DNA of 64,000 nucleotides from Sipunculus nudus (lineage: Eukaryota > Annelida > Sipuncula > Golfingiida > Sipunculidae). The notes beneath the pieces are model-generated. The model was not told the DNA's origin. It was given only the letters and a program-made list of their open reading frames with translations, and did no database searches. A program made the position numbers and the translations under genes. The DNA lies in contig CM049315.1 of NCBI GenBank assembly GCA_026874595.1, positions 7,252,664 to 7,316,663 of the forward strand, read 5' to 3'. Of this stretch, positions 1-64,000 are shown one piece after another; position 1 is the first letter of the stretch, and the number at the start of each line of letters is the position of its first letter.

Positions 1-1000
1 TTTGTCCAACTTTGACAATGGCACGTTTTTTCCCTGTAAACACTGTTGATTTAATTTTCACAGCATATATACATAAGGATTTAATCTTTTAAAATCTGAA
101 ATTTCAAAGGAATTGTTTGAAAAGAGTAGCTTTTATTCATGTTTTCATACACCATGTCAAGTGTTGTTTACATCTGGCCCACCTAGTAATACAGTCTTCA
201 CTTGCATTATGGAACCCACCCCAGGCAGCTTGCCTTGGCTTAGCTTGGCCACTACTAGCAGGCTTCCCCTCTGCCCTGCACTCCCACCCCCCCCCCCCCC
301 CAGCTGGTGCATAAACTAGATGAATTTTATAATTTTCTGTATTTTATTTTATTTTTGGCTATGCTACATTTTAGATTTTGTATTGTACCACCAGGGTTAC
401 AATGATTAAAGTGCACATTTAATTGTGTCCCTAAAGTGATGTATTGCTATGAAAGGGTGGATGTTCATCAGAATGCTCATTAAAGATTTTAATTTGTTTG
501 ACTTATAACTCATGGTTGTATCAGTTGTTACATGATACTGGCTAAATAATCAAAATTTATATTGCTGATCCTTTATTTCAGTTCATAAAATTAAACATTC
601 CCAACTCCAGTTTGCTCCTGGTATAATATATTGGGTGTTTTGATCCTTGGATTAATTTTAACACATGTATTAGTTTCATAGTTGAGAATACTTTTCTTTT
701 TTCCTGATACCATTTAAAAAAATAAAAATTTTTAAATTTTTCCTGTTAGTGCTGAGGATTTAATTTTCACAGCATGTACACATTAGCATTTCATCTGTTA
801 AAATCTGAAATTTGAAACTAATTGATCAAAAACTGTAGATTTTATTCAAGTTTCCAGGTACCAAGTCTTCATTGTTTACATCAGGTCAGTATAAATGCAG
901 TGTACTGGGCAGTTACATAACACCTTCAGGTCTGACCTACTGCCACAGTGAGTGTCTGGGTCAGGCTGGGTCAGGCAGTAATTACCAGAGAGCCTCTCTT

Positions 1001-1035
<35 letters not shown>

Positions 1036-1045
1036 GGCAGTCCAG

Positions 1046-1078
<33 letters not shown>

Positions 1079-2492
1079 CTCTGCTTTTTCTCTCTCCATC
1101 TCTCTCTCTCTCTCTCTTATCCTTATTGCCTCCCTTCCTCCCTCCATCCCATTCTGTTGACAGGTACTATAAACTAGATACATTAGCTATAAATGTTGAT
1201 GCAATTTAGAAATGTGAATCAACTGAAATATTCACAATCACATGTATGTTATACTGTAAATTTATAGTATCATTCATAAACCTGGATAAAAATTATGTAA
1301 TGAAAAAAAGGAATAAATGCTAATATTGTTAATTTTTTATTGGCTCAGTAGAATGGGGGAAAAAATGATTCGCTTTGTTTCTCCATCTTTCTGTCTGTTT
1401 TAAATATTTAATGTTCATGAATAAACTTTTTTTTATAAGCACTGTTGAATTAAATTTCATATCCTGTATGTATATGCAAGGGTGTTGGAACTCTCACCAT
1501 CCCCTTCTTCATCCCACTGAGGCTTTGCTCCTTGGCACTGTGAACAATAGTTCTATGGCTATAGCATAATATTTAATAATTAAAGAAAATATCTACAGAG
1601 AGACAGAGGTGTTGTAACTCTGATCATAACACCCCCCCCCCCCCCCCCCATCAAGTCATTGCACCTGTGGAGTGGGGACGTTATGGCAACTGTATACATA
1701 TCATAAAATTGATAAAAAAGGTTTACCAAATAAATTGGATCTCATCAGACAAATGTGTAAACTGTTGAACTGTCAACAGCTTATCAAAAATGTAACCAAT
1801 GGAAAGGCATGGTCAGATCTCAAATATTATTTGCAACATTTTCTTCAATCATATAAACCAACCATAGCCCAAATTACCTCTTCCTCTCAAACTTTATCTA
1901 CATTTCATCATATTTTTAATATTTTAACCTTCTAGGTGGTTCAGTTATGTTGACCATTTGTCCATAGGTACCTATGTACATGCCAGAAATTATGTCAATA
2001 TTGTGTAATATGTGGACGTGAGGGTCATCAAAATAATGTACCTTGTCAAGACCGATCTTTTCAAGATATTATGTCATACAGTCACAAATTTATAAATCCC
2101 CTCATCAGCATAGTTAACTATAACCTTGTATCTGTCAAATTGAAATCTTGCAGTTTTCCATACACTATAGATCCTTCAACAAATAGCCCTATCATCATTA
2201 TACCACTGCTTAGTATACTGTCATTGCATTCATATTTGCTCAAATAAATTGTTTTTTTTTGACCCCTCCCAAATAAATAAAAAATAAACCACTATATTTT
2301 ACTCCATATTAATCCATCAGTCAGATTATATCATATATCATTTACTCACATATTACATTATATTCCTTTAAAAAAGCCCAACATGACCATGATATTCATA
2401 AGCTTTTTCTACTCAATATAGTATAACAATGGTGATACAATTATAGTCTAATCATGATCAGCTGAGCGCCGTGACCCATGGGTCCCTTGTTT
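1..2492 (+). repeat. Hairpin-ended repeat family R1, copy 1 (left end outside window)
   Basis: The right end, about 2460-2492, reads GCTGAGCGCCGTGACCCATG followed by GGTCCCTTGTTT, the same terminus seen at 7271, 12929, 13974 and (inverted) 15987. The segments 1-320 and about 1950-2490 recur in inverted orientation at 17960-17640 and 16510-15990, so this is an opposite-strand partner of the 15987-19233 copy. Inside are a (TC)n tract (993-1117) and C-homopolymers near 288-300 and 1633-1650. Short ORFs here are low-complexity or repeat-derived; no transposase-like protein is visible, so the element is probably non-autonomous. Confidence 0.7.
993..1117. repeat. (TC)n microsatellite
   Basis: Nearly uninterrupted TC dinucleotides with a few TTTC and GGCAG interruptions. 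The Ser/Leu-rich ORFs across it on both strands are products of the repeat. Confidence 0.95.
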
Positions 2493-3207
2493 AAGTAGAG
2501 GCATATTCTTGTATTATCATATAAAATATATTTAATTTCTTTCTCTCTAAATAAACTGACACATAATATTATTACACAGGAAATACTGTGGCAAGGTTAC
2601 AGCAATAAATTGTACATATTGTGAGCTCAAGCTCTGGGTCTTAGTCACACCAGTCTTTACTGTTAATACATATTCATAACGGTAAAGACAGATCAAGATA
2701 ACAGTAAAGACACAAATATGGCCTGTAGGCTATGGTTATGTACAACAGCTTGAAAAGTAGTTCCTCAACACAGCCTAAACACTATGCATATTCAACAGTG
2801 ACAGATCCTGTCATTTAACTAATGATGATTCCATGTCTATCAATGATAACGGTAAAGACATCCAATTGTTGTGACACCCACTAACACTGTGGTTTGAAAC
2901 CAACTTTTACAGTATGAAAAACACTAGCAGGGTCCTGCTTGTGGTCAGTATACCTGTCTCATATGCCGATTCTTGTGCAGATGACATTACCTGTGAGCTT
3001 GTTAAAAAATTAAGTTCAAATCTCATAATTAGCATAATATGATAACGGTAAAGACAAGCACATGTATAATTTATGGTCACACAAAAAAGGACTTCCCATT
3101 TACATGTATTTTGTTATACCATAATCATGACATGTTTCAGCACCAATTCAAGTGATATACTTAAATAACAGATATAGTCCCAGGTGGCCTCTTTACTAAA
3201 AGTAATT
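2493..3207. other. Intergenic stretch with repeated 15-mer ATAACGGTAAAGACA
   Basis: No gene is visible. ATAACGGTAAAGACA occurs exactly at 2676-2690, 2846-2860 and 3042-3056, with a one-base variant at 2698-2712. Inverted variants sit near 2651-2667 and 4645-4657. Confidence 0.6.
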
Positions 3208-4405
3208 GTATCGCCAGACATAGTCTAGAGATACTATGGTTTAGGCACAGTTGCGCCGCCGCCGCCGCCACTGCGGCAGAGGTGGCGGCAGAGATTTCTT
3301 TTGGACACAATAACTAAAAAAATATTTCAAGGATCTTTTTCAAACTTTACGCATTTATAGATATAGGTGAGAGGACGAAGCCTATTTAAAATGGGGTCAT
3401 GACCTCAACTAGGAGAGTGACCTTGACCTTGAATAGATCCATTTTGGGGGAAAATCACACAAATTCTTAAATATCTTAAGAAATCTTTCATGGATTTATC
3501 CAAAAATCAAGTTGGACAAAGATCTTGGATAGTGATGTCATGTACCGGAAACTGGTGGTGCCACTTAGTATCCTTTTCTTGTTTTTGTGCCGTTTAATAC
3601 CCCCATCATTGCCTCTTGACAGTACTTTTAGCATCACAAGTCAAAAACTGATTGACAGATTTCTTTAATATTATGCATGTACATAGGTATGGGATGATGT
3701 ATATTAAAATTGGGGTCATGACTTTTCCTTTGAGAGTGGCTTTGACCTTGAATATTACCATATATGGTGAAAATCACATAAAATCATGAATATCTTAAAA
3801 AGGGATGCATGGATTGGTCCAAAAATCAAGTTGACGGAAGATCTTGGATAGTTTTGTCTTTTGCAGAAGATAGGTGGCGCCACCTGTTGTCCTTTTCTTT
3901 TTTTTTGCACCTTTGAATACCCCATCATTGCCACTTGACAGTATATACTGTGAGCATTATAAGTCAAACAGTAATGGACAGATTTCTTTCATGTTATGCA
4001 TGTATATAGATATGGTTTATGGAATGAGGTTTATTTAATTTTAAATTTAATTTTAAAATTAAATTTAATTTAAATTATTTTTTTTTTAAATTAAATTTTT
4101 TTTTTCAAATGTTGGATATTTTGGAATGCAGTTTATTGATTTGGGGTCATGACCGTGACTATGAGAGTGACCTTGACCTTGAATATTCCCATATTTGGTG
4201 AAAAACATAAAATCATGAATATCTTAAAAAGGGCCACTTGACAGCACTGTGAGCATTATAAGTCAAAAACCCTTTGATCAATAGTCCTTCCCAATCCAAA
4301 ATATTCCTATATTTTGTACAAATGTTTCTCACATTTATTGCTAAAATACAAATACATCACATTATATCAACAAAATACCACAAAACCTCATTTGTCTGGC
4401 GATAC
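3208..4405. mobile_element. 1.2 kb element with 13-bp terminal inverted repeats
   Basis: GTATCGCCAGACA at 3208-3220 is matched by its exact reverse complement TGTCTGGCGATAC at 4393-4405. The interior holds about three tandem units of roughly 370-400 bp, each with a phrase like GAGAGTGACCTTGACCTTGA (near 3411, 3732, 4166), plus a (CCG)n patch near 3255 and one GGTGGCGCCACC palindrome at 3873-3884. No coding capacity is seen. A non-autonomous DNA transposon is the likely identity; no target duplication was recognised. Confidence 0.5.
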
Positions 4406-4759
4406 TATGGCACCAGCGGTGCCAAGATATGTCTAGTTATTTTCTATCTTTCAAATTGTTGTATTCAATTTTGGACATATAACGGTATGGACATTTATGT
4501 TACTAATGATTTCAAAAATCTTTAAAAAAATGTAAATGTATACCTATTTAATTTTTTTTAGTTTCCACATTTTAGTTTATACATGACAGAATACCAAAAT
4601 TGAAAAAAAGATAAAGTATAATAGGTTTTAAAATGATGGACATTTCTTTACCGTTATTTGTCACATTTTGTGAAAATGGCCCATTATATGTGCACATTGA
4701 AACACTGGCTTCACAGTATTGATGATGCTGCTCAAACAGAAAGCTCTATAGTGTATCAT
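4406..4759. other. Short intergenic stretch
   Basis: AT-rich sequence between two repeats; it contains an inverted variant of the ATAACGGTAAAGAC motif near 4645-4657. No gene is seen. Confidence 0.5.
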
Positions 4760-7271
4760 TAGCTCAGCTGACTATAAGTCATCTGAGCTATAGTCGTGGT
4801 CCATTGTCCGTCGTCCGTCCGTCCGTCCGTAGATGTGGCACGTTTTGAAACCGTAAGACCTAGGAATCCAAAATTTGGCATAATGTTAGATGTCCCCAAG
4901 ATCTCCTACCAAGCCCAAAACTGGGTCTTTGCAACTTTGTTCCTTTGAGAAATAAAGGAAAACCTCAATTTTTTATTAAAAACCTATTTTCACACTTTAG
5001 GACTGCCTAATATCAAAACCACTCATCTGTTTTTCCTCATATTTACCATAAATATTCCTCTATAAAGTTCCTATGTACATGCCAGAAATTATGTCAGTAT
5101 TATTTAATTTAAAAAAGTTCTGGGCCCAAACATAATGCATTTTGAAAAAAATAAGGAAAGATATTTGATCACTTAACACAAAAAATGTTAAAGATGTGGA
5201 CCTTTTTTCCAATAATATAACTTTAATTAATCAAAATTAAATTGTATACCCAAAATTAGATGAAAATCTTTTAAATTTTTTAAAATATTAATAAAAATAA
5301 AAAATTGGTACCTTAAATTTTGCCCAACTTTGACCATGGCCCTTTTTTTTCCTGTAAGTACTGTGGATTTAATTTTCACAGCATGTTTTTGTCAGCATTT
5401 CAACTGTTAACACCAAAAATTTGAAACCAGTTGATCAAAAACTGTAGATTTTAATCAAGTTTTCAAGCACCTTGTAACATATTGTTTACATCAAGCTAGT
5501 GTTATGCAGTTTGCAAAAGCTCAGCTCCCAAGCTTCAGCTCTAAGTTCCTTAAATTCAGCATACAGTTAGATGTCTCCAAAATCCCCTACCATGCCAAGA
5601 ATTTGGTCACTAGGACTTAATACCTTCGAGATATTAATGAAAAACTTCATTTTTCCATTAAAAACCCATTGTTACACTTCAAGACTGCCTGATATCAAAA
5701 CCACTGATCTGACTTTAATCATAAACAATATACATATTTTTCATTCTCTATGCACATCCCAGAATGATGTCGGTATTGCATAATTGTTTTAAGTTAAGGG
5801 CCCAAACATAATGCACTTTGTAAAAAATCAAGAAATATATTTACTCCCTTAACAAGGGCATTGCTAGAGATTTTTTTGTCAGGGATGTAACATTATTTAA
5901 TCAAGATTCAATTGAATACCCAAAATTAGTTCTGAATTTTTCAAATTTTATAAGTTATTAGTATAAATATAAAATTAGTACCTTAAATTTTGCCCAACTG
6001 TGACCATGGCACGTTTGTTTCCCATGAGCACTGTTGATTTTTATGAGACCCTGTCAGACTTTGGCTCTCTCCAGCCCCTCTTGAGTCACCTGTATGTTGA
6101 CCTTGTTGACCTTTCATCAAATTATGCACGCTTGAGGCGAGGCATACAGGAATCCAGGCAGCTTATGGCCAGCCACAGTTGATCCAGGTGTCCAACCTAA
6201 CTCATCCAGTAGTTTTAACCAACAACATAACAATAAACAACAAATTAATAAATTTTTATTGGTTTTTAATAACAAATTAAAGAAAAATAGAAAAGGAATT
6301 TGTTAGTTTATAATAACAGGAAATTAACTTGCAGTTACTGATGATATAAGAATCTTGTATCGATGGGTAGAATGTCACATATTCCAAATAACACCATGCA
6401 GTCACCTATGGCATTTTTCAGTTCAATTTTAATGAAAAAGAAGTAAATCATATTGTTCATTACTAATCATTAGGGATCATATGAAGAAAATTAATGATAG
6501 ACAAAGATGCAGTTGATAATATTAATCTAGATTCCTACTGTGTCTAGTGTGTACATTGATGTGAAATTAGTCCAAAATGAATTTTTTACAGTTATTTTTT
6601 AATATAAATAAAAGCCATAAAACCAGGTTCTTATGATCATTATTTAAATGTGTGAATTTTGTAAATTCTGGATTCTCAACATCATTGTTTGGTGAAAATT
6701 GAAAAAATACCAGACATGGTGCGAATACTTTGTAATTGTATTTAAATAAGAATATGATTATGTACTCCATTATAAAATTTCTTGCATAAAGAATGGGAAT
6801 TCAGGTAAAAATGAAAGTATATGAATACTCGTGCAAATACTTTCAAAATGTATTCATGAATGCATTCATGAATATATTCTTTAATATTATTTTAATAATC
6901 ATATCAGTTATATTTCATTTTAAAAAATCATATGATTCTCTTATTATTTTTAATAAAAATTATATTTGGGACAATATTTGTAAATTTTTTAATAAATAGT
7001 TAAACTCTTATATTATATGTTCTGCTTATAAGTTATATGGCCAAGTCAAAATCTGTGTGACAATAGTACTCCAATTGTTAATAAAATAAATGAAATCAAT
7101 CTCTTCCCTGTCTCCAAAGGTACTATAAAAATCATACATAAGCTAAACAACAACAACTCATAATACAGCTTATATTTATTACCACACAAAACCAGCATGT
7201 GCCTAATTTCTAAATAATATTTTTTTATCATATATAACAGCTGAGCGTCGTGACCCATAGGTCCCTTGTTT
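4760..7271 (+). repeat. Hairpin-ended repeat family R1, copy 2 (2.5 kb, both ends present)
   Basis: It starts TAGCTCAGCTGACTATAAGT and continues CATCTGAGCTA, an imperfect palindrome (8-bp outer stem TAGCTCAG/CTGAGCTA, inner stem TGACT/AGTCA, loop ATA), then a GTCCGTCC run. It ends in CATAGGTCCCTTGTTT. The body has two related blocks (about 4850-5420 and 5550-6190), each with phrases such as CCTTAAATTTTGCCCAACT and TTAATTTTCACAGCATG. ORFs within are short. Confidence 0.75.
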
Positions 7272-8660
7272 TAATTTAAAAGCATATATGAGTGCACTAA
7301 TTGAGGCCATAAAAATAATTATTAACCACCTTCAGTAGCCATACTAAGTAAAAATGCCTATACTTTGGTTTGGCAAAATACTGATGACTGCATCACTTCT
7401 CAGTGTACCTCTTTTAAACATTTATGTACCTGACTGTTTGCAAAATCGTTCCAACCAGCTCATGTCCAATGTCACATTTATTATTTCTCTTAATCAGTCC
7501 ATTTTGAGTAAGAATTGATAGATGAGCTTAAATGTCTCAGTAACTGATGCATGGATTCCCTTCAGATTTAATGTACTTATTCATTTCTTATAACTTAATT
7601 TGTTGTGTGAGACCTGTGGCATCACATATATTTTGTAATCATTCTATGAGAAAGTTCAAGATGTAATATAATGTTGACAAGTGATGTTCATGTGAGAGTG
7701 CAAGTCTGTACTCGGTTTATGCGACTTTTGATGATAAAATTGATATCCACTCAGGCTTATGTCCTGGTCATCAGTGAAAGTTTGAATGATACAAGGAAAA
7801 CCGGTTCTTTTAAATGTGATTAACATATTCAAAATGTCATCAGTCCACTCTGAACAAGAATCTATTAAATGCTAAAATAATAATTATAGTAATACATGAA
7901 ATGCATTTTAGTTTGCAGTGATTACTCAGCACAGAAAATTCTTGTATGTGACTGAAGTTTTAAATCATTCTTTTAGGTTTGAGGCTGATTCTAAGACTTG
8001 ACAACCATAGTTGTGTATCAGTCGCCTCATTTTGGAACATAAAATTTTGACTGAGTACATCTTTCAGACATTTTGAGGTCATCATTTAAAATTTGAACAT
8101 TATTTGGTGAACTGGTTTAACAAATGTGGTTGACAAATGTAAAATGGTATAGTAATTGGTCCATTGTAGTTCACATTTATACTATTTCTCAAATGCATAA
8201 TAATTGATAAAAATATAATTTGCTTTGCATTTTAAACATATCATGGATATCTCTGTAAAATAGACTTAAGTTGACACAAGCTAGATATTCATCTTGTCAA
8301 GAGTATAAGCAAAGCTATATTATAAAAGATATTTTGCATTTGATAATCCAGTTGAAAAAATGTGTCCTATAATCATGCAAATGATTGTGTGTAAGATCTC
8401 TTTAAAATGTTTGACCAACAGATAAGTCAGTTCAGTTGATACCCAGTGCTCAAGTAAAATTTGTACAGAAGCACCAATATGTCAAGAATAATTCACAGCA
8501 GGAGAAGAAAAATTAACCCTTTATCAAAACTTCAATCTCTGTGTTTCTTGGGTATAATGACTATTTAAGGTAAACACAGACAGTGGACATTAAATGAATA
8601 CTTTGTTGAGAACGTTTATGAGCCTGACCACATCATATCTTTGTCATCTTTGTCTTTCAG
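7272..8660 (+). other. Probable last intron of the RPL9 gene (single-copy-looking DNA)
   Basis: AT-rich sequence without coding potential or the repeat phrases seen either side. It ends in a polypyrimidine tract and AG (CTTTGTCTTTCAG, ending 8660) directly before the ribosomal-protein exon. I found no upstream RPL9 exon in 1-8660, so the previous exon probably lies left of the window or beyond the repeats. Confidence 0.5.
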
Positions 8661-8767
8661 CTGCCCTCATCCAACAATCCACCAAAGTAAAGAACAAGGA
8701 TATCAGAAAATTCTTGGATGGTGTTTACGTGAGTGAGAAGGGTGTTGTGGAAGAAATTGAAGATTAA
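8661..8767 (+). CDS. RPL9: 60S ribosomal protein L9 (uL6), last coding exon
   Basis: After a good acceptor the exon reads, with one base from the previous exon, [20 protein letters not shown], then [14 protein letters not shown] and a TAA stop at 8765-8767. This matches the well-known C-terminus of eukaryotic ribosomal protein L9, a structural protein of the large ribosomal subunit in which the conserved block is [11 protein letters not shown](I/V)YVSEKG. The last residues are variable in the family. A poly(A) signal AATAAA follows at 8794-8799. The splice acceptor and frame argue against a processed pseudogene. It is the only clearly housekeeping exon in the window and is surrounded by repeats. 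Confidence 0.9.
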
Positions 8768-8793
8768 TTCTTCTGGTGACGTTCCTTGCTGTC

Positions 8794-8799
8794 AATAAA
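8794..8799 (+). terminator. Poly(A) signal of RPL9
   Basis: AATAAA 27 bp after the RPL9 stop codon; the transcript probably ends within about 10-30 bp. Confidence 0.75.
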
Positions 8800-8819
8800 G
8801 TGATGTGATGGAAAAAATA

Positions 8820-9471
8820 CCTTGTTGTTTATTACTTCTGGTTAAAAGTGGTGTGTGGATGGGGCTTCATGAATTAGTGTAAGACCTGCATGTTTTGGCG
8901 TTGTACTAGTAATATCAGGGAAGCCCAAGGTTTGAAAGCATCTTTTAAAGACTGCAACTGGAAACTTGCTGGTTTCAGTAAACATCACCTCTGTGACCTT
9001 GAAACATGCATCAACTTCATCCATCTTTAAACTTTACCCAACTTGCCATATCGTGTATTAATATTGTCAGTATGGTGATTGTATGTCCATTTATTCTTAT
9101 AAGCTGTTGCGCCTTCACAATATCTCAGACTGACAGACACCATTTCTATATACCCTCTGCTATGAAGGCTTTTGTGTAAATAGACTTTAACAATCCTTTA
9201 ACTTAAAAGTATTCAGAATAAATAATGTGTCCTGAATATTTTTTTCACACTGAAAACTGTCGTGTTCGTTTCCAGAGAACTCCTTTGATTCCACTGGACC
9301 AATTTTTCCAAAACGTGACCCAATTATCAGGTCACCTGTGAACTGGTGCCTAATTATTTGAAGACCATTCCTCTCTCCAGTGTGTCCAGTGTGCGTATGT
9401 TATGACACATTAACCAGGGTTGGGGTAATTGTAATGTGTAATTGTAATTACCTGTAATTAATTACATTTTT
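8820..9471. other. Intergenic, no gene recognised
   Basis: A 60-codon minus-strand ORF (9024-8842) has no recognisable domain and is probably chance. Near 9425-9470 is a run of GTAATTGTAATTACCTGTAA-type near-palindromic sequence, typical of an inverted-repeat element end, cut off by the next repeat. Confidence 0.4.
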
Positions 9472-10353
9472 AGCGAACCTGTGAGCTTAGGCGATGGTGT
9501 GGCGTCGTTTGTCGTCTGTACGTTAACCCATACTATCTTGAAAATGGCAAGAGTTAGCATCACGAAATTTTATGCAAAAAATTAGTCATCTAAAAAACTA
9601 TCAGATTTTGCTTATTTTTTGGCTAACTGCATTTTCTTATATTTTATAGAGAAAAAGCTTTAAAACCTTTTAAAATCTTCTTCTCCGAAACTGTTCAGCC
9701 AAATTGTCCAATATTCCACAGAAGTGATTCCTGGAACAATCTCTCTCAAGTTTGTTCGATTGGTTTAAGTTCGGTGATTTTTGGCCGAGTTACAGGAAGT
9801 TGAACTTAGTCATATGTCCAAAACAGCATACTAAAATTACAATCTCAGAAAGGGCTGGAGCTGTCATCACCAAATTTTATGCCAATGTTGGTCACATGAG
9901 TCATATCTGAAATTGAGGTATTGGTGGCGCCACCTGCATCGGCCTTTTTTGAACGGGGGTCATCAGTGCCCGTATTATACTGATGGCTTCAAAAAACTTC
10001 TTCTCTGAAACCATATGGCTAAATTGTTTAATATCCCACAGAAATGATCCTAGGGTAGTGCTTTCTGAAGTTTGTTAAAATGGTCTCAGTTCAGTGACTT
10101 TTGGCTGAGTTATGGGAAGCTGAATTTAGTCATATGCCATAACAGCCCATTTTATTTCAGTGGCTACAAAGATCTCAACAAAAACCACTGGGCCAAATTC
10201 TTAAATCTCACACATTAATTATCCTTATATGTTGATAATTCAAGTTTGTTCAAATGGTTTAGGTTCAGTGATTTTTGGCTGAGTTATGGGAAGCTCCACT
10301 AAGCCATTTTGCTGTATTTTCCCATATGAGTTATAAACCTGCAAAACGTTTTT
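9472..10353 (+). repeat. Repeat family R2 (GCGAACCTGTGAGC...GTTAACCCATACTA), copy 1
   Basis: The opening phrase and the following TGTACGTTAACCCATACTAT recur at 13975-14040. The interior repeats the phrase TTTTTGGC(C/T)GAGTTA(C/T)(A/G)GGAAG at about 9778, 10096 and 10274, so it is internally tandem with units of roughly 180-320 bp. It carries one GGTGGCGCCACC palindrome (9923-9934). No ORF of note. Confidence 0.55.
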
Positions 10354-12929
10354 TAGCTCAGCTGACTATAAGTCATCTGAGCTATAGTCGTGGTCCATTG
10401 TCCGTCCATCCGTCTGTCTGCCCGGATGTCTGTCCGTAAGACTGGCACATTTTGACACCATTGGACCTACGAATCTGAAATTCGCCATACAGTTAGATGT
10501 CCCTAAAATCTCCTACCATGCCGAAAATTGGGTCAATAGGACTTCGTTCCTTGAGATGTTAAGGAAAAACCTCAATTTTTTATTAGAAATCTATTTTCAC
10601 ACTTCAGGACTGCCTAATATCAAAACCACTCATCTGTTTTTCTTCATATTTACCATAAATATTCCTCTATATAGTTCCTATGTACATGCCAGAAGTCAGT
10701 ATTATTAAATTTAAAAAAGTTATGGGCCTAAACATAATGGACTTTGTAAAAAAAATCAGGAAAGATATTTGGTCACTTAAGACCAAAAGTGTTAAAGGTA
10801 GGGACTTTTTTCAGTAATACAACTTTAATTGATCAAAATTTAATTGTGTACCAAAAATAAGACCAAAATCTGTTATTTTTTTTTAAATATTGGCAGATAT
10901 AAAATTGGTACCTTAAATTTTGCCCAAGTTTGGCCACGGCACATTTTTTTCCTGTAAGTACTGTGGATTTAATTTTCACAGCATGTTTTTTTTAGCATTT
11001 TGTCTGTTAACACCAAAAATTTGAAACCAGTTGATCAAAAACTATAGATTTTATTCAAGTTTTCAAGCACCATGTCACATCAAGTTTACATCAAGCTAGT
11101 GTTATGCAGTTTGCTAGAGCTCAGCTCCCCAGCTTCAGCTCTAAGTTCCTTAAATTTAGCATACAGTTAGATGTCTCCAAAATCCCCTACCATGCCAAGA
11201 ATTTGATCACTAGGACTTAATTCCTTCGAAATATTAATGAAAAACTTCATTTTTTCATTTAAAACCCATTGTTCCACTGTAAGACTGCCTAATATCAAAA
11301 CCACTGATCTGACTTTGATCATATATAATATACATATTTTTCTATACATTCGCTATGCACATGCCAGAAATGATGTCAGTATTGCGTAATTGTTTAAAGT
11401 TACGGGCCCAAACATAATGCAATTTTTAAAAAATCAAGAAATATATTTACTCCCTTAACAAGAGGATTGCTGAAGCTAGATATTTTTTGTCAGGGATGTA
11501 ACATTATTTAATCAAGATTCAATTGAATACCAAAAACTAGTTCAATTTTTTTTCAGTTGAATTTTTCAAATTTTATAAGTTATTAGTATAAATATAAAAT
11601 TAGTACCTTAAATTTTGCCCAACTTTGACCATAGCACGTTTGTTTCCTGAGAGCACTGTTGTTATAATTTTCATATTATGCACACACAAGGATTTCATCT
11701 TTGTAGTTTAGAAAGCTGAAAGAAATTGGCAAAATATTGTAGCTTTTATTAATGTTTTCATGAGACCATGTCAGACCCAGGCTTAATCCAGTCCCTCTTC
11801 AGTCACCTGTATGTTGACCTTGTTGACCTTTCATCAGATTATGCATGCTTGAGCGAAGCATACACTGGGGCAGCCAGGCAGCTAATGCCCAGCCACAGTT
11901 GATCCAGGTGTCCAACCCAACTCATCTAGTAGTTGTTTTGAAAAACAACATAACTAAACAATAAATTAATAATTTTGTATCGGTTTTTTTATAACAAATT
12001 AAAGAAAATTTTATAGAAAAGGAATTTGTTAGTTGATGAGTAACAGAAAATTAACTTGCTGTTACTGATGATGTAAGAATCTTGTATGGATGGATAGAAT
12101 GTCAATGTCAATGTTATTCCAAATAACACCATGCAGTCACCTATGGTATTTTTCAGTGAAATTTTAATGATAAAAAAATAAATATTATTCATTACTAATC
12201 ATTAGGGATCATATGAAGGATATTATGCAGAGATGCAGTTGATAATATTAATCTAGATTCCTACTGTGTCTAGTGTGTAGATTGATGTGAAAGTAGTCCA
12301 AAGTGAATATATTACATTTATTTTTTTAAACATAAATAAAAGCCATAAAACCAGGTACTTATGATCATTATTTAAATGTGTGAATTTTGTATATTCTGGA
12401 TTCTCAACATTATTGTTTGGCTAAAACTGAATAAATACTAGACATGGTGCGAATGCTTTGCAAATGTATTTGAATACGAATATGAATATGTACTGCATTA
12501 AAAAATTTTATTGCATAAGAATGGGAATTCAGGTAAAAATAAAAGTATTTGAATACCGGTGCAGATACTTTCAAAATATATTCATGAATGCATTAATGAA
12601 TATATTCTATAATATTATTTCAATAATCATTTCAGTTGTATATTATTTTAATAAATACTTACTCTTTTATTATAAGTGCTGCTTATAAGTTATATGGCCA
12701 AGTCAAAATCTATGTGACAATAGCACTCCTTTTGTTAATAAAATAAATGAAATCAATCCTCTTCCCTGTCTCCAAAGATACTATCAAAATCATACATAAG
12801 CTAAACACCAACAACTCATAATAAAGCTTATATTTATAACCACACAAAAACCAGCATGTGCCTCTTTCCCAAATCATATTTTTTATCATATATAACAGCT
12901 GAGCGCCGTGACCCATGGGTCCCTTGTTT
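10354..12929 (+). repeat. Hairpin-ended repeat family R1, copy 3 (both ends present)
   Basis: Same opening hairpin and GTCC-rich run as the copy at 4760, and the same terminus GACCCATGGGTCCCTTGTTT. It aligns with that copy along its whole length by eye, including the CTTGTTGACCTTTCATCA block at 11817 (compare 6099). Confidence 0.75.
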
Positions 12930-13974
12930 AAATATTGGCAAAAATATAAAATCGGTACCTTAAATTTTGCCCAACTTTGGCCACGGCACGTTTTTTTCCT
13001 GTAAGTACTGTGGATTTAATTTTCACAGCATGTACACATAAGGATTTAATCTGTTTAAATCTGAAATTTGAAAATAAAAGCTGCAAAATTAGGCTAGTAA
13101 TTGAATTTATTTTGGAGGCTCTTGTTGTATTCCCTTCCATTGTAAAGCAGTCCACTTTGGTGACTGTAGGTCCACTGAGTTGAGCTTGATCAGGCTGTCT
13201 GCAGTTAATACCATACCACTGGGAGCCTTTTTCTCTGGAAACCCCCGCTCCCCACCCCACCCCTATTCTGTTGACAGACCTGTACTATGAACTAGATGAA
13301 TCTTTAAATTAACATTTTTTTCAGCAACGAACAGTAACTACGGAGACCCCTCCCACCACACACCCCTTCAATACACAGGACTAATAAACAAGATGAATCT
13401 TATAATTTTAATGTTAAATAAATTCTTTTTGATGAGACTTGGACAATTTTGATTGTTTTAAAGAAAAAAAAAATCAGGAATTTAATCCTAATATTCAAAT
13501 GTGATAAAATATTAGGATCTCATGTAAGTGCTAACTGACAAGATTTAAGAAGATACAAATACTTCGTAGCATTTCATTCATATCTCTTAAAGTTGGCAGG
13601 ACCTAGGTGTGAATAACACTGTTAACTTAGTATTAAAATTAGGAATATTGGTCAAACTTTGTTGGATTAATTTTTAACTCATATGGACATATATTTAACT
13701 TTTGAAAACTTAATTACCTCCACACATTTGTTTATGAAATATTACTTTCATATAACACTTACCGTAGGCCTATGAGTTCCCTTGGTGCATCACTAAATGG
13801 TTTAGCTCATGTCCATTATTCTATCATTTGAAGTGTTTCATTTTAGCAGGGCCATTTTCTCATAGCTTTTCTAATGATAATATACATGAAAAACCAAAAG
13901 AAATAAAAATATTTTGCAGTTACTAATATTTTCCAAAATTCAGCTGAGCTATGTGACCCATAGGTCCCTTGTTT
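12930..13974 (+). repeat. Family R1, right-hand part of copy 4
   Basis: It begins inside the family body (AAATATTGGCAAAAATATAA, then CCTTAAATTTTGCCC) immediately after the end of copy 3 and finishes with the family terminus CATAGGTCCCTTGTTT at 13974. Copies 3 and 4 therefore abut: either copy 3 inserted into copy 4, or the pair arose by recombination. Confidence 0.6.
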
Positions 13975-14320
13975 GCAAACCTGTGAGCTAATGCGATGGT
14001 GTGAGGGCATCCGTTGTCTGTACGTTAACCCATACTATTTTGAAAACCACTGGAGCTAGCATAAAAAAATTTAATGAAAAAAAATAGCCATTTGAAAAAC
14101 TCTGCATTTTCTTAGATTTTATAGAGAAAAAGCTAAAAAAACTTTAAAAATCTCCTCCAAAACAGTCAAGCCAAATTGTTCAAATTTCACAGAAATAATC
14201 TTTTATACCATCTCTCTCAAGTATGTTCGAATGGTTCAAGTTCAGTGATTTTTGGCCGAGTTACAGGAAGTTGAACTTAGTCATCTGTCCAAAAAAGCAA
14301 ACTAAAATGATTTTTAGCTC
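13975..14320 (+). repeat. Repeat family R2, copy 2 (truncated)
   Basis: Starts GCAAACCTGTGAGCTAATGC and shares GTACGTTAACCCATACTAT with 9472 onward. It stops where another GTCC-type repeat begins. Confidence 0.55.
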
Positions 14321-15393
14321 ATAGCGATGGATCTTTGTCCGTCGTCCTTCCGTCCGTCCGTCCGTTAGCAGGGCACAAATCGTCACCGTAGGGGCTAGGG
14401 CCATGAACCGTATGCAGTCTTAGAGGTTCTAAAAAGATCTCCTTGCAAACCTGAAATTAGGTCACTGCAACCTATATTCTCGAAGTTATGGGGTGTGTTT
14501 GCACCCCCCCGAAATAATTCTTTTAGCCAAAATCAAATAAATAACTGACCTATCCGAAATCAAATATTTCTGCCAGAGTAGAATCGCTGATTTTCAATTG
14601 CATGCAGTATCTCAAAGAAATTTACTTTTAATATCTCAAATTCACATTGATGATGGGTGGGGTCCAACCCTTGTTCAATTACATACCCATCCAAAAACCA
14701 ATATGGCCACCACAGAAGAATCGCTAATTTCTATTGTGGGCAATATGTCAAAGAGACAATATTCAACCTTTTCAAATTAACAGATGATTGGTGCCTGTGA
14801 GGGCTCCAGCCATATGAATTGCAGAGCTGCCTAATATCTAGTATGGCCAACAGAGCATAATCAGTGATTTTCATCTGTGAAAATTTTTATAGATTATTGA
14901 CACCCGTTAGGGAATGTGTGCTATCAAATTTCAGACTCCTGTTGAATCTCATATGGCAGCCAAACTAATGTTTTAAAAACCTTTCGCAATAGCTTTCTAG
15001 GTAGTGTCATGATCTTTTTGAAGATCGGTCCCTTATGTGTTATTTTTGGTGATATATTTCATAAAAATATGACATCCAGTAAGGCCACAGGGCTGCGATT
15101 TTGAGGAACTGGCAATCGCGGGGCCCTGAGGACCTTTACGGTCCCTAACCTTTACTTGTATTATAAAAGCATGTATCCGTCTGTTTGGAAGTTCTGAGTA
15201 TCTCGCTGGTTGGAAATGGATGTCCGTCAAAATTTACGAAATGTGGGATAAAATCAAAGTAAATAAAATTGTGTGGTGCCTCTTGTCAGTCAGCTTTGGA
15301 GCAGTGGTGTAGGACTCTAGATTCCGGACTTTGACCCGAGTCCACATTCTGAAGGACTCTGACTGTGCGGACTGCTAACAGAACATTAAAAAC
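14318..15393 (+). repeat. Repeat with TAGCTC start and (GTCC)n run, then GACTC-rich segment
   Basis: TTTTTAGCTCATAGCGATGG followed by GTCCGTCGTCC and GGGCACAAATCGT resembles the start of the element at 55473. The end, 15300-15380, is built of GGACTC/GAGTCC words also seen (inverted) at 19330-19450 and near 42390-42480. No gene is visible. Confidence 0.4.
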
Positions 15394-15931
15394 AAGAGCA
15401 CCGCAAATGTGCATTATACGCCCGTTGTGTATTTGGTTACCTCTGACCTAATTTAATATGCGTGAACTTTGATGAGAAGGTAATTTAGGTGAGAAACTCT
15501 ATATGGTAAATATGTATAATGAGTTTCATTAAAGTCCATAGGAGTTTTTGTTAGTCACCAAGGTGCCTACAAAATGCGAAAACCTCTGACCTCATTAAAT
15601 ATTCATAGATTTTGCTGGAAATCGAATTACGCTGGATATTTTATTGATTAACACTTCTGATGATTTTTATCAAAAATCCTTTATATTTCTTTAAGGTTAT
15701 CGCGGCGACACAACAAAGTAGCCTAGTGACCCGTGACCTTATTATATATATGCGTAGATGTTGCCCGTAATCGAACTCGGGCGAGAAAATCTGTTTGTTA
15801 GTAGTTATAGTGAGTTTCGTGAAAATCCATGAAAGCTCCGGTAACATATCGCGGCGACATTAAACGCTAACGGATGGACGGACGGACTTTGGGTATACCA
15901 CAATACTCCCATCATTTGACGGGCGAAAAAA
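15394..15931 (+). repeat. Repeat fragment (ACAAGAGCACCGCAAATGTG...)
   Basis: Two related halves each contain a phrase like CATATCGCGGCGACA (15697, 15846) and GAGTTTC(A/G)T(T/G)AAA(A/G)TCCAT (15519, 15811). It ends in GGACGGACGGAC and TATACCACAATACTCCC. A short-unit non-autonomous element is likely. Confidence 0.4.
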
Positions 15932-15932
15932 G

Positions 15933-15978
15933 GACTATATATACCAAGCTTTAGCTCTGCATCGGGAACTAAATGTAA
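15933..15978. repeat. 46-bp direct repeat, left copy, flanking R1 copy 5
   Basis: It begins GACTATATATACCAAGCTT and ends GGGAACTAAATGTAA. The same 46 bp, with one difference (T/G), recurs at 19279-19324 on the other side of the element. Confidence 0.7.
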
Positions 15979-15986
15979 CAAAAAAA

Positions 15987-18900
15987 AAACAAGGGACCCA
16001 TGGGTCACGGCGCTCAGCTGATCGTGATTGGACTATAAATGTTTTTCCACTGTGATACTATGTCGATTCGATAAAGCTTATGAATATCATGGACATGTTG
16101 GGCTATTATAAAGGAATGTAATGTAATATGTGAGTAAATGATAAATGAAATTACCTGACTGATGGATTAATAGAGTCAAATATAGTGGTTTATTTTTTAT
16201 TTAATTAAGAAGGGGTTGAAAATTGTGATATATTTGAGCAAATATGAATGCAATGACAGCAGTAATAAGCAGTAGTAGAATGATGATAAGGCTATTTGTT
16301 GAAGGATCCAAAGTGTATGGTAGTCTGCAAGCTTTCAATTTGACAGAAATGATGTTATGATTAACTATGCTGATGAAGTGATTTATGAATTTGTGACTGT
16401 ATGACACAATATCTCTTTAGTCTTGACAAGGTACATTATTGTGATGCCCACTATGTCTACATATTACACAATATTGACATAATTTCTGGCATGTACATAG
16501 GTACCTATGGACGAATAGTTATACAAAATATTAAAGTATGAATATATCTAATTCATCTTGTTCTTGCTTACTGAGGCTGACTTTGGGATGGGGTACGGAG
16601 AAGGGAAAAGGGAGGGCAGCACAAAGGTGGATGTAGAAATATTCTATTGTAATGTTTTTCATTTATATAAGAATATGAAAAGCTAAGAGGAAAGGGGCCC
16701 TCCTACTTGGTTATAGTAAAGTTCTAAATATATGATTGTAAACTAATACTCTGACAAGACTGTCATGAAGAAAAACAGTAAAAGTTTTGAGATACTGTAA
16801 TGCATATGAAAATTTACAGATGGACAGGCAAGTGGACAGAATGGACTAATACCTTTATTTCACTTTCAAGGGAATAATGCATTTAAGTTTATATATAAGC
16901 CTATATTTTTTAAGCATATCCACTTTTTCCATTAAGAAGTTTTTATCTGAATCATTTTTTTTATTTACAGGTTTTATAAATTTTTAATAAAAAAACCTGA
17001 AAATATAAGTTAAAATATTAGAATTGTTGCAAAAGTTGCATTCATTATATATACAGAGTAAAAAACTGAAACTATAAGTTAAAATATTAGAATTGTTGCA
17101 AAAGTTACAATCATCATATATCCAGAGTGTAGCTCATATTGGGTCATATTATGCATACACATATATTTTATTATTTTAAATCATAAATGTTTAAACTGAA
17201 TTTAAAAGAAAATAATGCCACAACATGGCATCTACAAGAATATTCCTTGAAACACTATTAAAAAGTTTTGCATATTGGAGTTTTCAGTGCATGCTTAATT
17301 TTATTCACCAAAATAAAATAAAAGATTCAGTAAATTTGATAAAATAAAACATCTTTTCAAATAAAGTATACACACTGTTGGTTGAATGAGGGACAAACAA
17401 TATCATTGTGCTACTTACTATCCCAGTTTTAATTTATTACTGGAATTAATAGTCAATTTCACACCTGGTGAAGTTTTTACTCCTCTGAAGTAAGGAATTA
17501 CTTATCTCATGAACATCCACACTTTCATAGCAATACACCACTTTGTGGACACAATAAAATGTACACTTTAATCATTGTAACCCTGGTGGTACAATACAAA
17601 ATCTAAAATATAGCATAGCCTGGAATAAAAATGAATCAAATACAGAAAATAATAACATTCATCCAGTTTATGCACCATCTGGGGGGGGGGGGGTGCAGAG
17701 CAGAGGGGAAGCCTGCTGGTAGTGGCCAAGCTGACCCAAGCCAAGCTGCCTGGGGTGGGTTACATAATGCAAGTGAAGGCTGTAATACTAGGTGGGCTAG
17801 ATGTAAACAACACTTGACATGGTGTATGAAAACATGAATAAAAGCTATTCTTTCCAATCAATTTCTTTGAAATTTCAGATTTTAAAAGATTAAATCCTTA
17901 TGTATATATGCTGTGAAAATTAAATCAACAGTGCCAAAGTTGGACAAAATTTAAGGTATTGATTTTTTATTTATGCTAATAACTTGAAAAATTTGCAAAA
18001 TTCAGATCTAATTTTGGGTAAACAATTGAATCTTGATTAAATAAAGTTATATTCCTGAAAAAAAAGTCTCTAGGTTCAGCAATTCTCATGTTAGGTGAGT
18101 AAATATATTTCCTGATTTTTTAAAAAAATTGCATTATGTTTTGGCCCATAACTTCAAAATAATACCCAATACTGACCTAATTTTTGGTAAGTTCATAGAA
18201 AATGTATGAAAGAATGTGAATACTATATACGATCAAAAACAGATCAGTGGTTTTGATATGAGGCAGCCTTGAAGTGTAACAATGGCTTTTTTTTTATGGA
18301 AAATGGAGTTTTTTTCTTTAATATCTTGAAGGAACGAAGTCCTAATGACCCAATTTTCGGTATGGTAGGAGATTTTCGGGACATCTAAAATTATGCCAAC
18401 AGCCTGGGGAGCATAGAGATGTGCACTGAATGACCTACAGTCATCGAAGTGGACTGCTTGACAATGTAAGGAAATACAACAAGAGCCTAAAAAAAAATTC
18501 AATAACTAGCCTAATTTTGCAGCTTTTATTTTCAAATTTCAGATTTGAACAGATTAAATCCTTATGTATACATGCTGTGAAAATTAAATCCACAGTACTT
18601 ACAGGGAAAAAATGTGCCGTGGCCAAAGTTGGGCAAAATTTAAGGTACCAATTTTATATTTTTGCCAATATTTAAAAAAATTTAACAGATTTTGATCTAA
18701 TTTTTGGTATACAATTAAATTTTGATTAATTAAAGTTGTATTACTGGAAAAAAGTCCCTACCTTTAACACTTTTGGTCTTAAGTGACCAAATATCTTCCT
18801 GATTTTTTTACAAAGTCCATTATGTTTGGGCCCATAACTTTTTTAAATTATATAATACTGACTTAATATCTGGCATGTACATAGGAACTATATAGAGGAA

Positions 18901-19233
18901 CATTTATGGTAAATATGAAGAAAACCAGATGAGTGGTTTTGATATTAGGCAGTCCTGAAGTGTGAAAATAGATTTATAATAAAAATGAGGTTTTTCCTTA
19001 ATATCTCAAGGAACGAAGTCCTATTGACCCAATTTTCGGCATGGTAGGAGATTTTGGGGACATCTAACTGTATGCCGAATTTCAGATTCGTATGTCCAAC
19101 GGTGTCGAAACGTGCCAGTCTTACGGACGGACATCCAGACGGACAGACGGACGGACGGACGGACAGACAGATGGACGGACGACGGACAATGGACCACGAC
19201 TATAGCTCAGATGACTTATAGTCAGCTGAGCTA
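15987..19233 (-). repeat. Hairpin-ended repeat family R1, copy 5 (3.2 kb, complete, minus strand)
   Basis: Read on the minus strand it starts at 19233 with the family hairpin and (GTCC)n and ends at 15987 with GGTCCCTTGTTT. It is the longest complete copy; its 17960-17640 and 16510-15990 parts match copy 1 inverted. A local duplication of about 65 bp (AAAATATTAGAATTGTTGCA near 17012 and 17080) and a G-homopolymer near 17682 are internal. ORFs are shadows shared with the other copies. Confidence 0.75.
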
Positions 19234-19278
19234 ATTATTAAAAAAAAGACTAGATACCTTTATACTTTGTATAAAAAA

Positions 19279-19324
19279 GACTATATATACCAAGCTTGAG
19301 CTCTGCATCGGGAACTAAATGTAA
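19279..19324. repeat. 46-bp direct repeat, right copy
   Basis: Near-identical to 15933-15978; the two bracket R1 copy 5. Confidence 0.7.
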
Positions 19325-19765
19325 TTAAACATTCAAATAAAAACTGGGTTTCAAATGACTTGGACTCAAACCCCAAGGATTCTGACTTGGGCTCGGAGTT
19401 GGCTGGCCTGGACTCGGACTTGCACTCGGACTCGAATGGTGTGGACTCTTCTACATCACCACTTTGATAATAGTGATCAAGGCTGACTTGCAAGTCAGGT
19501 TATGTAATCATTATTTTCACAGCTAGCGTGTTCCACTTTAACAGTTGTAAAGAAATGCTGCACTCCTTAAAATGAGGTCAATATGAAGTTCCGATAAGAT
19601 CTCGACTGAAACTCCAGAATTTCAAAGGGTAATAATAGTTCAAACATTGTCAGATCTTTTCAGTTAAACAAAATAGTCTCTTTTATGCGTTGAATAAGGA
19701 TTTGAACATCGTCCTCTGTCAAACAACTAAAGAACACACTAAAGAATTCAAGACCCGTTGAAAAT

Positions 19766-19815
<50 letters not shown>

Positions 19816-20500
19816 CTGTTTGAAACATTTCACATATACTACAATTTAGTGTAAGGTTTTATAAAATAAGGTATTTTGTTTCTAGTATAAGTTATTTCTA
19901 ATCTAGGTTTAGATAAGTAATTTTTCATTGTAAACTCAGAAATGGAGTCAAAGTCTACAATTCTAATTATTAATATATTTCATTTCCAATATTTAAGTAT
20001 CATTTTCTGAATATTCCCGGGGGGGGGATAATTACATTGAACATCCCCCGCCCCCTCTTTGCTAAAAAAAGGGGGAAGGGGGATATTTACCCCCACCCCC
20101 TGTATGATTGACGCTCTTGCATCTTAAGTTTTTGTCCCCATGCCTTAAGCCCTTCTCCGGTTAACTGCCCATAAACAGCGCTCAGCACTCATGTGACGTT
20201 GTAGGGGAAAGAGTTTATGGAAAAGGACAATTAAAACATGCGAGGAGTAGCCCAGTGCTTGTTGATATTTTGGTCGCCCGGACTCTTCCATGCTGAATAT
20301 GCAAAATTATAAAACCTATACCTGAAAGAAATATACATGATTTTAACTTATAGCGTACTTAATCGCTGATCGAATTGTTTTGACGAGCAATACATGCTCA
20401 GTCACTGAATTAAATGTTCGGACAAGCATTAAACCCTAAAGGCTCCAATTATCCGGCAGGGGTCACTACTCATAGGAGTGACACACTTCAGACCGTTTGA
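19325..20500. other. Intergenic: GACTC-word repeat, (TA)n, G/C homopolymers
   Basis: 19330-19450 is a GACTCGGACT-type repeat whose minus-strand ORF is Ser/Glu-rich only because of the repeat. (TA)n lies at 19771-19812. 19815-20060 is related to 24230-24640 (shared GTAAGGTTTTA(T/C)(A/A)AAATAAGGTATT). No gene is seen. Confidence 0.5.
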
Positions 20501-20516
20501 CTCCATCGTGAGTAAT

Positions 20517-20648
20517 GTATGAAACCACGACAATAAAAAATTCCGAAACATAACAAATTTTTTTGTGTTTAAAATCTTGAATTTGTATGCAACCACGACA
20601 ATAAAAATTTCTGAAACATAACAAAATTTTTTTTGTTTAAAATCGTGG
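20517..20648. repeat. 68-bp tandem duplication
   Basis: Two adjacent copies, each with ACCACGACAATAAAAA, GAAACATAACAAA and TTTAAAATC, at 20517-20583 and 20585-20648, with several differences. Confidence 0.7.
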
Positions 20649-21274
20649 ATGACGTGTTTAAGAATTGACGATACTATTTAGCTCGGAAGGCCGGTTTAAA
20701 CAAATAAGCCAGAAGTGTCATGTTCTTGTAGAACAGATGAAGAGAAGTTCGACTTAATGTAAAATATAAGTCAGGTAAGTTGACACGTCAGTCAAAGATG
20801 TACCCACTTGCACTCGCACCATTTCCATTTCCATCGCACCTGGTTTATGGGGAGTGTCGATTTGATGTAAACACGTGTGACAGGTAATGTATATTTGTCA
20901 ATTAAAAGTATCCACTTTTAGTCATGCTCATTTTTTTTTCGAACAAAAATAAGGAAATATCAATTAAATGTATGACAGAAAGTGAACAGATCTGTTAGGA
21001 AGTGGTGATTTCAAACAATCTGGAGTAATTCCAAGAAATTGCTGTTTGTCCAATTAAACTACATTTTAGTATATGCAAGGAAACCGCGCAATTTTCTGTA
21101 CATGTTCTGTCTTTGTCTGAGGACCAGGTAATATGTTTTGGGCACCAGGTAGGTATTACATTAAAAAATACTTTTCCTTCATAGGCGGCTTATCGGCGTT
21201 AACAGAGTAGTTTGGATAAGCCGCCTTTCAATCATAGATATAACACCACATCAGTCTGGTTAATGGCGAAACAG

Positions 21275-22213
21275 GTAAGGTTGCATTATACGGGGCTGAA
21301 CTTCAGGGGGCTAAAACAACAAGTGAACCAACATTTGTATGCAGGAAACTGTGGGTACATTTTTATTTTTTTCGAATTCCCACATATCTGCCTGTGAACC
21401 CACATTTATTTTGTGCAAAAATAATCTCACTTTTGGTATTTTTGTCAATGACGTCTAGTAGTATGTCAAGAAAAATAAGTCATGAAGTGACGCTTATTTT
21501 TCACTGCATATTTCTAACTTATAAAATACTATTTAATACTACTTATTGTAATAGTGTGTCGATGACGCAGTTCTCTATTTTTTACAGTCATGGTACAGGT
21601 ATCTTGAAAATAATGGAACATGCATAACAGTATCAAACACTGTATCTAACCAAATTGAAGACAATTCTTTGCTGCATTATGGCAGACGATACACACCCAC
21701 TTCGACGTTGCTTTGATGAATTTCGGAGCGAGAGAAATGGACGTCTTCGCACACAACACACCAGTACACAACGATATAAAAAATTCTTTATACCATGTGC
21801 CATATCTTTATACAGTGAGCTTTTTGCTCCCTTAATTTCTTTTTCTTTGGCTTTAGTTAGATCTTAATATGTAGCAGTATGTCTGTTTATGTGTTCTTTG
21901 TTAATGTGTTCGTCCATATATGATAGTATTTTTTAATTACATATATCTTATAAGGAATGCATGTATGTTGTATCCAGTCATGTTTTTTAATGTCTTATTA
22001 ATATATAGTAGAAGCCTTTTGGGAGTTGAACCGATATTTTTAAAAAGAAAATGTAGGTTCTCTTCATATTTTAGCTGATCTATGTTTATGATGAACCCAC
22101 ATTTAGTATATTAGTCAATGATGTCGCGTACACAAATCGTGTAAAGAAAAACAAGTCAAGAAATTACCCTCATTTTTCCTGTATAACTTATACAGCCCCG
22201 TGTAATGCACCTA
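21275..22213. mobile_element. Possible element with imperfect 20-bp inverted ends
   Basis: GTTGCATTATACGGGGCTG near 21275 faces CAGCCCCGTGTAATGCACC near 22195, about 90% complementary. Inside, a block at 21395-21522 is partly repeated at 22090-22190 (GAACCCACATTTA, GTCAATGA(C/T)GTC, AAGTCA(T/A)GAA). ORFs inside are short and not recognised. Confidence 0.35.
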
Positions 22214-22229
22214 TTCCACGGAACATTCC

Positions 22230-23340
22230 CGTGCCAGCAATATATAGGTTATGGGCTAGGAAGGGTCAACCGTGGGACCGATTTTATATATTTTAAGATC
22301 CTCATATATTTGTCCATTTAATAAACCATGATGTTAACATTGAATATTTTGAGATACACTATCCTTTTAGGCCATTTAAGTATAACCGCGTCCTTTAGCA
22401 GGGTACCTGCTGACAGGAAGCCTCGATAAGGTGGTAGGGTATGTAAATGCCTATGTCTCGCTTAATATTTGAAATATTCACTTCAAATAACTATATAAAA
22501 AAAGTCGGTAATAGTCACTGAAAAAATAATCATATAAATGTATTATATGTTTTGTTGATTAAACAATCAATTATGAAACAAGTAAAATATCCTTAAAGAA
22601 TATTAAATTTAACAGCTTTTTCTTAAACTTTTCCAAAAGTAGTATTTTGGGGAGATGATGCTAACATTTCTGAAATTCTAGTGCATTAATATATTAGTTC
22701 TTGATACTCCTAGAAACCCCTTTGATAAAATTATGAATATTTAACAATAAACACACAAAACGAATGACGTACTGTTAAGGCTATTTTAAAGTACCCTTTG
22801 TATATAAGGTGAATGTGGTGTCCCATGTATGTTCTTCTCCAAATGCACTTGCTTTTCACTTTGAAGGTGTCTTAATACTATGAATAGTGATTCTTCTGAA
22901 CATGATGGTGTTAATTGGCTTTTACTATAATGACAACGTCTCTTGAGCCTTTATGAACCCATAATAATCGTAAAAAATAATGATATATGGGCCATGGGTT
23001 AGTAAGGGTCACAGTGCACCCCTGTGGGATTTGATTAAATAGTTATTTATAGATCCAGGAGTATGTTTAATTAATGAATTAAGATGTTAACATGAATTAT
23101 GTTGGGATACACTACCCTTTTAGGTCTTTTAGAGGACAGGAAGCCTTGATCAAAGTCATGCACAAATAATAATAATAATTATAATAATAATAATAATAAT
23201 AATCACATATCTGAATAAAATTTATCTGAATAAAATATCCAGAAAGAATATTATTGTGGAATTTCACGGCTTTTTCTTTAAACCTTTCGAATTTGATGTT
23301 TTTACATAGATTATATGAGCATTTCTGAAGTTCTTGTCAA
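22230..23340. repeat. Diverged tandem duplication, about 740 bp period
   Basis: Phrases recur in order about 740-750 bp apart: ATGGGCTAGGAAGGGTCA (22251) and ATGGGTTAGTAAGGGTCA (22993); GATACACTA(T/C)CCTTTTAGG (22351, 23105); ACAGGAAGCCT(C/T)GAT (22414, 23137). A (AAT)n tract at 23165-23203 is inside. No gene is seen. Confidence 0.6.
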
Positions 23341-23737
23341 GCAGGAGTCCAGGAATAAGACGAACTTGCATCACGCATATTATATTTTTAATTTTCAGTT
23401 AACCTGAGTAAGGAAATTAAAGCAGTATTACCTTACATTGGTGTTTTTTTATCTGTAGAATAACAATTTTTTTATATCAAATATTCTCTTTGGTAAAGAC
23501 TGTGCTGCATTTGACAATAATTGAGGTTTCCAGCTTAAATTTTCCAATGATATCTTATAAAATCACAATGAAAAGTGATCATAGTAAAAAGATGAGATTA
23601 AAGAGAGATTGATAAATATGTGATATTCCATGACAGTTTGACTTGTACGTTGTATTGTTAAAAGATGGATATAACTAGTGTTTATGGATTTTCTTTTTAA
23701 AAAATTATTCTTAATCTTTTAACGTTTATCGTTTCAG

Positions 23738-23785
23738 TTAACTGGTGGTTGATCATCTCTTGTTTTTTTGTTGGTTGTGTAGATG
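23738..23785 (+). CDS. Gene A signal-peptide exon
   Basis: The acceptor TTATCGTTTCAG and donor G|GTAAGT frame 48 bp reading NWWLIISCFFVGCVD, a hydrophobic signal-peptide core. Gene B has an exon of exactly the same length, phase and position in the gene (47560-47607). The exon starts in phase 1, so the ATG lies in an unseen upstream exon. Confidence 0.7.
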
Positions 23786-26700
23786 GTAAGTGAAAGAGTT
23801 AAATGCAATTTGTTAATATTTAATGTTTAATTCTTCAGATATTTAAGCTGTCAGTGGCGGATCACTTACCCCCCCCCCCCCGGTTACATCTCTTTTTTTA
23901 TCTATTTATTTTCCACGTTATTCGTTATTATTTTACTTTTTTTTCAGAAATATTTTTTATTTCCTAGCAAATAAATGATAAATTTATCCACAGTTTATTA
24001 TACTGTAATTCATAAATTGAGGATATTAATGAACAGCTTTGGGAATTGCTTCATTAGTTAAGTGGGCATCCAAATATTACTATACTGAGAGGGGCGGTCT
24101 GTTCGACATTACACAATGCTGGGTCATAACATCGTGCGCCCCCCCCCCCATATAAAAAAATCACACTCGTCTATGGATGGATGACTTGCACACACACCAT
24201 CACCCACAAACACACACATATATATATATAAATCTTTTTAACGTCTGTATGACATATTTCAAATATTTATACTTAATTTCTTTTCAAATATATTACAATT
24301 AAGTATAAGGTTTTACAAAATAAGGTATTATTTTTCCAGTATAAGTTAATTCTAAACATGATTTAGATATAACATTTCATAGTAAACTAATCTATACTTA
24401 TATTAATAAATAGAAGTATAGATTAGTTTACTATGAAATGTTATATCTAAATCATGTTTAGAATTAACTTATACTGGAAAAATAATACCTTATTTTGTAA
24501 AACCTTATACTTAATTGTAATATATTTGAAAAGAAATTAAGTATAATATTTATATATTGCAAATGAAATATATTAATAAATAGATTTCATTTGCAATATA
24601 TAAATATTATTCCCTGAATAGTGGGGGGGGGGGGATGGTTACGTTGACCAACACTCCTTGCCTATAAGTGAGTATGTGTGTTTGTGTGTGTGCGTGTGTT
24701 GGGGGGGGGGGGGGAGTCCCCTTTATTAATGCCCCTGGACGGTCTGTTCTCGAACTAACGGTCTGTGCTCTGTTGAGGCCGGTGCGCTGCCAAGACCACA
24801 GGACAGGCAAAATGCAAAGTTTATCATGCGACTTGAACATATCAATTATCTTACCAAGAGGATTATGTTTACACGATGATATTTTGCAATTAATAAACGA
24901 AGATGCATGTAGACCAACGTGTTACAAACGATTGAATGTCTTGACTTTCCAGCTGATATCCTAATTATGAAGAAATGTGAATATTATAGCCGGTCACACG
25001 TAAACCCCATCCCATAGTTTGACAACGTTATGCAAAGACTTTCTAGAGAATAATAGTTCAGAAACAGTTAATCCTCATTTTTTTGTGAAAGGTGTTTCAA
25101 AATGTCCTCTTTACATTGCATATTTAAATTTTTTTCTCAATATGGGAGGGGGCCCCTACCCTCGACTGTTTATCTCTTATTAACTTTACAAATCCCTGGC
25201 TCTAGATTTTATTCTTATAGGTAAAATTAAAAAAAATATATATTTATATTTTTCATAGGGTGAAAATATATTACGTAATAATAATAATAATAATTAATAT
25301 ATTTATATTAACCAAGAATTAGCGCCCCCCCCCCCCCCCGGTTCTTGAGTTTCTGGATCCGCCACTGGCTTTAGATATAGCAAACAAAAATAGCGAAACC
25401 TAAATCGATGTCATGGTCACATCGTATAATGCTATTAATAATTTCAGGTAAAATACATTTATTTAAAATAAATATTATCCGGAAGAAGCTGTATTATTCT
25501 TACAAAGCTGTTATATTATTTCTTTGAGACTTAGAACGTAAACCCAATACACGCATATATTAATGTGGTGTGAGATCCGGGTCCAATGTGCATACACTGA
25601 CCTTATCATGGATTGATATTATAACTACTGGTTTATTAAAGGGAAAATGAAAACTATACTTTTTTTAAACAATTTTAGGGAGCTGTAAGTATTCTTTAAA
25701 AGGTCGCGAGTATGCTGGTACCAAAGACACGACCATTTCAGGTGAAAGATGTCAGCGATGGGACAGCCAGTTTCCACACAAACATTCTACTGATGTCAAA
25801 TACATCCCAGAAAAATATTTGGCTGAAGCTGCCAATTTCTGTCGAAACCCGGACAACGGCCGACGTGGGCCTTGGTGCTACACCATGAACCCCCAAAAAC
25901 GATCTGAACCATGTGACATCCCGATCTGCAGTATGAACAGAACATATCTATTTATTGAACCTTCCTGAGTATCCTTTAATGTTGATGTTGTGCCTTTTCT
26001 CATGTTTTGTCGATAAAGTATGAAGCAGTGTAAGTTGTATTTTTACTTAGTACCCTGCCAGTCTCCGAAACGCTACTGGAAAATAAAGGGCTATTTCTGT
26101 ATATATCTTTTATATTAATTATTTTAAATATTGTCAAGAAAAGGTCCATTAATATTACATGTTGTGTAAAATATTATTCATTTGGATAATCATTTCAAGA
26201 AAAAACAACAGTATATTCACCAGAGAGCCTTCGGAGGGAATACCTTTGTTACCAGAAGTCTCTCAGTTCATTTATCTGATAAAAACCAGGAACTCTGGCA
26301 CGCTTGACACGTATACATATGAACAAATTATCCCTCAACAACCATGCTTTCTTACGCAATAGATATAAGGAAAACTAGAAAATCATATAAAAAATTTACC
26401 GAAGCTTTCCATTTTTCGCCCATTTTCCCCATTTTTCAGACTGCAAAACCTCTGTGGCTGGCCATGGATATTTGGGCACAATCAGTCACACCAAGAGTGG
26501 CTTGCCATGTCAGAGATGGGACAAACAGGTTCCGCATCCTCATCGCTACACAAAGCTTTCATATTTCCCTGACAGGAGCATAAAAGATGCAAATAACTAC
26601 TGTCGTAATGGAGAAAACGAGAAAATGCCCTGGTGCTTCACAGTTATGGTGGCTAAAAGATGGGATTACTGCTGGGTCCCCATCTGTGGTAAGGTTAATT

Positions 26701-27940
26701 CTACTTAAGAGAGGATTACTGCTGGGCTCCATCTGTGGTAAGGTTAATTCTACTTAAGAGAGGATTACTGCCGGGTCCCCATCTGTGGTAAGGTTAATTC
26801 TACTGAAGATGAAATTACTACTGGGTCCCCATCTGCGGTAAGGTTAATTCTACTTAAGATGGAATTACTGCTGGATCCCCATCTGTGGCAAGGATTTTAG
26901 TATATATATAAATAAAACGAATAAACGAATTTGTTATAACTTAATATTTTTCAGAACGTGCAGTAACTTATGTAATCAGTCTTTCTATATATGGTAACAG
27001 GTCTCCATGGTTTCCTCTTAATAATATTATTATCCTACCGATATTAGCTTGTACTCCAGACCATTTAGGGGTTAAGTATATTGGGTCCATAAATGTGACA
27101 AAAAGTGGGATACCATGCCAACCGTGGAGGGAACAGACGCCTCACAAGCACGGATATTTTGACCTTGAAGAAAGTGGAAACGCGTGTAGAAACCCTTCAT
27201 ATGATCCTAATGGCCCCTGGTGTTATACAATGGATCCTTTGGTTGAAAAAGAAAATTGTCACGTGCCGCCCTGTTGTAAGTTGATATCTTTATAATGTTA
27301 TTGCTGTTATATCTTGCAAAATGATAAATCTTATATTTGCGTTTTTAAACTTGTGTTGCAGATGTTTAAAAATGTATGCAAAATAATTCCAAGTCACTTG
27401 AACCAATCCAAGTTCATTGTTCTTTCGCATTTTCAGTTTTCAAAAAGCAAAGGTACGATTTTTTCAATGGAAATACTGAAGGTATGTATATTTATAATGT
27501 GTTCGATTTAGACGTTTCGTATAATCTTTAAATATCTGTTTCACGATAGGTTCAGCATGTAATGTATACACATATTGATGTAAAGGTTCTTGGCATTTAT
27601 TTGCAAATGTCCTTGTCCAAAAAAGTTACTTGTCCAGCAGATTTAAAAAAAAGGACAAATGAATATTAGCTATGACCATTATAATATGACAATTTAATAA
27701 ATAGAACCAGGGTATTTTTTCCTCCTTCCCATGATGCTCTCAAGCAGATGTTACGAGTATGTTGAACGGGTTAAATATTACTGTACCCAAGACGTTTAGC
27801 TTTTGGCAGACGGGATTTAACTTTAATATAAAACGGTCACTCATTTGAGCTTCACCATTCTTTGAGGCTGAATGTATAAAATATCAACTATTTTCTTCTG
27901 TACAAATGAGTGAATTAAAAGCGTAGAATGAAGTCCATAA

Positions 27941-27998
<58 letters not shown>

Positions 27999-30900
27999 AC
28001 ATGAAATAAGACATAATGTATTATGATAAATAAAACATTGCAATAATGGTCATATTGATATTGTGGTATTATGGTAAAGAAAGAAACTGAAATAGATTCT
28101 TGTACTGAGTACGGCATATGGAGATCCTACAGCCTGTCATGAATAGCTCTCGCCAATTTCAAAGATTCCTCAAAGAATTTCTAATAAATAATATCGGTTT
28201 GTGTGCCATAAATGTGAAAGACAATTCGAAGACAATATATTTGTAGCTTGGTGGGGAAAACGTAGGTGTAACCTAAAAGCAAATTTTGATTTTTAATTCT
28301 CTTCAGATCTTTATTGAGGGTTACTCTCAGTGATCAGGGAATCGTCCAGTTAGTAAATCAGCATACTGACTGACCTCCTTTCTTAAAAGATATTTTAGTC
28401 AAAACACAAACAAGTTAACACAAGTAGAATATTATGCATTTTATTTTTAAATTAAATTTACCATGTCCAAAAAGGATGGAATCATTTCTGTTAATTGATT
28501 TGTGTTCAGAGCAGTAACAAATACTATATTCGTCATATAAATTATTAACCTTAACCTACAACTCAGGAGCAGACGAATAACAAGCATTATGGATGGTTTT
28601 ACCTAATTTTTAATTTTTTTTTACTCCATCAAGAATGCAAGAGGAACCGAATGGGTACAGAATATCGTGGAACTCAGAGGAAAACGCATGCTGGCATAGC
28701 GTGTCAGAGATGGGACAAACAGTATCCTCACAAACATCCTTATAAAGATGCCACAGACTTTCCAGACAGCACTCTCAATGAAGCCGCTGATCACTGCAGG
28801 AACCCTGACAATACTCCCACGGGACCATGGTGTTATACAGTAAACTTCAGAACCAGGAGACAGAGCTGTATAGTTAAGCCTTGCCGTGAGTATATTCACA
28901 ACAGATCCAAACAATTAATATAACACTGTGGCAATGGTCCTCGGCACGTGTATATTAGGTATTCTTTACTCTGTCGCAGACACCGTCAAAAGGTATGAAA
29001 GTGATATGGTTTTATCATTTATTAAATAATATGGTAGCAGATTGACTCAAGCACTTGTTGAGCAAGAAATAGACATATAGTTTTCGGTCTTCAACAGGAC
29101 TGTAATTATTGTATAAACGGTCTACCAAAATATTACTAATGTCGAAGGTGTATTTATCTTCGAAGCTTGCACGTCTACCAGACCCGGCTTAGATTTCGTT
29201 GGGAAAATTTCAATGACCCGTTCTGGGCATTTCTGCCAAAGATGGGATGCCCAGAGACCCCATCGACATGTATATAACGAGTCAGAATATTTCCCCGATG
29301 CTACGGTGGAAGAAGCTGGAAATTACTGCCGGAACCCAAGCCGGAACCTCTTGGGGCCTTGGTGTTTCACGATTAACTACCAAACGCGATGGGATTTTTG
29401 TCAAATACCTTTTTGTGGTAGGTCCTATAGACCGAAAAAGTAAACCTTAATATATATGCTTTCGCTAAATAAGCGTTAAAATGCGGATATAAATAACGTA
29501 CTTCCACATCATATTTAATATGCCAAATGATTCATTTTATATATGAGCTTTTAATCTTTCAAACCATGTAAATATAATCAGAAACCCCTCAATAACTGAT
29601 GTAAATGAGACCATTATAAGTATTTAACGGTCAGAATGTAGTATTACTACACAAGCAACAGATAAGAAATGTTTCCTTATAAAGCCTTGCCTTTTATTTG
29701 TGCCTGTACAATGTTATGTTGATAAATAATTGATTTAGCGTATTCACCTTTCTCCCTCTCTGCAGGTAGTGGTTTTTTAGAAAGCAAAACAGACACAGGT
29801 ATTTCGTAGATTTTCGTGTGTTGATAACAAATTATTTGACCACGACCAACATAAAATAACGACGGTTACAAACAAGGAAGATATTACATTATGCTCCCCC
29901 TTGACTTATAGATGAGTAATATAACATAACATTTTAAAACTTTGTATATAAAGTTTATATCAAGTATTGAAACAGATCACCCCGAGAACTCTTTATTTAT
30001 ACCAACATACGTTTACCTTTGTGTATATATATTTCTTTACAAGACAAAGAGGAATAAGCAGCCTTTGATATGATACCTTTTTCTTCTACAGCAATGTCAA
30101 CCACAAATCAAGGATTTGGTATGTCCTCATGTACATTTCATATGAGCTTTTAGACGAATAATATGTGGATCTTGATGTATTGAATAATATTTTATTTGGA
30201 TTCATGAAAATATTTGACATATAAAATATATTTTATATTTGTATAATTATAGGCAAGTATTATATTCCCAAAGGAACTACACCATTATTAGAAATTATAA
30301 CTTTGCACGCAAAAAGAAGGATAACCAAAGATGGTATGTTCTTCTACTTTCTTTTATAGTTAATGCATGAAACATATCCCTGAACAATTTTGGCTGTAAG
30401 GCCATTAATATAAGACTTTCTAATACAATATTTCGAACTAACCCTCCTCATACCAATACTCTCAGAAAATTCCCAATGGTACTCTATTTGGATACTAATT
30501 TAAATATACATATTCTGCATCTCTTTTATGTAGTTCCGAAAACCACCACATCTGTGACAACATTTACAAAGACCTCTCTTACAGAAAAAGGTATAGTGCT
30601 AATAGGAACAACACGTTTATTTAAATATTCTGGCATATTATATATGACATATTATCTAAAATATAACGACGTGATCCAAAATGACAGAAGAATCGCTGTT
30701 CACATATCATGAAGTAATCCCGGTGTTATCAATCCCCTTGATTTTTTACACACATAAGGTGATCTGAACTTCATTTCCGTTTATATTAACGACATTTTCC
30801 AGATATTACCAATGACTCTCCAGTCAATAGAAGCTCAGAAGAACTGGCAACACATCGGTTAACAACAATCGCAACATTCACGACTTTGTTCACTACAACA

Positions 30901-33900
30901 CCATCTACAACTTCGTTCACGGCAACGGCAAATCTAATAGGTATTAAATATAAAATTAAAATCTTGGTCTAACGTTTGTTTCCCATACAGTTTCTTGTTG
31001 TCAATGGATTTTATGTTATCCCTGGAATACAGAGCAATGTGATGAGTTTGTATCATGAGGGAAAATCATATACGAAACCTTTTGTATATACAATATGGAT
31101 CTTTTGTTATTTTTAATATTGATTTTCCCCCATGCATTTTATTAATACATGATATTTTACTCTGCTCTTGCATTACTATGTTCACTAGGGTCTTCAGTTG
31201 AACTTCCTTCAACGCGTGAAGAACTGTCTGAACCAAGTAAAAAACCTACATTATCCAGAACTGGTCGCAGTTATAAAACAAATATACTTGTACATTCAGG
31301 AACAACTGCAATCTCAGGTTAAACAAATTACCTTTTATATTATATTCAATAGTCTCTGTCTATAATTCTTTAAAAAAGTTTCTGTTCCACAAAAGCTCTT
31401 CTGAACAAACAGTATCATGAAAATAATCGAAAAGGTTTATTAGTATGTTCTATATATCAAATTTATAATTAATTTCGTATTATAAGGATTTTTTAAAATT
31501 GACAACCTTTATTTTATGTTGTTGATGATATTTATACTTGTCACTTCTATAATTTTCTTAGAGCGATTAGCACAATCTTCTACAACCAATGATGAGTTCC
31601 AGTTTCATGAAAAGACTATAAATCCCGTGTTATGGACATCTGCAATCCATTCTGAAAACACAAACATGGCAAACTATTTAGGAAAATCTCGCAAAGCTGG
31701 TACACTAGTGACTGCTACTACAGTTTATTCCAGTTCAGTGTGCAAGTATATACTCCCTGTTTATCATTAAATGAGCAATGAAATATACAGTTATACATGT
31801 TTATTCAGCGCATACGAGTTAATTACAATTTTAAAATAAATACGATAGAATGTTATATGTTTTATCAACGTTATTTTTAAGTTTACTGTGTAAAAAGATG
31901 TACAATATCAGAAACTAACGTACACAGGAATTACAATTAATGTAAATTAATTGAAAATATATATCCAGTCAAAGATATTGATACGTGTTTCTTGCTTACT
32001 GCCGACATTACCATAACCATCAGTGAGTTCAGGGGTACCTTCCAGGTTAGAAGACCATGTGTCCCCTGAAACACCTGTAAAACCTACCTCATCGACAGAT
32101 GGTGGGAGTTACGAATCTATAAATAAACAGGGAACAACTCCCACAGCAGGTACCCATTACTAGCGTTTTATTCACAGTGCTGAGATACAGCTTCTCTCAT
32201 TACAATTTGAGTAAATTACTCTTTGTGACCCTCTCAAAGATTTACAAACATTAACTTACCCAAAAACCTATCTTACAGAATCAATTCCTTTGACGAGACT
32301 GGAACCTGCAACTGATACCAAATTTCCGAAGAAAACATTGCTAACAAAAATGGAAACCTTAACAGGTATATTAATTAAAATAGAGATTGCAAACTTTTAT
32401 TAGTTCTAGTTCTTTGTCTTTCAATACGTTTAGTATATTTTATATAGAAACACCAAGTTAATAATGGGGGCATGTTTCACTTATTTTTTTATGAATGACC
32501 TAAGTCATCTCTGAAAGTAAGAACAATGTCGCAATTTCACATTGACGGTCAATGGAAATACACAAGATGGTGCCGAAACGTGTTTGCTGAATTTCATATA
32601 ACATAAAACATTTAGGCTGTTAATAAATAAGATAGTCTCAGAATATTTCAAGAAGATAGTCACCATCTAAAGCGGCTCAAGCAAGTGAATAATCCATTAT
32701 TTCATATCACACAAAACAATATAAGTTTTTTTGTGACATCGGTTTTTTAATATGGTTTTTCAGACTCTCGAGACACCAGTTCTAGAAAGCAGATGTTTCC
32801 TTCTACAGTTACCACCGTGGAAGGCAAGTGAAGGATCCAAATAATATGACAAAAATAGGTTATTTAAAATTTCATTGCCCAGGTGACAAGAAAAGCCTGT
32901 GGCCAATATTTTATTTGGAAATTATCAATCTATCCACGGATTAAAATTCTTATAGAAATGACATATTCGTGAGGAATATATTATCAATTTTGTTTTGTAA
33001 ACTTATGGTTTTACATTGCAAGTAATGTATGTTTCGTGCAGATAGTGTCCGTACAAAAAAAAGCAAGCCAACGGCACCAACAATATTGCATGAAGGTAAA
33101 GTTAATATCAAAATTAACTGGCGATAAATAGTTATTTGTTTTATATAACACAGAGAGTTACTGCAAAAGATTACAAACGCATCAGTGCAACACGGCACCA
33201 CCAAATCCTATTATTCTTTGCATATTGTATCCTTATATAACACGGTTTGATTTCAGATCGTTGCAACCATTTACAAATGCATCAGTGCAATACAGCACAA
33301 CAAAATCCATATGTATCCTTTATATAATATCCTAACATTGATCCTTTCAAATCGCTTTAGAACCAACATCAGTGATAACGCAAACCAATGGTAAATATAT
33401 CATTTGAAAATGCTCAGCGGACCACCAGTAATTAAAATGGGCCAGTGAATATCAACTGACCCCAGTCCTCATTTTCTCTAGATGCAAACTTTTTATCCAC
33501 TTTAGGCGTTATGAGTTCCAAGCCAAGAAACCCATCGTCATTGCCAGTGGGCAAAAACAAAGGCAAGTATAATTTTAGAAAATGACTGATATTGACATAC
33601 AGCAAGCGTGCATTGCTTTGTTCTGCGTTTGTTTTAATTACAACAATGCATTTTATAATCTATTTGTACTCGATATCCACAAGATCAATTTTTTTAGGAG
33701 TGTCCTTACTCGCTGAAGACATAGCATTTTTAACATCAGAGGAAATAACTAGGAAAGCATCCTCCACAGGTAAGCATTGTATTAATATGACAAAGTCTTG
33801 TACCCCATATGGTGCAAACACAAAGTGATGAATGCAGATAATTGTACAAGTAATGATACAATTATTGGTATGATTTTTTAAATTCGAGCGCTGCTTAATT

Positions 33901-36900
33901 TATATATTCTCACAATGATAATATCCTTTTACTACTTACTTTCTATTACAGCTTTCAGGAAGACACGGGCAATTGAAGATGATATCGACTCTAAAAATAT
34001 GAATAAGGATACTCAAGGAACAGGTTTTCATGCCATTTTACACTTGGTGTAATCAACATAAAATGCATTTAATCTGCTTTGTAATCATAGACCATTATGT
34101 TGTAGATAGATGTACAATATTTCGCATGTTGATAAAAACAATCCAAGTATCAAACATTGACGCTTTCATCTCAACATTGACGTAACATGTAAGTGACAGT
34201 TGTTATACCTTATTACATACATTCTTGCAGGACTTTCGGGGTTATAATTACTTTTAATAGTCATGTCTTTCAGAAATAAGAACAACAGACCTATCCAGCA
34301 CAGTGCCCAGTCACCGATCAACAAATACAAATGGTAAATAAACAATCTCAACCAATTATTAAACTTCATCGATTTACAGAATCATAAAGAATACATCGTT
34401 TCCAGTTTGGTTGAAACTAAGTTTGTCATTTTTCTACGTGCACATATAAGTTACATCCTAAATGAGGTAATCATGTCAATGACAATCAACAAAACCTGAC
34501 GTATGAGAGGGATTATGAAATTGATATAGTCATAGTTCATTGTATGATTTGTGTAATGATTGATTTGCAGAGCATCTTAGTCGAGGTTCACAAGCCTTAA
34601 AGGCGTAACATTTATGAATCGCGACCATGTAAAGTGCACTCTCATCGTAATTTATATACACTTTACTTTTATCTAAGCTATCATTCCCCGCAATGAGTTA
34701 GATACAATGTAAGAGTTCCAAAGTTACCTAAAAATATGCCGTCTGATGGTGTTACTGAAATTACTCATTTCATAACGCTCCATCCTCTGCTTATCCTAGT
34801 ATATGAATATTCATTGAACCTCAACATCCTCAATTTTAATAAATGTTAATTTCATATATATATTGATCTTTAGAAAATAGTACGCCAGGAATGGACGACA
34901 ATGGAACCCCAACGAGTCCAGGTTAGAATTCCTAGAATTGTGCTGGGAAAGTGTTGAAACTCAGTAGAATTCAGGAGCAGAAGTGTTTCAGTCAGGGGTC
35001 GGTCCCTCTTCAATTGGTATTAATATATATTAAAATTAAAGTTAAAGTAAATATTATAAGGTTCTAGAATGTTATGAAAACATAGAATGTGGGAAAACAT
35101 GCGTAGAATATTAAAGATAAATAACATAAAACACATTTTCGTGTTTTAACATATGGTTGTATTAACTCATCTATCCTGAATGCTTTTAATTTCAAAATTA
35201 CTTCTAGATTTCCTAACTGCAGATGCCAGAACCTCCATTCAAGCAATGTCAAATCGGATATCAACCAGAAACACAGGTGAGATTTCACGTATTCCAAAAA
35301 GATTCAGAGACCACATTACACAATATTCATACATTGTATTCAACGTTGCTTTTGGAAATTAGGAGCAAGGTATGATGTACACATATTATACCGTCAAAAT
35401 AGTATTACTGTTTTCGGATAACTAATATGACTGCCATCTTTACTTCGAATGATTCCGAGAGATCATCGATTAAAGAAGACACATATTGAAACCCATCATA
35501 TTGAAGAAAAAAATTAAACATTTTCTTCATGGGTTACAGTTTCACTCGTTTTGCTTGTTTCAGGCACGTCCCTTGGAGGGCATTATCATCTGAAAGATAC
35601 TAACATGACCAGTAATCCTACTCTTTCACTTGAAGGAATAATCAGTTTGATTAACAGTTTATGACTTATCGGTCGATTACCTTTTAAAAAAGAAAAAAAC
35701 TTTATTCTGTAATGTCATTTGTTCCCAGACAAAAGCAAGGAGAAACACCCATTCAACATGTCATCGTCTTCTGCAAATATTTCAACACCACTAACAGGTA
35801 AGTATTTATTTGATAACTGTATCCTGAGAAATGGAAATTCGCCGAATACATCTAATTCCCAAAGACTGTGAATAAATAATTTAGTGAGTTATAACTGTAT
35901 TTCTATATATGCATAGAAATTTCCTTTATCGCTCCCATTTTAATGTATACGTCTATATTTAGATTCCGTCAGCTCCTTCAAAGGGCGACTAGGTAGTGCG
36001 TTTAAGTTTCTGAAAGATGTTACGCTTGTTAATAGATTTAACACTGTAATATTAAATATTTAACATGATTTACTGCCATTTGTGCTGAAGCAAAATACTG
36101 TGGTTGCCTTTTTGTTCGCGAGGGTCATAATTTCGCGATATTCGCGAAAAGGAACCCTCGGGAACAATTGACCAATTGAGTATGTCCTTTTTATTCAGTG
36201 AAACCAATACTTGTACGGAATAGGTTAGGACAGTGAGAAATTTTATAATAAATGCCTTTATTCAGGTATAGGGAAAACCTTCCCTTAAATTTGAACTAAA
36301 CTTCCTGTGCTGTGTGAAATTTCAGCCTCGCGAATATGCAGCCAACCACAGTATATTCTATATTTAAGTATATGTGTCAGTACATTGTTCATTTCAGGTA
36401 ATACTGATTCTGTTAGAATTGTACAAAACTACACTTCTTCTGTAAAAACTGATATCCAAGGTAACTTCTCAGCTCTAAATGTTAAACTCGTTATATTCAA
36501 TTGAAGTTCACTGTAAAAACAATTATTTGATGAGGAATTTCATAGATCTCATTAAAAATAACTTACCGAAATGAAATATCACAGGTATTTTGGCGGGCAT
36601 GATTTCGTTAGATATATATTATGATTCTGATAATGCAATTATCAATGTCATTTTCATGAATGATGTTAATGTTTTACCTTTTTATAAAAATGAAAATTCT
36701 TTTCTTGAATAAAAAAAAAATCTTTCACGGGTAATATAGACATATTCTAAATTCATCATCTCCTTTAATAGATCGTTTCGTTTCTGAGAACAAATCAAGA
36801 TATGACCCCAACACTTCTCAGAGTGGGAATCAGGACGGTGAGGGTAAGTTGTGTTTTTTTTATATGATATCAGTGCAATTCACAATGACATAATCATCAT

Positions 36901-38550
36901 TGTTTGACAGTATTAAACCATTTCAATCACTGTTTATTGAACACTTTCGGACCCATGAGAACAATCGTTGTTATTATATGACATACGAAACAACAGTTAA
37001 TACTAAGAGGACAATAACGAACTAAAGCGCCTGCTCTTACTCAGATTTTTAAAATATAATTTCCATTCTATTTTCATATATACTTGGTATATATTTCAAA
37101 GAACATTATGACATAAAAATAATTGCGTTTATGATCAGATTCCTGCTGATTCAAACTGATATGTTCGCAGAGGTCTATTCTTATATATTATCGCAACCAC
37201 AAAATACATGCATTATGCTATTGTAAAAGTAACCCATTTTGTGTTTGGATTTGCTGCTCACCCTTAAGGAAAAACATGCAAAAAGTTAAGGAGGACTAGA
37301 AAGTTAGATCATATTGTACTTTCAAGACAGCACTTAATCCATGGAATATCAAGTAGACACTGTCATTTGTCGTGGAATCTGTATAACAGATATACTTCCG
37401 CGTAGATGTTAGTTCTACTTTAAATGATGTTACAACGGATAGATAAGAAGAATAGGTGTGATAATTTTGTTCTAGCGAATACTACGTCAGTGGCTGGACT
37501 CACGTCTACCGAAACTGCAAATGGTAAATCTCTTTATTATTTAGAATCATTGCTAAAACCATTATCTTGGAGACAAAAGTTTTGAATTTATTTAAACCTT
37601 TGGATTAACAGGGTATTTCCGATGCAGCAGAATATAAGAAGCAATTTAAATATTAATATGATCTTTTTTATATATTTAATGTAATTAACTATAATTATAA
37701 ATTGTATTTCAGAAAAAAATGTGATGTAATATTTGCAGTTAACATAAACTTTGACTCCAGGGTCTTCATGGGCTGAGTTTTTCTTAATTTAGGTACAATG
37801 AAGGGTACAACCATGATTTTACCTATTGTGGTGCTATGTGGCTTGGTAGTCCTGATTCTCCTCCCGTGTGTAGCTCTCTACTGCATTAAGAAGATCTTGA
37901 GAAAGCATGATGTAAGAAGAACAAAGGTAATTCAGGTAAAAAAAAAAAAGAATATCGTAGATGTTATACACCAAGCACTTCAATCTCGTTTTTTAATGAG
38001 TACAAAAAATATAACGCCTACTGATAATTTCAGACTTTGAAAATTCGACCGGCTGAACATCAGACCAGAAAGAGCCCGGACATCAGTAAACCCCAACAGG
38101 CCACATGTAATCACTGGACCCATAGCAACACTGTTAAAGCCCGTCGAATCACCATCCATGAAAATATAGAATCAGACGAGAGTGAACAATTTCACATAAA
38201 GGGAATTGAAAGGTTGATATTTTATCATCATAACGATAATAAATTCTCGGCACATGTTAATTTACGAAACGCAGATTATATCATTTGTGGCATTAGACTC
38301 AGAGTTACATCTATATGATAAATGATAAAAATAATGAAAATATTGCACAGAATTTATTAAAATCTAGTGATGGCCAGTTTTTGTTATTATATAAAATGTT
38401 AATATGTTAATCTAAATGCATATAATTCTTTTAAAATATTTTACAAATTAAATTCCATGTATATTTCATAAATGTAGAAGCTTGGCAAAAAGAAGCAATG
38501 GAGGAGATGTTACGGTTTATCACGGAGAGCCCGTCTCGTCAGAGTCATAA
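23738..38550 (+). CDS. Gene A: five-kringle, Ser/Thr-stalk, single-pass membrane protein (34 exons seen, first exon missing)
   Basis: The assembled exons give a protein of about 1,125 residues: signal peptide; K1-K5 (each about 76-84 residues, six cysteines); a Ser/Thr-rich stalk of about 556 residues in 24 mini-exons; a membrane helix; and a cytoplasmic tail of about 95 residues. All introns from the signal-peptide exon to the membrane exon are phase 1; those inside the tail are phases 0 and 2. Kringles are disulfide-bonded binding modules, here with no attached enzyme. The order is conserved in gene B, 20 kb downstream, so the pair arose by tandem duplication. The initiator exon was not found; it must end with one base of a codon. 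None of the kringles has the Asp-X-Asp pair of lysine-binding plasminogen kringles, so lysine binding is doubtful. Family and role are not recognised. Confidence 0.8.
24165..24262. repeat. CA- and TA-rich low-complexity tract in gene A intron
   Basis: CACACACACCATCACCCACA then (CA)n and (TA)n; it is followed by the large perfect hairpin at 24267. Confidence 0.6.
24267..24546. repeat. Perfect 133-bp inverted repeat with 14-nt loop
   Basis: Arm 24267-24399 is the exact reverse complement of arm 24414-24546; I compared the two base by base and found no mismatch. The loop 24400-24413 is ATATTAATAAATAG. The left arm resembles 19815-19940, where no inverted copy exists, so the second arm was gained here. 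It lies in intron sequence between the signal-peptide and K1 exons of gene A. Confidence 0.95.
24545..24608. repeat. Second perfect hairpin, 25-bp arms, same 14-nt loop
   Basis: Arms 24545-24569 and 24584-24608 are exact reverse complements; the loop 24570-24583 is again ATATTAATAAATAG. It directly abuts the 133-bp hairpin. Confidence 0.95.
24660..24716. repeat. (GT)n and G-homopolymer tract
   Basis: GTATGTGTGTTTGTGTGTGT followed by a run of G. ORFs on either strand here are low-complexity. Confidence 0.85.
25679..25930 (+). CDS. Gene A kringle 1 exon
   Basis: 252 bp, phase 1 in and out; acceptor CAATTTTAG, donor A|GTATGA. It encodes a complete kringle: C1 in SCKYSLKGREYAGT, C2 in GERCQRWDSQFPHKH, C3 in NFCRNPDNGRRGPWC, C4 in that same WCYT, C5 in SEPCDIP and C6 in PIC. 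The expected disulfides are C1-C6, C2-C4 and C3-C5. The position of the lysine-site DXD motif reads DNG, so only the first Asp is kept. Closest partner in the window is K1 of gene B (shared AANFCRNP and GPWCYTMNP). Confidence 0.93.
26440..26688 (+). CDS. Gene A kringle 2 exon
   Basis: 249 bp, phase 1; acceptor ATTTTTCAG, donor G|GTAAGG. All six cysteines are present: DCKTSVAGHGYLGT, GLPCQRWDKQVPHPH, NNYCRNGENEKMPWC, WDYCWVPIC. It departs from the usual CRNPD by CRNGE and has lost the Gly before PW. The 3' end of this exon and its donor are repeated 4.5 times just downstream (26664-26892). Confidence 0.92.
26664..26892 (+). repeat. 4.5 tandem 50-bp copies of the K2 exon end plus splice donor
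   Basis: Units begin at 26664, 26714, 26763, 26813 and 26863. Each contains the last coding bases (TGGGTCCCCATCTGTG) and the donor GGTAAGG, then TTAATTCTACTTAAGA. The first unit is the real exon end. Reading on past the first donor meets an in-frame TAA in ACTTAAG. Confidence 0.9.
27048..27275 (+). CDS. Gene A kringle 3 exon (short kringle)
   Basis: 228 bp, phase 1; acceptor GATATTAG, donor T|GTAAGT. It encodes a 76-residue kringle, about eight shorter than its neighbours because the loop between PHKHGY and ACRNP is reduced. Six cysteines are present (ACTPDH, IPCQPW, NACRNP, PWCYT, ENCHVP, PPC). CQPW replaces the usual CQRW. The VEKEN segment before C5 is shared with K3 of gene B (VEKES), marking the two as orthologous positions of the duplicated genes. 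Confidence 0.9.
27437..27481 (+). CDS. Gene A K3-K4 linker mini-exon (15 residues)
   Basis: The acceptor CATTTTCAG and donor G|GTATGT frame 45 bp reading FKKQRYDFFNGNTE in phase 1. It is needed for the frame: joining K3 straight to K4 would create T+AA, a stop codon. Gene B has a 45-bp exon at the same place (50711-50755) reading FKKIVTEEYEFDFK. Confidence 0.8.
27884..28020. repeat. (TA)n microsatellite in gene A intron
   Basis: The uninterrupted TA tract covers about 27943-27994. Confidence 0.9.
28634..28885 (+). CDS. Gene A kringle 4 exon
   Basis: 252 bp, phase 1; acceptor CCATCAAG, donor C|GTGAGT. Six cysteines: ECKRNRMGTEYRGT, IACQRWDKQYPHKH, DHCRNPDNTPTGPWC, RQSCIVKPC. DXD reads DNT. 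The minus-strand ORF over this exon is its shadow. Confidence 0.93.
29166..29417 (+). CDS. Gene A kringle 5 exon
   Basis: 252 bp, phase 1; acceptor TTCGAAG, donor G|GTAGGT. Six cysteines: ACTSTRPGLDFVGK is read as PCTSTRPG after splicing from K4, then HFCQRWDAQRPHRH, NYCRNPSRNLLGPWC and WDFCQIPFC. RWDFC.IP is shared with K5 of gene B. This is the last folded domain before the Ser/Thr-rich stalk. Confidence 0.93.
29766..29798 (+). CDS. Gene A stalk exon S1
   Basis: 33 bp between TCTCTGCAG and G|GTATTT, phase 1: SGFLESKTDT. Confidence 0.6.
30092..30118 (+). CDS. Gene A stalk exon S2 (27-bp micro-exon)
   Basis: Between TTCTTCTACAG and G|GTATGT, phase 1: AMSTTNQGF. At nine codons it is the shortest exon of the gene. 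Confidence 0.55.
30253..30333 (+). CDS. Gene A stalk exon S3
   Basis: 81 bp between TAATTATAG and G|GTATGT, phase 1. It encodes KYYIPKGTTPLLEIITL then a basic stretch HAKRRITKD, unusual for the stalk; KRR could be a protease-sensitive site. Confidence 0.6.
30534..30590 (+). CDS. Gene A stalk exon S4
   Basis: 57 bp between TTTATGTAG and G|GTATAG, phase 1: PKTTTSVTTFTKTSLTEK, densely Thr-rich and a likely O-glycosylation segment. Confidence 0.7.
30803..30940 (+). CDS. Gene A stalk exon S5
   Basis: 138 bp between CATTTTCCAG and G|GTATTA, phase 1. It opens ITNDSPVNRSSEELATH, with an NRS sequon, and continues TTIATFTTLFTTTPSTTSF, mucin-like. Confidence 0.75.
31189..31317 (+). CDS. Gene A stalk exon S6
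   Basis: 129 bp between TGTTCACTAG and G|GTTAAA, phase 1: SSVELPSTREELSEPSKKPT and on to HSGTTAIS. It resembles S8, suggesting exon duplication. Confidence 0.75.
31562..31699 (+). CDS. Gene A stalk exon S7
   Basis: 138 bp after ATTTTCTTAG, phase 1, opening RLAQSSTTNDEFQFHEK and ending GKSRKA. The donor chosen, G|GTACAC at 31699, keeps phase 1; the open frame runs further to 31770 but without a better donor. Confidence 0.6.
32024..32149 (+). CDS. Gene A stalk exon S8
   Basis: 126 bp between AACCATCAG and G|GTACCC, phase 1: SSGVPSRLEDHVSPETPVKP then TSSTDGGSYES and GTTPTA. It aligns with S6 from start to end (SS-VP-R-E-SE-P-KPT, SY, GTT). Confidence 0.75.
32279..32365 (+). CDS. Gene A stalk exon S9
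   Basis: 87 bp between TATCTTACAG and G|GTATAT, phase 1: SIPLTRLEPATDTKFPKK then TLLTKMETLT. Confidence 0.7.
32764..32823 (+). CDS. Gene A stalk exon S10 (GC donor)
   Basis: 60 bp after GGTTTTTCAG, phase 1: SRDTSSRKQMFPSTVTTVE. The donor is GAAG|GCAAGTG, the classic GC-AG consensus. A GT two bases further on would break the frame. Confidence 0.65.
33042..33095 (+). CDS. Gene A stalk exon S11
   Basis: 54 bp between TTCGTGCAG and G|GTAAAG, phase 1: SVRTKKSKPTAPTILHE. Confidence 0.65.
33361..33390 (+). CDS. Gene A stalk exon S12
   Basis: 30 bp between ATCGCTTTAG and G|GTAAAT, phase 1: EPTSVITQTN. Confidence 0.6.
33506..33562 (+). CDS. Gene A stalk exon S13 (GC donor)
   Basis: 57 bp after CCACTTTAG, phase 1: VMSSKPRNPSSLPVGKNK. 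The donor AAAG|GCAAGTA is a second GC-AG site with the same consensus as S10. Confidence 0.6.
33698..33769 (+). CDS. Gene A stalk exon S14
   Basis: 72 bp between TTTTTTTAG and G|GTAAGC, phase 1: VSLLAEDIAFLTSEEITRK then ASST. Confidence 0.65.
33952..34023 (+). CDS. Gene A stalk exon S15
   Basis: 72 bp between TCTATTACAG and G|GTTTTC, phase 1: FRKTRAIEDDIDSKNMNK then DTQGT. It is acidic and Thr-poor compared with the other stalk exons. Confidence 0.55.
34274..34333 (+). CDS. Gene A stalk exon S16
   Basis: 60 bp between TGTCTTTCAG and G|GTAAAT, phase 1: IRTTDLSSTVPSHRSTNTN. Confidence 0.7.
34874..34921 (+). CDS. Gene A stalk exon S17
   Basis: 48 bp between GATCTTTAG and G|GTTAGA, phase 1: NSTPGMDDNGTPTSP, with NST and NGT sequons. 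Confidence 0.65.
35208..35276 (+). CDS. Gene A stalk exon S18
   Basis: 69 bp between TTACTTCTAG and G|GTGAGA, phase 1: FLTADARTSIQAMSNRIST then RNT. Confidence 0.65.
35564..35611 (+). CDS. Gene A stalk exon S19
   Basis: 48 bp after TTGTTTCAG, phase 1: TSLGGHYHLKDTNMT. Donor A|GTAATC; an alternative phase-1 donor A|GTTTGA at 35644 would add 11 residues. Confidence 0.5.
35729..35797 (+). CDS. Gene A stalk exon S20
   Basis: 69 bp between TTGTTCCCAG and G|GTAAGT, phase 1: KSKEKHPFNMSSSSANISTP then LT; two sequons (NMS, NIS). Confidence 0.7.
35963..35992 (+). CDS. Gene A stalk exon S21 (tentative)
   Basis: 30 bp between CTATATTTAG and G|GTAGTG, phase 1: SVSSFKGRL. Short and with a weaker donor, so this could be chance. 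Confidence 0.4.
   Translation: MPSAPSKGD
36398..36460 (+). CDS. Gene A stalk exon S22
   Basis: 63 bp between TTCATTTCAG and G|GTAACT, phase 1: NTDSVRIVQNYTSSVKTDIQ, with an NYT sequon. Confidence 0.65.
36772..36843 (+). CDS. Gene A stalk exon S23
   Basis: 72 bp between CTTTAATAG and G|GTAAGT, phase 1: RFVSENKSRYDPNTSQSGN then QDGE. Confidence 0.65.
37476..37523 (+). CDS. Gene A stalk exon S24
   Basis: 48 bp between TTTGTTCTAG and G|GTAAAT, phase 1: ANTTSVAGLTSTETAN. Last stalk exon before the membrane exon. Confidence 0.7.
37793..37926 (+). CDS. Gene A transmembrane exon
   Basis: 134 bp, phase 1 in, phase 0 out (AAG|GTAATT). After GTMKGTT comes a hydrophobic helix MILPIVVLCGLVVLILLPCV, then ALYCIKKILRKHDVRRTK, a basic stop-transfer stretch. 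This sets a type I topology: kringles and stalk outside, C-terminus in the cytosol. Cysteines flanking the inner leaflet could be acylated (inference). Confidence 0.85.
38034..38212 (+). CDS. Gene A cytoplasmic tail exon 1
   Basis: 179 bp, phase 0 in and phase 2 out (AAAG|GTTGAT at the end of GIER). It opens TLKIRPAEHQTRKSPDISKP and has an acidic Ser patch NIESDESEQFHIKG that fits casein-kinase-2-type sites. No known signalling motif was recognised. Confidence 0.75.
38478..38550 (+). CDS. Gene A cytoplasmic tail exon 2 and stop
   Basis: Following the phase-2 intron it reads SLAKRSNGGDVTVYHGEPVS then SES and TAA (38548-38550). A different frame over the same bases is open longer (to 38600) but does not fit the splice phase. 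Poly(A) signals follow at 38595, 38799 and 38831. Confidence 0.7.
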
Positions 38551-38594
38551 AAGGATCAAGAGATCAATCAGCAGTACTTCAAATATAGGCATGG

Positions 38595-38836
38595 AATAAA
38601 GCCATTCAGAGGGCTTGTGGTTATTCTCTGTGGATGGGATGCTAGTGTATCTTTCTATTTATGTTACAACCGTTTCGATGGTTAAAGTGGCATACGGAAA
38701 TTTTTTATGTTAAAGAATGGATTGGGTCTGCTTTAACAAGGTTTGGCAAATCTGTTTGATATAACTGATCTATTGTGGACTGTTTTTAATGATGTACAAA
38801 TAAATATTGTATGGTTACAGGATTACAACGAATAAA
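38595..38836 (+). terminator. Gene A 3' UTR with three poly(A) signals
   Basis: AATAAA at 38595-38600, 38799-38804 and 38831-38836, all within 290 bp of the stop codon. Confidence 0.65.
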
Positions 38837-38849
38837 TGGAAAATGTTCA

Positions 38850-40030
38850 GTGATAATATTTGGATCGTATACTACTCCTTATTTTGGATGTTATGTATAT
38901 TTTTATTTTGGTGGGAGTGTGTTTTATGAAAATGTCTGACATCAGTAGACGCAGATAATTGACAAATTAGCATGGAAATGGAGTGTTTTCTAAGTTCTGC
39001 ACCAGCTTTTTATATGATCAATATTTTATACATTCCTTCAACACTGCCAGCATTTCTTGTTCACCTCTCCACATAGCTATGTAGTGATATGTCATACAAA
39101 TTGACAAACCTCCCATCTGTTAAACCAAGCATACCTTGAGTTATAAGGACAAGGGAGCTAAAGTTCAGTTCTCCTGCTTGAAGTATGAATAAATCTATGG
39201 AATTTGCCCCTATATCATATCATAGGTAAAGTATTGTTCACATTTAAACCAATAAAAAGCCTGCGAAAATTGAAAAGATTGATAATCATGGAATCCAAAT
39301 CCTCTATCCCGAAATAACGAATCTAAACATATTACCCTTATCTGCAACCATAGATAATAAAGGCTGTACATAAAACATTATAGTATCATTACAAAAGGAT
39401 TAATGGTCACGTCGTTATATTTTTATCATTTTTACCTTTACCCAAATCATGAAGAAGTCTTATTATAAGCAATGGATAGGCCAACCTTCAATACAAAGGA
39501 TAAAACATGGAATCTCCGGTAAACCGTTCGTATAAAAATGTAATTTTCTAATACTAGTCCTGCCTATTAGGGATTGGATGAAACAAAAAAAAGTAAATAC
39601 TTTATAGACTTTAAATATGGCATGTTTTTCATTTAATTTAAGATAAATACGATTTTTTTAAATTTAGTTGACACTGCACAAGAACATACACATTTATAAC
39701 CGACAGAAACATAAACACCTAATGGACAAACGGTGCTTGGTATGATATACATGACACCTAAGTTCACTAATGCTCTCTTTACCCATTGTAAAACTGGATT
39801 GCTCGACGCGATGCAGGTTTAAATATATGTTACCCAGTGTGCAAGTTTGGGTTGCCACTAATAGATTCATTGAATGCAATAGGAACGGGAAAATTGTACA
39901 TTAAATCAGTCGTTGAATATGGGTTTGTGGGATATCAATCAAAATGTCACACGGGGCAAGATTTTATTATAGTTGACCTGATACACATCCAGGGAATTAA
40001 GTATTGATCAATTCCCCCGAGAACTTTAAA
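38850..40030. other. Intergenic between gene A and gene B
   Basis: AT-rich; no exon-like segment or repeat family was recognised. Confidence 0.5.
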
Positions 40031-40039
40031 AAATACCTC

Positions 40040-40046
40040 TATATAA
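40040..40046 (+). promoter_or_regulatory. TATA box of gene B
   Basis: TATATAA lies 60 bp before the ATG proposed at 40100, so transcription should begin about 40070, giving a 5' UTR of about 30 bp. Confidence 0.5.
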
Positions 40047-40099
40047 CTTGTGTTGCACTTTCATTGCTACTGTGCTAGTTGGAACGAAGAAATGCAGAC

Positions 40100-40103
40100 A
40101 TGA
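40100..40103 (+). CDS. Gene B first coding exon (ATG plus one base)
   Basis: GCAGACATGA|GTAAGT: the ATG is followed by one base and a strong donor, exactly the phase the signal-peptide exon at 47560 needs. Joined they read MRGLVCFFMAVGYSYAQ, a good signal peptide. An upstream ATG at 40092 opens a three-codon ORF (MQT) whose TGA overlaps the main ATG (ATGA). The 7.4 kb distance to the next exon leaves doubt; this exon could belong to a lost neighbour. Confidence 0.5.
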
Positions 40104-43100
40104 GTAAGTTCTTGTTTTATGTACTATATATCAAAACTTTACTATTTTACCCATTATAAATTATTGCATGAATCATATTCATTATATAAGCATTGTGAAT
40201 AACTCCTCAGTTTGGTTTAAGCTAGAATCATGGATCATCAATTAAATCACGATTGCGGGCGTACTTTTTCATATCGATCAACGCTTAGCTCAAGCTCAAG
40301 CACGGGGAGAAAAAAAAATTGTGTTATTATTGCCGTAAACGGTCGATTAAGTATTCAATAAGTTAATCAGTTAAAGGGACCCGATCACCTATAAAGCATG
40401 TTGAAATAATACGAAAAATAAATTCTTTCCTTTCAAATAAGTTTGTACCTGTTCCCCTGAAACCATTTGCTTACTCCTATAAACGAGTGTTAAAAACAGG
40501 TGATCGGCGCGATCACAGATGTCAACATTAACACGTGCATCGTCTGGGCCACTACGTGTCAATCAGGAGACGCCCTGGCTGACTTGGCCAAAAATGTAAT
40601 ACATGTTCCGCTGGCTGAAACACACCGTGTTGCTGCTCAGAATCGGACCTCCGATCTCGCGGCCTTGTTATGGTAAACAGACACACGTGGACCGTGTTTA
40701 CCAACGTACAGAACAATAACAAGCTTTCAAACAGTCGTAAATGACGTACTTAGACTGTGTGCTGGAATGTTTTTGCAGGGGAATTTTGTTTAAAGCAAAA
40801 CTAAACTGATTGTGAAAAATAAAAGGCATAATAATGTCCCTGATTATGCACCGTTAAGCAAAAAAGAATGAATTATGGCTCACAGAAAAATATTCTTCGC
40901 CAAACTCTATACAAATATAATAAATGATAGAATGATGTATTCGAGTAGTAAGGCATTAAAGAGGATAATAACATCTAATGAATCCTTTCAAATATACAAA
41001 AAACATTTATTGGATTGACTTTTCTGTGTATTCATGTTTCACATTGTATAATCGAGAATACCAAAAAGATAATTCTATAAAAAGTAAATGAAGACATACA
41101 AAACAATAAGTTTAAAGACAAACTCTGATTCTTCAGAAGCTTGAAATATGTTACCGTGATAATAAACAGATGGTTTTTCATTTTATTTATAAAGTATTCC
41201 ATTTATGGGTGTCATTAATTTTTTCACCGACCATTCTACGGTGACTTCAATAATATTTGGACATATCCAGGTATTTGACCTGACTTTACCAAAGGTCTTT
41301 ATGGAACTTTGCTAGGTGAAGTATCCCAACAATATACCAATAAGATGAAATAGGTTAAACATATCCTCGATGAATAAATATCATGGTGTTACCTTACATG
41401 CAACGCGTAACCAAAGAGATAGCATTTCATAATGCACATAAACTGTATTTTGAAACTGGCCAGAACAGGTCTTTCCTCTCACATTATTGATACTCAGGAT
41501 TAGCCCGTATACTGAGATAAACCTCGGCATTTGTGTTGGTTTAAATCTGCACTGCTGGACCTTGTGTTAATAGCAACGGCCATCGTTCTTTCGGGCTTTG
41601 CGGTGTGTGCTCTTGCTGCCCGCATGGTGTGGTGAAACGTGAAAGGAGACAAACGTAGGATCGAGAGGAAAGAAAAAAGAAATAAGAAAGACGTGCTCCC
41701 CGTCACATTAAAATCAATCCTTCAAGTAGCACAGGCAAAGGTGACACAAAAGACTTTAGGCTTTGGCAGGATCAAGAAAATCATAAACTGCCTGTGAATG
41801 AATTTCTTTTGCTATATTTTCTACAAATCTATGCAGGAAACTATTTATGATGGTGGTATGTATGTTTGGAGAGATACGTTATTTCGTATAAGGATCTCTT
41901 GTTTTAATATTCAATTATTATTTTTTTAGAAGTGTGTAGAAGTGCAAAACAAACATATTTATTTTAAAACATATAGACATGCCATATAAGCCATTTCAAT
42001 ATTTTCAACCAGCACTATTCAAAAGGTATACCGCATCGAAGGTAAACATTACGACGCTGGGATATATGTATGGGAAAGGAACTGAAATTATGTTTTAGGT
42101 TCTTGGACAAACATTTTTTTATCCTGTGTTACGTAATTGTCCTTTATTTTGATTAAAGTATAAGTACCTAGTGACAGTGAGCTCTGTTTATGCATTGCTG
42201 AGATTTACAGCTAAGACCTAGCACGCTGACATCGTGGTGTTTATGTATGACCTTTTTTGACCTTAAGGATGAGAAATCTGAGTGTTTGACAGCCGGCCGC
42301 GTTACAGTATGAATGGATGAGAAATTAGAGTGTTTGACTGCTTGAGCTGAGTACGAAAGAATGAGAAATCAGAATTTGCTTCATTGACGTAAGACTCGAG
42401 TCCGGACTTGGACAACAGTTTATTCGTCTAATTACTCGAAGCTCCTGGACTAAGACTTGTACTCGAGAAATCAGGCCGAGTCCATTTCGATTCCAGTAAA
42501 AAAGAAGACTGTCACAAAAAATATGGGATTGTGCACGTGGATGAACTGCTAGCAAAATATAAAAAAATGATGTATCTTTTCTTTATTGAAGCCTCAGGGC
42601 TTGGAACAAATACGTCTGGATGGGATGTATCCCTAATATGCCCAACATTCCATTACGCGTTAATTATCTCTCCAGAATTAGTCACCTATTATTTGGTCAA
42701 AGCTCTTGAATCCAAATTTTATCATAGAATACGAAGACAAGAGCTGTGGATAATGAGGCGTATTTAATTGTATTATCTTTTTTAAAATATATATTCAGGA
42801 AACTTTTGTTTCTGGTCATGGTTTTCTGTTGAAAATAAATGTTCCTATAATAAAATGACTCGTGTAGATAGGATAAATGCTTATGCCCGAAATTTGTGTG
42901 TGCTTTTCCAATTTATTTAAAACATTCATCCTGCATGCCGGGTTCATGTAAGTTATAATGTTGCCGTTTACCATGATTAAAACCTATGGTATGTCACTAG
43001 AACTTCAAAGTGGTTCACTGACAAACAAAACAAGCGCACCATTATTAAGACATGCATAAGGGGAGCATTACACGATCTGTCAATTTGCTATAGAGAACTA

Positions 43101-46100
43101 TTGTAGCCATTGATACACTTTCATGCATTGAGTTATTTCATCTAATAACATACCACAAAGATTTTGACAGGATATAGAAATACAAGTAGTTGTAAATGGA
43201 CAAAATAGAAGAAATAAACGATGCCTCCATTTACATCACAGAATTTCATGCCATCCACATTTTAGTGCTGTTGTCGTATGAACTAGGCCGCCGGCCCTTA
43301 GCTTTATTCGTCGAGAGGGAATAAAAAACTCCCCGAGAAAGAAGAGAATATTGGGATTGCAAAGTAAAATACACATAAATCGTCAATATTAATAATCATC
43401 ACCCAGTTACATGTGAATATATCTGGTATTCTTGTGTTCGTCTTGTCAATAAAAAGGTGTACTTAGCATGAAATTTATTAAATAGAAAGGGCTTATTTTT
43501 TCGAATTCTAATACAAATGTCACTATCTTTGCAACAAAAAGCTTCGAAATGGTGATTTATATTGATATTTGTAGATGTTATGCGGAAATTTATTCGTTGA
43601 CATTTTTTTCTGTCGAACATGGCTTTAGTTTAGATATTTTTAACATAAACAATAATGTCCAATTCTTTCTGTACTTAAAAAATAAAGAATATAATGGAAA
43701 TCAATCCTTTATAAATGTGTGTCTGCTAAAAAGTTTATGCTTCTTTTTAAAGCTGATCTTAACTAAATACAATGAATTCCTGGCGGCTTAACCGCATAGA
43801 CATCTATATATCTATAAATATATATTATCATTTTGAATATACATTTGTAATTAGATATAATGACACATATATAATATATATAATATCTAATTCGTTGACA
43901 TTTATTTCTGTGGAACATGGCTTTAGTTTAAATATTTTTAACATAAACAATAATGTCCAATTCTTTCTGTACGTTAAAAATAAAGAATATAATGGAAATC
44001 AATCCTTTATAAATGTGTGTCTGCTAAAAAGTTTATGCTTCTTTTTAAAGCAGATCTTAACTAAATACAATGAATTCTAGCGGCTTAACCGCATAGACAT
44101 CTATATATCTATAAATATATATTATCATTTTGAATATACATTTGAAATTAGATATAATGACACATATATAATATATATAATATCTAATTCGTTGACATTT
44201 TTTTCTGTGGAACATGGCTTTAGTTTAGATATTTTAAACATAAACAATAATGTCCAATTCTTTCTGTACGTTAAAAATAAAGAACATAATGGAAATCAAT
44301 CCTTTATAAATGTGTGTCTGCTAAAAAGTTTATGCTTCTTTTTAAAGCTGATCTTAACTTAATACAATGAATTCCTGGCGGCTTAACCGCATAGACATCT
44401 ATATATCTATAAATATATATTATCATTTTGAATATACATTTGTTATTAGATATAATGACACATATATAATATATATAATATCTAATTAATTTCCATTTTA
44501 ATGTATAATTGTACATCATGGTGTACCCCAGCCAAACGTGAATGGCTGAACCCTAAGAAGACAGATAATCAGTAAAATTTTAGCCTTTATAGTGCAACGG
44601 ACTTGACAAAACCCCGACGATTTATTTAGATGAATCCGTCTATACAATGAAAAGACAATAGATCATTCATGCAAATATTAACATAAATATATGTTCTAGA
44701 ACCTTGACAGAATTTATTGTATTTAATGTTAGTTTTACTCTCGCCATCCTTACTCATTCACAGATTTCTTTGGCATAGATTTATCATCTGGAGCCCATTA
44801 AATTTATCTTGCCTAGTATATCGGAATAAAGATCACACTGGTATTTTTTTGTAGATTTATATGTGCAACGGACTGGACCAAACCCCGACAATTTAATTAG
44901 ACAAATCTTTCCATATAATAAGAAGACAATAGAGCATCCATGCACATATTGGCAAAAAATACTCCATCCAAGTTCCATGTCAGCATATGTTGTAGTTAGT
45001 TTTATTCTCATCGCACTTATTTCTTCATAATTATTGAACAGATTTCTTTGGCATAGTTTAATCCCTTGGAATAAATCGGGGAAACAGAGACAACAACTCG
45101 AGCCCTTAAGTTGTATCTCGCCTATATATTGGAATGAAGATCATAATGGTAATTTTGTGAATATTTATATGTCTTGATAGACAGAAACAGAGCCAGAAGG
45201 TGTCAGGCTTTTATTCGCAGAATCAAACTGAACAGTAAATATGTCAAAATAGGTAACAAATAGGCATGCCACTTGTTTTCTGTTAATATGGAAATATTGT
45301 GGTGTACTAAGTCAGAAGCCTCTAAACAAATAATTCAAGAGAACGTGGCACTGGAAACATATAATATGGGTAAATGTTAGAAAATTAGTCATTTTAGAGT
45401 TATGTTTAAACAGTCACTGGAAGAGCAAAGGCAGTTAAGGTGAGCCGTGGACTCGCCGTGATATATTACACTTTTAGCCAACATTAGTAAACAGTGTGAC
45501 ATGACATGCATCAGTTCTTGCATATAACTCTGGAGAGCTTTTAACCAACATTAATAAGATATGATAATAATCTGAATAGCGAGAGTCGGTTGCAAATGAC
45601 TTTCATATCACTTTCAATAATAATAAACCATCACTTGACACAAAGGGCAAGCATTTTGACATTCATTTACAGGCAAACGGACTGTCAATAACAACTTATG
45701 AAAAAATTTATTAAATATTTTAATAATTTCACCAGTTTAACCTTTTCTCATATTACATCTGTCTTATCCGCAGATGCCTTACATTTTTATTTGTTACAGC
45801 AAATTCATTCCTTTGGACAATTAAAAGATACCAACGATAACTTTTAATAAGGGACTTTATTTCACTAGGAATCCAGGTTATGATGATATCCTTATTATAT
45901 GTGGTTTGAGACGCCGACACACACATCATGTGCTGTAAAAGAGGTAACGTCATCTACAATTTTATCAACTTCCACAATCAAATTTCACACGGGCGTTTAT
46001 CAACCCCTGTTTTTTCCTTTCAGTCCGACTTTTTCATAACATTAACATGGATTCCTTGAACTAGATAGAATATCCTTGGAAGAATAACTGAGTTAACATG

Positions 46101-49100
46101 GGTTTGGGATCAAGGTTGAGGGGAATGTCTATTTGTGCTGACACCTGACAAGGAATAATTGTGGAACGTTTTGTCAATTTACATTAGGGTATTATTCGTA
46201 CTTGGATTGTTTAAGTGTGCATTTGAGGGGAAAGATGTGAGAGCTATGACAACATTTACTTTATAATATGATTGTACCTGAATGCCTGATATAATATAAT
46301 AAAAATATCACAATGAAATAAAATGAAAAATGATAAAATATATTGAAATTACATTCGGGATTGCCAATGGTTCCCTTGAAGATTATACACCTTTACAAGT
46401 AAAGTCCAATTAGCATATCTACGAACCAGTGGTGTGTTTTTATATGTGTGCTATCCAGACCTGAAACGGTACTGCAGTTCATGTTTTATCTTTACTTGCT
46501 ATAAATAAACTAGGAAACATATATAATCGGGTTGTTTATATTCCATAGAGCAATACCTGAATAAGAGGAAATGTTAACCTTATTTGCACAGGATAAATCT
46601 CACACATAGTGGTCGAAACATTGATAATTTAAAGGAACATCATAAGAAATAGTTGTGTGCAGTGGAACCCCGCCTCACGACAATCCCACAATTGCGACCA
46701 ACCCCTCAATTACAACCACTTTGGTAGGTCCAAAATTGTAATTGTGGGGTCCCACTGCAGTTAAATAGAACTGAGGAGCACGAATCATCATGTCCATTCA
46801 CGATGGAACGATGGTAACTGTATTGCGGCTTTGACACCTTGATACTTTCCATTGGAATATTTTCAAGTATGTTTTGAAACTTGTTCTTATAGCATTGTAC
46901 TAGCTCCCATGGTACTACTCTTTCAACACACATGTCTCACCGTAATGTGAACGCCAACACCCGGATAGGTTTGCCATTCTAAAACGTTCAATCTAGCGCA
47001 GAATCAGCTGCCGCGGTTAGACCCGAGTTGCACCGTACATTGTTTCTTAACTAAGGCTAAAAAATTAGGATGGCATGTCTGTCGTCGCTTCAGGATGTCC
47101 ATTAGCTTCAAAGTGTTTTTATAGTTTAAGTAGCGACTTTATTCTTGCCCTCACACATATTCATAATATGCATGAATGAAACCAAATATATAAAAAAAGC
47201 TACTAAAGTCGCCGAAACACACTTTAACGAAATTAAAGAATATCTTCTGGATTTGAGAACACGAACATACGAGACACCAGTGCTTCAGGTGTTGTTTCAT
47301 AAGACATCAAATGTGACTTTAGATTTTGTTTCTTGCTAAATGAAAATAAACCAAATGCCTTATGCAACGGTGATTGAAATAAGCGTGAGCCCTGTTGTAA
47401 ACTGTCCAAGTCTAGACTTCTACAAATAATTTTGGACTCACAGCGTAGTGCATTAAATGGTAGGAAACAGTAATATTCTTGAAACTTATGTCTGCTGTAT
47501 GTACATTTTACTATTTTGGACTATAAAGAGTTATTGTTTGTACTATTAATACTTTCCAGGAGGACTAGTTTGCTTTTTCATGGCTGTTGGTTACTCCTAT
47601 GCCCAAGGTAAATTCGGTAAAATTTAGGTATGAGTTACCAATTAACAAATCTACGAATGGTAGAATAAGGGTAAATATTCATAATTGAACTATATTTATA
47701 ACCATTGTTTTTTTTCTGGTATTTGTCATAGCGACTCACTTTTGGCACATTCGGTAAAAATATTCCCTGCTCTTAACATGATAAACATGGGCCAATGTGC
47801 AAGAATGATCGAACAGGTTAGTTGATCTTGCGAATGGTGACCGATCATTCTTGTTTATAAAATGCCAAGTGATCATTGATATAACTTATTAAACAGATAT
47901 ATTTGATTTTATGAGTAGGATGTAAGTATACAAAAAATGGCAAAGAGTATGCCGGAACGCTGTCTCAAACTATTACTGGCGAAACGTGTCAACGTTGGGA
48001 CAGTCAAACTCCACACAGCCATGACACATCGCTGGATGATCTGCCTGATGAAACAAAAGAGGACGCAGCCAACTTCTGTAGAAACCCCACCAACCAGCCA
48101 TCTGGTCCGTGGTGTTATACTATGAACCCAGACCAAAAATATGAAAAATGTGAAGTTCCTTTCTGTGGTAAGCTTGTAGCACTTTAAAATATAGATTAAT
48201 ACGTCGCGGATGGTCAAAGCGACGATCTGTGGAACTGAGGGTCCTAGGTTCGATCCCCGTAAGCCTTGAACAGGCAAATTTGCTGCATTCTAAAACACCC
48301 TCAGATATAAGCTGTTTTACCCAGACAACTAGATATGAATTCAGGCCATATTATTATTATCCTTTTTATGTATGTGCCATTCTTGCATGAAAATACATTA
48401 TTTTCCTGTTAGCTTTACTATAAGAAATATTTGCATTGATTTGCATATTAAAATATTTTAAAGAATGTTTGAACATTTTGAATGTATCCGACTATTAAAA
48501 AAGTTATTAAAAGAGTCATATGGTTATTTTATCCACATCCAACAGAGGGGCAAATAACAGGCCATGATCTTTTCCTCTAAAACACATATACGGAAATGTA
48601 TTCTTCATGTTATTGAAAGTCAGCCGTAATGTTCACCTCGCCTAATTACAAACTAATATCACAATTAATTTATGTTATTGTTATTTTAATATCATCCCTT
48701 TATATATGTAACATACTTGCATGAAAATACATTATTTTCCTGTTAGCTTTACTGTAAGGAAAATAAATATTGATCTGACATTATTGAAAAATATTATGAA
48801 GAATATATCCGAGTATTAAAAGATGCAAAATAAATATATATTCGACAGAATGCATCCATACCAAAAACGGAGTTGATTATAGGGGGACAATATCAGTAAC
48901 GATGACAGGGATCAAATGTCAGCGCTGGGATGCATTTTCCCCACATGTTCCTGATATAAAAGTCAAAGACAGTTCGTTTCCGGAGGGTTCCAAGACAGCA
49001 GCTCACAACTACTGCAGAAATGTCCAAATGGCAGGAGAACAGCAAGCTTGGTGTTACACTATGAATTCACTGAAGAGATGGGAAGACTGCGCAATCCCAT

Positions 49101-52100
49101 TTTGTCGTAAGCATGTTTTGTATTTCTGAGGTATGGCGATAATCGGTGTGGCTTGCCTATTGTTTGTTTCTTTTTTTCCTGTGTATGGAGCGCTCGCCTT
49201 TGGTGGGACCGATTGTCAGACCATACAGATTCGAAGCCTCCAAAATATATTTTTTATACAGCAAGCATGAGGTTCAGGTCGTCGTCCTAATGGACCGTGA
49301 ATTCAATTGACCCTTGAGGGTATTTTGGAGGCATTATGTTCTGGTTTTGAAGAGGCAACATTTACGCGAAGAAGACATTGAAGATGACTCGGGTTAATAA
49401 TCAGCTTTGTTTAGCAACATCGTTTAAGTGAAAGCTTCCATCACTTCCCTTTGTGATTGATCCTTATAACTTTTTTAGGGCAATCGATAGGCCTAAACAG
49501 CCTTCCTGTTGATTATGTCCAAGTTCTTTGTCAGGGACCACACCGTCATTGGATGACAATGCTGTCTCTGTTAAAAAATAAATTCGAGCGAGTATGGTTC
49601 TAGTATGGAGTTACACGCAGCAGCTGCAGTTCCCGGGGTCTGCTTATCAGCCATCCCTGTTCTAGTCTAGGGACACAGTTACTGAAGTCGACCGCGTTAC
49701 TCTGCCTCTGACATCAGGACACAAGAAAACTTCGAGGGTGTGTGGCGTGTTGATATGAAATCCAAACAGCGTGTGAATTTGCATTTTCCGCCTTGTCTGC
49801 CTGACTTTATGTAGAATATAGTTCCCTCTCTTCCTTTTTATCGTCAATGTTTAAGATATATACACACTCGAGAGAACATATCAATACATTTCTAAGTTCT
49901 AGGATTAGACCAGGTTAATTTTTAAATGGATGGATTATTCATGCCTAAGACTTAAACATCTAGGAATTAAGCAAGATTTACATCTTATTTACTACGTGTT
50001 CTTTGAGTAGATAGTATTATGGTCTAGGTTTTTATTACCAGATACAATAGACCAGTAGATGTCATTTATTGCAATATATGACTTTGGAGTCCCTTTATTA
50101 AAAGGACGTCAGTTGGTAAATTGATTGATGGTTTACAGGTGAAAAAGTGTATAATGTTATGACAAAGGTTGCCGATGTTTAAAATGCTTAATTTCAGCTT
50201 GCTACAACGACCATTTTGGCAGAGATTACCTTGGGAATATATCAGTCACGAAGAGTGGTTTAATGTGTCAGTCATGGATTTCTCAAAGCCCTCATACGCA
50301 TTCCTTCAGGACTGATGTAAATAACATATTAGATGCTGGTCAGAAATGTAGAAACCCTTCCTTTGACCGACGAGGGCCATGGTGTTATACAATGGACCCC
50401 AACGTAGAGAAAGAAAGCTACAATGTTCCCACGTGTTGTAAGTAAATGTATTTATTTTATTTATATATTTGTCTTTTTGTGTCACATTTAACTTCCTATT
50501 ATATAAAACAACAATTACTTTTTGGAATGAATATGATATAAGATATAATTTCAATAGTTTGCATATATAGGAAAAAAAGAGTTTTCTTAGATTAAATAAA
50601 AGATTATGCATTTCTAATCCCAAAATTTGTTTAAAATTACACACCCTTTTTTATGTAGGCAAAGGGGGTTAAAATTACCATGATATATCCATGTCAATAC
50701 ATTTCAATAGATTTCAAGAAAATCGTCACAGAGGAATATGAATTCGACTTCAAAGGTATTACATTCGTAAATGACGAGTACTCGCAGGTCATTAACAGAC
50801 AGATAATTACGTACATACATTTGGCGTATACATATGTAGATACATGGACAGATATCTAGATGGATAGACGAAAGAAAGCAGATAGATGCGAACAAGCAGA
50901 TATAATGTGTTTGGTTTGAAATCTTGATCTCATACTTAAGTCACTTGTAGTTTTAGTTTATCATATTTTGAAAAACAAAATAAACCTTTATTTAATAAAA
51001 ATGCATAGCATGTAAGATTGACCGCGAAGGAACGAACTACCAAGGGACAGCATCCAACAGCGTAAGCGGTGATGCTTGCCAGAGATGGGACACTCAGTAT
51101 CCCCATAAGCACAGTTTTACAGATCCTGAAAAATTTCCAGACGTTTCTCTCTCAAAAGCTCAGGATTACTGTAGGAACCCGGACAAATCGGTCTCCGGAC
51201 CTTGGAGCTTAACAAGAAATACAAAGAAAAGACGTGAACCATGTCGCATTAAGGCTTGTGGTACGTGCAAAATTAGAATATTTCGAATTCTCCTTGAATC
51301 TTATACATCATACATTCTGGGACCCATTCTGTATTTTCTTACGTTATCTTGTTATTATGAGAGAGTCATATAAAAGGTCGAGGCCATGCTGAATTTATAC
51401 ATCATAGACATTTACTTAACAATGTGCCATAAAAAACAATATATGCCTCTGTTTATAAGCCCCGTTTCAAACAAGATCAGCACGCAGTAAATTCCTAAGG
51501 AATATCACTATTCTCAGTGCTGTAAGTAGGCAAACAATAAAGGATGGATTTTTAGACACTTTTTCCTAAAAGTCATTGCTAATTTATTGATATTTTCATA
51601 TGATCAAGGGGCAACATGATAACAACAGATGTTTGCAATCAGGTAAAATACCTAGACTCTTATGTTTTGTTGTTTTAAGTAACCACACTTTAAAATAAAA
51701 TCTCTTTCTGCAGCATGCAAAGTTACGAAAGACGGGTATGATTATATTGGAACCGTTTCAATAACCAGGTCAGGAAAAATATGTCAAAGATGGGATCTCA
51801 CATCACCACATAAACATAATATAACCAGCGCAGTGAATCTTCCTGAAGCTTTACTTTCAGAGGCTGAAAATTATTGTCGTAATCCTACTAGAAACCCGAC
51901 TGGTCCCTGGTGTTTTACTACAGATTTGAATACAAGATGGGATTTCTGTAATATTCCCTACTGCCGTGAGTAACGTTTTGCATGTTATCTTTGCTTGAAC
52001 GGGCAACAAGTTTTCAGAATGATACTAATAATAAAGTATCCGTACATTGGTATTTGTCCCCATCATCATTAGAATATCATATTACCCTGCATATATAAAG

Positions 52101-55100
52101 GGTAAGCAAATAGGTCTTCCATGTAGTTTTATCATCTGGAGTACCATATGTTTTCGTCATCATTTGAAACTGGTTTGACAAACGGTAAATTCTTGTGTGA
52201 GTAGAGTTCAAGATTTATTTATTATTTTTTGCATAGCATGAAGTAAATATGCATCCGTGTATTGTAGACAACAGCACTATACAGTTCTTCCATTTAATTT
52301 ATTTGACGATGAATCCTCCTGTGAAGTAGAATTTAAGGCTTTTGTGTTTGCTTAATTTAAAAATAGCAGCTTATACATGAACGTATTAAAACAAGAGGAA
52401 AGTTCTGTTTTGACTGTTTGACTGGCAAGTTTAATGGTGTGTTCAATTTATTTATTTAATAGTGAGGTTAGGCAGACTGGATTTAAATAAATATGTTAGC
52501 ACTTTTTTTGTGAATTGGCGACATGACAAGATCCAGATTTATTTGATATCGCACACTGATAAACGGAGACCTTTGTCTTTCAGGAAATATACCCATTTTA
52601 GAATTGTCTACAAAGACTCTCAGAGATACGCTCTCAGTGAAGCAAAGTAGGTGCAATATAATCACAGTGTGATTGTTTGCTGTCTAACTAAATAATAACG
52701 AATTATCAATTAACCAATAAACCAATTAAATAATAATCAATTTTACTCACTTTTAAATAATGCGTAAGTGGCTCTAATTATATAAGTCCTGACGCAATCT
52801 TTAAAAGTGAGTAAAACTGGTTAATATTTAAATGGTTAATTGGTGTTATTATATAAGAACTGGTTATAAGAAAGCACTAAATGTCACAGTATTTGAACCT
52901 GCAAGTTTGATAAGCAAATGTTAGTTTGTACAAGTCTTTACATTTCATAGGAGCAAACATGGACGTGGAAAGAACCACAATAAAACAACCTGCAGATTCA
53001 ATGCCAACATTGCAAATAATGAAAAGACCCTCGACAGATCCCTCAGTATTATCTTCAACGTCTCTGGCAAGCACCAACAGAGAACACATTACATATTTAA
53101 TATCAAAATTACACATGACCCAGAGGCTTACGAAAGTGTCCTCAGAGTTTCCATCAACATACTTGGATTCAACAAGGAAGATCGAGACAACAGATAAGTT
53201 TTCAACTTTACCAATTCAAATGGCCTCTACAAGCCGAGGATCCACACATATTAGCACCGTAATGGCCACAACATCTCAAGTTGGTTCTGCAACGTTACCA
53301 ACAACAGAAAGGGAAACGACTCTATGGGCTACATCTCAAGTTCCGAAAAGGAAAACACCAAAAGAGGACAAAAAAGGTTTCTCCTCGGGCACGGTTACAA
53401 CGCTGAAAAAAACGATAGGCGTCACAACACCACCATCTACATATGAAAAGTCAACTTCAGCAGAACAAACAGCACAGAGAGCAAATACATCCACTTCACT
53501 GCTACCAACAACGATAATTGCTTCGAAAACATTTTCAACCAACCAAAGTTTAAACTTAAGAAAATACACAACAGGATCCGATCCGCAGTCAAGTTTAAGG
53601 AGAACGATGATTGCCACCACAATGTCCACTACATATGAACGACCAGTCTTGGAAGAGGAAACAACTCAAGAAGAAGTGTCGGAAGAGGAAACTACTCCTA
53701 GGTCAATGTTGTCGACAAGGGAAATGACGACAAAGTCGCCAGCGGACCTAAGGTCAGCAATGACAGTTCTGCCAATATCAAATTTGCAGACCACACCACA
53801 AGACTGTCCACTCTACATAAACATCCAACAGCCCTAGCAAAGAAAGTGGATATATTATCACCACACTCGCATCGAGATTCAACACCGATAACCACGAATT
53901 CGCCCATCGCATTTCTTAATTTAACATTTATTACACCAGAAAAGACCACGACAACAGCATCGGCAAATCTAGCATCAACTTTAAGTACACAAAGGACTAT
54001 TTGGATGACAACTTATGACCAATTATCAAGATTATCGAGAACAAAAACGTCAGGAACCGTCTCCCTCACAAACACATCGCCGAGGGTGCCTACACATCCG
54101 CTAGCACAATCACCACGAGTTGCCCGAAACAATTCGGCAAGCTTACCTTCGACGGGATTAATTTCTACAACATCTGTATCTTTAGCAGTTTCAACAAAAT
54201 ACGGTAAGTTGTCTGACTTTCTGTTGCATAGCTTTATAATAGTTGAATATCGATTAGTAAATTTATTAATATCTTCAATATACTTTCCATAAATGAATCA
54301 ACTGCTCTTAATGAATAAATGCCGTCGTATTATCATTCTTATTATTTTGTGTAAGCTTACATGATATGCTGCAATAAAACTTCACAGATAGGCAAGAAAT
54401 ATAAATACAAGACAGAATTACCTAAAATCATTAACACATTAGAGTTTCCTTTAACTCTTAGAGATTAGTTTAAAGACCTGATAAGGTATGCTAAATCCAA
54501 CGGGAATAATTGGATATCAGGCTAGAGGCACAGGAGGTAAATACAGATGATGGGAATGCCCTTTGAAGCAGTATCGTTTACTAACTGTGGACAGGACATT
54601 ATACATAGTTTTGTTTAAAGCTGTCCAGCAATGGTTTTTTACAGGATGAGGAAATAAAAACACCATACCAATTGGCTCGAAACATGTATCCAAGAAATGT
54701 ATCTATCGTCGATAATTCATAAATGAATGAATATGATAATCTTAATAGACAAAAAGGCAGATCGAATCGTGGTAGAATAACCATTGACCTTTGCTCACTG
54801 TCAGACATGCTGTGACTGGCATTTGGCAAGCTGTAACTATAACCAGGGACTTACCCATGCATTTGGAAATGATCCATACCATAAATGAAGGTATCATAAT
54901 CACGTGAGATTTCTTAGTCCTTCTATTAATCTCATTTGAAGCAGCGGACGGTTATATAGCAGGTGGTATTCAGAGTACCGTGGGCCTAGAGAAACCACTT
55001 TATAGCGTGACAGGTAGCACATATTAAAGTTTGTTGTCAAAATATTCTGTAAAATAAACCATGGTATGAAATTATTTTTTTCCAGACCACACAAGATAAT

Positions 55101-58100
55101 CTGGGCTTTGATGCTTATACATCAGTGTGATTGAAAGCGTGTGTTATACATAAATGATAATGCAATACAATAAAATGTTAAAACATAGACTCTGGCCACA
55201 CCTATTCCCTGAGCCAGGAGGTGATTTTGGTTAAAATTTTGATAAAAAATCCGAAATTTATTTAAAATATATGATGTAGCATAGACAAGGGATGAACATT
55301 TTATTTACAGGAGTCGTAGGAATGTTCTGGTTTGTGGTTTATAAACATAACTGGTGTATTGGCACTTTTAAACCTTGAAAACGACATAGCATTAATAATG
55401 AAGTCAAGCATAATACATGGAGCATCCAAAAAATATTAATTACAGAAATTTTCAAACAGAAGTTTACGTTTTTAGCTCAGCTGACTGAAAGTCATCTGAG
55501 CTATAGCGAACACTCTTTGTCCGTCGTCCTTCTGTCTGTCCGTCTGTCCGTCCGTTAACCAGGCACAAATCATAACCGCTGGACCTAGAATCTAGTAAAT
55601 TGGCATTCTGAGAGGTCAATAAAAAATCTCCTTGGAAACCAGAAATTAGGTCTCTGTTACCCATATCCTTCGAGCTATGCGGCCCCAAAGTACCCCCTAG
55701 AATAGTAAAAAATTTCATACAAAAACTTCGATATCTCATTAACTACATCACTGCATGATAGTCATGATTTTTGGCATACATATTGATCATGAGATGTTAC
55801 ATCAGTTTCTGCAGACTGGTGGCGCCACCTGTATTTTTCGATATTTTACAAATTGTTTTCTCTATTTTTGAGACCTTTAAAAATGTGAACATCTGTTAAC
55901 AGGGCACAAATCGTAACAACTGGACCTAGAAACTTCATTCTTAACACACTGAGAGACCTATGAAAAGTCTTCATGGAAACCAGAAATTGGGTCTCTGTTA
56001 CCCATATTATTTGAGCTATGGGGCCCCAAAGTACCCCCCCCCCCCCCCAGAATGGTCAAAAATTTCATACAAAAACTTCAATATCTCATCAACTACATCA
56101 CTGATGGTCATTACTTTTAGCATACATATTGATCATGAGATGTTACATCAGTTTCTGCAGACTGGTGGCGCCACCTGTATTTTTCGATATTTTACGAATT
56201 GTTTTCTCTATTTGTGAGACCTTTAAAAATGTGAACATCTGTTAACAGGGCACAAATCGTAAAGACTGGACCTAGAATCTTCATTTTTGACACACTGAGA
56301 GACCTATGAAATGTCTCCATGGAAACCTGAAATGAGGTCTCTGTTACCCATTTCCTTTGAGCTGTGGGGCTCCCAATTACCCCCCCCCCCAAATAATGGA
56401 AAATTTGATAAATACAAATTGCAACATCTCAATAACTACAACACTGATGGTCATGATTTTTGGCAAACATTTTGATCAAGAGGTGTTCCATCAGTGTCTG
56501 CAGACTGGTGGCGCCACCTGCATTTTTTCAAATTTTCACAATTTTTTTTCTTTTTTTTTAGACCTTTAAGGATGTAGTTATCTGTCAACAGGGTACAAAT
56601 CGTAACGACTGGACCTAGAATCTTCATTCTTGACACACAGGGAGACCCATGAAAAGTCTCCATGGAAACCTGAAATTAGGTCTCTGTTACCCATGTCCTT
56701 TGAGCTATGGCTACAGCTCAGAATAATGGAAAATTGATACAAAAGCTGAAGAATCTGAACAACTAATGCAGACATCACCATAATTGTTTGCATGGATATT
56801 GATTATGGAGTGTTTCATCAGTTTCTGCAGACTGGTGGCACCACCTGTATTTGTTCGGGTTTTTTGTACGAATTTGTTTCTCTATTTTTGAGACCTTTAA
56901 AGATATGAACATCTGTTATCAAAACACAAATCATAACAACTGGACCTAGAAACTTCATTCTTGACACACACGGAGACCCATGAAAAGTCTTCATGGAAAC
57001 CTGAAATTAGGTCTCTGTTTCCCATATCCTTCAAGCGGTATGGCTCCAAAATACCCATGAGAAAAATGAAAAATTTGATACAAAAACTGCAGTATCTCAA
57101 TAACTACAACACTGATGGTCATGATTTTTGGCATACATGTTGATCATGAGGTGTTCCATTAGTTTCTGCAGACTGGGTGCGCCACCTCTATTTTTTTTCA
57201 AATTTTTACAATTATTTTCTTTATTTTTGAGACCTTTAAAGATGTGGTTATCTGTCAACAGGGTACAAATCGTAACAACTGGACCTAGAATCTTCATTCT
57301 TGTCATGCAAGGAGGCCAATGAAAAGTGTCTGTGGAAACCTGAAATTAGGTCTCTCTTTCCCATATCCTTTAAGCTATAGGACTCCAATGTATCCCTCAG
57401 AATAATGGACAATTTGAAACAAAAGCTGAAGTATTTGAATAACTAATGCAGAGATCACCATGATTCTTTGCATGGATATTGATTATGGAGTGTTTCATCT
57501 GTTTCTGCAGACTGGTAGTGCCACCTATATTTTATTCAATGTATCAATTTTTTTTCTCTATTTTTTTTACCCTTAAGGATGCTGTAATCTGTCAACAGGG
57601 TACAAATCGTAACAACTTGACCTAGTATCTTCATTCTTGTCATGCAAGGAGGCCCATGAAAAGTGCCTGTGGAAACCTAAAATTAGGTCTCTGTTACCCA
57701 TATCCTTCAAGGTTTAGCACTCCGAAGTATCCCTCAGAATAATGGAAAATTTGATACAAAAGCTGAAGTATCTGAACAACTAATGCAGAGATCAGCATGA
57801 TTCTTTGCATGGATATTGACCATTAAGTGTTTTTATTAGTTTCTGCAGACTGGTGAAGCCACCTGTATTTTTGTATCCGCCAAAATGAAGTTTTGCGGAT
57901 CCTATGTTTTTGACCGTGTTCCGCCGCCGCCGCGGCGTTCGTCACAAAACTGGAGGGGCCACCTGCAACCATTTTTGCACAGCATCTGTCTGTTTGTCTG
58001 CCGTGGGCTAAAATCACTCATATCACTGTAGTGGTTTGACATAACTGCCTAAAATTTTGCAGGTTTATACATCATGGACAGCTTTCTTGATTTTATGACA

Positions 58101-61100
58101 GGTGGCGCCACCTACATTCTAGTTTACACTGCAGACATCCAAGCTCATTTCTCGGGAATTATTTGACCGATTGGGCCAAAACTGTGTATGTGTTAAGATC
58201 TCACATAAGTGTTTATCATACACAAAACTGGTGGCGCCACCTGCAACCATTTTTGCACAGCGTCTGTCTGATTGTCTTCCGTGGGCTAAAATCACTCATA
58301 CACATGTAGTGGTTTGATTTTTTTTTCTGACTGAAATTTCGCATATGTATACAACTTGGACAGCATTCTGGATTTGTGGTAGGTGGCACAACCCACATAC
58401 ACATTTAGGCTGCAGACATCCATGCTAATATGCAACAAACCTCACTATATTTCCCCTTGCCACTCAATCCATGCCTCACTTCACCCGTTCCACTCTGAAT
58501 TTGGCGGATACACGTAGTCGCTTGTCGACTACCCGTATTCTAGTTTTAAAAGTTTACGCATTTTTTCTCTATTTTTGAGATATATAAATACAGACTTAAT
58601 CTTGGCCTGTTGGTTTATCTGTTTGATGCTTCAGTTGAATGGGTATATACTACATCCTGATGATAAAATTTCCTTTTGCGAATCTCTTCCCAGTCACCTG
58701 AGCGTCATGACCAATGGGTCACTTGTTGCTTCTATCTGGCTACTAGGTATGACATCACGAAATAGTCTCACAACCAGAACTAAGTCTTCTTTTTCAAGTC
58801 GTGAAAGTGAGCAAATTTTTTTTTCTGATTAACAACAGTCATCTAATTTTTTTCATCAAATATAGGGAAAAAGGAAGAAAAATGTAAAACATCATTTCCC
58901 ATTTAAACTATGTTTTACATTATGTTCCGTCTTCTTACGCTATGTTATTTATCTTCATGAAAATAAATGTCACTTCACATTATGAAGCACTTCATTCAAT
59001 TCACTTGAACAGGAATAGAAACTTCTGATTATCCGAAATCTTCGCCTAATAGAGGATACCAAACAAACGGTTAGATTAAATTCATTACATTGTTCCCATT
59101 TTATGTAAAACAATGTTGCTCCTAAATCAAAGCATTTATAATAAAGATGTCTTGGTGTAATATTTTGATTAGATTGTTGATCGAACAGGAAGCCAGAAGA
59201 AAGCCATGTGTAGGTGTTCATTTCCCTGATTAATTATGCTGACATATTTATTTTTCATATTGATGTATGGTAAAAAGTATATCATCATTCTTTCACTGTA
59301 TGATTCTGTTTGCCATTGAATAATCCATGATACGTTGTTAAAACCTGTCGTTTAACAAACGTTTAAATTTTTGTGATAGGGTTTATACAAGGTGCACGCT
59401 TGAACATTTACCTCATTTATTTCACGCATAATTCCAAATGTAGATTTTCAGAACCCTATTCATAGTTTGTTGTCATGCAGAAACGTGGTATGCTCCATTG
59501 CCAAACAAAGTTAATAGTACTATTTCCACATTAATTGACAGCCCAAGAAAAAAAGGAAGGAGAGTAAATCAAATTTGTGGTTATATGTCATATAGTCAAT
59601 CATTTCGTATGATCAGATGGGATGAACGCTGGCCGAATATTTCTTTGATATTGAAACACCGTTACTTTTTGCCTTTATTTTCATTATATTCTCCGTTGAA
59701 TAAATAACATCTCTGTACATTTGCAGTTTAACGTTACTAAATATTTATATTTTGAACTGCAGTTGTCAATCAGGAGAGCGAGGCTGGTGTCTCTTCAGAA
59801 CAGCTGTATTTGACAGATCCACAGGCAACACAAGATAGTATGTATAAAAATTACATTTGTGCTCAAGACCCGATTTTTACTCTCTAATGCGATGAAGACT
59901 TGAAAGAAATCATATTATTTTAGGAAAACATGGCTGAGATTTATTTGGTATTGATGTTTACACGGAATGATAAATTGTTTTTTTGTTGGTCAAAAGTCTT
60001 AATCACCAGACTCTTGATTTGCTTTTGTTACAGATTTATTATTTACATTACAGGAACAAGACATAGCCAAAACATACAACTCGGTATGAAAATTCTTCAG
60101 TGTCTGTTGGTGTTTTGCACTTCAACATGACCACAAGAGGTGGGTTTTGTAATTAAATAATTGTGTGAAGAGCGACTTAGGGGTTAACACACAAGCTGGA
60201 GTGTTTTAAGTCACTATAATTATTTGATTCACATTTTTATTTCACAGAAGTGTTACTGATAAAATCAGCAATATGAATCACATTTCCATTTGTTATTCAC
60301 ATTTTTATATATACTGGGGACAAAAAGGAAGGCATATCAACCTGTTAAAATTGTTTTTATAAACCTTTTTTATCGCTTTTAGATGATTGCGTGTTTATCA
60401 TGTTCATCTCTAATCAAGGTTATGTCTGTCTCTATTTAAAACAGAGAACGAGAGTCACTCCGTTGATAGCAACTCCGATGTACGTGATAACAAGAAAAAG
60501 GTCAAGGGAAATGCAAGAACAGGTGAATATATAAATGACGATTACAATTTTATCTTTATGATGAAACTGTTGAAATATTGTATTTCTGAAAGTATTATTT
60601 TCTCTATGTTTGATCAAATGTATTCAATTTTTGTCAGCTTTACTCTCGGAAGCTAAAGATTTGTAAGATTTTTAAATATAAACAAGGAACTTGATTACTA
60701 TATCGCACGATTATTTGTCTACTTTACATTCAATCTTCTTCATATTCTTCTATAATAAACATATCATCCTTCAAATTATTTCTCTTTTTAAGTAGTTTTA
60801 GGCAGGAGATATTGACAGAATATCAGCCAGTACTTGTCAAACATCTAATCGTTCTCTATTAAGTGGTTGACAAGGATTCTTGTCTGGTGTATTATCCATA
60901 TTTGAGACTTCAAACAAGCTGATATATTAACATTTACCACTTGGCTAACATGTGTCTATATTTTTCATTTTAGAGAACAATTTACCTCCAAGTGAAAAAA
61001 ATTCTCCGAAGGATCATGAATCAAGAGGTAGGTTTAAGTTTTGTCTTACAATAAACAAGAATAAAGTTATGTTAAAACAATGGATTTATATCATTGCTAT

Positions 61101-61540
61101 GAAGGCTTATTGTAATTGATTTATATTGAAACATTAGCCATGTTTGGATGCACGAAACATCGTCAAAGTACTAGTTATCAAAAGATACAGCATTTAAACA
61201 TCTTTTTAAATAAGATAATAATATCTGTTAAATTAGAACCTTTCAATGAAGGTTCAGAAAAAATGTGTAAATATATTTATATATCACCAAACCTTGTTTC
61301 TAAAATCTGCTTTTTCAAGAAGGACCCTCGTGGTATTTAGTGACCATATCCGGCGGTGCGCTGTTGATTACGGCAGTGATTGTGTTCTTTAGCTGGATCA
61401 TCCGGTGCAACATCAAGAGGTGTAAACGGAATAAGCGAATTCGTCCAGCTCCATCAAGTTTAATTCAAGTAAAAGAGAATTCAAAGCTCCGTGCGAGTAA
61501 TCCGGGCAGTGAACGACATGCAGCTCAACACAAAAGCTAG
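40100..61540 (+). CDS. Gene B: tandem paralogue, five-kringle mucin-stalk membrane protein
   Basis: Same architecture as gene A: signal peptide, K1-K3, 15-residue linker, K4, K5, Ser/Thr stalk, membrane helix, short tail; about 1,080 residues. Each kringle matches its positional partner in A better than its neighbours by motif (K3: VEKE before C5 and a shortened loop; K5: RWDFC.IP). The stalk is mainly one 1.25 kb exon rather than many mini-exons. Odd features: K3 has Tyr for C5, K4 has Ser for C4, and the large stalk exon is one base short of an intact frame. Intron 1 is about 7.5 kb and contains a pseudo-exon related to gene C. The gene could be active with an assembly error, or be decaying; transcripts or reads would decide. 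Confidence 0.7.
41552..41790 (+). pseudogene. Decayed copy of the gene C membrane/tail exon, inside gene B intron 1
   Basis: The frame LLDLVLIATAIVLSGFAV then CALAARMVW matches LLDILSVVSAIFLSGLVVCS in the minus-strand exon at 63138-63415. A TGA at 41633-41635 interrupts it; homology goes on as GDKRRIERKEKRNKK, then shifts frame near 41685 (two extra bases relative to the intact copy) to RAPRHIKINPSSS, matching RTPRHHKIKPSQN. The DNA word GAGAGGAAAGAA is shared exactly. It lies on the opposite strand to the intact copy. The acceptor of the intact exon (GGTTCAG) appears altered here to GGTTTAAA. Confidence 0.85.
41850..43590. other. Gene B intron 1: no gene recognised
   Basis: Near 42390-42490 is a GAGTCC/GACTCGAG-rich segment related to those at 15300 and 19330. 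ORFs at 42325-42767 are short and unsupported. Confidence 0.4.
43594..44487. repeat. Three tandem units of about 298 bp
   Basis: Units start at TCGTTGACATTT 43594, 43892 and 44189 and are about 95% alike by eye. Each contains the palindrome-like AATATATATTATCATTTTGA and (TA)-rich AGATATAATGACACATATAT. An AT-rich ORF in each unit is kept only because the units are nearly identical. Confidence 0.9.
44592..45178. repeat. Two diverged tandem units, about 271 bp period
   Basis: GTGCAACGGACTTGACAAAA at 44592 and GTGCAACGGACTGGACCAAA at 44863 begin two copies that also share CAGATTTCTTTGGCATAG and AAGATCA(C/T)A(C/A)TGGTA(A/T)TTTT. Confidence 0.8.
45180..46655. other. Gene B intron 1: nothing recognised
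   Basis: AT-rich DNA without exon-like segments or clear repeats. Confidence 0.4.
46660..46757. mobile_element. 98-bp pogo/Tigger-like miniature inverted-repeat element
   Basis: CAGTGGAACCCCGCC at the left faces GGGGTCCCACTG at the right, a near-perfect inverted terminus of the CAGTGGAACC type known from pogo-superfamily elements. The inner arms (AATTGCGACC..., ...CAAAATTGTAATT) also pair loosely. Confidence 0.65.
46760..47555. other. End of gene B intron 1
   Basis: A 64-codon ORF at 47145-47339 shows no recognised domain or splice context. Nothing else seen. Confidence 0.4.
47560..47607 (+). CDS. Gene B signal-peptide exon
   Basis: 48 bp between ATACTTTCCAG and G|GTAAAT, phase 1 in and out: GLVCFFMAVGYSYAQ. 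The length and phase equal those of gene A exon 23738-23785. A cleavage after YSYA is plausible by eye. Confidence 0.75.
47919..48167 (+). CDS. Gene B kringle 1 exon
   Basis: 249 bp, phase 1; acceptor TTATGAGTAG, donor G|GTAAGC. Six cysteines: GCKYTKNGKEYAGT, GETCQRWDSQTPHSH, NFCRNPTNQPSGPWC, YEKCEVPFC. The GKEYAGT, CQRWDSQ, AANFCRNP and WCYTMNP blocks are shared with K1 of gene A. Lysine-site DXD is TNQ here. Confidence 0.93.
48203..48270 (+). mobile_element. tRNA-derived SINE head (A and B boxes)
   Basis: TGGTCAAAGCG at 48211-48221 fits the pol III A box and GGTTCGATCCC at 48247-48257 is a perfect B box, with spacing typical of tRNA-derived SINEs. No clean cloverleaf acceptor stem was found, so this is not called a tRNA gene. 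It lies in the K1-K2 intron of gene B. Confidence 0.55.
48361..48815. repeat. Intronic duplication, about 330 bp apart
   Basis: CTTGCATGAAAATACATTAT and TTTCCTGTTAGCTTTACT occur in the same order near 48383 and 48718, with related downstream sequence, inside the K1-K2 intron. Confidence 0.8.
48849..49106 (+). CDS. Gene B kringle 2 exon
   Basis: 258 bp, phase 1; acceptor ATTCGACAG, donor C|GTAAGC. Six cysteines: ECIHTKNGVDYRGT, IKCQRWDAFSPHVP, NYCRNVQMAGEQQAWC, WEDCAIPFC. As in K2 of gene A the CRNP motif is broken (CRNV) and Gly-Pro before the Trp is missing. Confidence 0.9.
49181..49240 (+). mobile_element. Possible second tRNA-derived SINE fragment
   Basis: ATGGAGCGCTCGCCTTTGGT then AGATTCGAAGCCTCC resembles the anticodon-to-T-arm part of tRNA-derived SINEs, with a B-box match GATTCGAAGCC. 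The A box is not clear. Confidence 0.35.
50198..50437 (+). CDS. Gene B kringle 3 exon (C5 replaced by Tyr)
   Basis: 240 bp, phase 1; acceptor TTAATTTCAG, donor T|GTAAGT. It reads ACYNDHFGRDYLGN, LMCQSWISQSPHTH, QKCRNPSFDRRGPWC, VEKESYNVPTC. Where K3 of gene A has ENCHVP this one has ESYNVP, so C5 is lost and C3 has no partner. CQSW replaces CQRW. The rest of the fold signature is intact. Confidence 0.88.
50711..50755 (+). CDS. Gene B K3-K4 linker mini-exon
   Basis: 45 bp between ATTTCAATAG and G|GTATTA, phase 1: FKKIVTEEYEFDFK. Same length, phase, position and FKK start as the gene A linker exon. Confidence 0.8.
51009..51260 (+). CDS. Gene B kringle 4 exon (C4 replaced by Ser)
   Basis: 252 bp, phase 1; acceptor AATGCATAG, donor G|GTACGT. 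ACKIDREGTNYQGT, DACQRWDTQYPHKH, DYCRNPDKSVSGPWS, REPCRIKAC. The near-universal PWCYT is PWSLT here, so C2 loses its disulfide partner. K4 of gene A keeps PWCYT. Confidence 0.88.
51714..51965 (+). CDS. Gene B kringle 5 exon
   Basis: 252 bp, phase 1; acceptor CTTTCTGCAG, donor C|GTGAGT. Six cysteines: ACKVTKDGYDYIGT, KICQRWDLTSPHKH, NYCRNPTRNPTGPWC, WDFCNIPYC. Matches K5 of gene A at CRNP(S/T)RN and RWDFC.IP. Confidence 0.93.
52584..52646 (+). CDS. Gene B stalk exon 1
   Basis: 63 bp between TTTGTCTTTCAG and A|GTAGGT, phase 1: NIPILELSTKTLRDTLSVKQ. Confidence 0.6.
52951..54203 (+). CDS. Gene B large mucin-like stalk exon with apparent frameshift
   Basis: Acceptor TACATTTCATAG, donor G|GTAAGT. 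From the phase-1 entry the frame is open for 295 codons of Ser/Thr-rich sequence (for example LPTTERETTLWATSQVP) to a TAG at 53835. The frame two bases on is open across that point and continues the same composition (LSTLHKHPTALAKKVD, SLTNTSPRVPTHPLAQS) to the donor, which it reaches in phase 1 as the gene requires. The exon is 1,253 bp, one short of a multiple of three. So one base appears lost (or two gained) near 53780-53810; no intron that would fix it was found. Charged EEETTQEEVSEEETT occurs near 53660. Confidence 0.75.
54204..55472. other. Gene B intron, no feature recognised
   Basis: AT-rich; ORFs on the minus strand (54599-55094) are short and without recognisable domains. Confidence 0.4.
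55473..58727 (+). repeat. Hairpin-ended 3.25 kb element in a gene B intron, seven 340-bp units
   Basis: It opens with the R1-type hairpin (TAGCTCAGCTGACTGAAAGT, CATCTGAGCTATAG) and GTCC run, and closes with CACCTGAGCGTCATGACCAA then TGGGTCACTTGTT, variants of the R1 ends. The body differs from R1: the phrase GCAGACTGGTGGCGCCACCT (or variants) recurs at 55811, 56157, 56500, 56827, 57168, 57507 and 57844, spacings 327-346 bp. A separate element is nested at 57873-58511. Confidence 0.8.
57873..58511. mobile_element. 639-bp element with perfect 12-bp inverted ends, nested in the 340-bp array
   Basis: GTATCCGCCAAA (57873-57884) faces TTTGGCGGATAC (58500-58511). The host unit is interrupted after CCACCTGTATTTTT and its expected continuation (TTTTTTCTCTATTTTTGAGA) resumes at about 58560. 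The interior carries CCGCCGCCGCCG, two GGTGGCGCCACC palindromes (58101, 58230) and two related halves (CACCTGCAACCATTTTTGCA at 57961 and 58239). Confidence 0.7.
58747..58806 (+). CDS. Gene B stalk exon 3
   Basis: 60 bp between GGCTACTAG and A|GTGAGC, phase 1: MTSRNSLTTRTKSSFSSRE. It starts 20 bp after the end of the large repeat. Confidence 0.6.
59013..59069 (+). CDS. Gene B stalk exon 4
   Basis: 57 bp between CACTTGAACAG and G|GTTAGA, phase 1: IETSDYPKSSPNRGYQTN. Confidence 0.6.
59481..59563 (+). CDS. Possible gene B stalk exon, out of phase
   Basis: Acceptor TTGTCATGCAG, then TWYAPLPNKVNSTISTLIDS and PRKKGRR up to donor AGA|GTAAAT. The length is 83 bp, one short of symmetric; including it would put a stop in the next exon, skipping it keeps frame. 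It crosses an A7 run (59548-59554), so a homopolymer error or a poison exon are both possible. Confidence 0.4.
59763..59837 (+). CDS. Gene B stalk exon 5
   Basis: 75 bp between TTTTGAACTGCAG and A|GTATGT, phase 1: VNQESEAGVSSEQLYLTDPQ then ATQD. Confidence 0.65.
60054..60083 (+). CDS. Gene B stalk exon 6
   Basis: 30 bp between TTTACATTACAG and G|GTATGA, phase 1: TRHSQNIQL. Confidence 0.5.
60445..60522 (+). CDS. Gene B stalk exon 7
   Basis: 78 bp between TTTAAAACAG and G|GTGAAT, phase 1: ENESHSVDSNSDVRDNKKKV then KGNART. Confidence 0.65.
60974..61027 (+). CDS. Gene B stalk exon 8
   Basis: 54 bp between TTCATTTTAG and G|GTAGGT, phase 1: ENNLPPSEKNSPKDHESR. Confidence 0.65.
61320..61540 (+). 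CDS. Gene B transmembrane and tail exon, with stop
   Basis: After acceptor CTTTTTCAAG it reads GPSWYLVTISGGALLITAVI then VFFSWIIRCNIKRCKRNKRI, a membrane helix followed by a very basic stop-transfer stretch, and a tail of about 40 residues ending SERHAAQHKS and TAG. Unlike gene A the tail is in the same exon. Poly(A) signals follow at 61803 and 62026. The helix and tail are not similar in sequence to those of gene A. Confidence 0.8.
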
Positions 61541-61600
61541 AAACTGGCAGAGAGCCCCAACTAATATGCGAATTCGCAGACATTTTTTATAAGCCACATA

Positions 61601-61602
<2 letters not shown>

Positions 61603-61657
<55 letters not shown>
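61603..61657. repeat. (TA)n microsatellite in gene B 3' region
   Basis: Pure TA dinucleotides; the Tyr/Ile minus-strand ORF over it is an artefact. Confidence 0.95.
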
Positions 61658-61660
<3 letters not shown>

Positions 61661-61802
61661 TTCATGTTCCATCTGTTAGTCTAATACTTATAAAAGAATT
61701 CGCAGGTTTGTTCGCAATGTTCTAAAAAACGTATTGGGAACAATACTGTGCCATACATCATTTTAAAGATTATTATCCCCGCAGTGACATAGTTGATATG
61801 AG

Positions 61803-62031
61803 AATAAATAATATTTAATGTACATATATTTTTTAGTGATTTTTCTGTTTTTACTGACTTGCATGTAGTTAAGACCGAGCACAGCCGATCTGCCTTGTAC
61901 AATGACCGGAATGCGTGCATTGAGGTCACTCAACCTCAAACACTATTAAGGACTTTAGTTCATATGAATACCGCTTGCTTTGAGTGAGGGATTATGAATT
62001 TCTTGCCACGAGCACAGCGCCACAAAATAAA
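61803..62031 (+). terminator. Gene B poly(A) signal candidates
   Basis: AATAAA at 61803-61808 and 62026-62031, 263 and 486 bp after the stop. Confidence 0.5.
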
Positions 62032-62039
62032 TGTAAAAA

Positions 62040-63137
62040 TATTTATACATATCTTATTGAGACAGTTTCCAAATGAAACCCTATATTTTCTGTTACCTTT
62101 TAAAAAATGAACCAACATTCCACATCTCAGTTAATATATCTCCCTAACCCCGGTAATAGGCCCGGTATACTGGGTTTATCAGCTAGTACTTTATACTAGG
62201 ATAACCTTTTATCCATGTCACAGGCAGTACTTTGACGTCAACGAGCTGGATCTTAAATACATGGAGATTTCAGGATTCGATTCACATTTTGAGCAAACCA
62301 ACCTTTCAGTGTGTTCCTGTTCCATCTCTCGATGAGACGAGAATTTAAATTGGACAGAGTAACCCAAAAATAACAACCTGGTTGAAACATTTTGTTAACG
62401 CAAAACTAATCATACAATTATTTCGGATTATTTTGACATGCAAATGCACATGTAACTAACAAAAATGTGCCTGGAATACATGTTTGGTGGCAATACAGGA
62501 GACTACACTAGTACCCGGTTCTAGAAGAAGATTCTAAGTTCTAAGACGATGAAGTTACTGGTCTGTATACAAGTAAGTCGACTTCTGAAGACCCCACAAT
62601 CTTATGAAGAAAATATACAGGATAATTAGTCTATACATCATGAAAGAGAGTAATCTTCTCCTTCTTGTTTTATTCATTTCATAGACATATGTGAAGAGCA
62701 TGTGATGATTGTAGACTGTGTCTCGACATGTGAGGCCCTCAGACTCTCTAAAAATAAAAGTAGTGAAGTGCATGTTAAGATCTGCAAGGATCGTGCACTC
62801 GTTCAAGTGAAATAATCTGCTGATATAGCAACTGTAGAGTTGACTGCTAAATAATACTATGTAATATTTGTTTATTCAGATCATACGTTAATAAAACAAA
62901 ATAAACAATACTATACAGAGCGAACAGATGGAGGACTGTTTAATGTACAACAAACTATAGAAACAATCATCTGGTTATACTCCCTGCTTGCATGTGTGAT
63001 AAAATAACTAGGTCACAGTTCTCTCGTGACAACTGCTTATTTCTACCTAATTATTATAGAGGACCAACCTGTACATGAATCCTCCATTCTTCCCCATTCT
63101 TCCCCATGTTCACATTTTATGAGCAAAGAGGTTTCAT
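62040..63137. other. Convergent intergenic / 3' UTR of gene C
   Basis: Nothing coding is recognised. A minus-strand AATAAA (TTTATT on the plus strand, 62871-62876) lies 262 bp beyond the stop of gene C and is its likely poly(A) signal. Confidence 0.5.
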
Positions 63138-63415
63138 TTAACTGGTGAATTGCAAATATCGTATACCTGATATATCATAATGTATTGTATCCTTTCCCGG
63201 CCGAGCGTCTGTGATGTTCACATTTTCTGCATTCTGTGAAGGCTTGATTTTATGATGCCGGGGAGTACGTCTCATTTTCCTGATTTCTTTCCTCTCGGCC
63301 CTACGTCTATCTCGGTCTGCTTCCCATAATATCATGCAAGCGGCAAGTGAACATACCACAAGACCCGAGAGAAAGATGGCCGAAACTACTGATAGAATGT
63401 CCAGCAAGTCACCTT
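63138..63415 (-). CDS. Gene C: last exon, membrane helix and cytoplasmic tail
   Basis: On the minus strand an acceptor (TTTCGGTTCAG) precedes a phase-1 exon reading GDLLDILSVVSAIFLSGLVV then CSLAACMILW, a membrane helix, followed by a basic tail ADRDRRRAERKEIRKMRRTP and an end DTIHYDISGIRYLQFTS, TAA at 63138. YLQF fits a YXX-hydrophobic endocytic signal (inference). A decayed copy lies in gene B intron 1. The phase-1 entry matches the membrane exons of genes A and B, so gene C may be a further member of this receptor cluster, but its ectodomain is outside the window. Confidence 0.75.
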
Positions 63416-64000
63416 CTGAACCGAAAGACATAACGGAATGATATGAAAAATAATGTGGAGTATCAGTTATGTGAGACGATAAATCTGTGTTTTCAAATTA
63501 CATTTAAATTCGTTTGTAACATAAGATGGCTAAGACATGGGCTAAAATGCATTTCCGAGCGAGCAGTTATACACGTTTTACTTAAATATTATAGATGGGG
63601 TCTAAACACCTGACAAATCCGTTGTTTCTTATAACGTTATTTCTTAAATTCCTCGCTAGGTGCATCAGCTCTTTTGAAAATTTCAGCAAGAAGGTTATCG
63701 GGTTTAACTGGCTAAATCGTATATTTTCTACAAAGGCAAATGATGATCATGTTGGTCTTAAATAGGAGTTTGATACGTAATTTTCTGTTATTTTCTGGAA
63801 ATGCAGGCCTGTAGATGCCTAGTCATTCCTTGTGACCCATAAATAATCTTTAGTTTCCCTTTGAGTATAAAATCTTGAACTTTAAACTTGAATATTTGAA
63901 CTTAAATCATGAGTCTAACGTCTCGGTTAACAGAATTTCCTTTATTTTCGACATACTGAATTTCGGGCTACCGGGAAGGAAAGTGGGGCAGGGCTGGAAA
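63416..64000 (-). other. Gene C intron (window edge)
   Basis: No further exon was recognised on the minus strand up to the edge. Confidence 0.4.

Follow-up and report, generated by a model that had tools for sequence, protein, structure and literature searches.

Most known kringles belong to vertebrate blood proteases or to a few receptors, and the presence of two neighbouring arrays of kringle exons in the genome of Sipunculus nudus raises the question of what kind of protein they encode. The arrays, A and B, lie on the + strand of the stretch analysed here, 64,000 nucleotides of contig CM049315.1 (the window; Table 1). Each comprises five kringles (K1-K5): all ten kringle exons exceed the gathering score of the Pfam Kringle family PF00051 (63.8-87 bits vs. 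34.3 bits); every kringle occupies one exon with phase-1 borders; and the open reading frame is intact in all ten. Six half-cystines are found in eight of the ten kringles, with five each in B_K3 and B_K4. The pairs A1-B1, A3-B3, A4-B4 and A5-B5 are reciprocal best matches, sharing 52-57% identity, which does not hold for A2 and B2. Both arrays also possess a signal-type exon, a 45-nt linker exon between K3 and K4, and a hydrophobic exon followed by basic residues; neither initiator exon nor last exons were found for A or B.

Table 1. Coordinates of the exons and arrays discussed, in window positions.
Feature	Position	Strand	Evidence
A signal-peptide-type exon, hydrophobic, 48 nt, phase 1-1	23738..23785	+	length and phase match counterparts in B, g4 and g8
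Array A, K1-K5	25684-29416	+	
A kringle 1 exon	25679..25930	+	Pfam Kringle 87 bits; splice borders
A kringle 2 exon	26440..26688	+	74.7 bits
A kringle 3 exon, middle loop shortened	27048..27275	+	63.8 bits
A K3-K4 linker exon FFKKQRYDFFNGNTE	27437..27481	+	linker comparison
A kringle 4 exon	28634..28885	+	73.6 bits
A kringle 5 exon	29166..29417	+	75.5 bits; phmmer matches: kringles of plasminogen and HGF
A short Ser/Thr-rich stalk exon (candidate)	30534..30590	+	S+T 0.56; phase 1-1; splice sites of moderate strength
A membrane-helix exon, ends ...VIQ before gtaaaa	37793..37935	+	hydrophobic stretch
Relic of a tail exon of gene-C type, downstream of A, with broken frame	41552..41772	+	likeness to gene C
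B signal-peptide-type exon GLVCFFMAVGYSYAQ	47560..47607	+	resembles g4 DLLCLLAIVGYTYSQ and g8 ELLYLFIAVSYTYAQ
Array B, K1-K5	47921-51964	+	
B kringle 1 exon	47919..48167	+	81.2 bits
B kringle 2 exon	48849..49106	+	66.2 bits
B kringle 3 exon, without fifth half-cystine	50198..50437	+	64.1 bits
B K3-K4 linker exon YFKKIVTEEYEFDFK	50711..50755	+	linker comparison
B kringle 4 exon, without fourth half-cystine	51009..51260	+	77.2 bits
B kringle 5 exon	51714..51965	+	84.2 bits
B Ser/Thr-rich stalk exon, frame break ~53770-53800	52951..54203	+	S+T composition
B membrane-helix exon, ends ...LIQ before gtaaaa	61320..61468	+	hydrophobic stretch; genome matches
Gene C, solitary copy of a further tail-exon type within the five-kringle family	63141..63497	-	genome matches

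The B stalk has an S+T content of 0.35, compared with a mean of 0.16 and a maximum of 0.33 among the 97 open frames of at least 60 aa on the + strand (stalk frames included), and no plausible intron was found at its frame break; the A stalk is a set of short candidate exons only. In array A, the 3' end of the kringle 2 exon and its donor are tandemly repeated (26663-26893; TRF). The initial annotation had described a tandem pair of proteins sharing signal peptide, K1-K5, linker, stalk and membrane helix. The five-kringle arrays, the linker, the signal-type and hydrophobic exons and a Ser/Thr-rich stalk in B are borne out; the frame break of that stalk and the mere candidate exons in A speak against part of the description, and a pair falls short of the number of arrays, as a third one and further copies exist in the genome.

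No enzyme domain was seen in the window, as had been claimed: the serine-protease motifs GDSGG, TAAHC and DSGGP are absent from all six frames of the window and the fetched loci (a motif search that could miss an intron-split motif and did not include the 101-base loci L041-L052), and Pfam detected neither an enzyme domain nor a Frizzled or kinase domain among 20 window frames. Ten window frames other than the kringles match no Pfam family above cut-off, and no WSC or CUB domain was detected among the frames tested with Pfam.

The initial annotation had proposed looking for more copies past the 64 kb, and these were found: a third array (L012) lies 31-36 kb past the right end of the window, and further clusters lie on other contigs. 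Overall, 27 comparable kringle clusters were found in the genome and 15 were read. The order K1-K5 and the 15-residue linker exon occur in all 15, and five open kringles in 12. Linker exons score 12.8-34.1 with their own sequence left out, vs. at most 3.1 for other candidates at the same loci, and the expected position class is the best fit for 17 of 18 complete kringles from four further loci outside class-profile building. The family occupies at least seven chromosome-size contigs. A search of one collection of papers listed no description of a five-kringle family with such order and linker, which agrees with the earlier suggestion of an undescribed family; the local expansion suggested with it, together with gene C, is not supported, given the spread over several chromosomes, the closest copies of B elsewhere and the nature of gene C, a tail-exon type of the same family. 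A and B belong to a large family, apparently not described before, of what seem to be surface proteins.

Exon phase and co-location in the genome suggest that kringles, stalk and membrane exons form one gene. The B membrane exon matches itself and two more places in the genome (one weak, E 3.7e-4 and 37% identity; the other with an internal stop), each of them lying 6-10 kb downstream of a K5 exon with the same orientation; this position downstream of other kringle arrays argues for one gene. Gene C has nine genome matches including itself: five lie ~4-12 kb 3' of a same-strand kringle array, three are tandem copies behind one of those five, and the last is gene C itself. These matches behind arrays led us to reject gene C as an independent companion gene; its Pfam match to TMEM100 scores far below the cut-off (16.8 vs. 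34 bits). In g7 and g9, a single open exon, in phase and 0.7-2.3 kb after K5, encodes both the post-K5 stretch and the membrane helix, and the stop falls in the helix exon, leaving tails of only ~16-20 residues; the g7 stalk is short, with an S+T content of only 0.16.

It could be argued that most of the product is secreted, as a kringle protein resembling apolipoprotein(a) and carrying a mucin tail, the membrane exons being alternative or decayed. The B open frame covers part of the stalk and then stops, the A membrane exon has no genome match besides itself at E 0.001, and a scan of the stretches read behind g3, g4 and g6 gave no convincing membrane exon. Against this, the helix of g7 and g9 follows K5 closely in an open, in-phase exon, and C-type tails stand in phase behind several arrays; we consider predominant secretion unlikely.

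In a tree of 67 rows and 83 columns, in which many forks are undecided, the kringles group largely by position: K1 (98/97) and K3 (74/93) form one group each, K4 and K5 require two changes each, and K2 kringles do not form one group. The family kringles in this tree come from 11 of the 15 loci, with L037-L040 omitted and eight of the 12 long-array kringles read included. The seven human kringles (PLG 1-5, HGF 1-2) form a separate group (95/97, on few columns), and descent from the five kringles of plasminogen in order is unsupported by the tree, with its few columns and many open forks. Paralogue pairs show pN of ~0.3 vs. pS of ~0.8. Since synonymous sites are mostly saturated, dN/dS was computed for few pairs only; for B vs. 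g8 it is 0.136 (0.11-0.18 per kringle). Where measurable, such values show the kringles to be under constraint. The divergence between A and B marks them as old paralogues. Their pS is saturated at 0.82, and copies on C3, C5 and C10:7.81 Mb stand nearer to B than A does; a recent local A/B duplication is rejected on both counts.

A second objection is that A and B have become pseudogenes, in a cluster that is decaying, and that only other family members matter. B does look damaged, with its stalk frame break and two lost half-cystines; in its close copy g8, K4 is absent and stop codons interrupt stalk and tail; and a broken tail relic lies behind A. However, the frame is open in each of the ten kringles, dN/dS of B vs. 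g8 is still 0.11-0.18 per kringle, and the kringles and linker of A show no visible defect, which makes this explanation rather improbable.

The lysine-binding set of plasminogen and apolipoprotein(a) kringles consists of acidic residues at 55/57, an aromatic residue at 64, a basic residue at 71 and an aromatic residue at 72. By ungapped residue offset, the full set is present in three of 70 family kringles: A_K2, as a Glu variant (E/E), g7_K2 and L037_K5. The count depends on the alignment, and we report the larger one: with MAFFT (52 family kringles), g7_K2 alone has the two acids; by offset (70 kringles), A_K2, L037_K5 and L038_K3 have them too, and this offset may undercount C9 long-array kringles, which have an insertion at the lysine site. 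Outside the 70 are K1 and K3 of g9 and K2 and K4 of L039, which are cut or broken, and g8 has no K4; the g7_K4 exon has six cysteines. Most family kringles should not, on these residues, bind lysine in the manner of plasminogen; with the plasminogen-type site mostly absent, the ligands are probably other proteins or glycans.

The claim that the arrays are not plasminogen, apolipoprotein(a), HGF, ROR or Kremen is supported by the five kringles, the absence of a protease motif from the window and the loci scanned, and the separate position of human kringles in the tree. They resemble plasminogen, HGF and apolipoprotein(a) in kringle fold, clear sequence similarity and tandem arrangement (five kringles in plasminogen), but differ in having no protease motif in the window or the loci scanned, stalk and membrane-type exons, kringles outside the human PLG/HGF group and mostly missing lysine-site residues. 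In vertebrate plasminogen each kringle is spread over two exons, whereas the family kringles are single exons. We regard it as very improbable that the arrays derive from, or are related to, a plasminogen-like protease, with a catalytic domain beyond the scanned exons and stalk and membrane exons from other genes: plasminogen likewise has five kringles, and the solved structures closest to A kringle 5 are those of plasminogen and HGF (phmmer), but the protease motifs are missing from the window and the loci scanned, human plasminogen kringles cluster together and not by position with K1-K5, and B-type and C-type membrane exons stand behind kringle arrays elsewhere in the genome. ROR receptors combine one kringle with Ig, Frizzled and kinase domains, Kremen combines one with WSC and CUB, and PIK3IP1 has one kringle alone. 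Like these, the family would combine extracellular kringles with a membrane helix (predicted here from the membrane exons); unlike these, it has five kringles per array rather than one.

Two invertebrate systems are comparable in part. SRCR proteins are an expanded invertebrate recognition family (PMC10855680), similar in having many paralogues of one repeated-domain extracellular protein per genome; the present family differs in its domain and in a kringle array fixed at five and apparently constrained. MACPF/apextrin-like kringle proteins of an annelid and a mussel (PMC2762978, PMC4581086) are likewise kringle proteins of lophotrochozoans; the annelid protein joins a kringle to a pore-forming (MAC) domain, and no MAC domain was detected in the window frames tested.

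Taken together, we think it probable that the two genes in the window belong to a large family whose members are type I membrane glycoproteins. The protein would begin with a signal peptide, continue with K1-K2-K3, the 15-residue linker and K4-K5, and end, after a stalk, in a single membrane helix with a short basic tail; the stalk would vary in length, be Ser/Thr-rich in most copies where seen and presumably be O-glycosylated. The ancestral gene would already have had five ordered kringles before duplication to several chromosomes, with some copies now decaying. Points against this proposal are the A membrane exon without relatives, with a broken gene-C-type tail behind it; the stalk frame break and lost half-cystines of B; the two imperfect extra matches of the B membrane exon; the short, Ser/Thr-poor g7 stalk; the ungrouped K2 kringles; and the negative scan for membrane exons behind g3, g4 and g6, along with the failure to find initiator and last exons for A and B.

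The stalk could hold the kringle array clear of the cell surface, where the array would act as a ligand-binding head. With no enzyme domain seen and only short tails in g7 and g9, we infer a likely surface role in adhesion or recognition, not that of a protease or kinase receptor. More tentatively, and with more doubt than confidence, the family may be a dispersed surface-recognition repertoire derived from a kringle ancestor independent of that of plasminogen, with conserved, position-specific binding faces that mostly no longer bind lysine, a family-specific 15-residue hinge and a mucin stalk, and may act in self/non-self, microbe or cell-cell recognition by analogy with SRCR and lectin repertoires elsewhere.

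With perhaps 27 loci, of which 15 were read, a kringle number fixed at five, a linker motif of its own and an apparent membrane anchor, such a repertoire in one invertebrate would show that multi-kringle arrays were developed independently of plasminogen and for a different purpose. K1-K5 together with the linker provide a clear signature by which to trace the family through other lineages and to ask about its ligands.

The two five-kringle genes of the window, A and B, which the initial annotation took for a locally expanded tandem pair, belong to a family found across the 1.43-Gb genome of S. nudus. Both claimed arrays of five kringles (K1–K5) are borne out, as all 10 window exons exceed the Pfam Kringle gathering score. 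The union of three genome searches, each scoring its best 150 candidates only, contains at least 179 kringle places, which form at least 31 clusters of three or more places on one strand with gaps of at most 8 kb. Four of these clusters represent a different kind of kringle gene with longer arrays: one at C9:28.9 Mb has 24 places over 54 kb, and three at C10:33.3 Mb have 19 between them. The remaining clusters, at least 27, are comparable to the A and B arrays, a figure that estimates loci rather than counting working genes. The 15 clusters that were read, picked non-randomly by position and hit number, all keep the order K1–K5, and in 12 of them all five kringles are open. Of the other three, g8 is without K4; in g9, K3 contains a stop, and K1 is partial in the stretch read and open in the genome search; in L039, K4 is broken and K2 cut. 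Copies were thus found well beyond the 64,000 nucleotides of the window (contig C10, ~34% G+C): the read loci lie on C2, C3, C5, C10, C11, C15 and C17, in an assembly of 17 large contigs (61–111 Mb); the five contigs that follow in numbering, C18 to C22, fall below 0.1 Mb.

Each of the ten window kringles occupies one exon, with both borders in the same splice phase. Of the 70 kringle exons examined at the 15 loci, 62 show the exact pattern AG/nnTGY...TGYn/GT (slashes, splice borders), against a background rate of ~6.5% per border taken singly; seven exceptions are K1 exons with the AG one codon further out (two codons in locus h6), and the eighth is K4 of L037, with a GC donor. The conserved 15-residue linker claimed for A and B proved to be a family character: an exon of exactly 45 nt separates K3 from K4 (in g8, K3 from K5) at all 15 loci read. 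Linkers were located by a pattern search (8 loci) and then by a length-and-splice search of each intron, with relaxed rules for the last loci, among them L037, whose linker has a GC donor. Their consensus is ~[YF]F[KR]K..T.VY.GD..., and they score 12.8–34.1 with their own sequence left out vs. 3.1 for the best other same-length candidate in the same loci (the linkers of A and B, in a common window, excepted), a test that is partly circular because one motif underlies both choice and scoring; constant length and splice phase provide independent support. In A's K2 and in L038 (behind K4), repeated 3′ exon ends create rows of donor sites.

In a phylogeny of 67 kringles, which is short of columns and includes 52 from 11 five-kringle loci, the K1 kringles all fall into one group (98/97) and the K3 kringles into another (74/93); two changes apiece are needed to accommodate K4 and K5, and four for K2. 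The third array, g3, accounts for one of the K4 exceptions: a copy of the gene's K4 has taken the place of K2 (86.5% DNA identity, unrelated flanks). Class profiles derived from the eleven tree loci and applied to four further loci scored the kringle's own position best for 17 of 18 complete kringles, the exception being L038 K2, which scored best as a long-array kringle. It follows from this positional grouping that an ordered set of five kringles was probably present in the family ancestor. The kringles of human plasminogen and HGF cluster separately (95/97); the common count of five is therefore probably, not certainly, of independent origin, given the few columns of the tree.

The family appears old and constrained, not the product of a recent expansion; some tandem copies at C10:35.96 Mb are an exception and are recent. 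A and B differ with pN 0.32 and pS 0.82 (saturated), and most other locus pairs give a similar picture; the nearest relatives of B are g8, g4 and h6, not A. For B and g8 (on C3), the most similar pair, dN/dS is 0.136 over 329 codons, and across the 10 kb read at g8 their DNA similarity is limited to the kringle exons, their direct surroundings and a short stalk piece. Database entries named plasminogen-like or apolipoprotein(a)-like presumably exist for such proteins. A literature search with few subscription papers and no annotated mollusc proteomes, in which PMC4581086, PMC7333891, PMC2762978 and PMC10855680 were consulted, found no description of such a five-kringle family; this does not establish its absence from print.

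Co-location of exons in the genome, the strongest one-gene test short of RNA, supports a single K1–K5–stalk–membrane gene. The B membrane exon has three genome matches, itself included, and both relatives lie 3′ of arrays, the weaker one ~6.7 kb 3′ of a K5-type match in an array known from search rows. In g7 and g9, the post-K5 sequence and a helix share one open exon, in phase, 0.7–2.3 kb after K5, with tails ending after ~16–20 residues if not spliced on. Gene C, previously regarded as a companion gene, instead represents a tail type of the family: of nine genome matches, gene C included, five lie ~4–12 kb 3′ of same-strand K5 exons (6.549 Mb, −; 35.963, 36.034 and 36.056 Mb, +; and a relic behind A), the arrays at 35.95 and 36.045 Mb being known from search rows only. 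Three more are tandem copies behind 35.963 Mb; the four matches there are ~7.8 kb apart, and two 3.2-kb stretches read (L031, L032) are 99.97% identical, which points to very recent tandem amplification. No same-strand kringles occur in the 60 kb scanned 5′ of gene C.

Features in the window and at related loci (unprefixed coordinates are window positions)
Feature	Coordinates	Strand	Remark
A, K1–K5	25684-29416	+	
B, K1–K5	47921-51964	+	
Gene C	63141..63497	-	
A membrane exon	37793-37935		
B membrane exon relative	C3:2627871-2628050	-	52% identical, stop inside, ~6.8 kb 3′ of g8 K5
B membrane exon relative	C10:39148702-39148881	-	weak: 37%, E 3.7e-4
Gene-C-type tails (L031, L032)	C10:35962586-35986258		
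g3 (L012)	C10:7346664-7356663		
Long array	C9:28894681-28948550		
Long arrays	C10:33326931-33386198		
Exon-end repeat, A K2 and donor	26663-26893		50-bp unit, 4.6 copies
Exon-end repeat, L038	L038:4613-5284		nine partial copies, with donor
Minisatellite	55622-57872		339 bp, 6.6 copies
Triple repeat	43592-44487		298 bp
Long inverted repeat	24261-24560		upstream of A's K1, by eye
Similar open frames	10388-10705, 12931-13284, 18236-18672, 18948-19199	both	5′ of A, by eye; probably dispersed repeats

The claimed membrane helix of both genes thus gains relatives for B; the A exon was placed by phase, hydrophobicity and a B-like exon end (VIQ/LIQ before gtaaaa), and the genome search returned no relative that supports it. 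A scan for membrane exons behind g3, g4 and g6 gave no convincing candidate in the stretches covered, and the g8 stretch stops short of this region. Loci with no clear membrane exon, together with the weak or broken matches of the B exon, slightly lower our confidence in the explanation we favor, a family of five-kringle type I membrane glycoproteins, to which we give moderate confidence; they slightly raise that in mainly secreted products, which we nevertheless consider rather unlikely. B itself is probably decaying, or the source of a shorter secreted form, as judged from its sequence. Its stalk is Ser/Thr-rich, as claimed, and is not continuous, running in one frame to ~53770 and in another from ~53790; K3 and K4 each lack one half-cystine, so that the usual partner would stay unpaired. 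An assembly error could conceivably account for the frame break, and not readily for the missing cysteines.

Plasminogen kringles require two acids, aromatics and a basic residue to bind lysine. Counted by simple residue offset, the full set is present in three of seven human plasminogen and HGF kringles and three of the 12 long-array kringles read, compared to 3/70 in the five-kringle family: A K2 (Glu/Glu), g7 K2 and L037 K5. The basic–aromatic pair is kept in K5 (12/15) and K2 (10/14), and in one of 41 K1, K3 and K4 kringles; this uneven retention suggests that conserved faces differ from class to class, and that most family kringles are unlikely to bind lysine. No enzyme domain was found by a serine-protease motif search of the window and the longer retrieved loci or by a Pfam scan of 20 window frames, in agreement with the initial annotation. 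Together with the stalk, the membrane-type helix and the short tails where seen, this favors adhesion or recognition as the most likely role of the five-kringle family.
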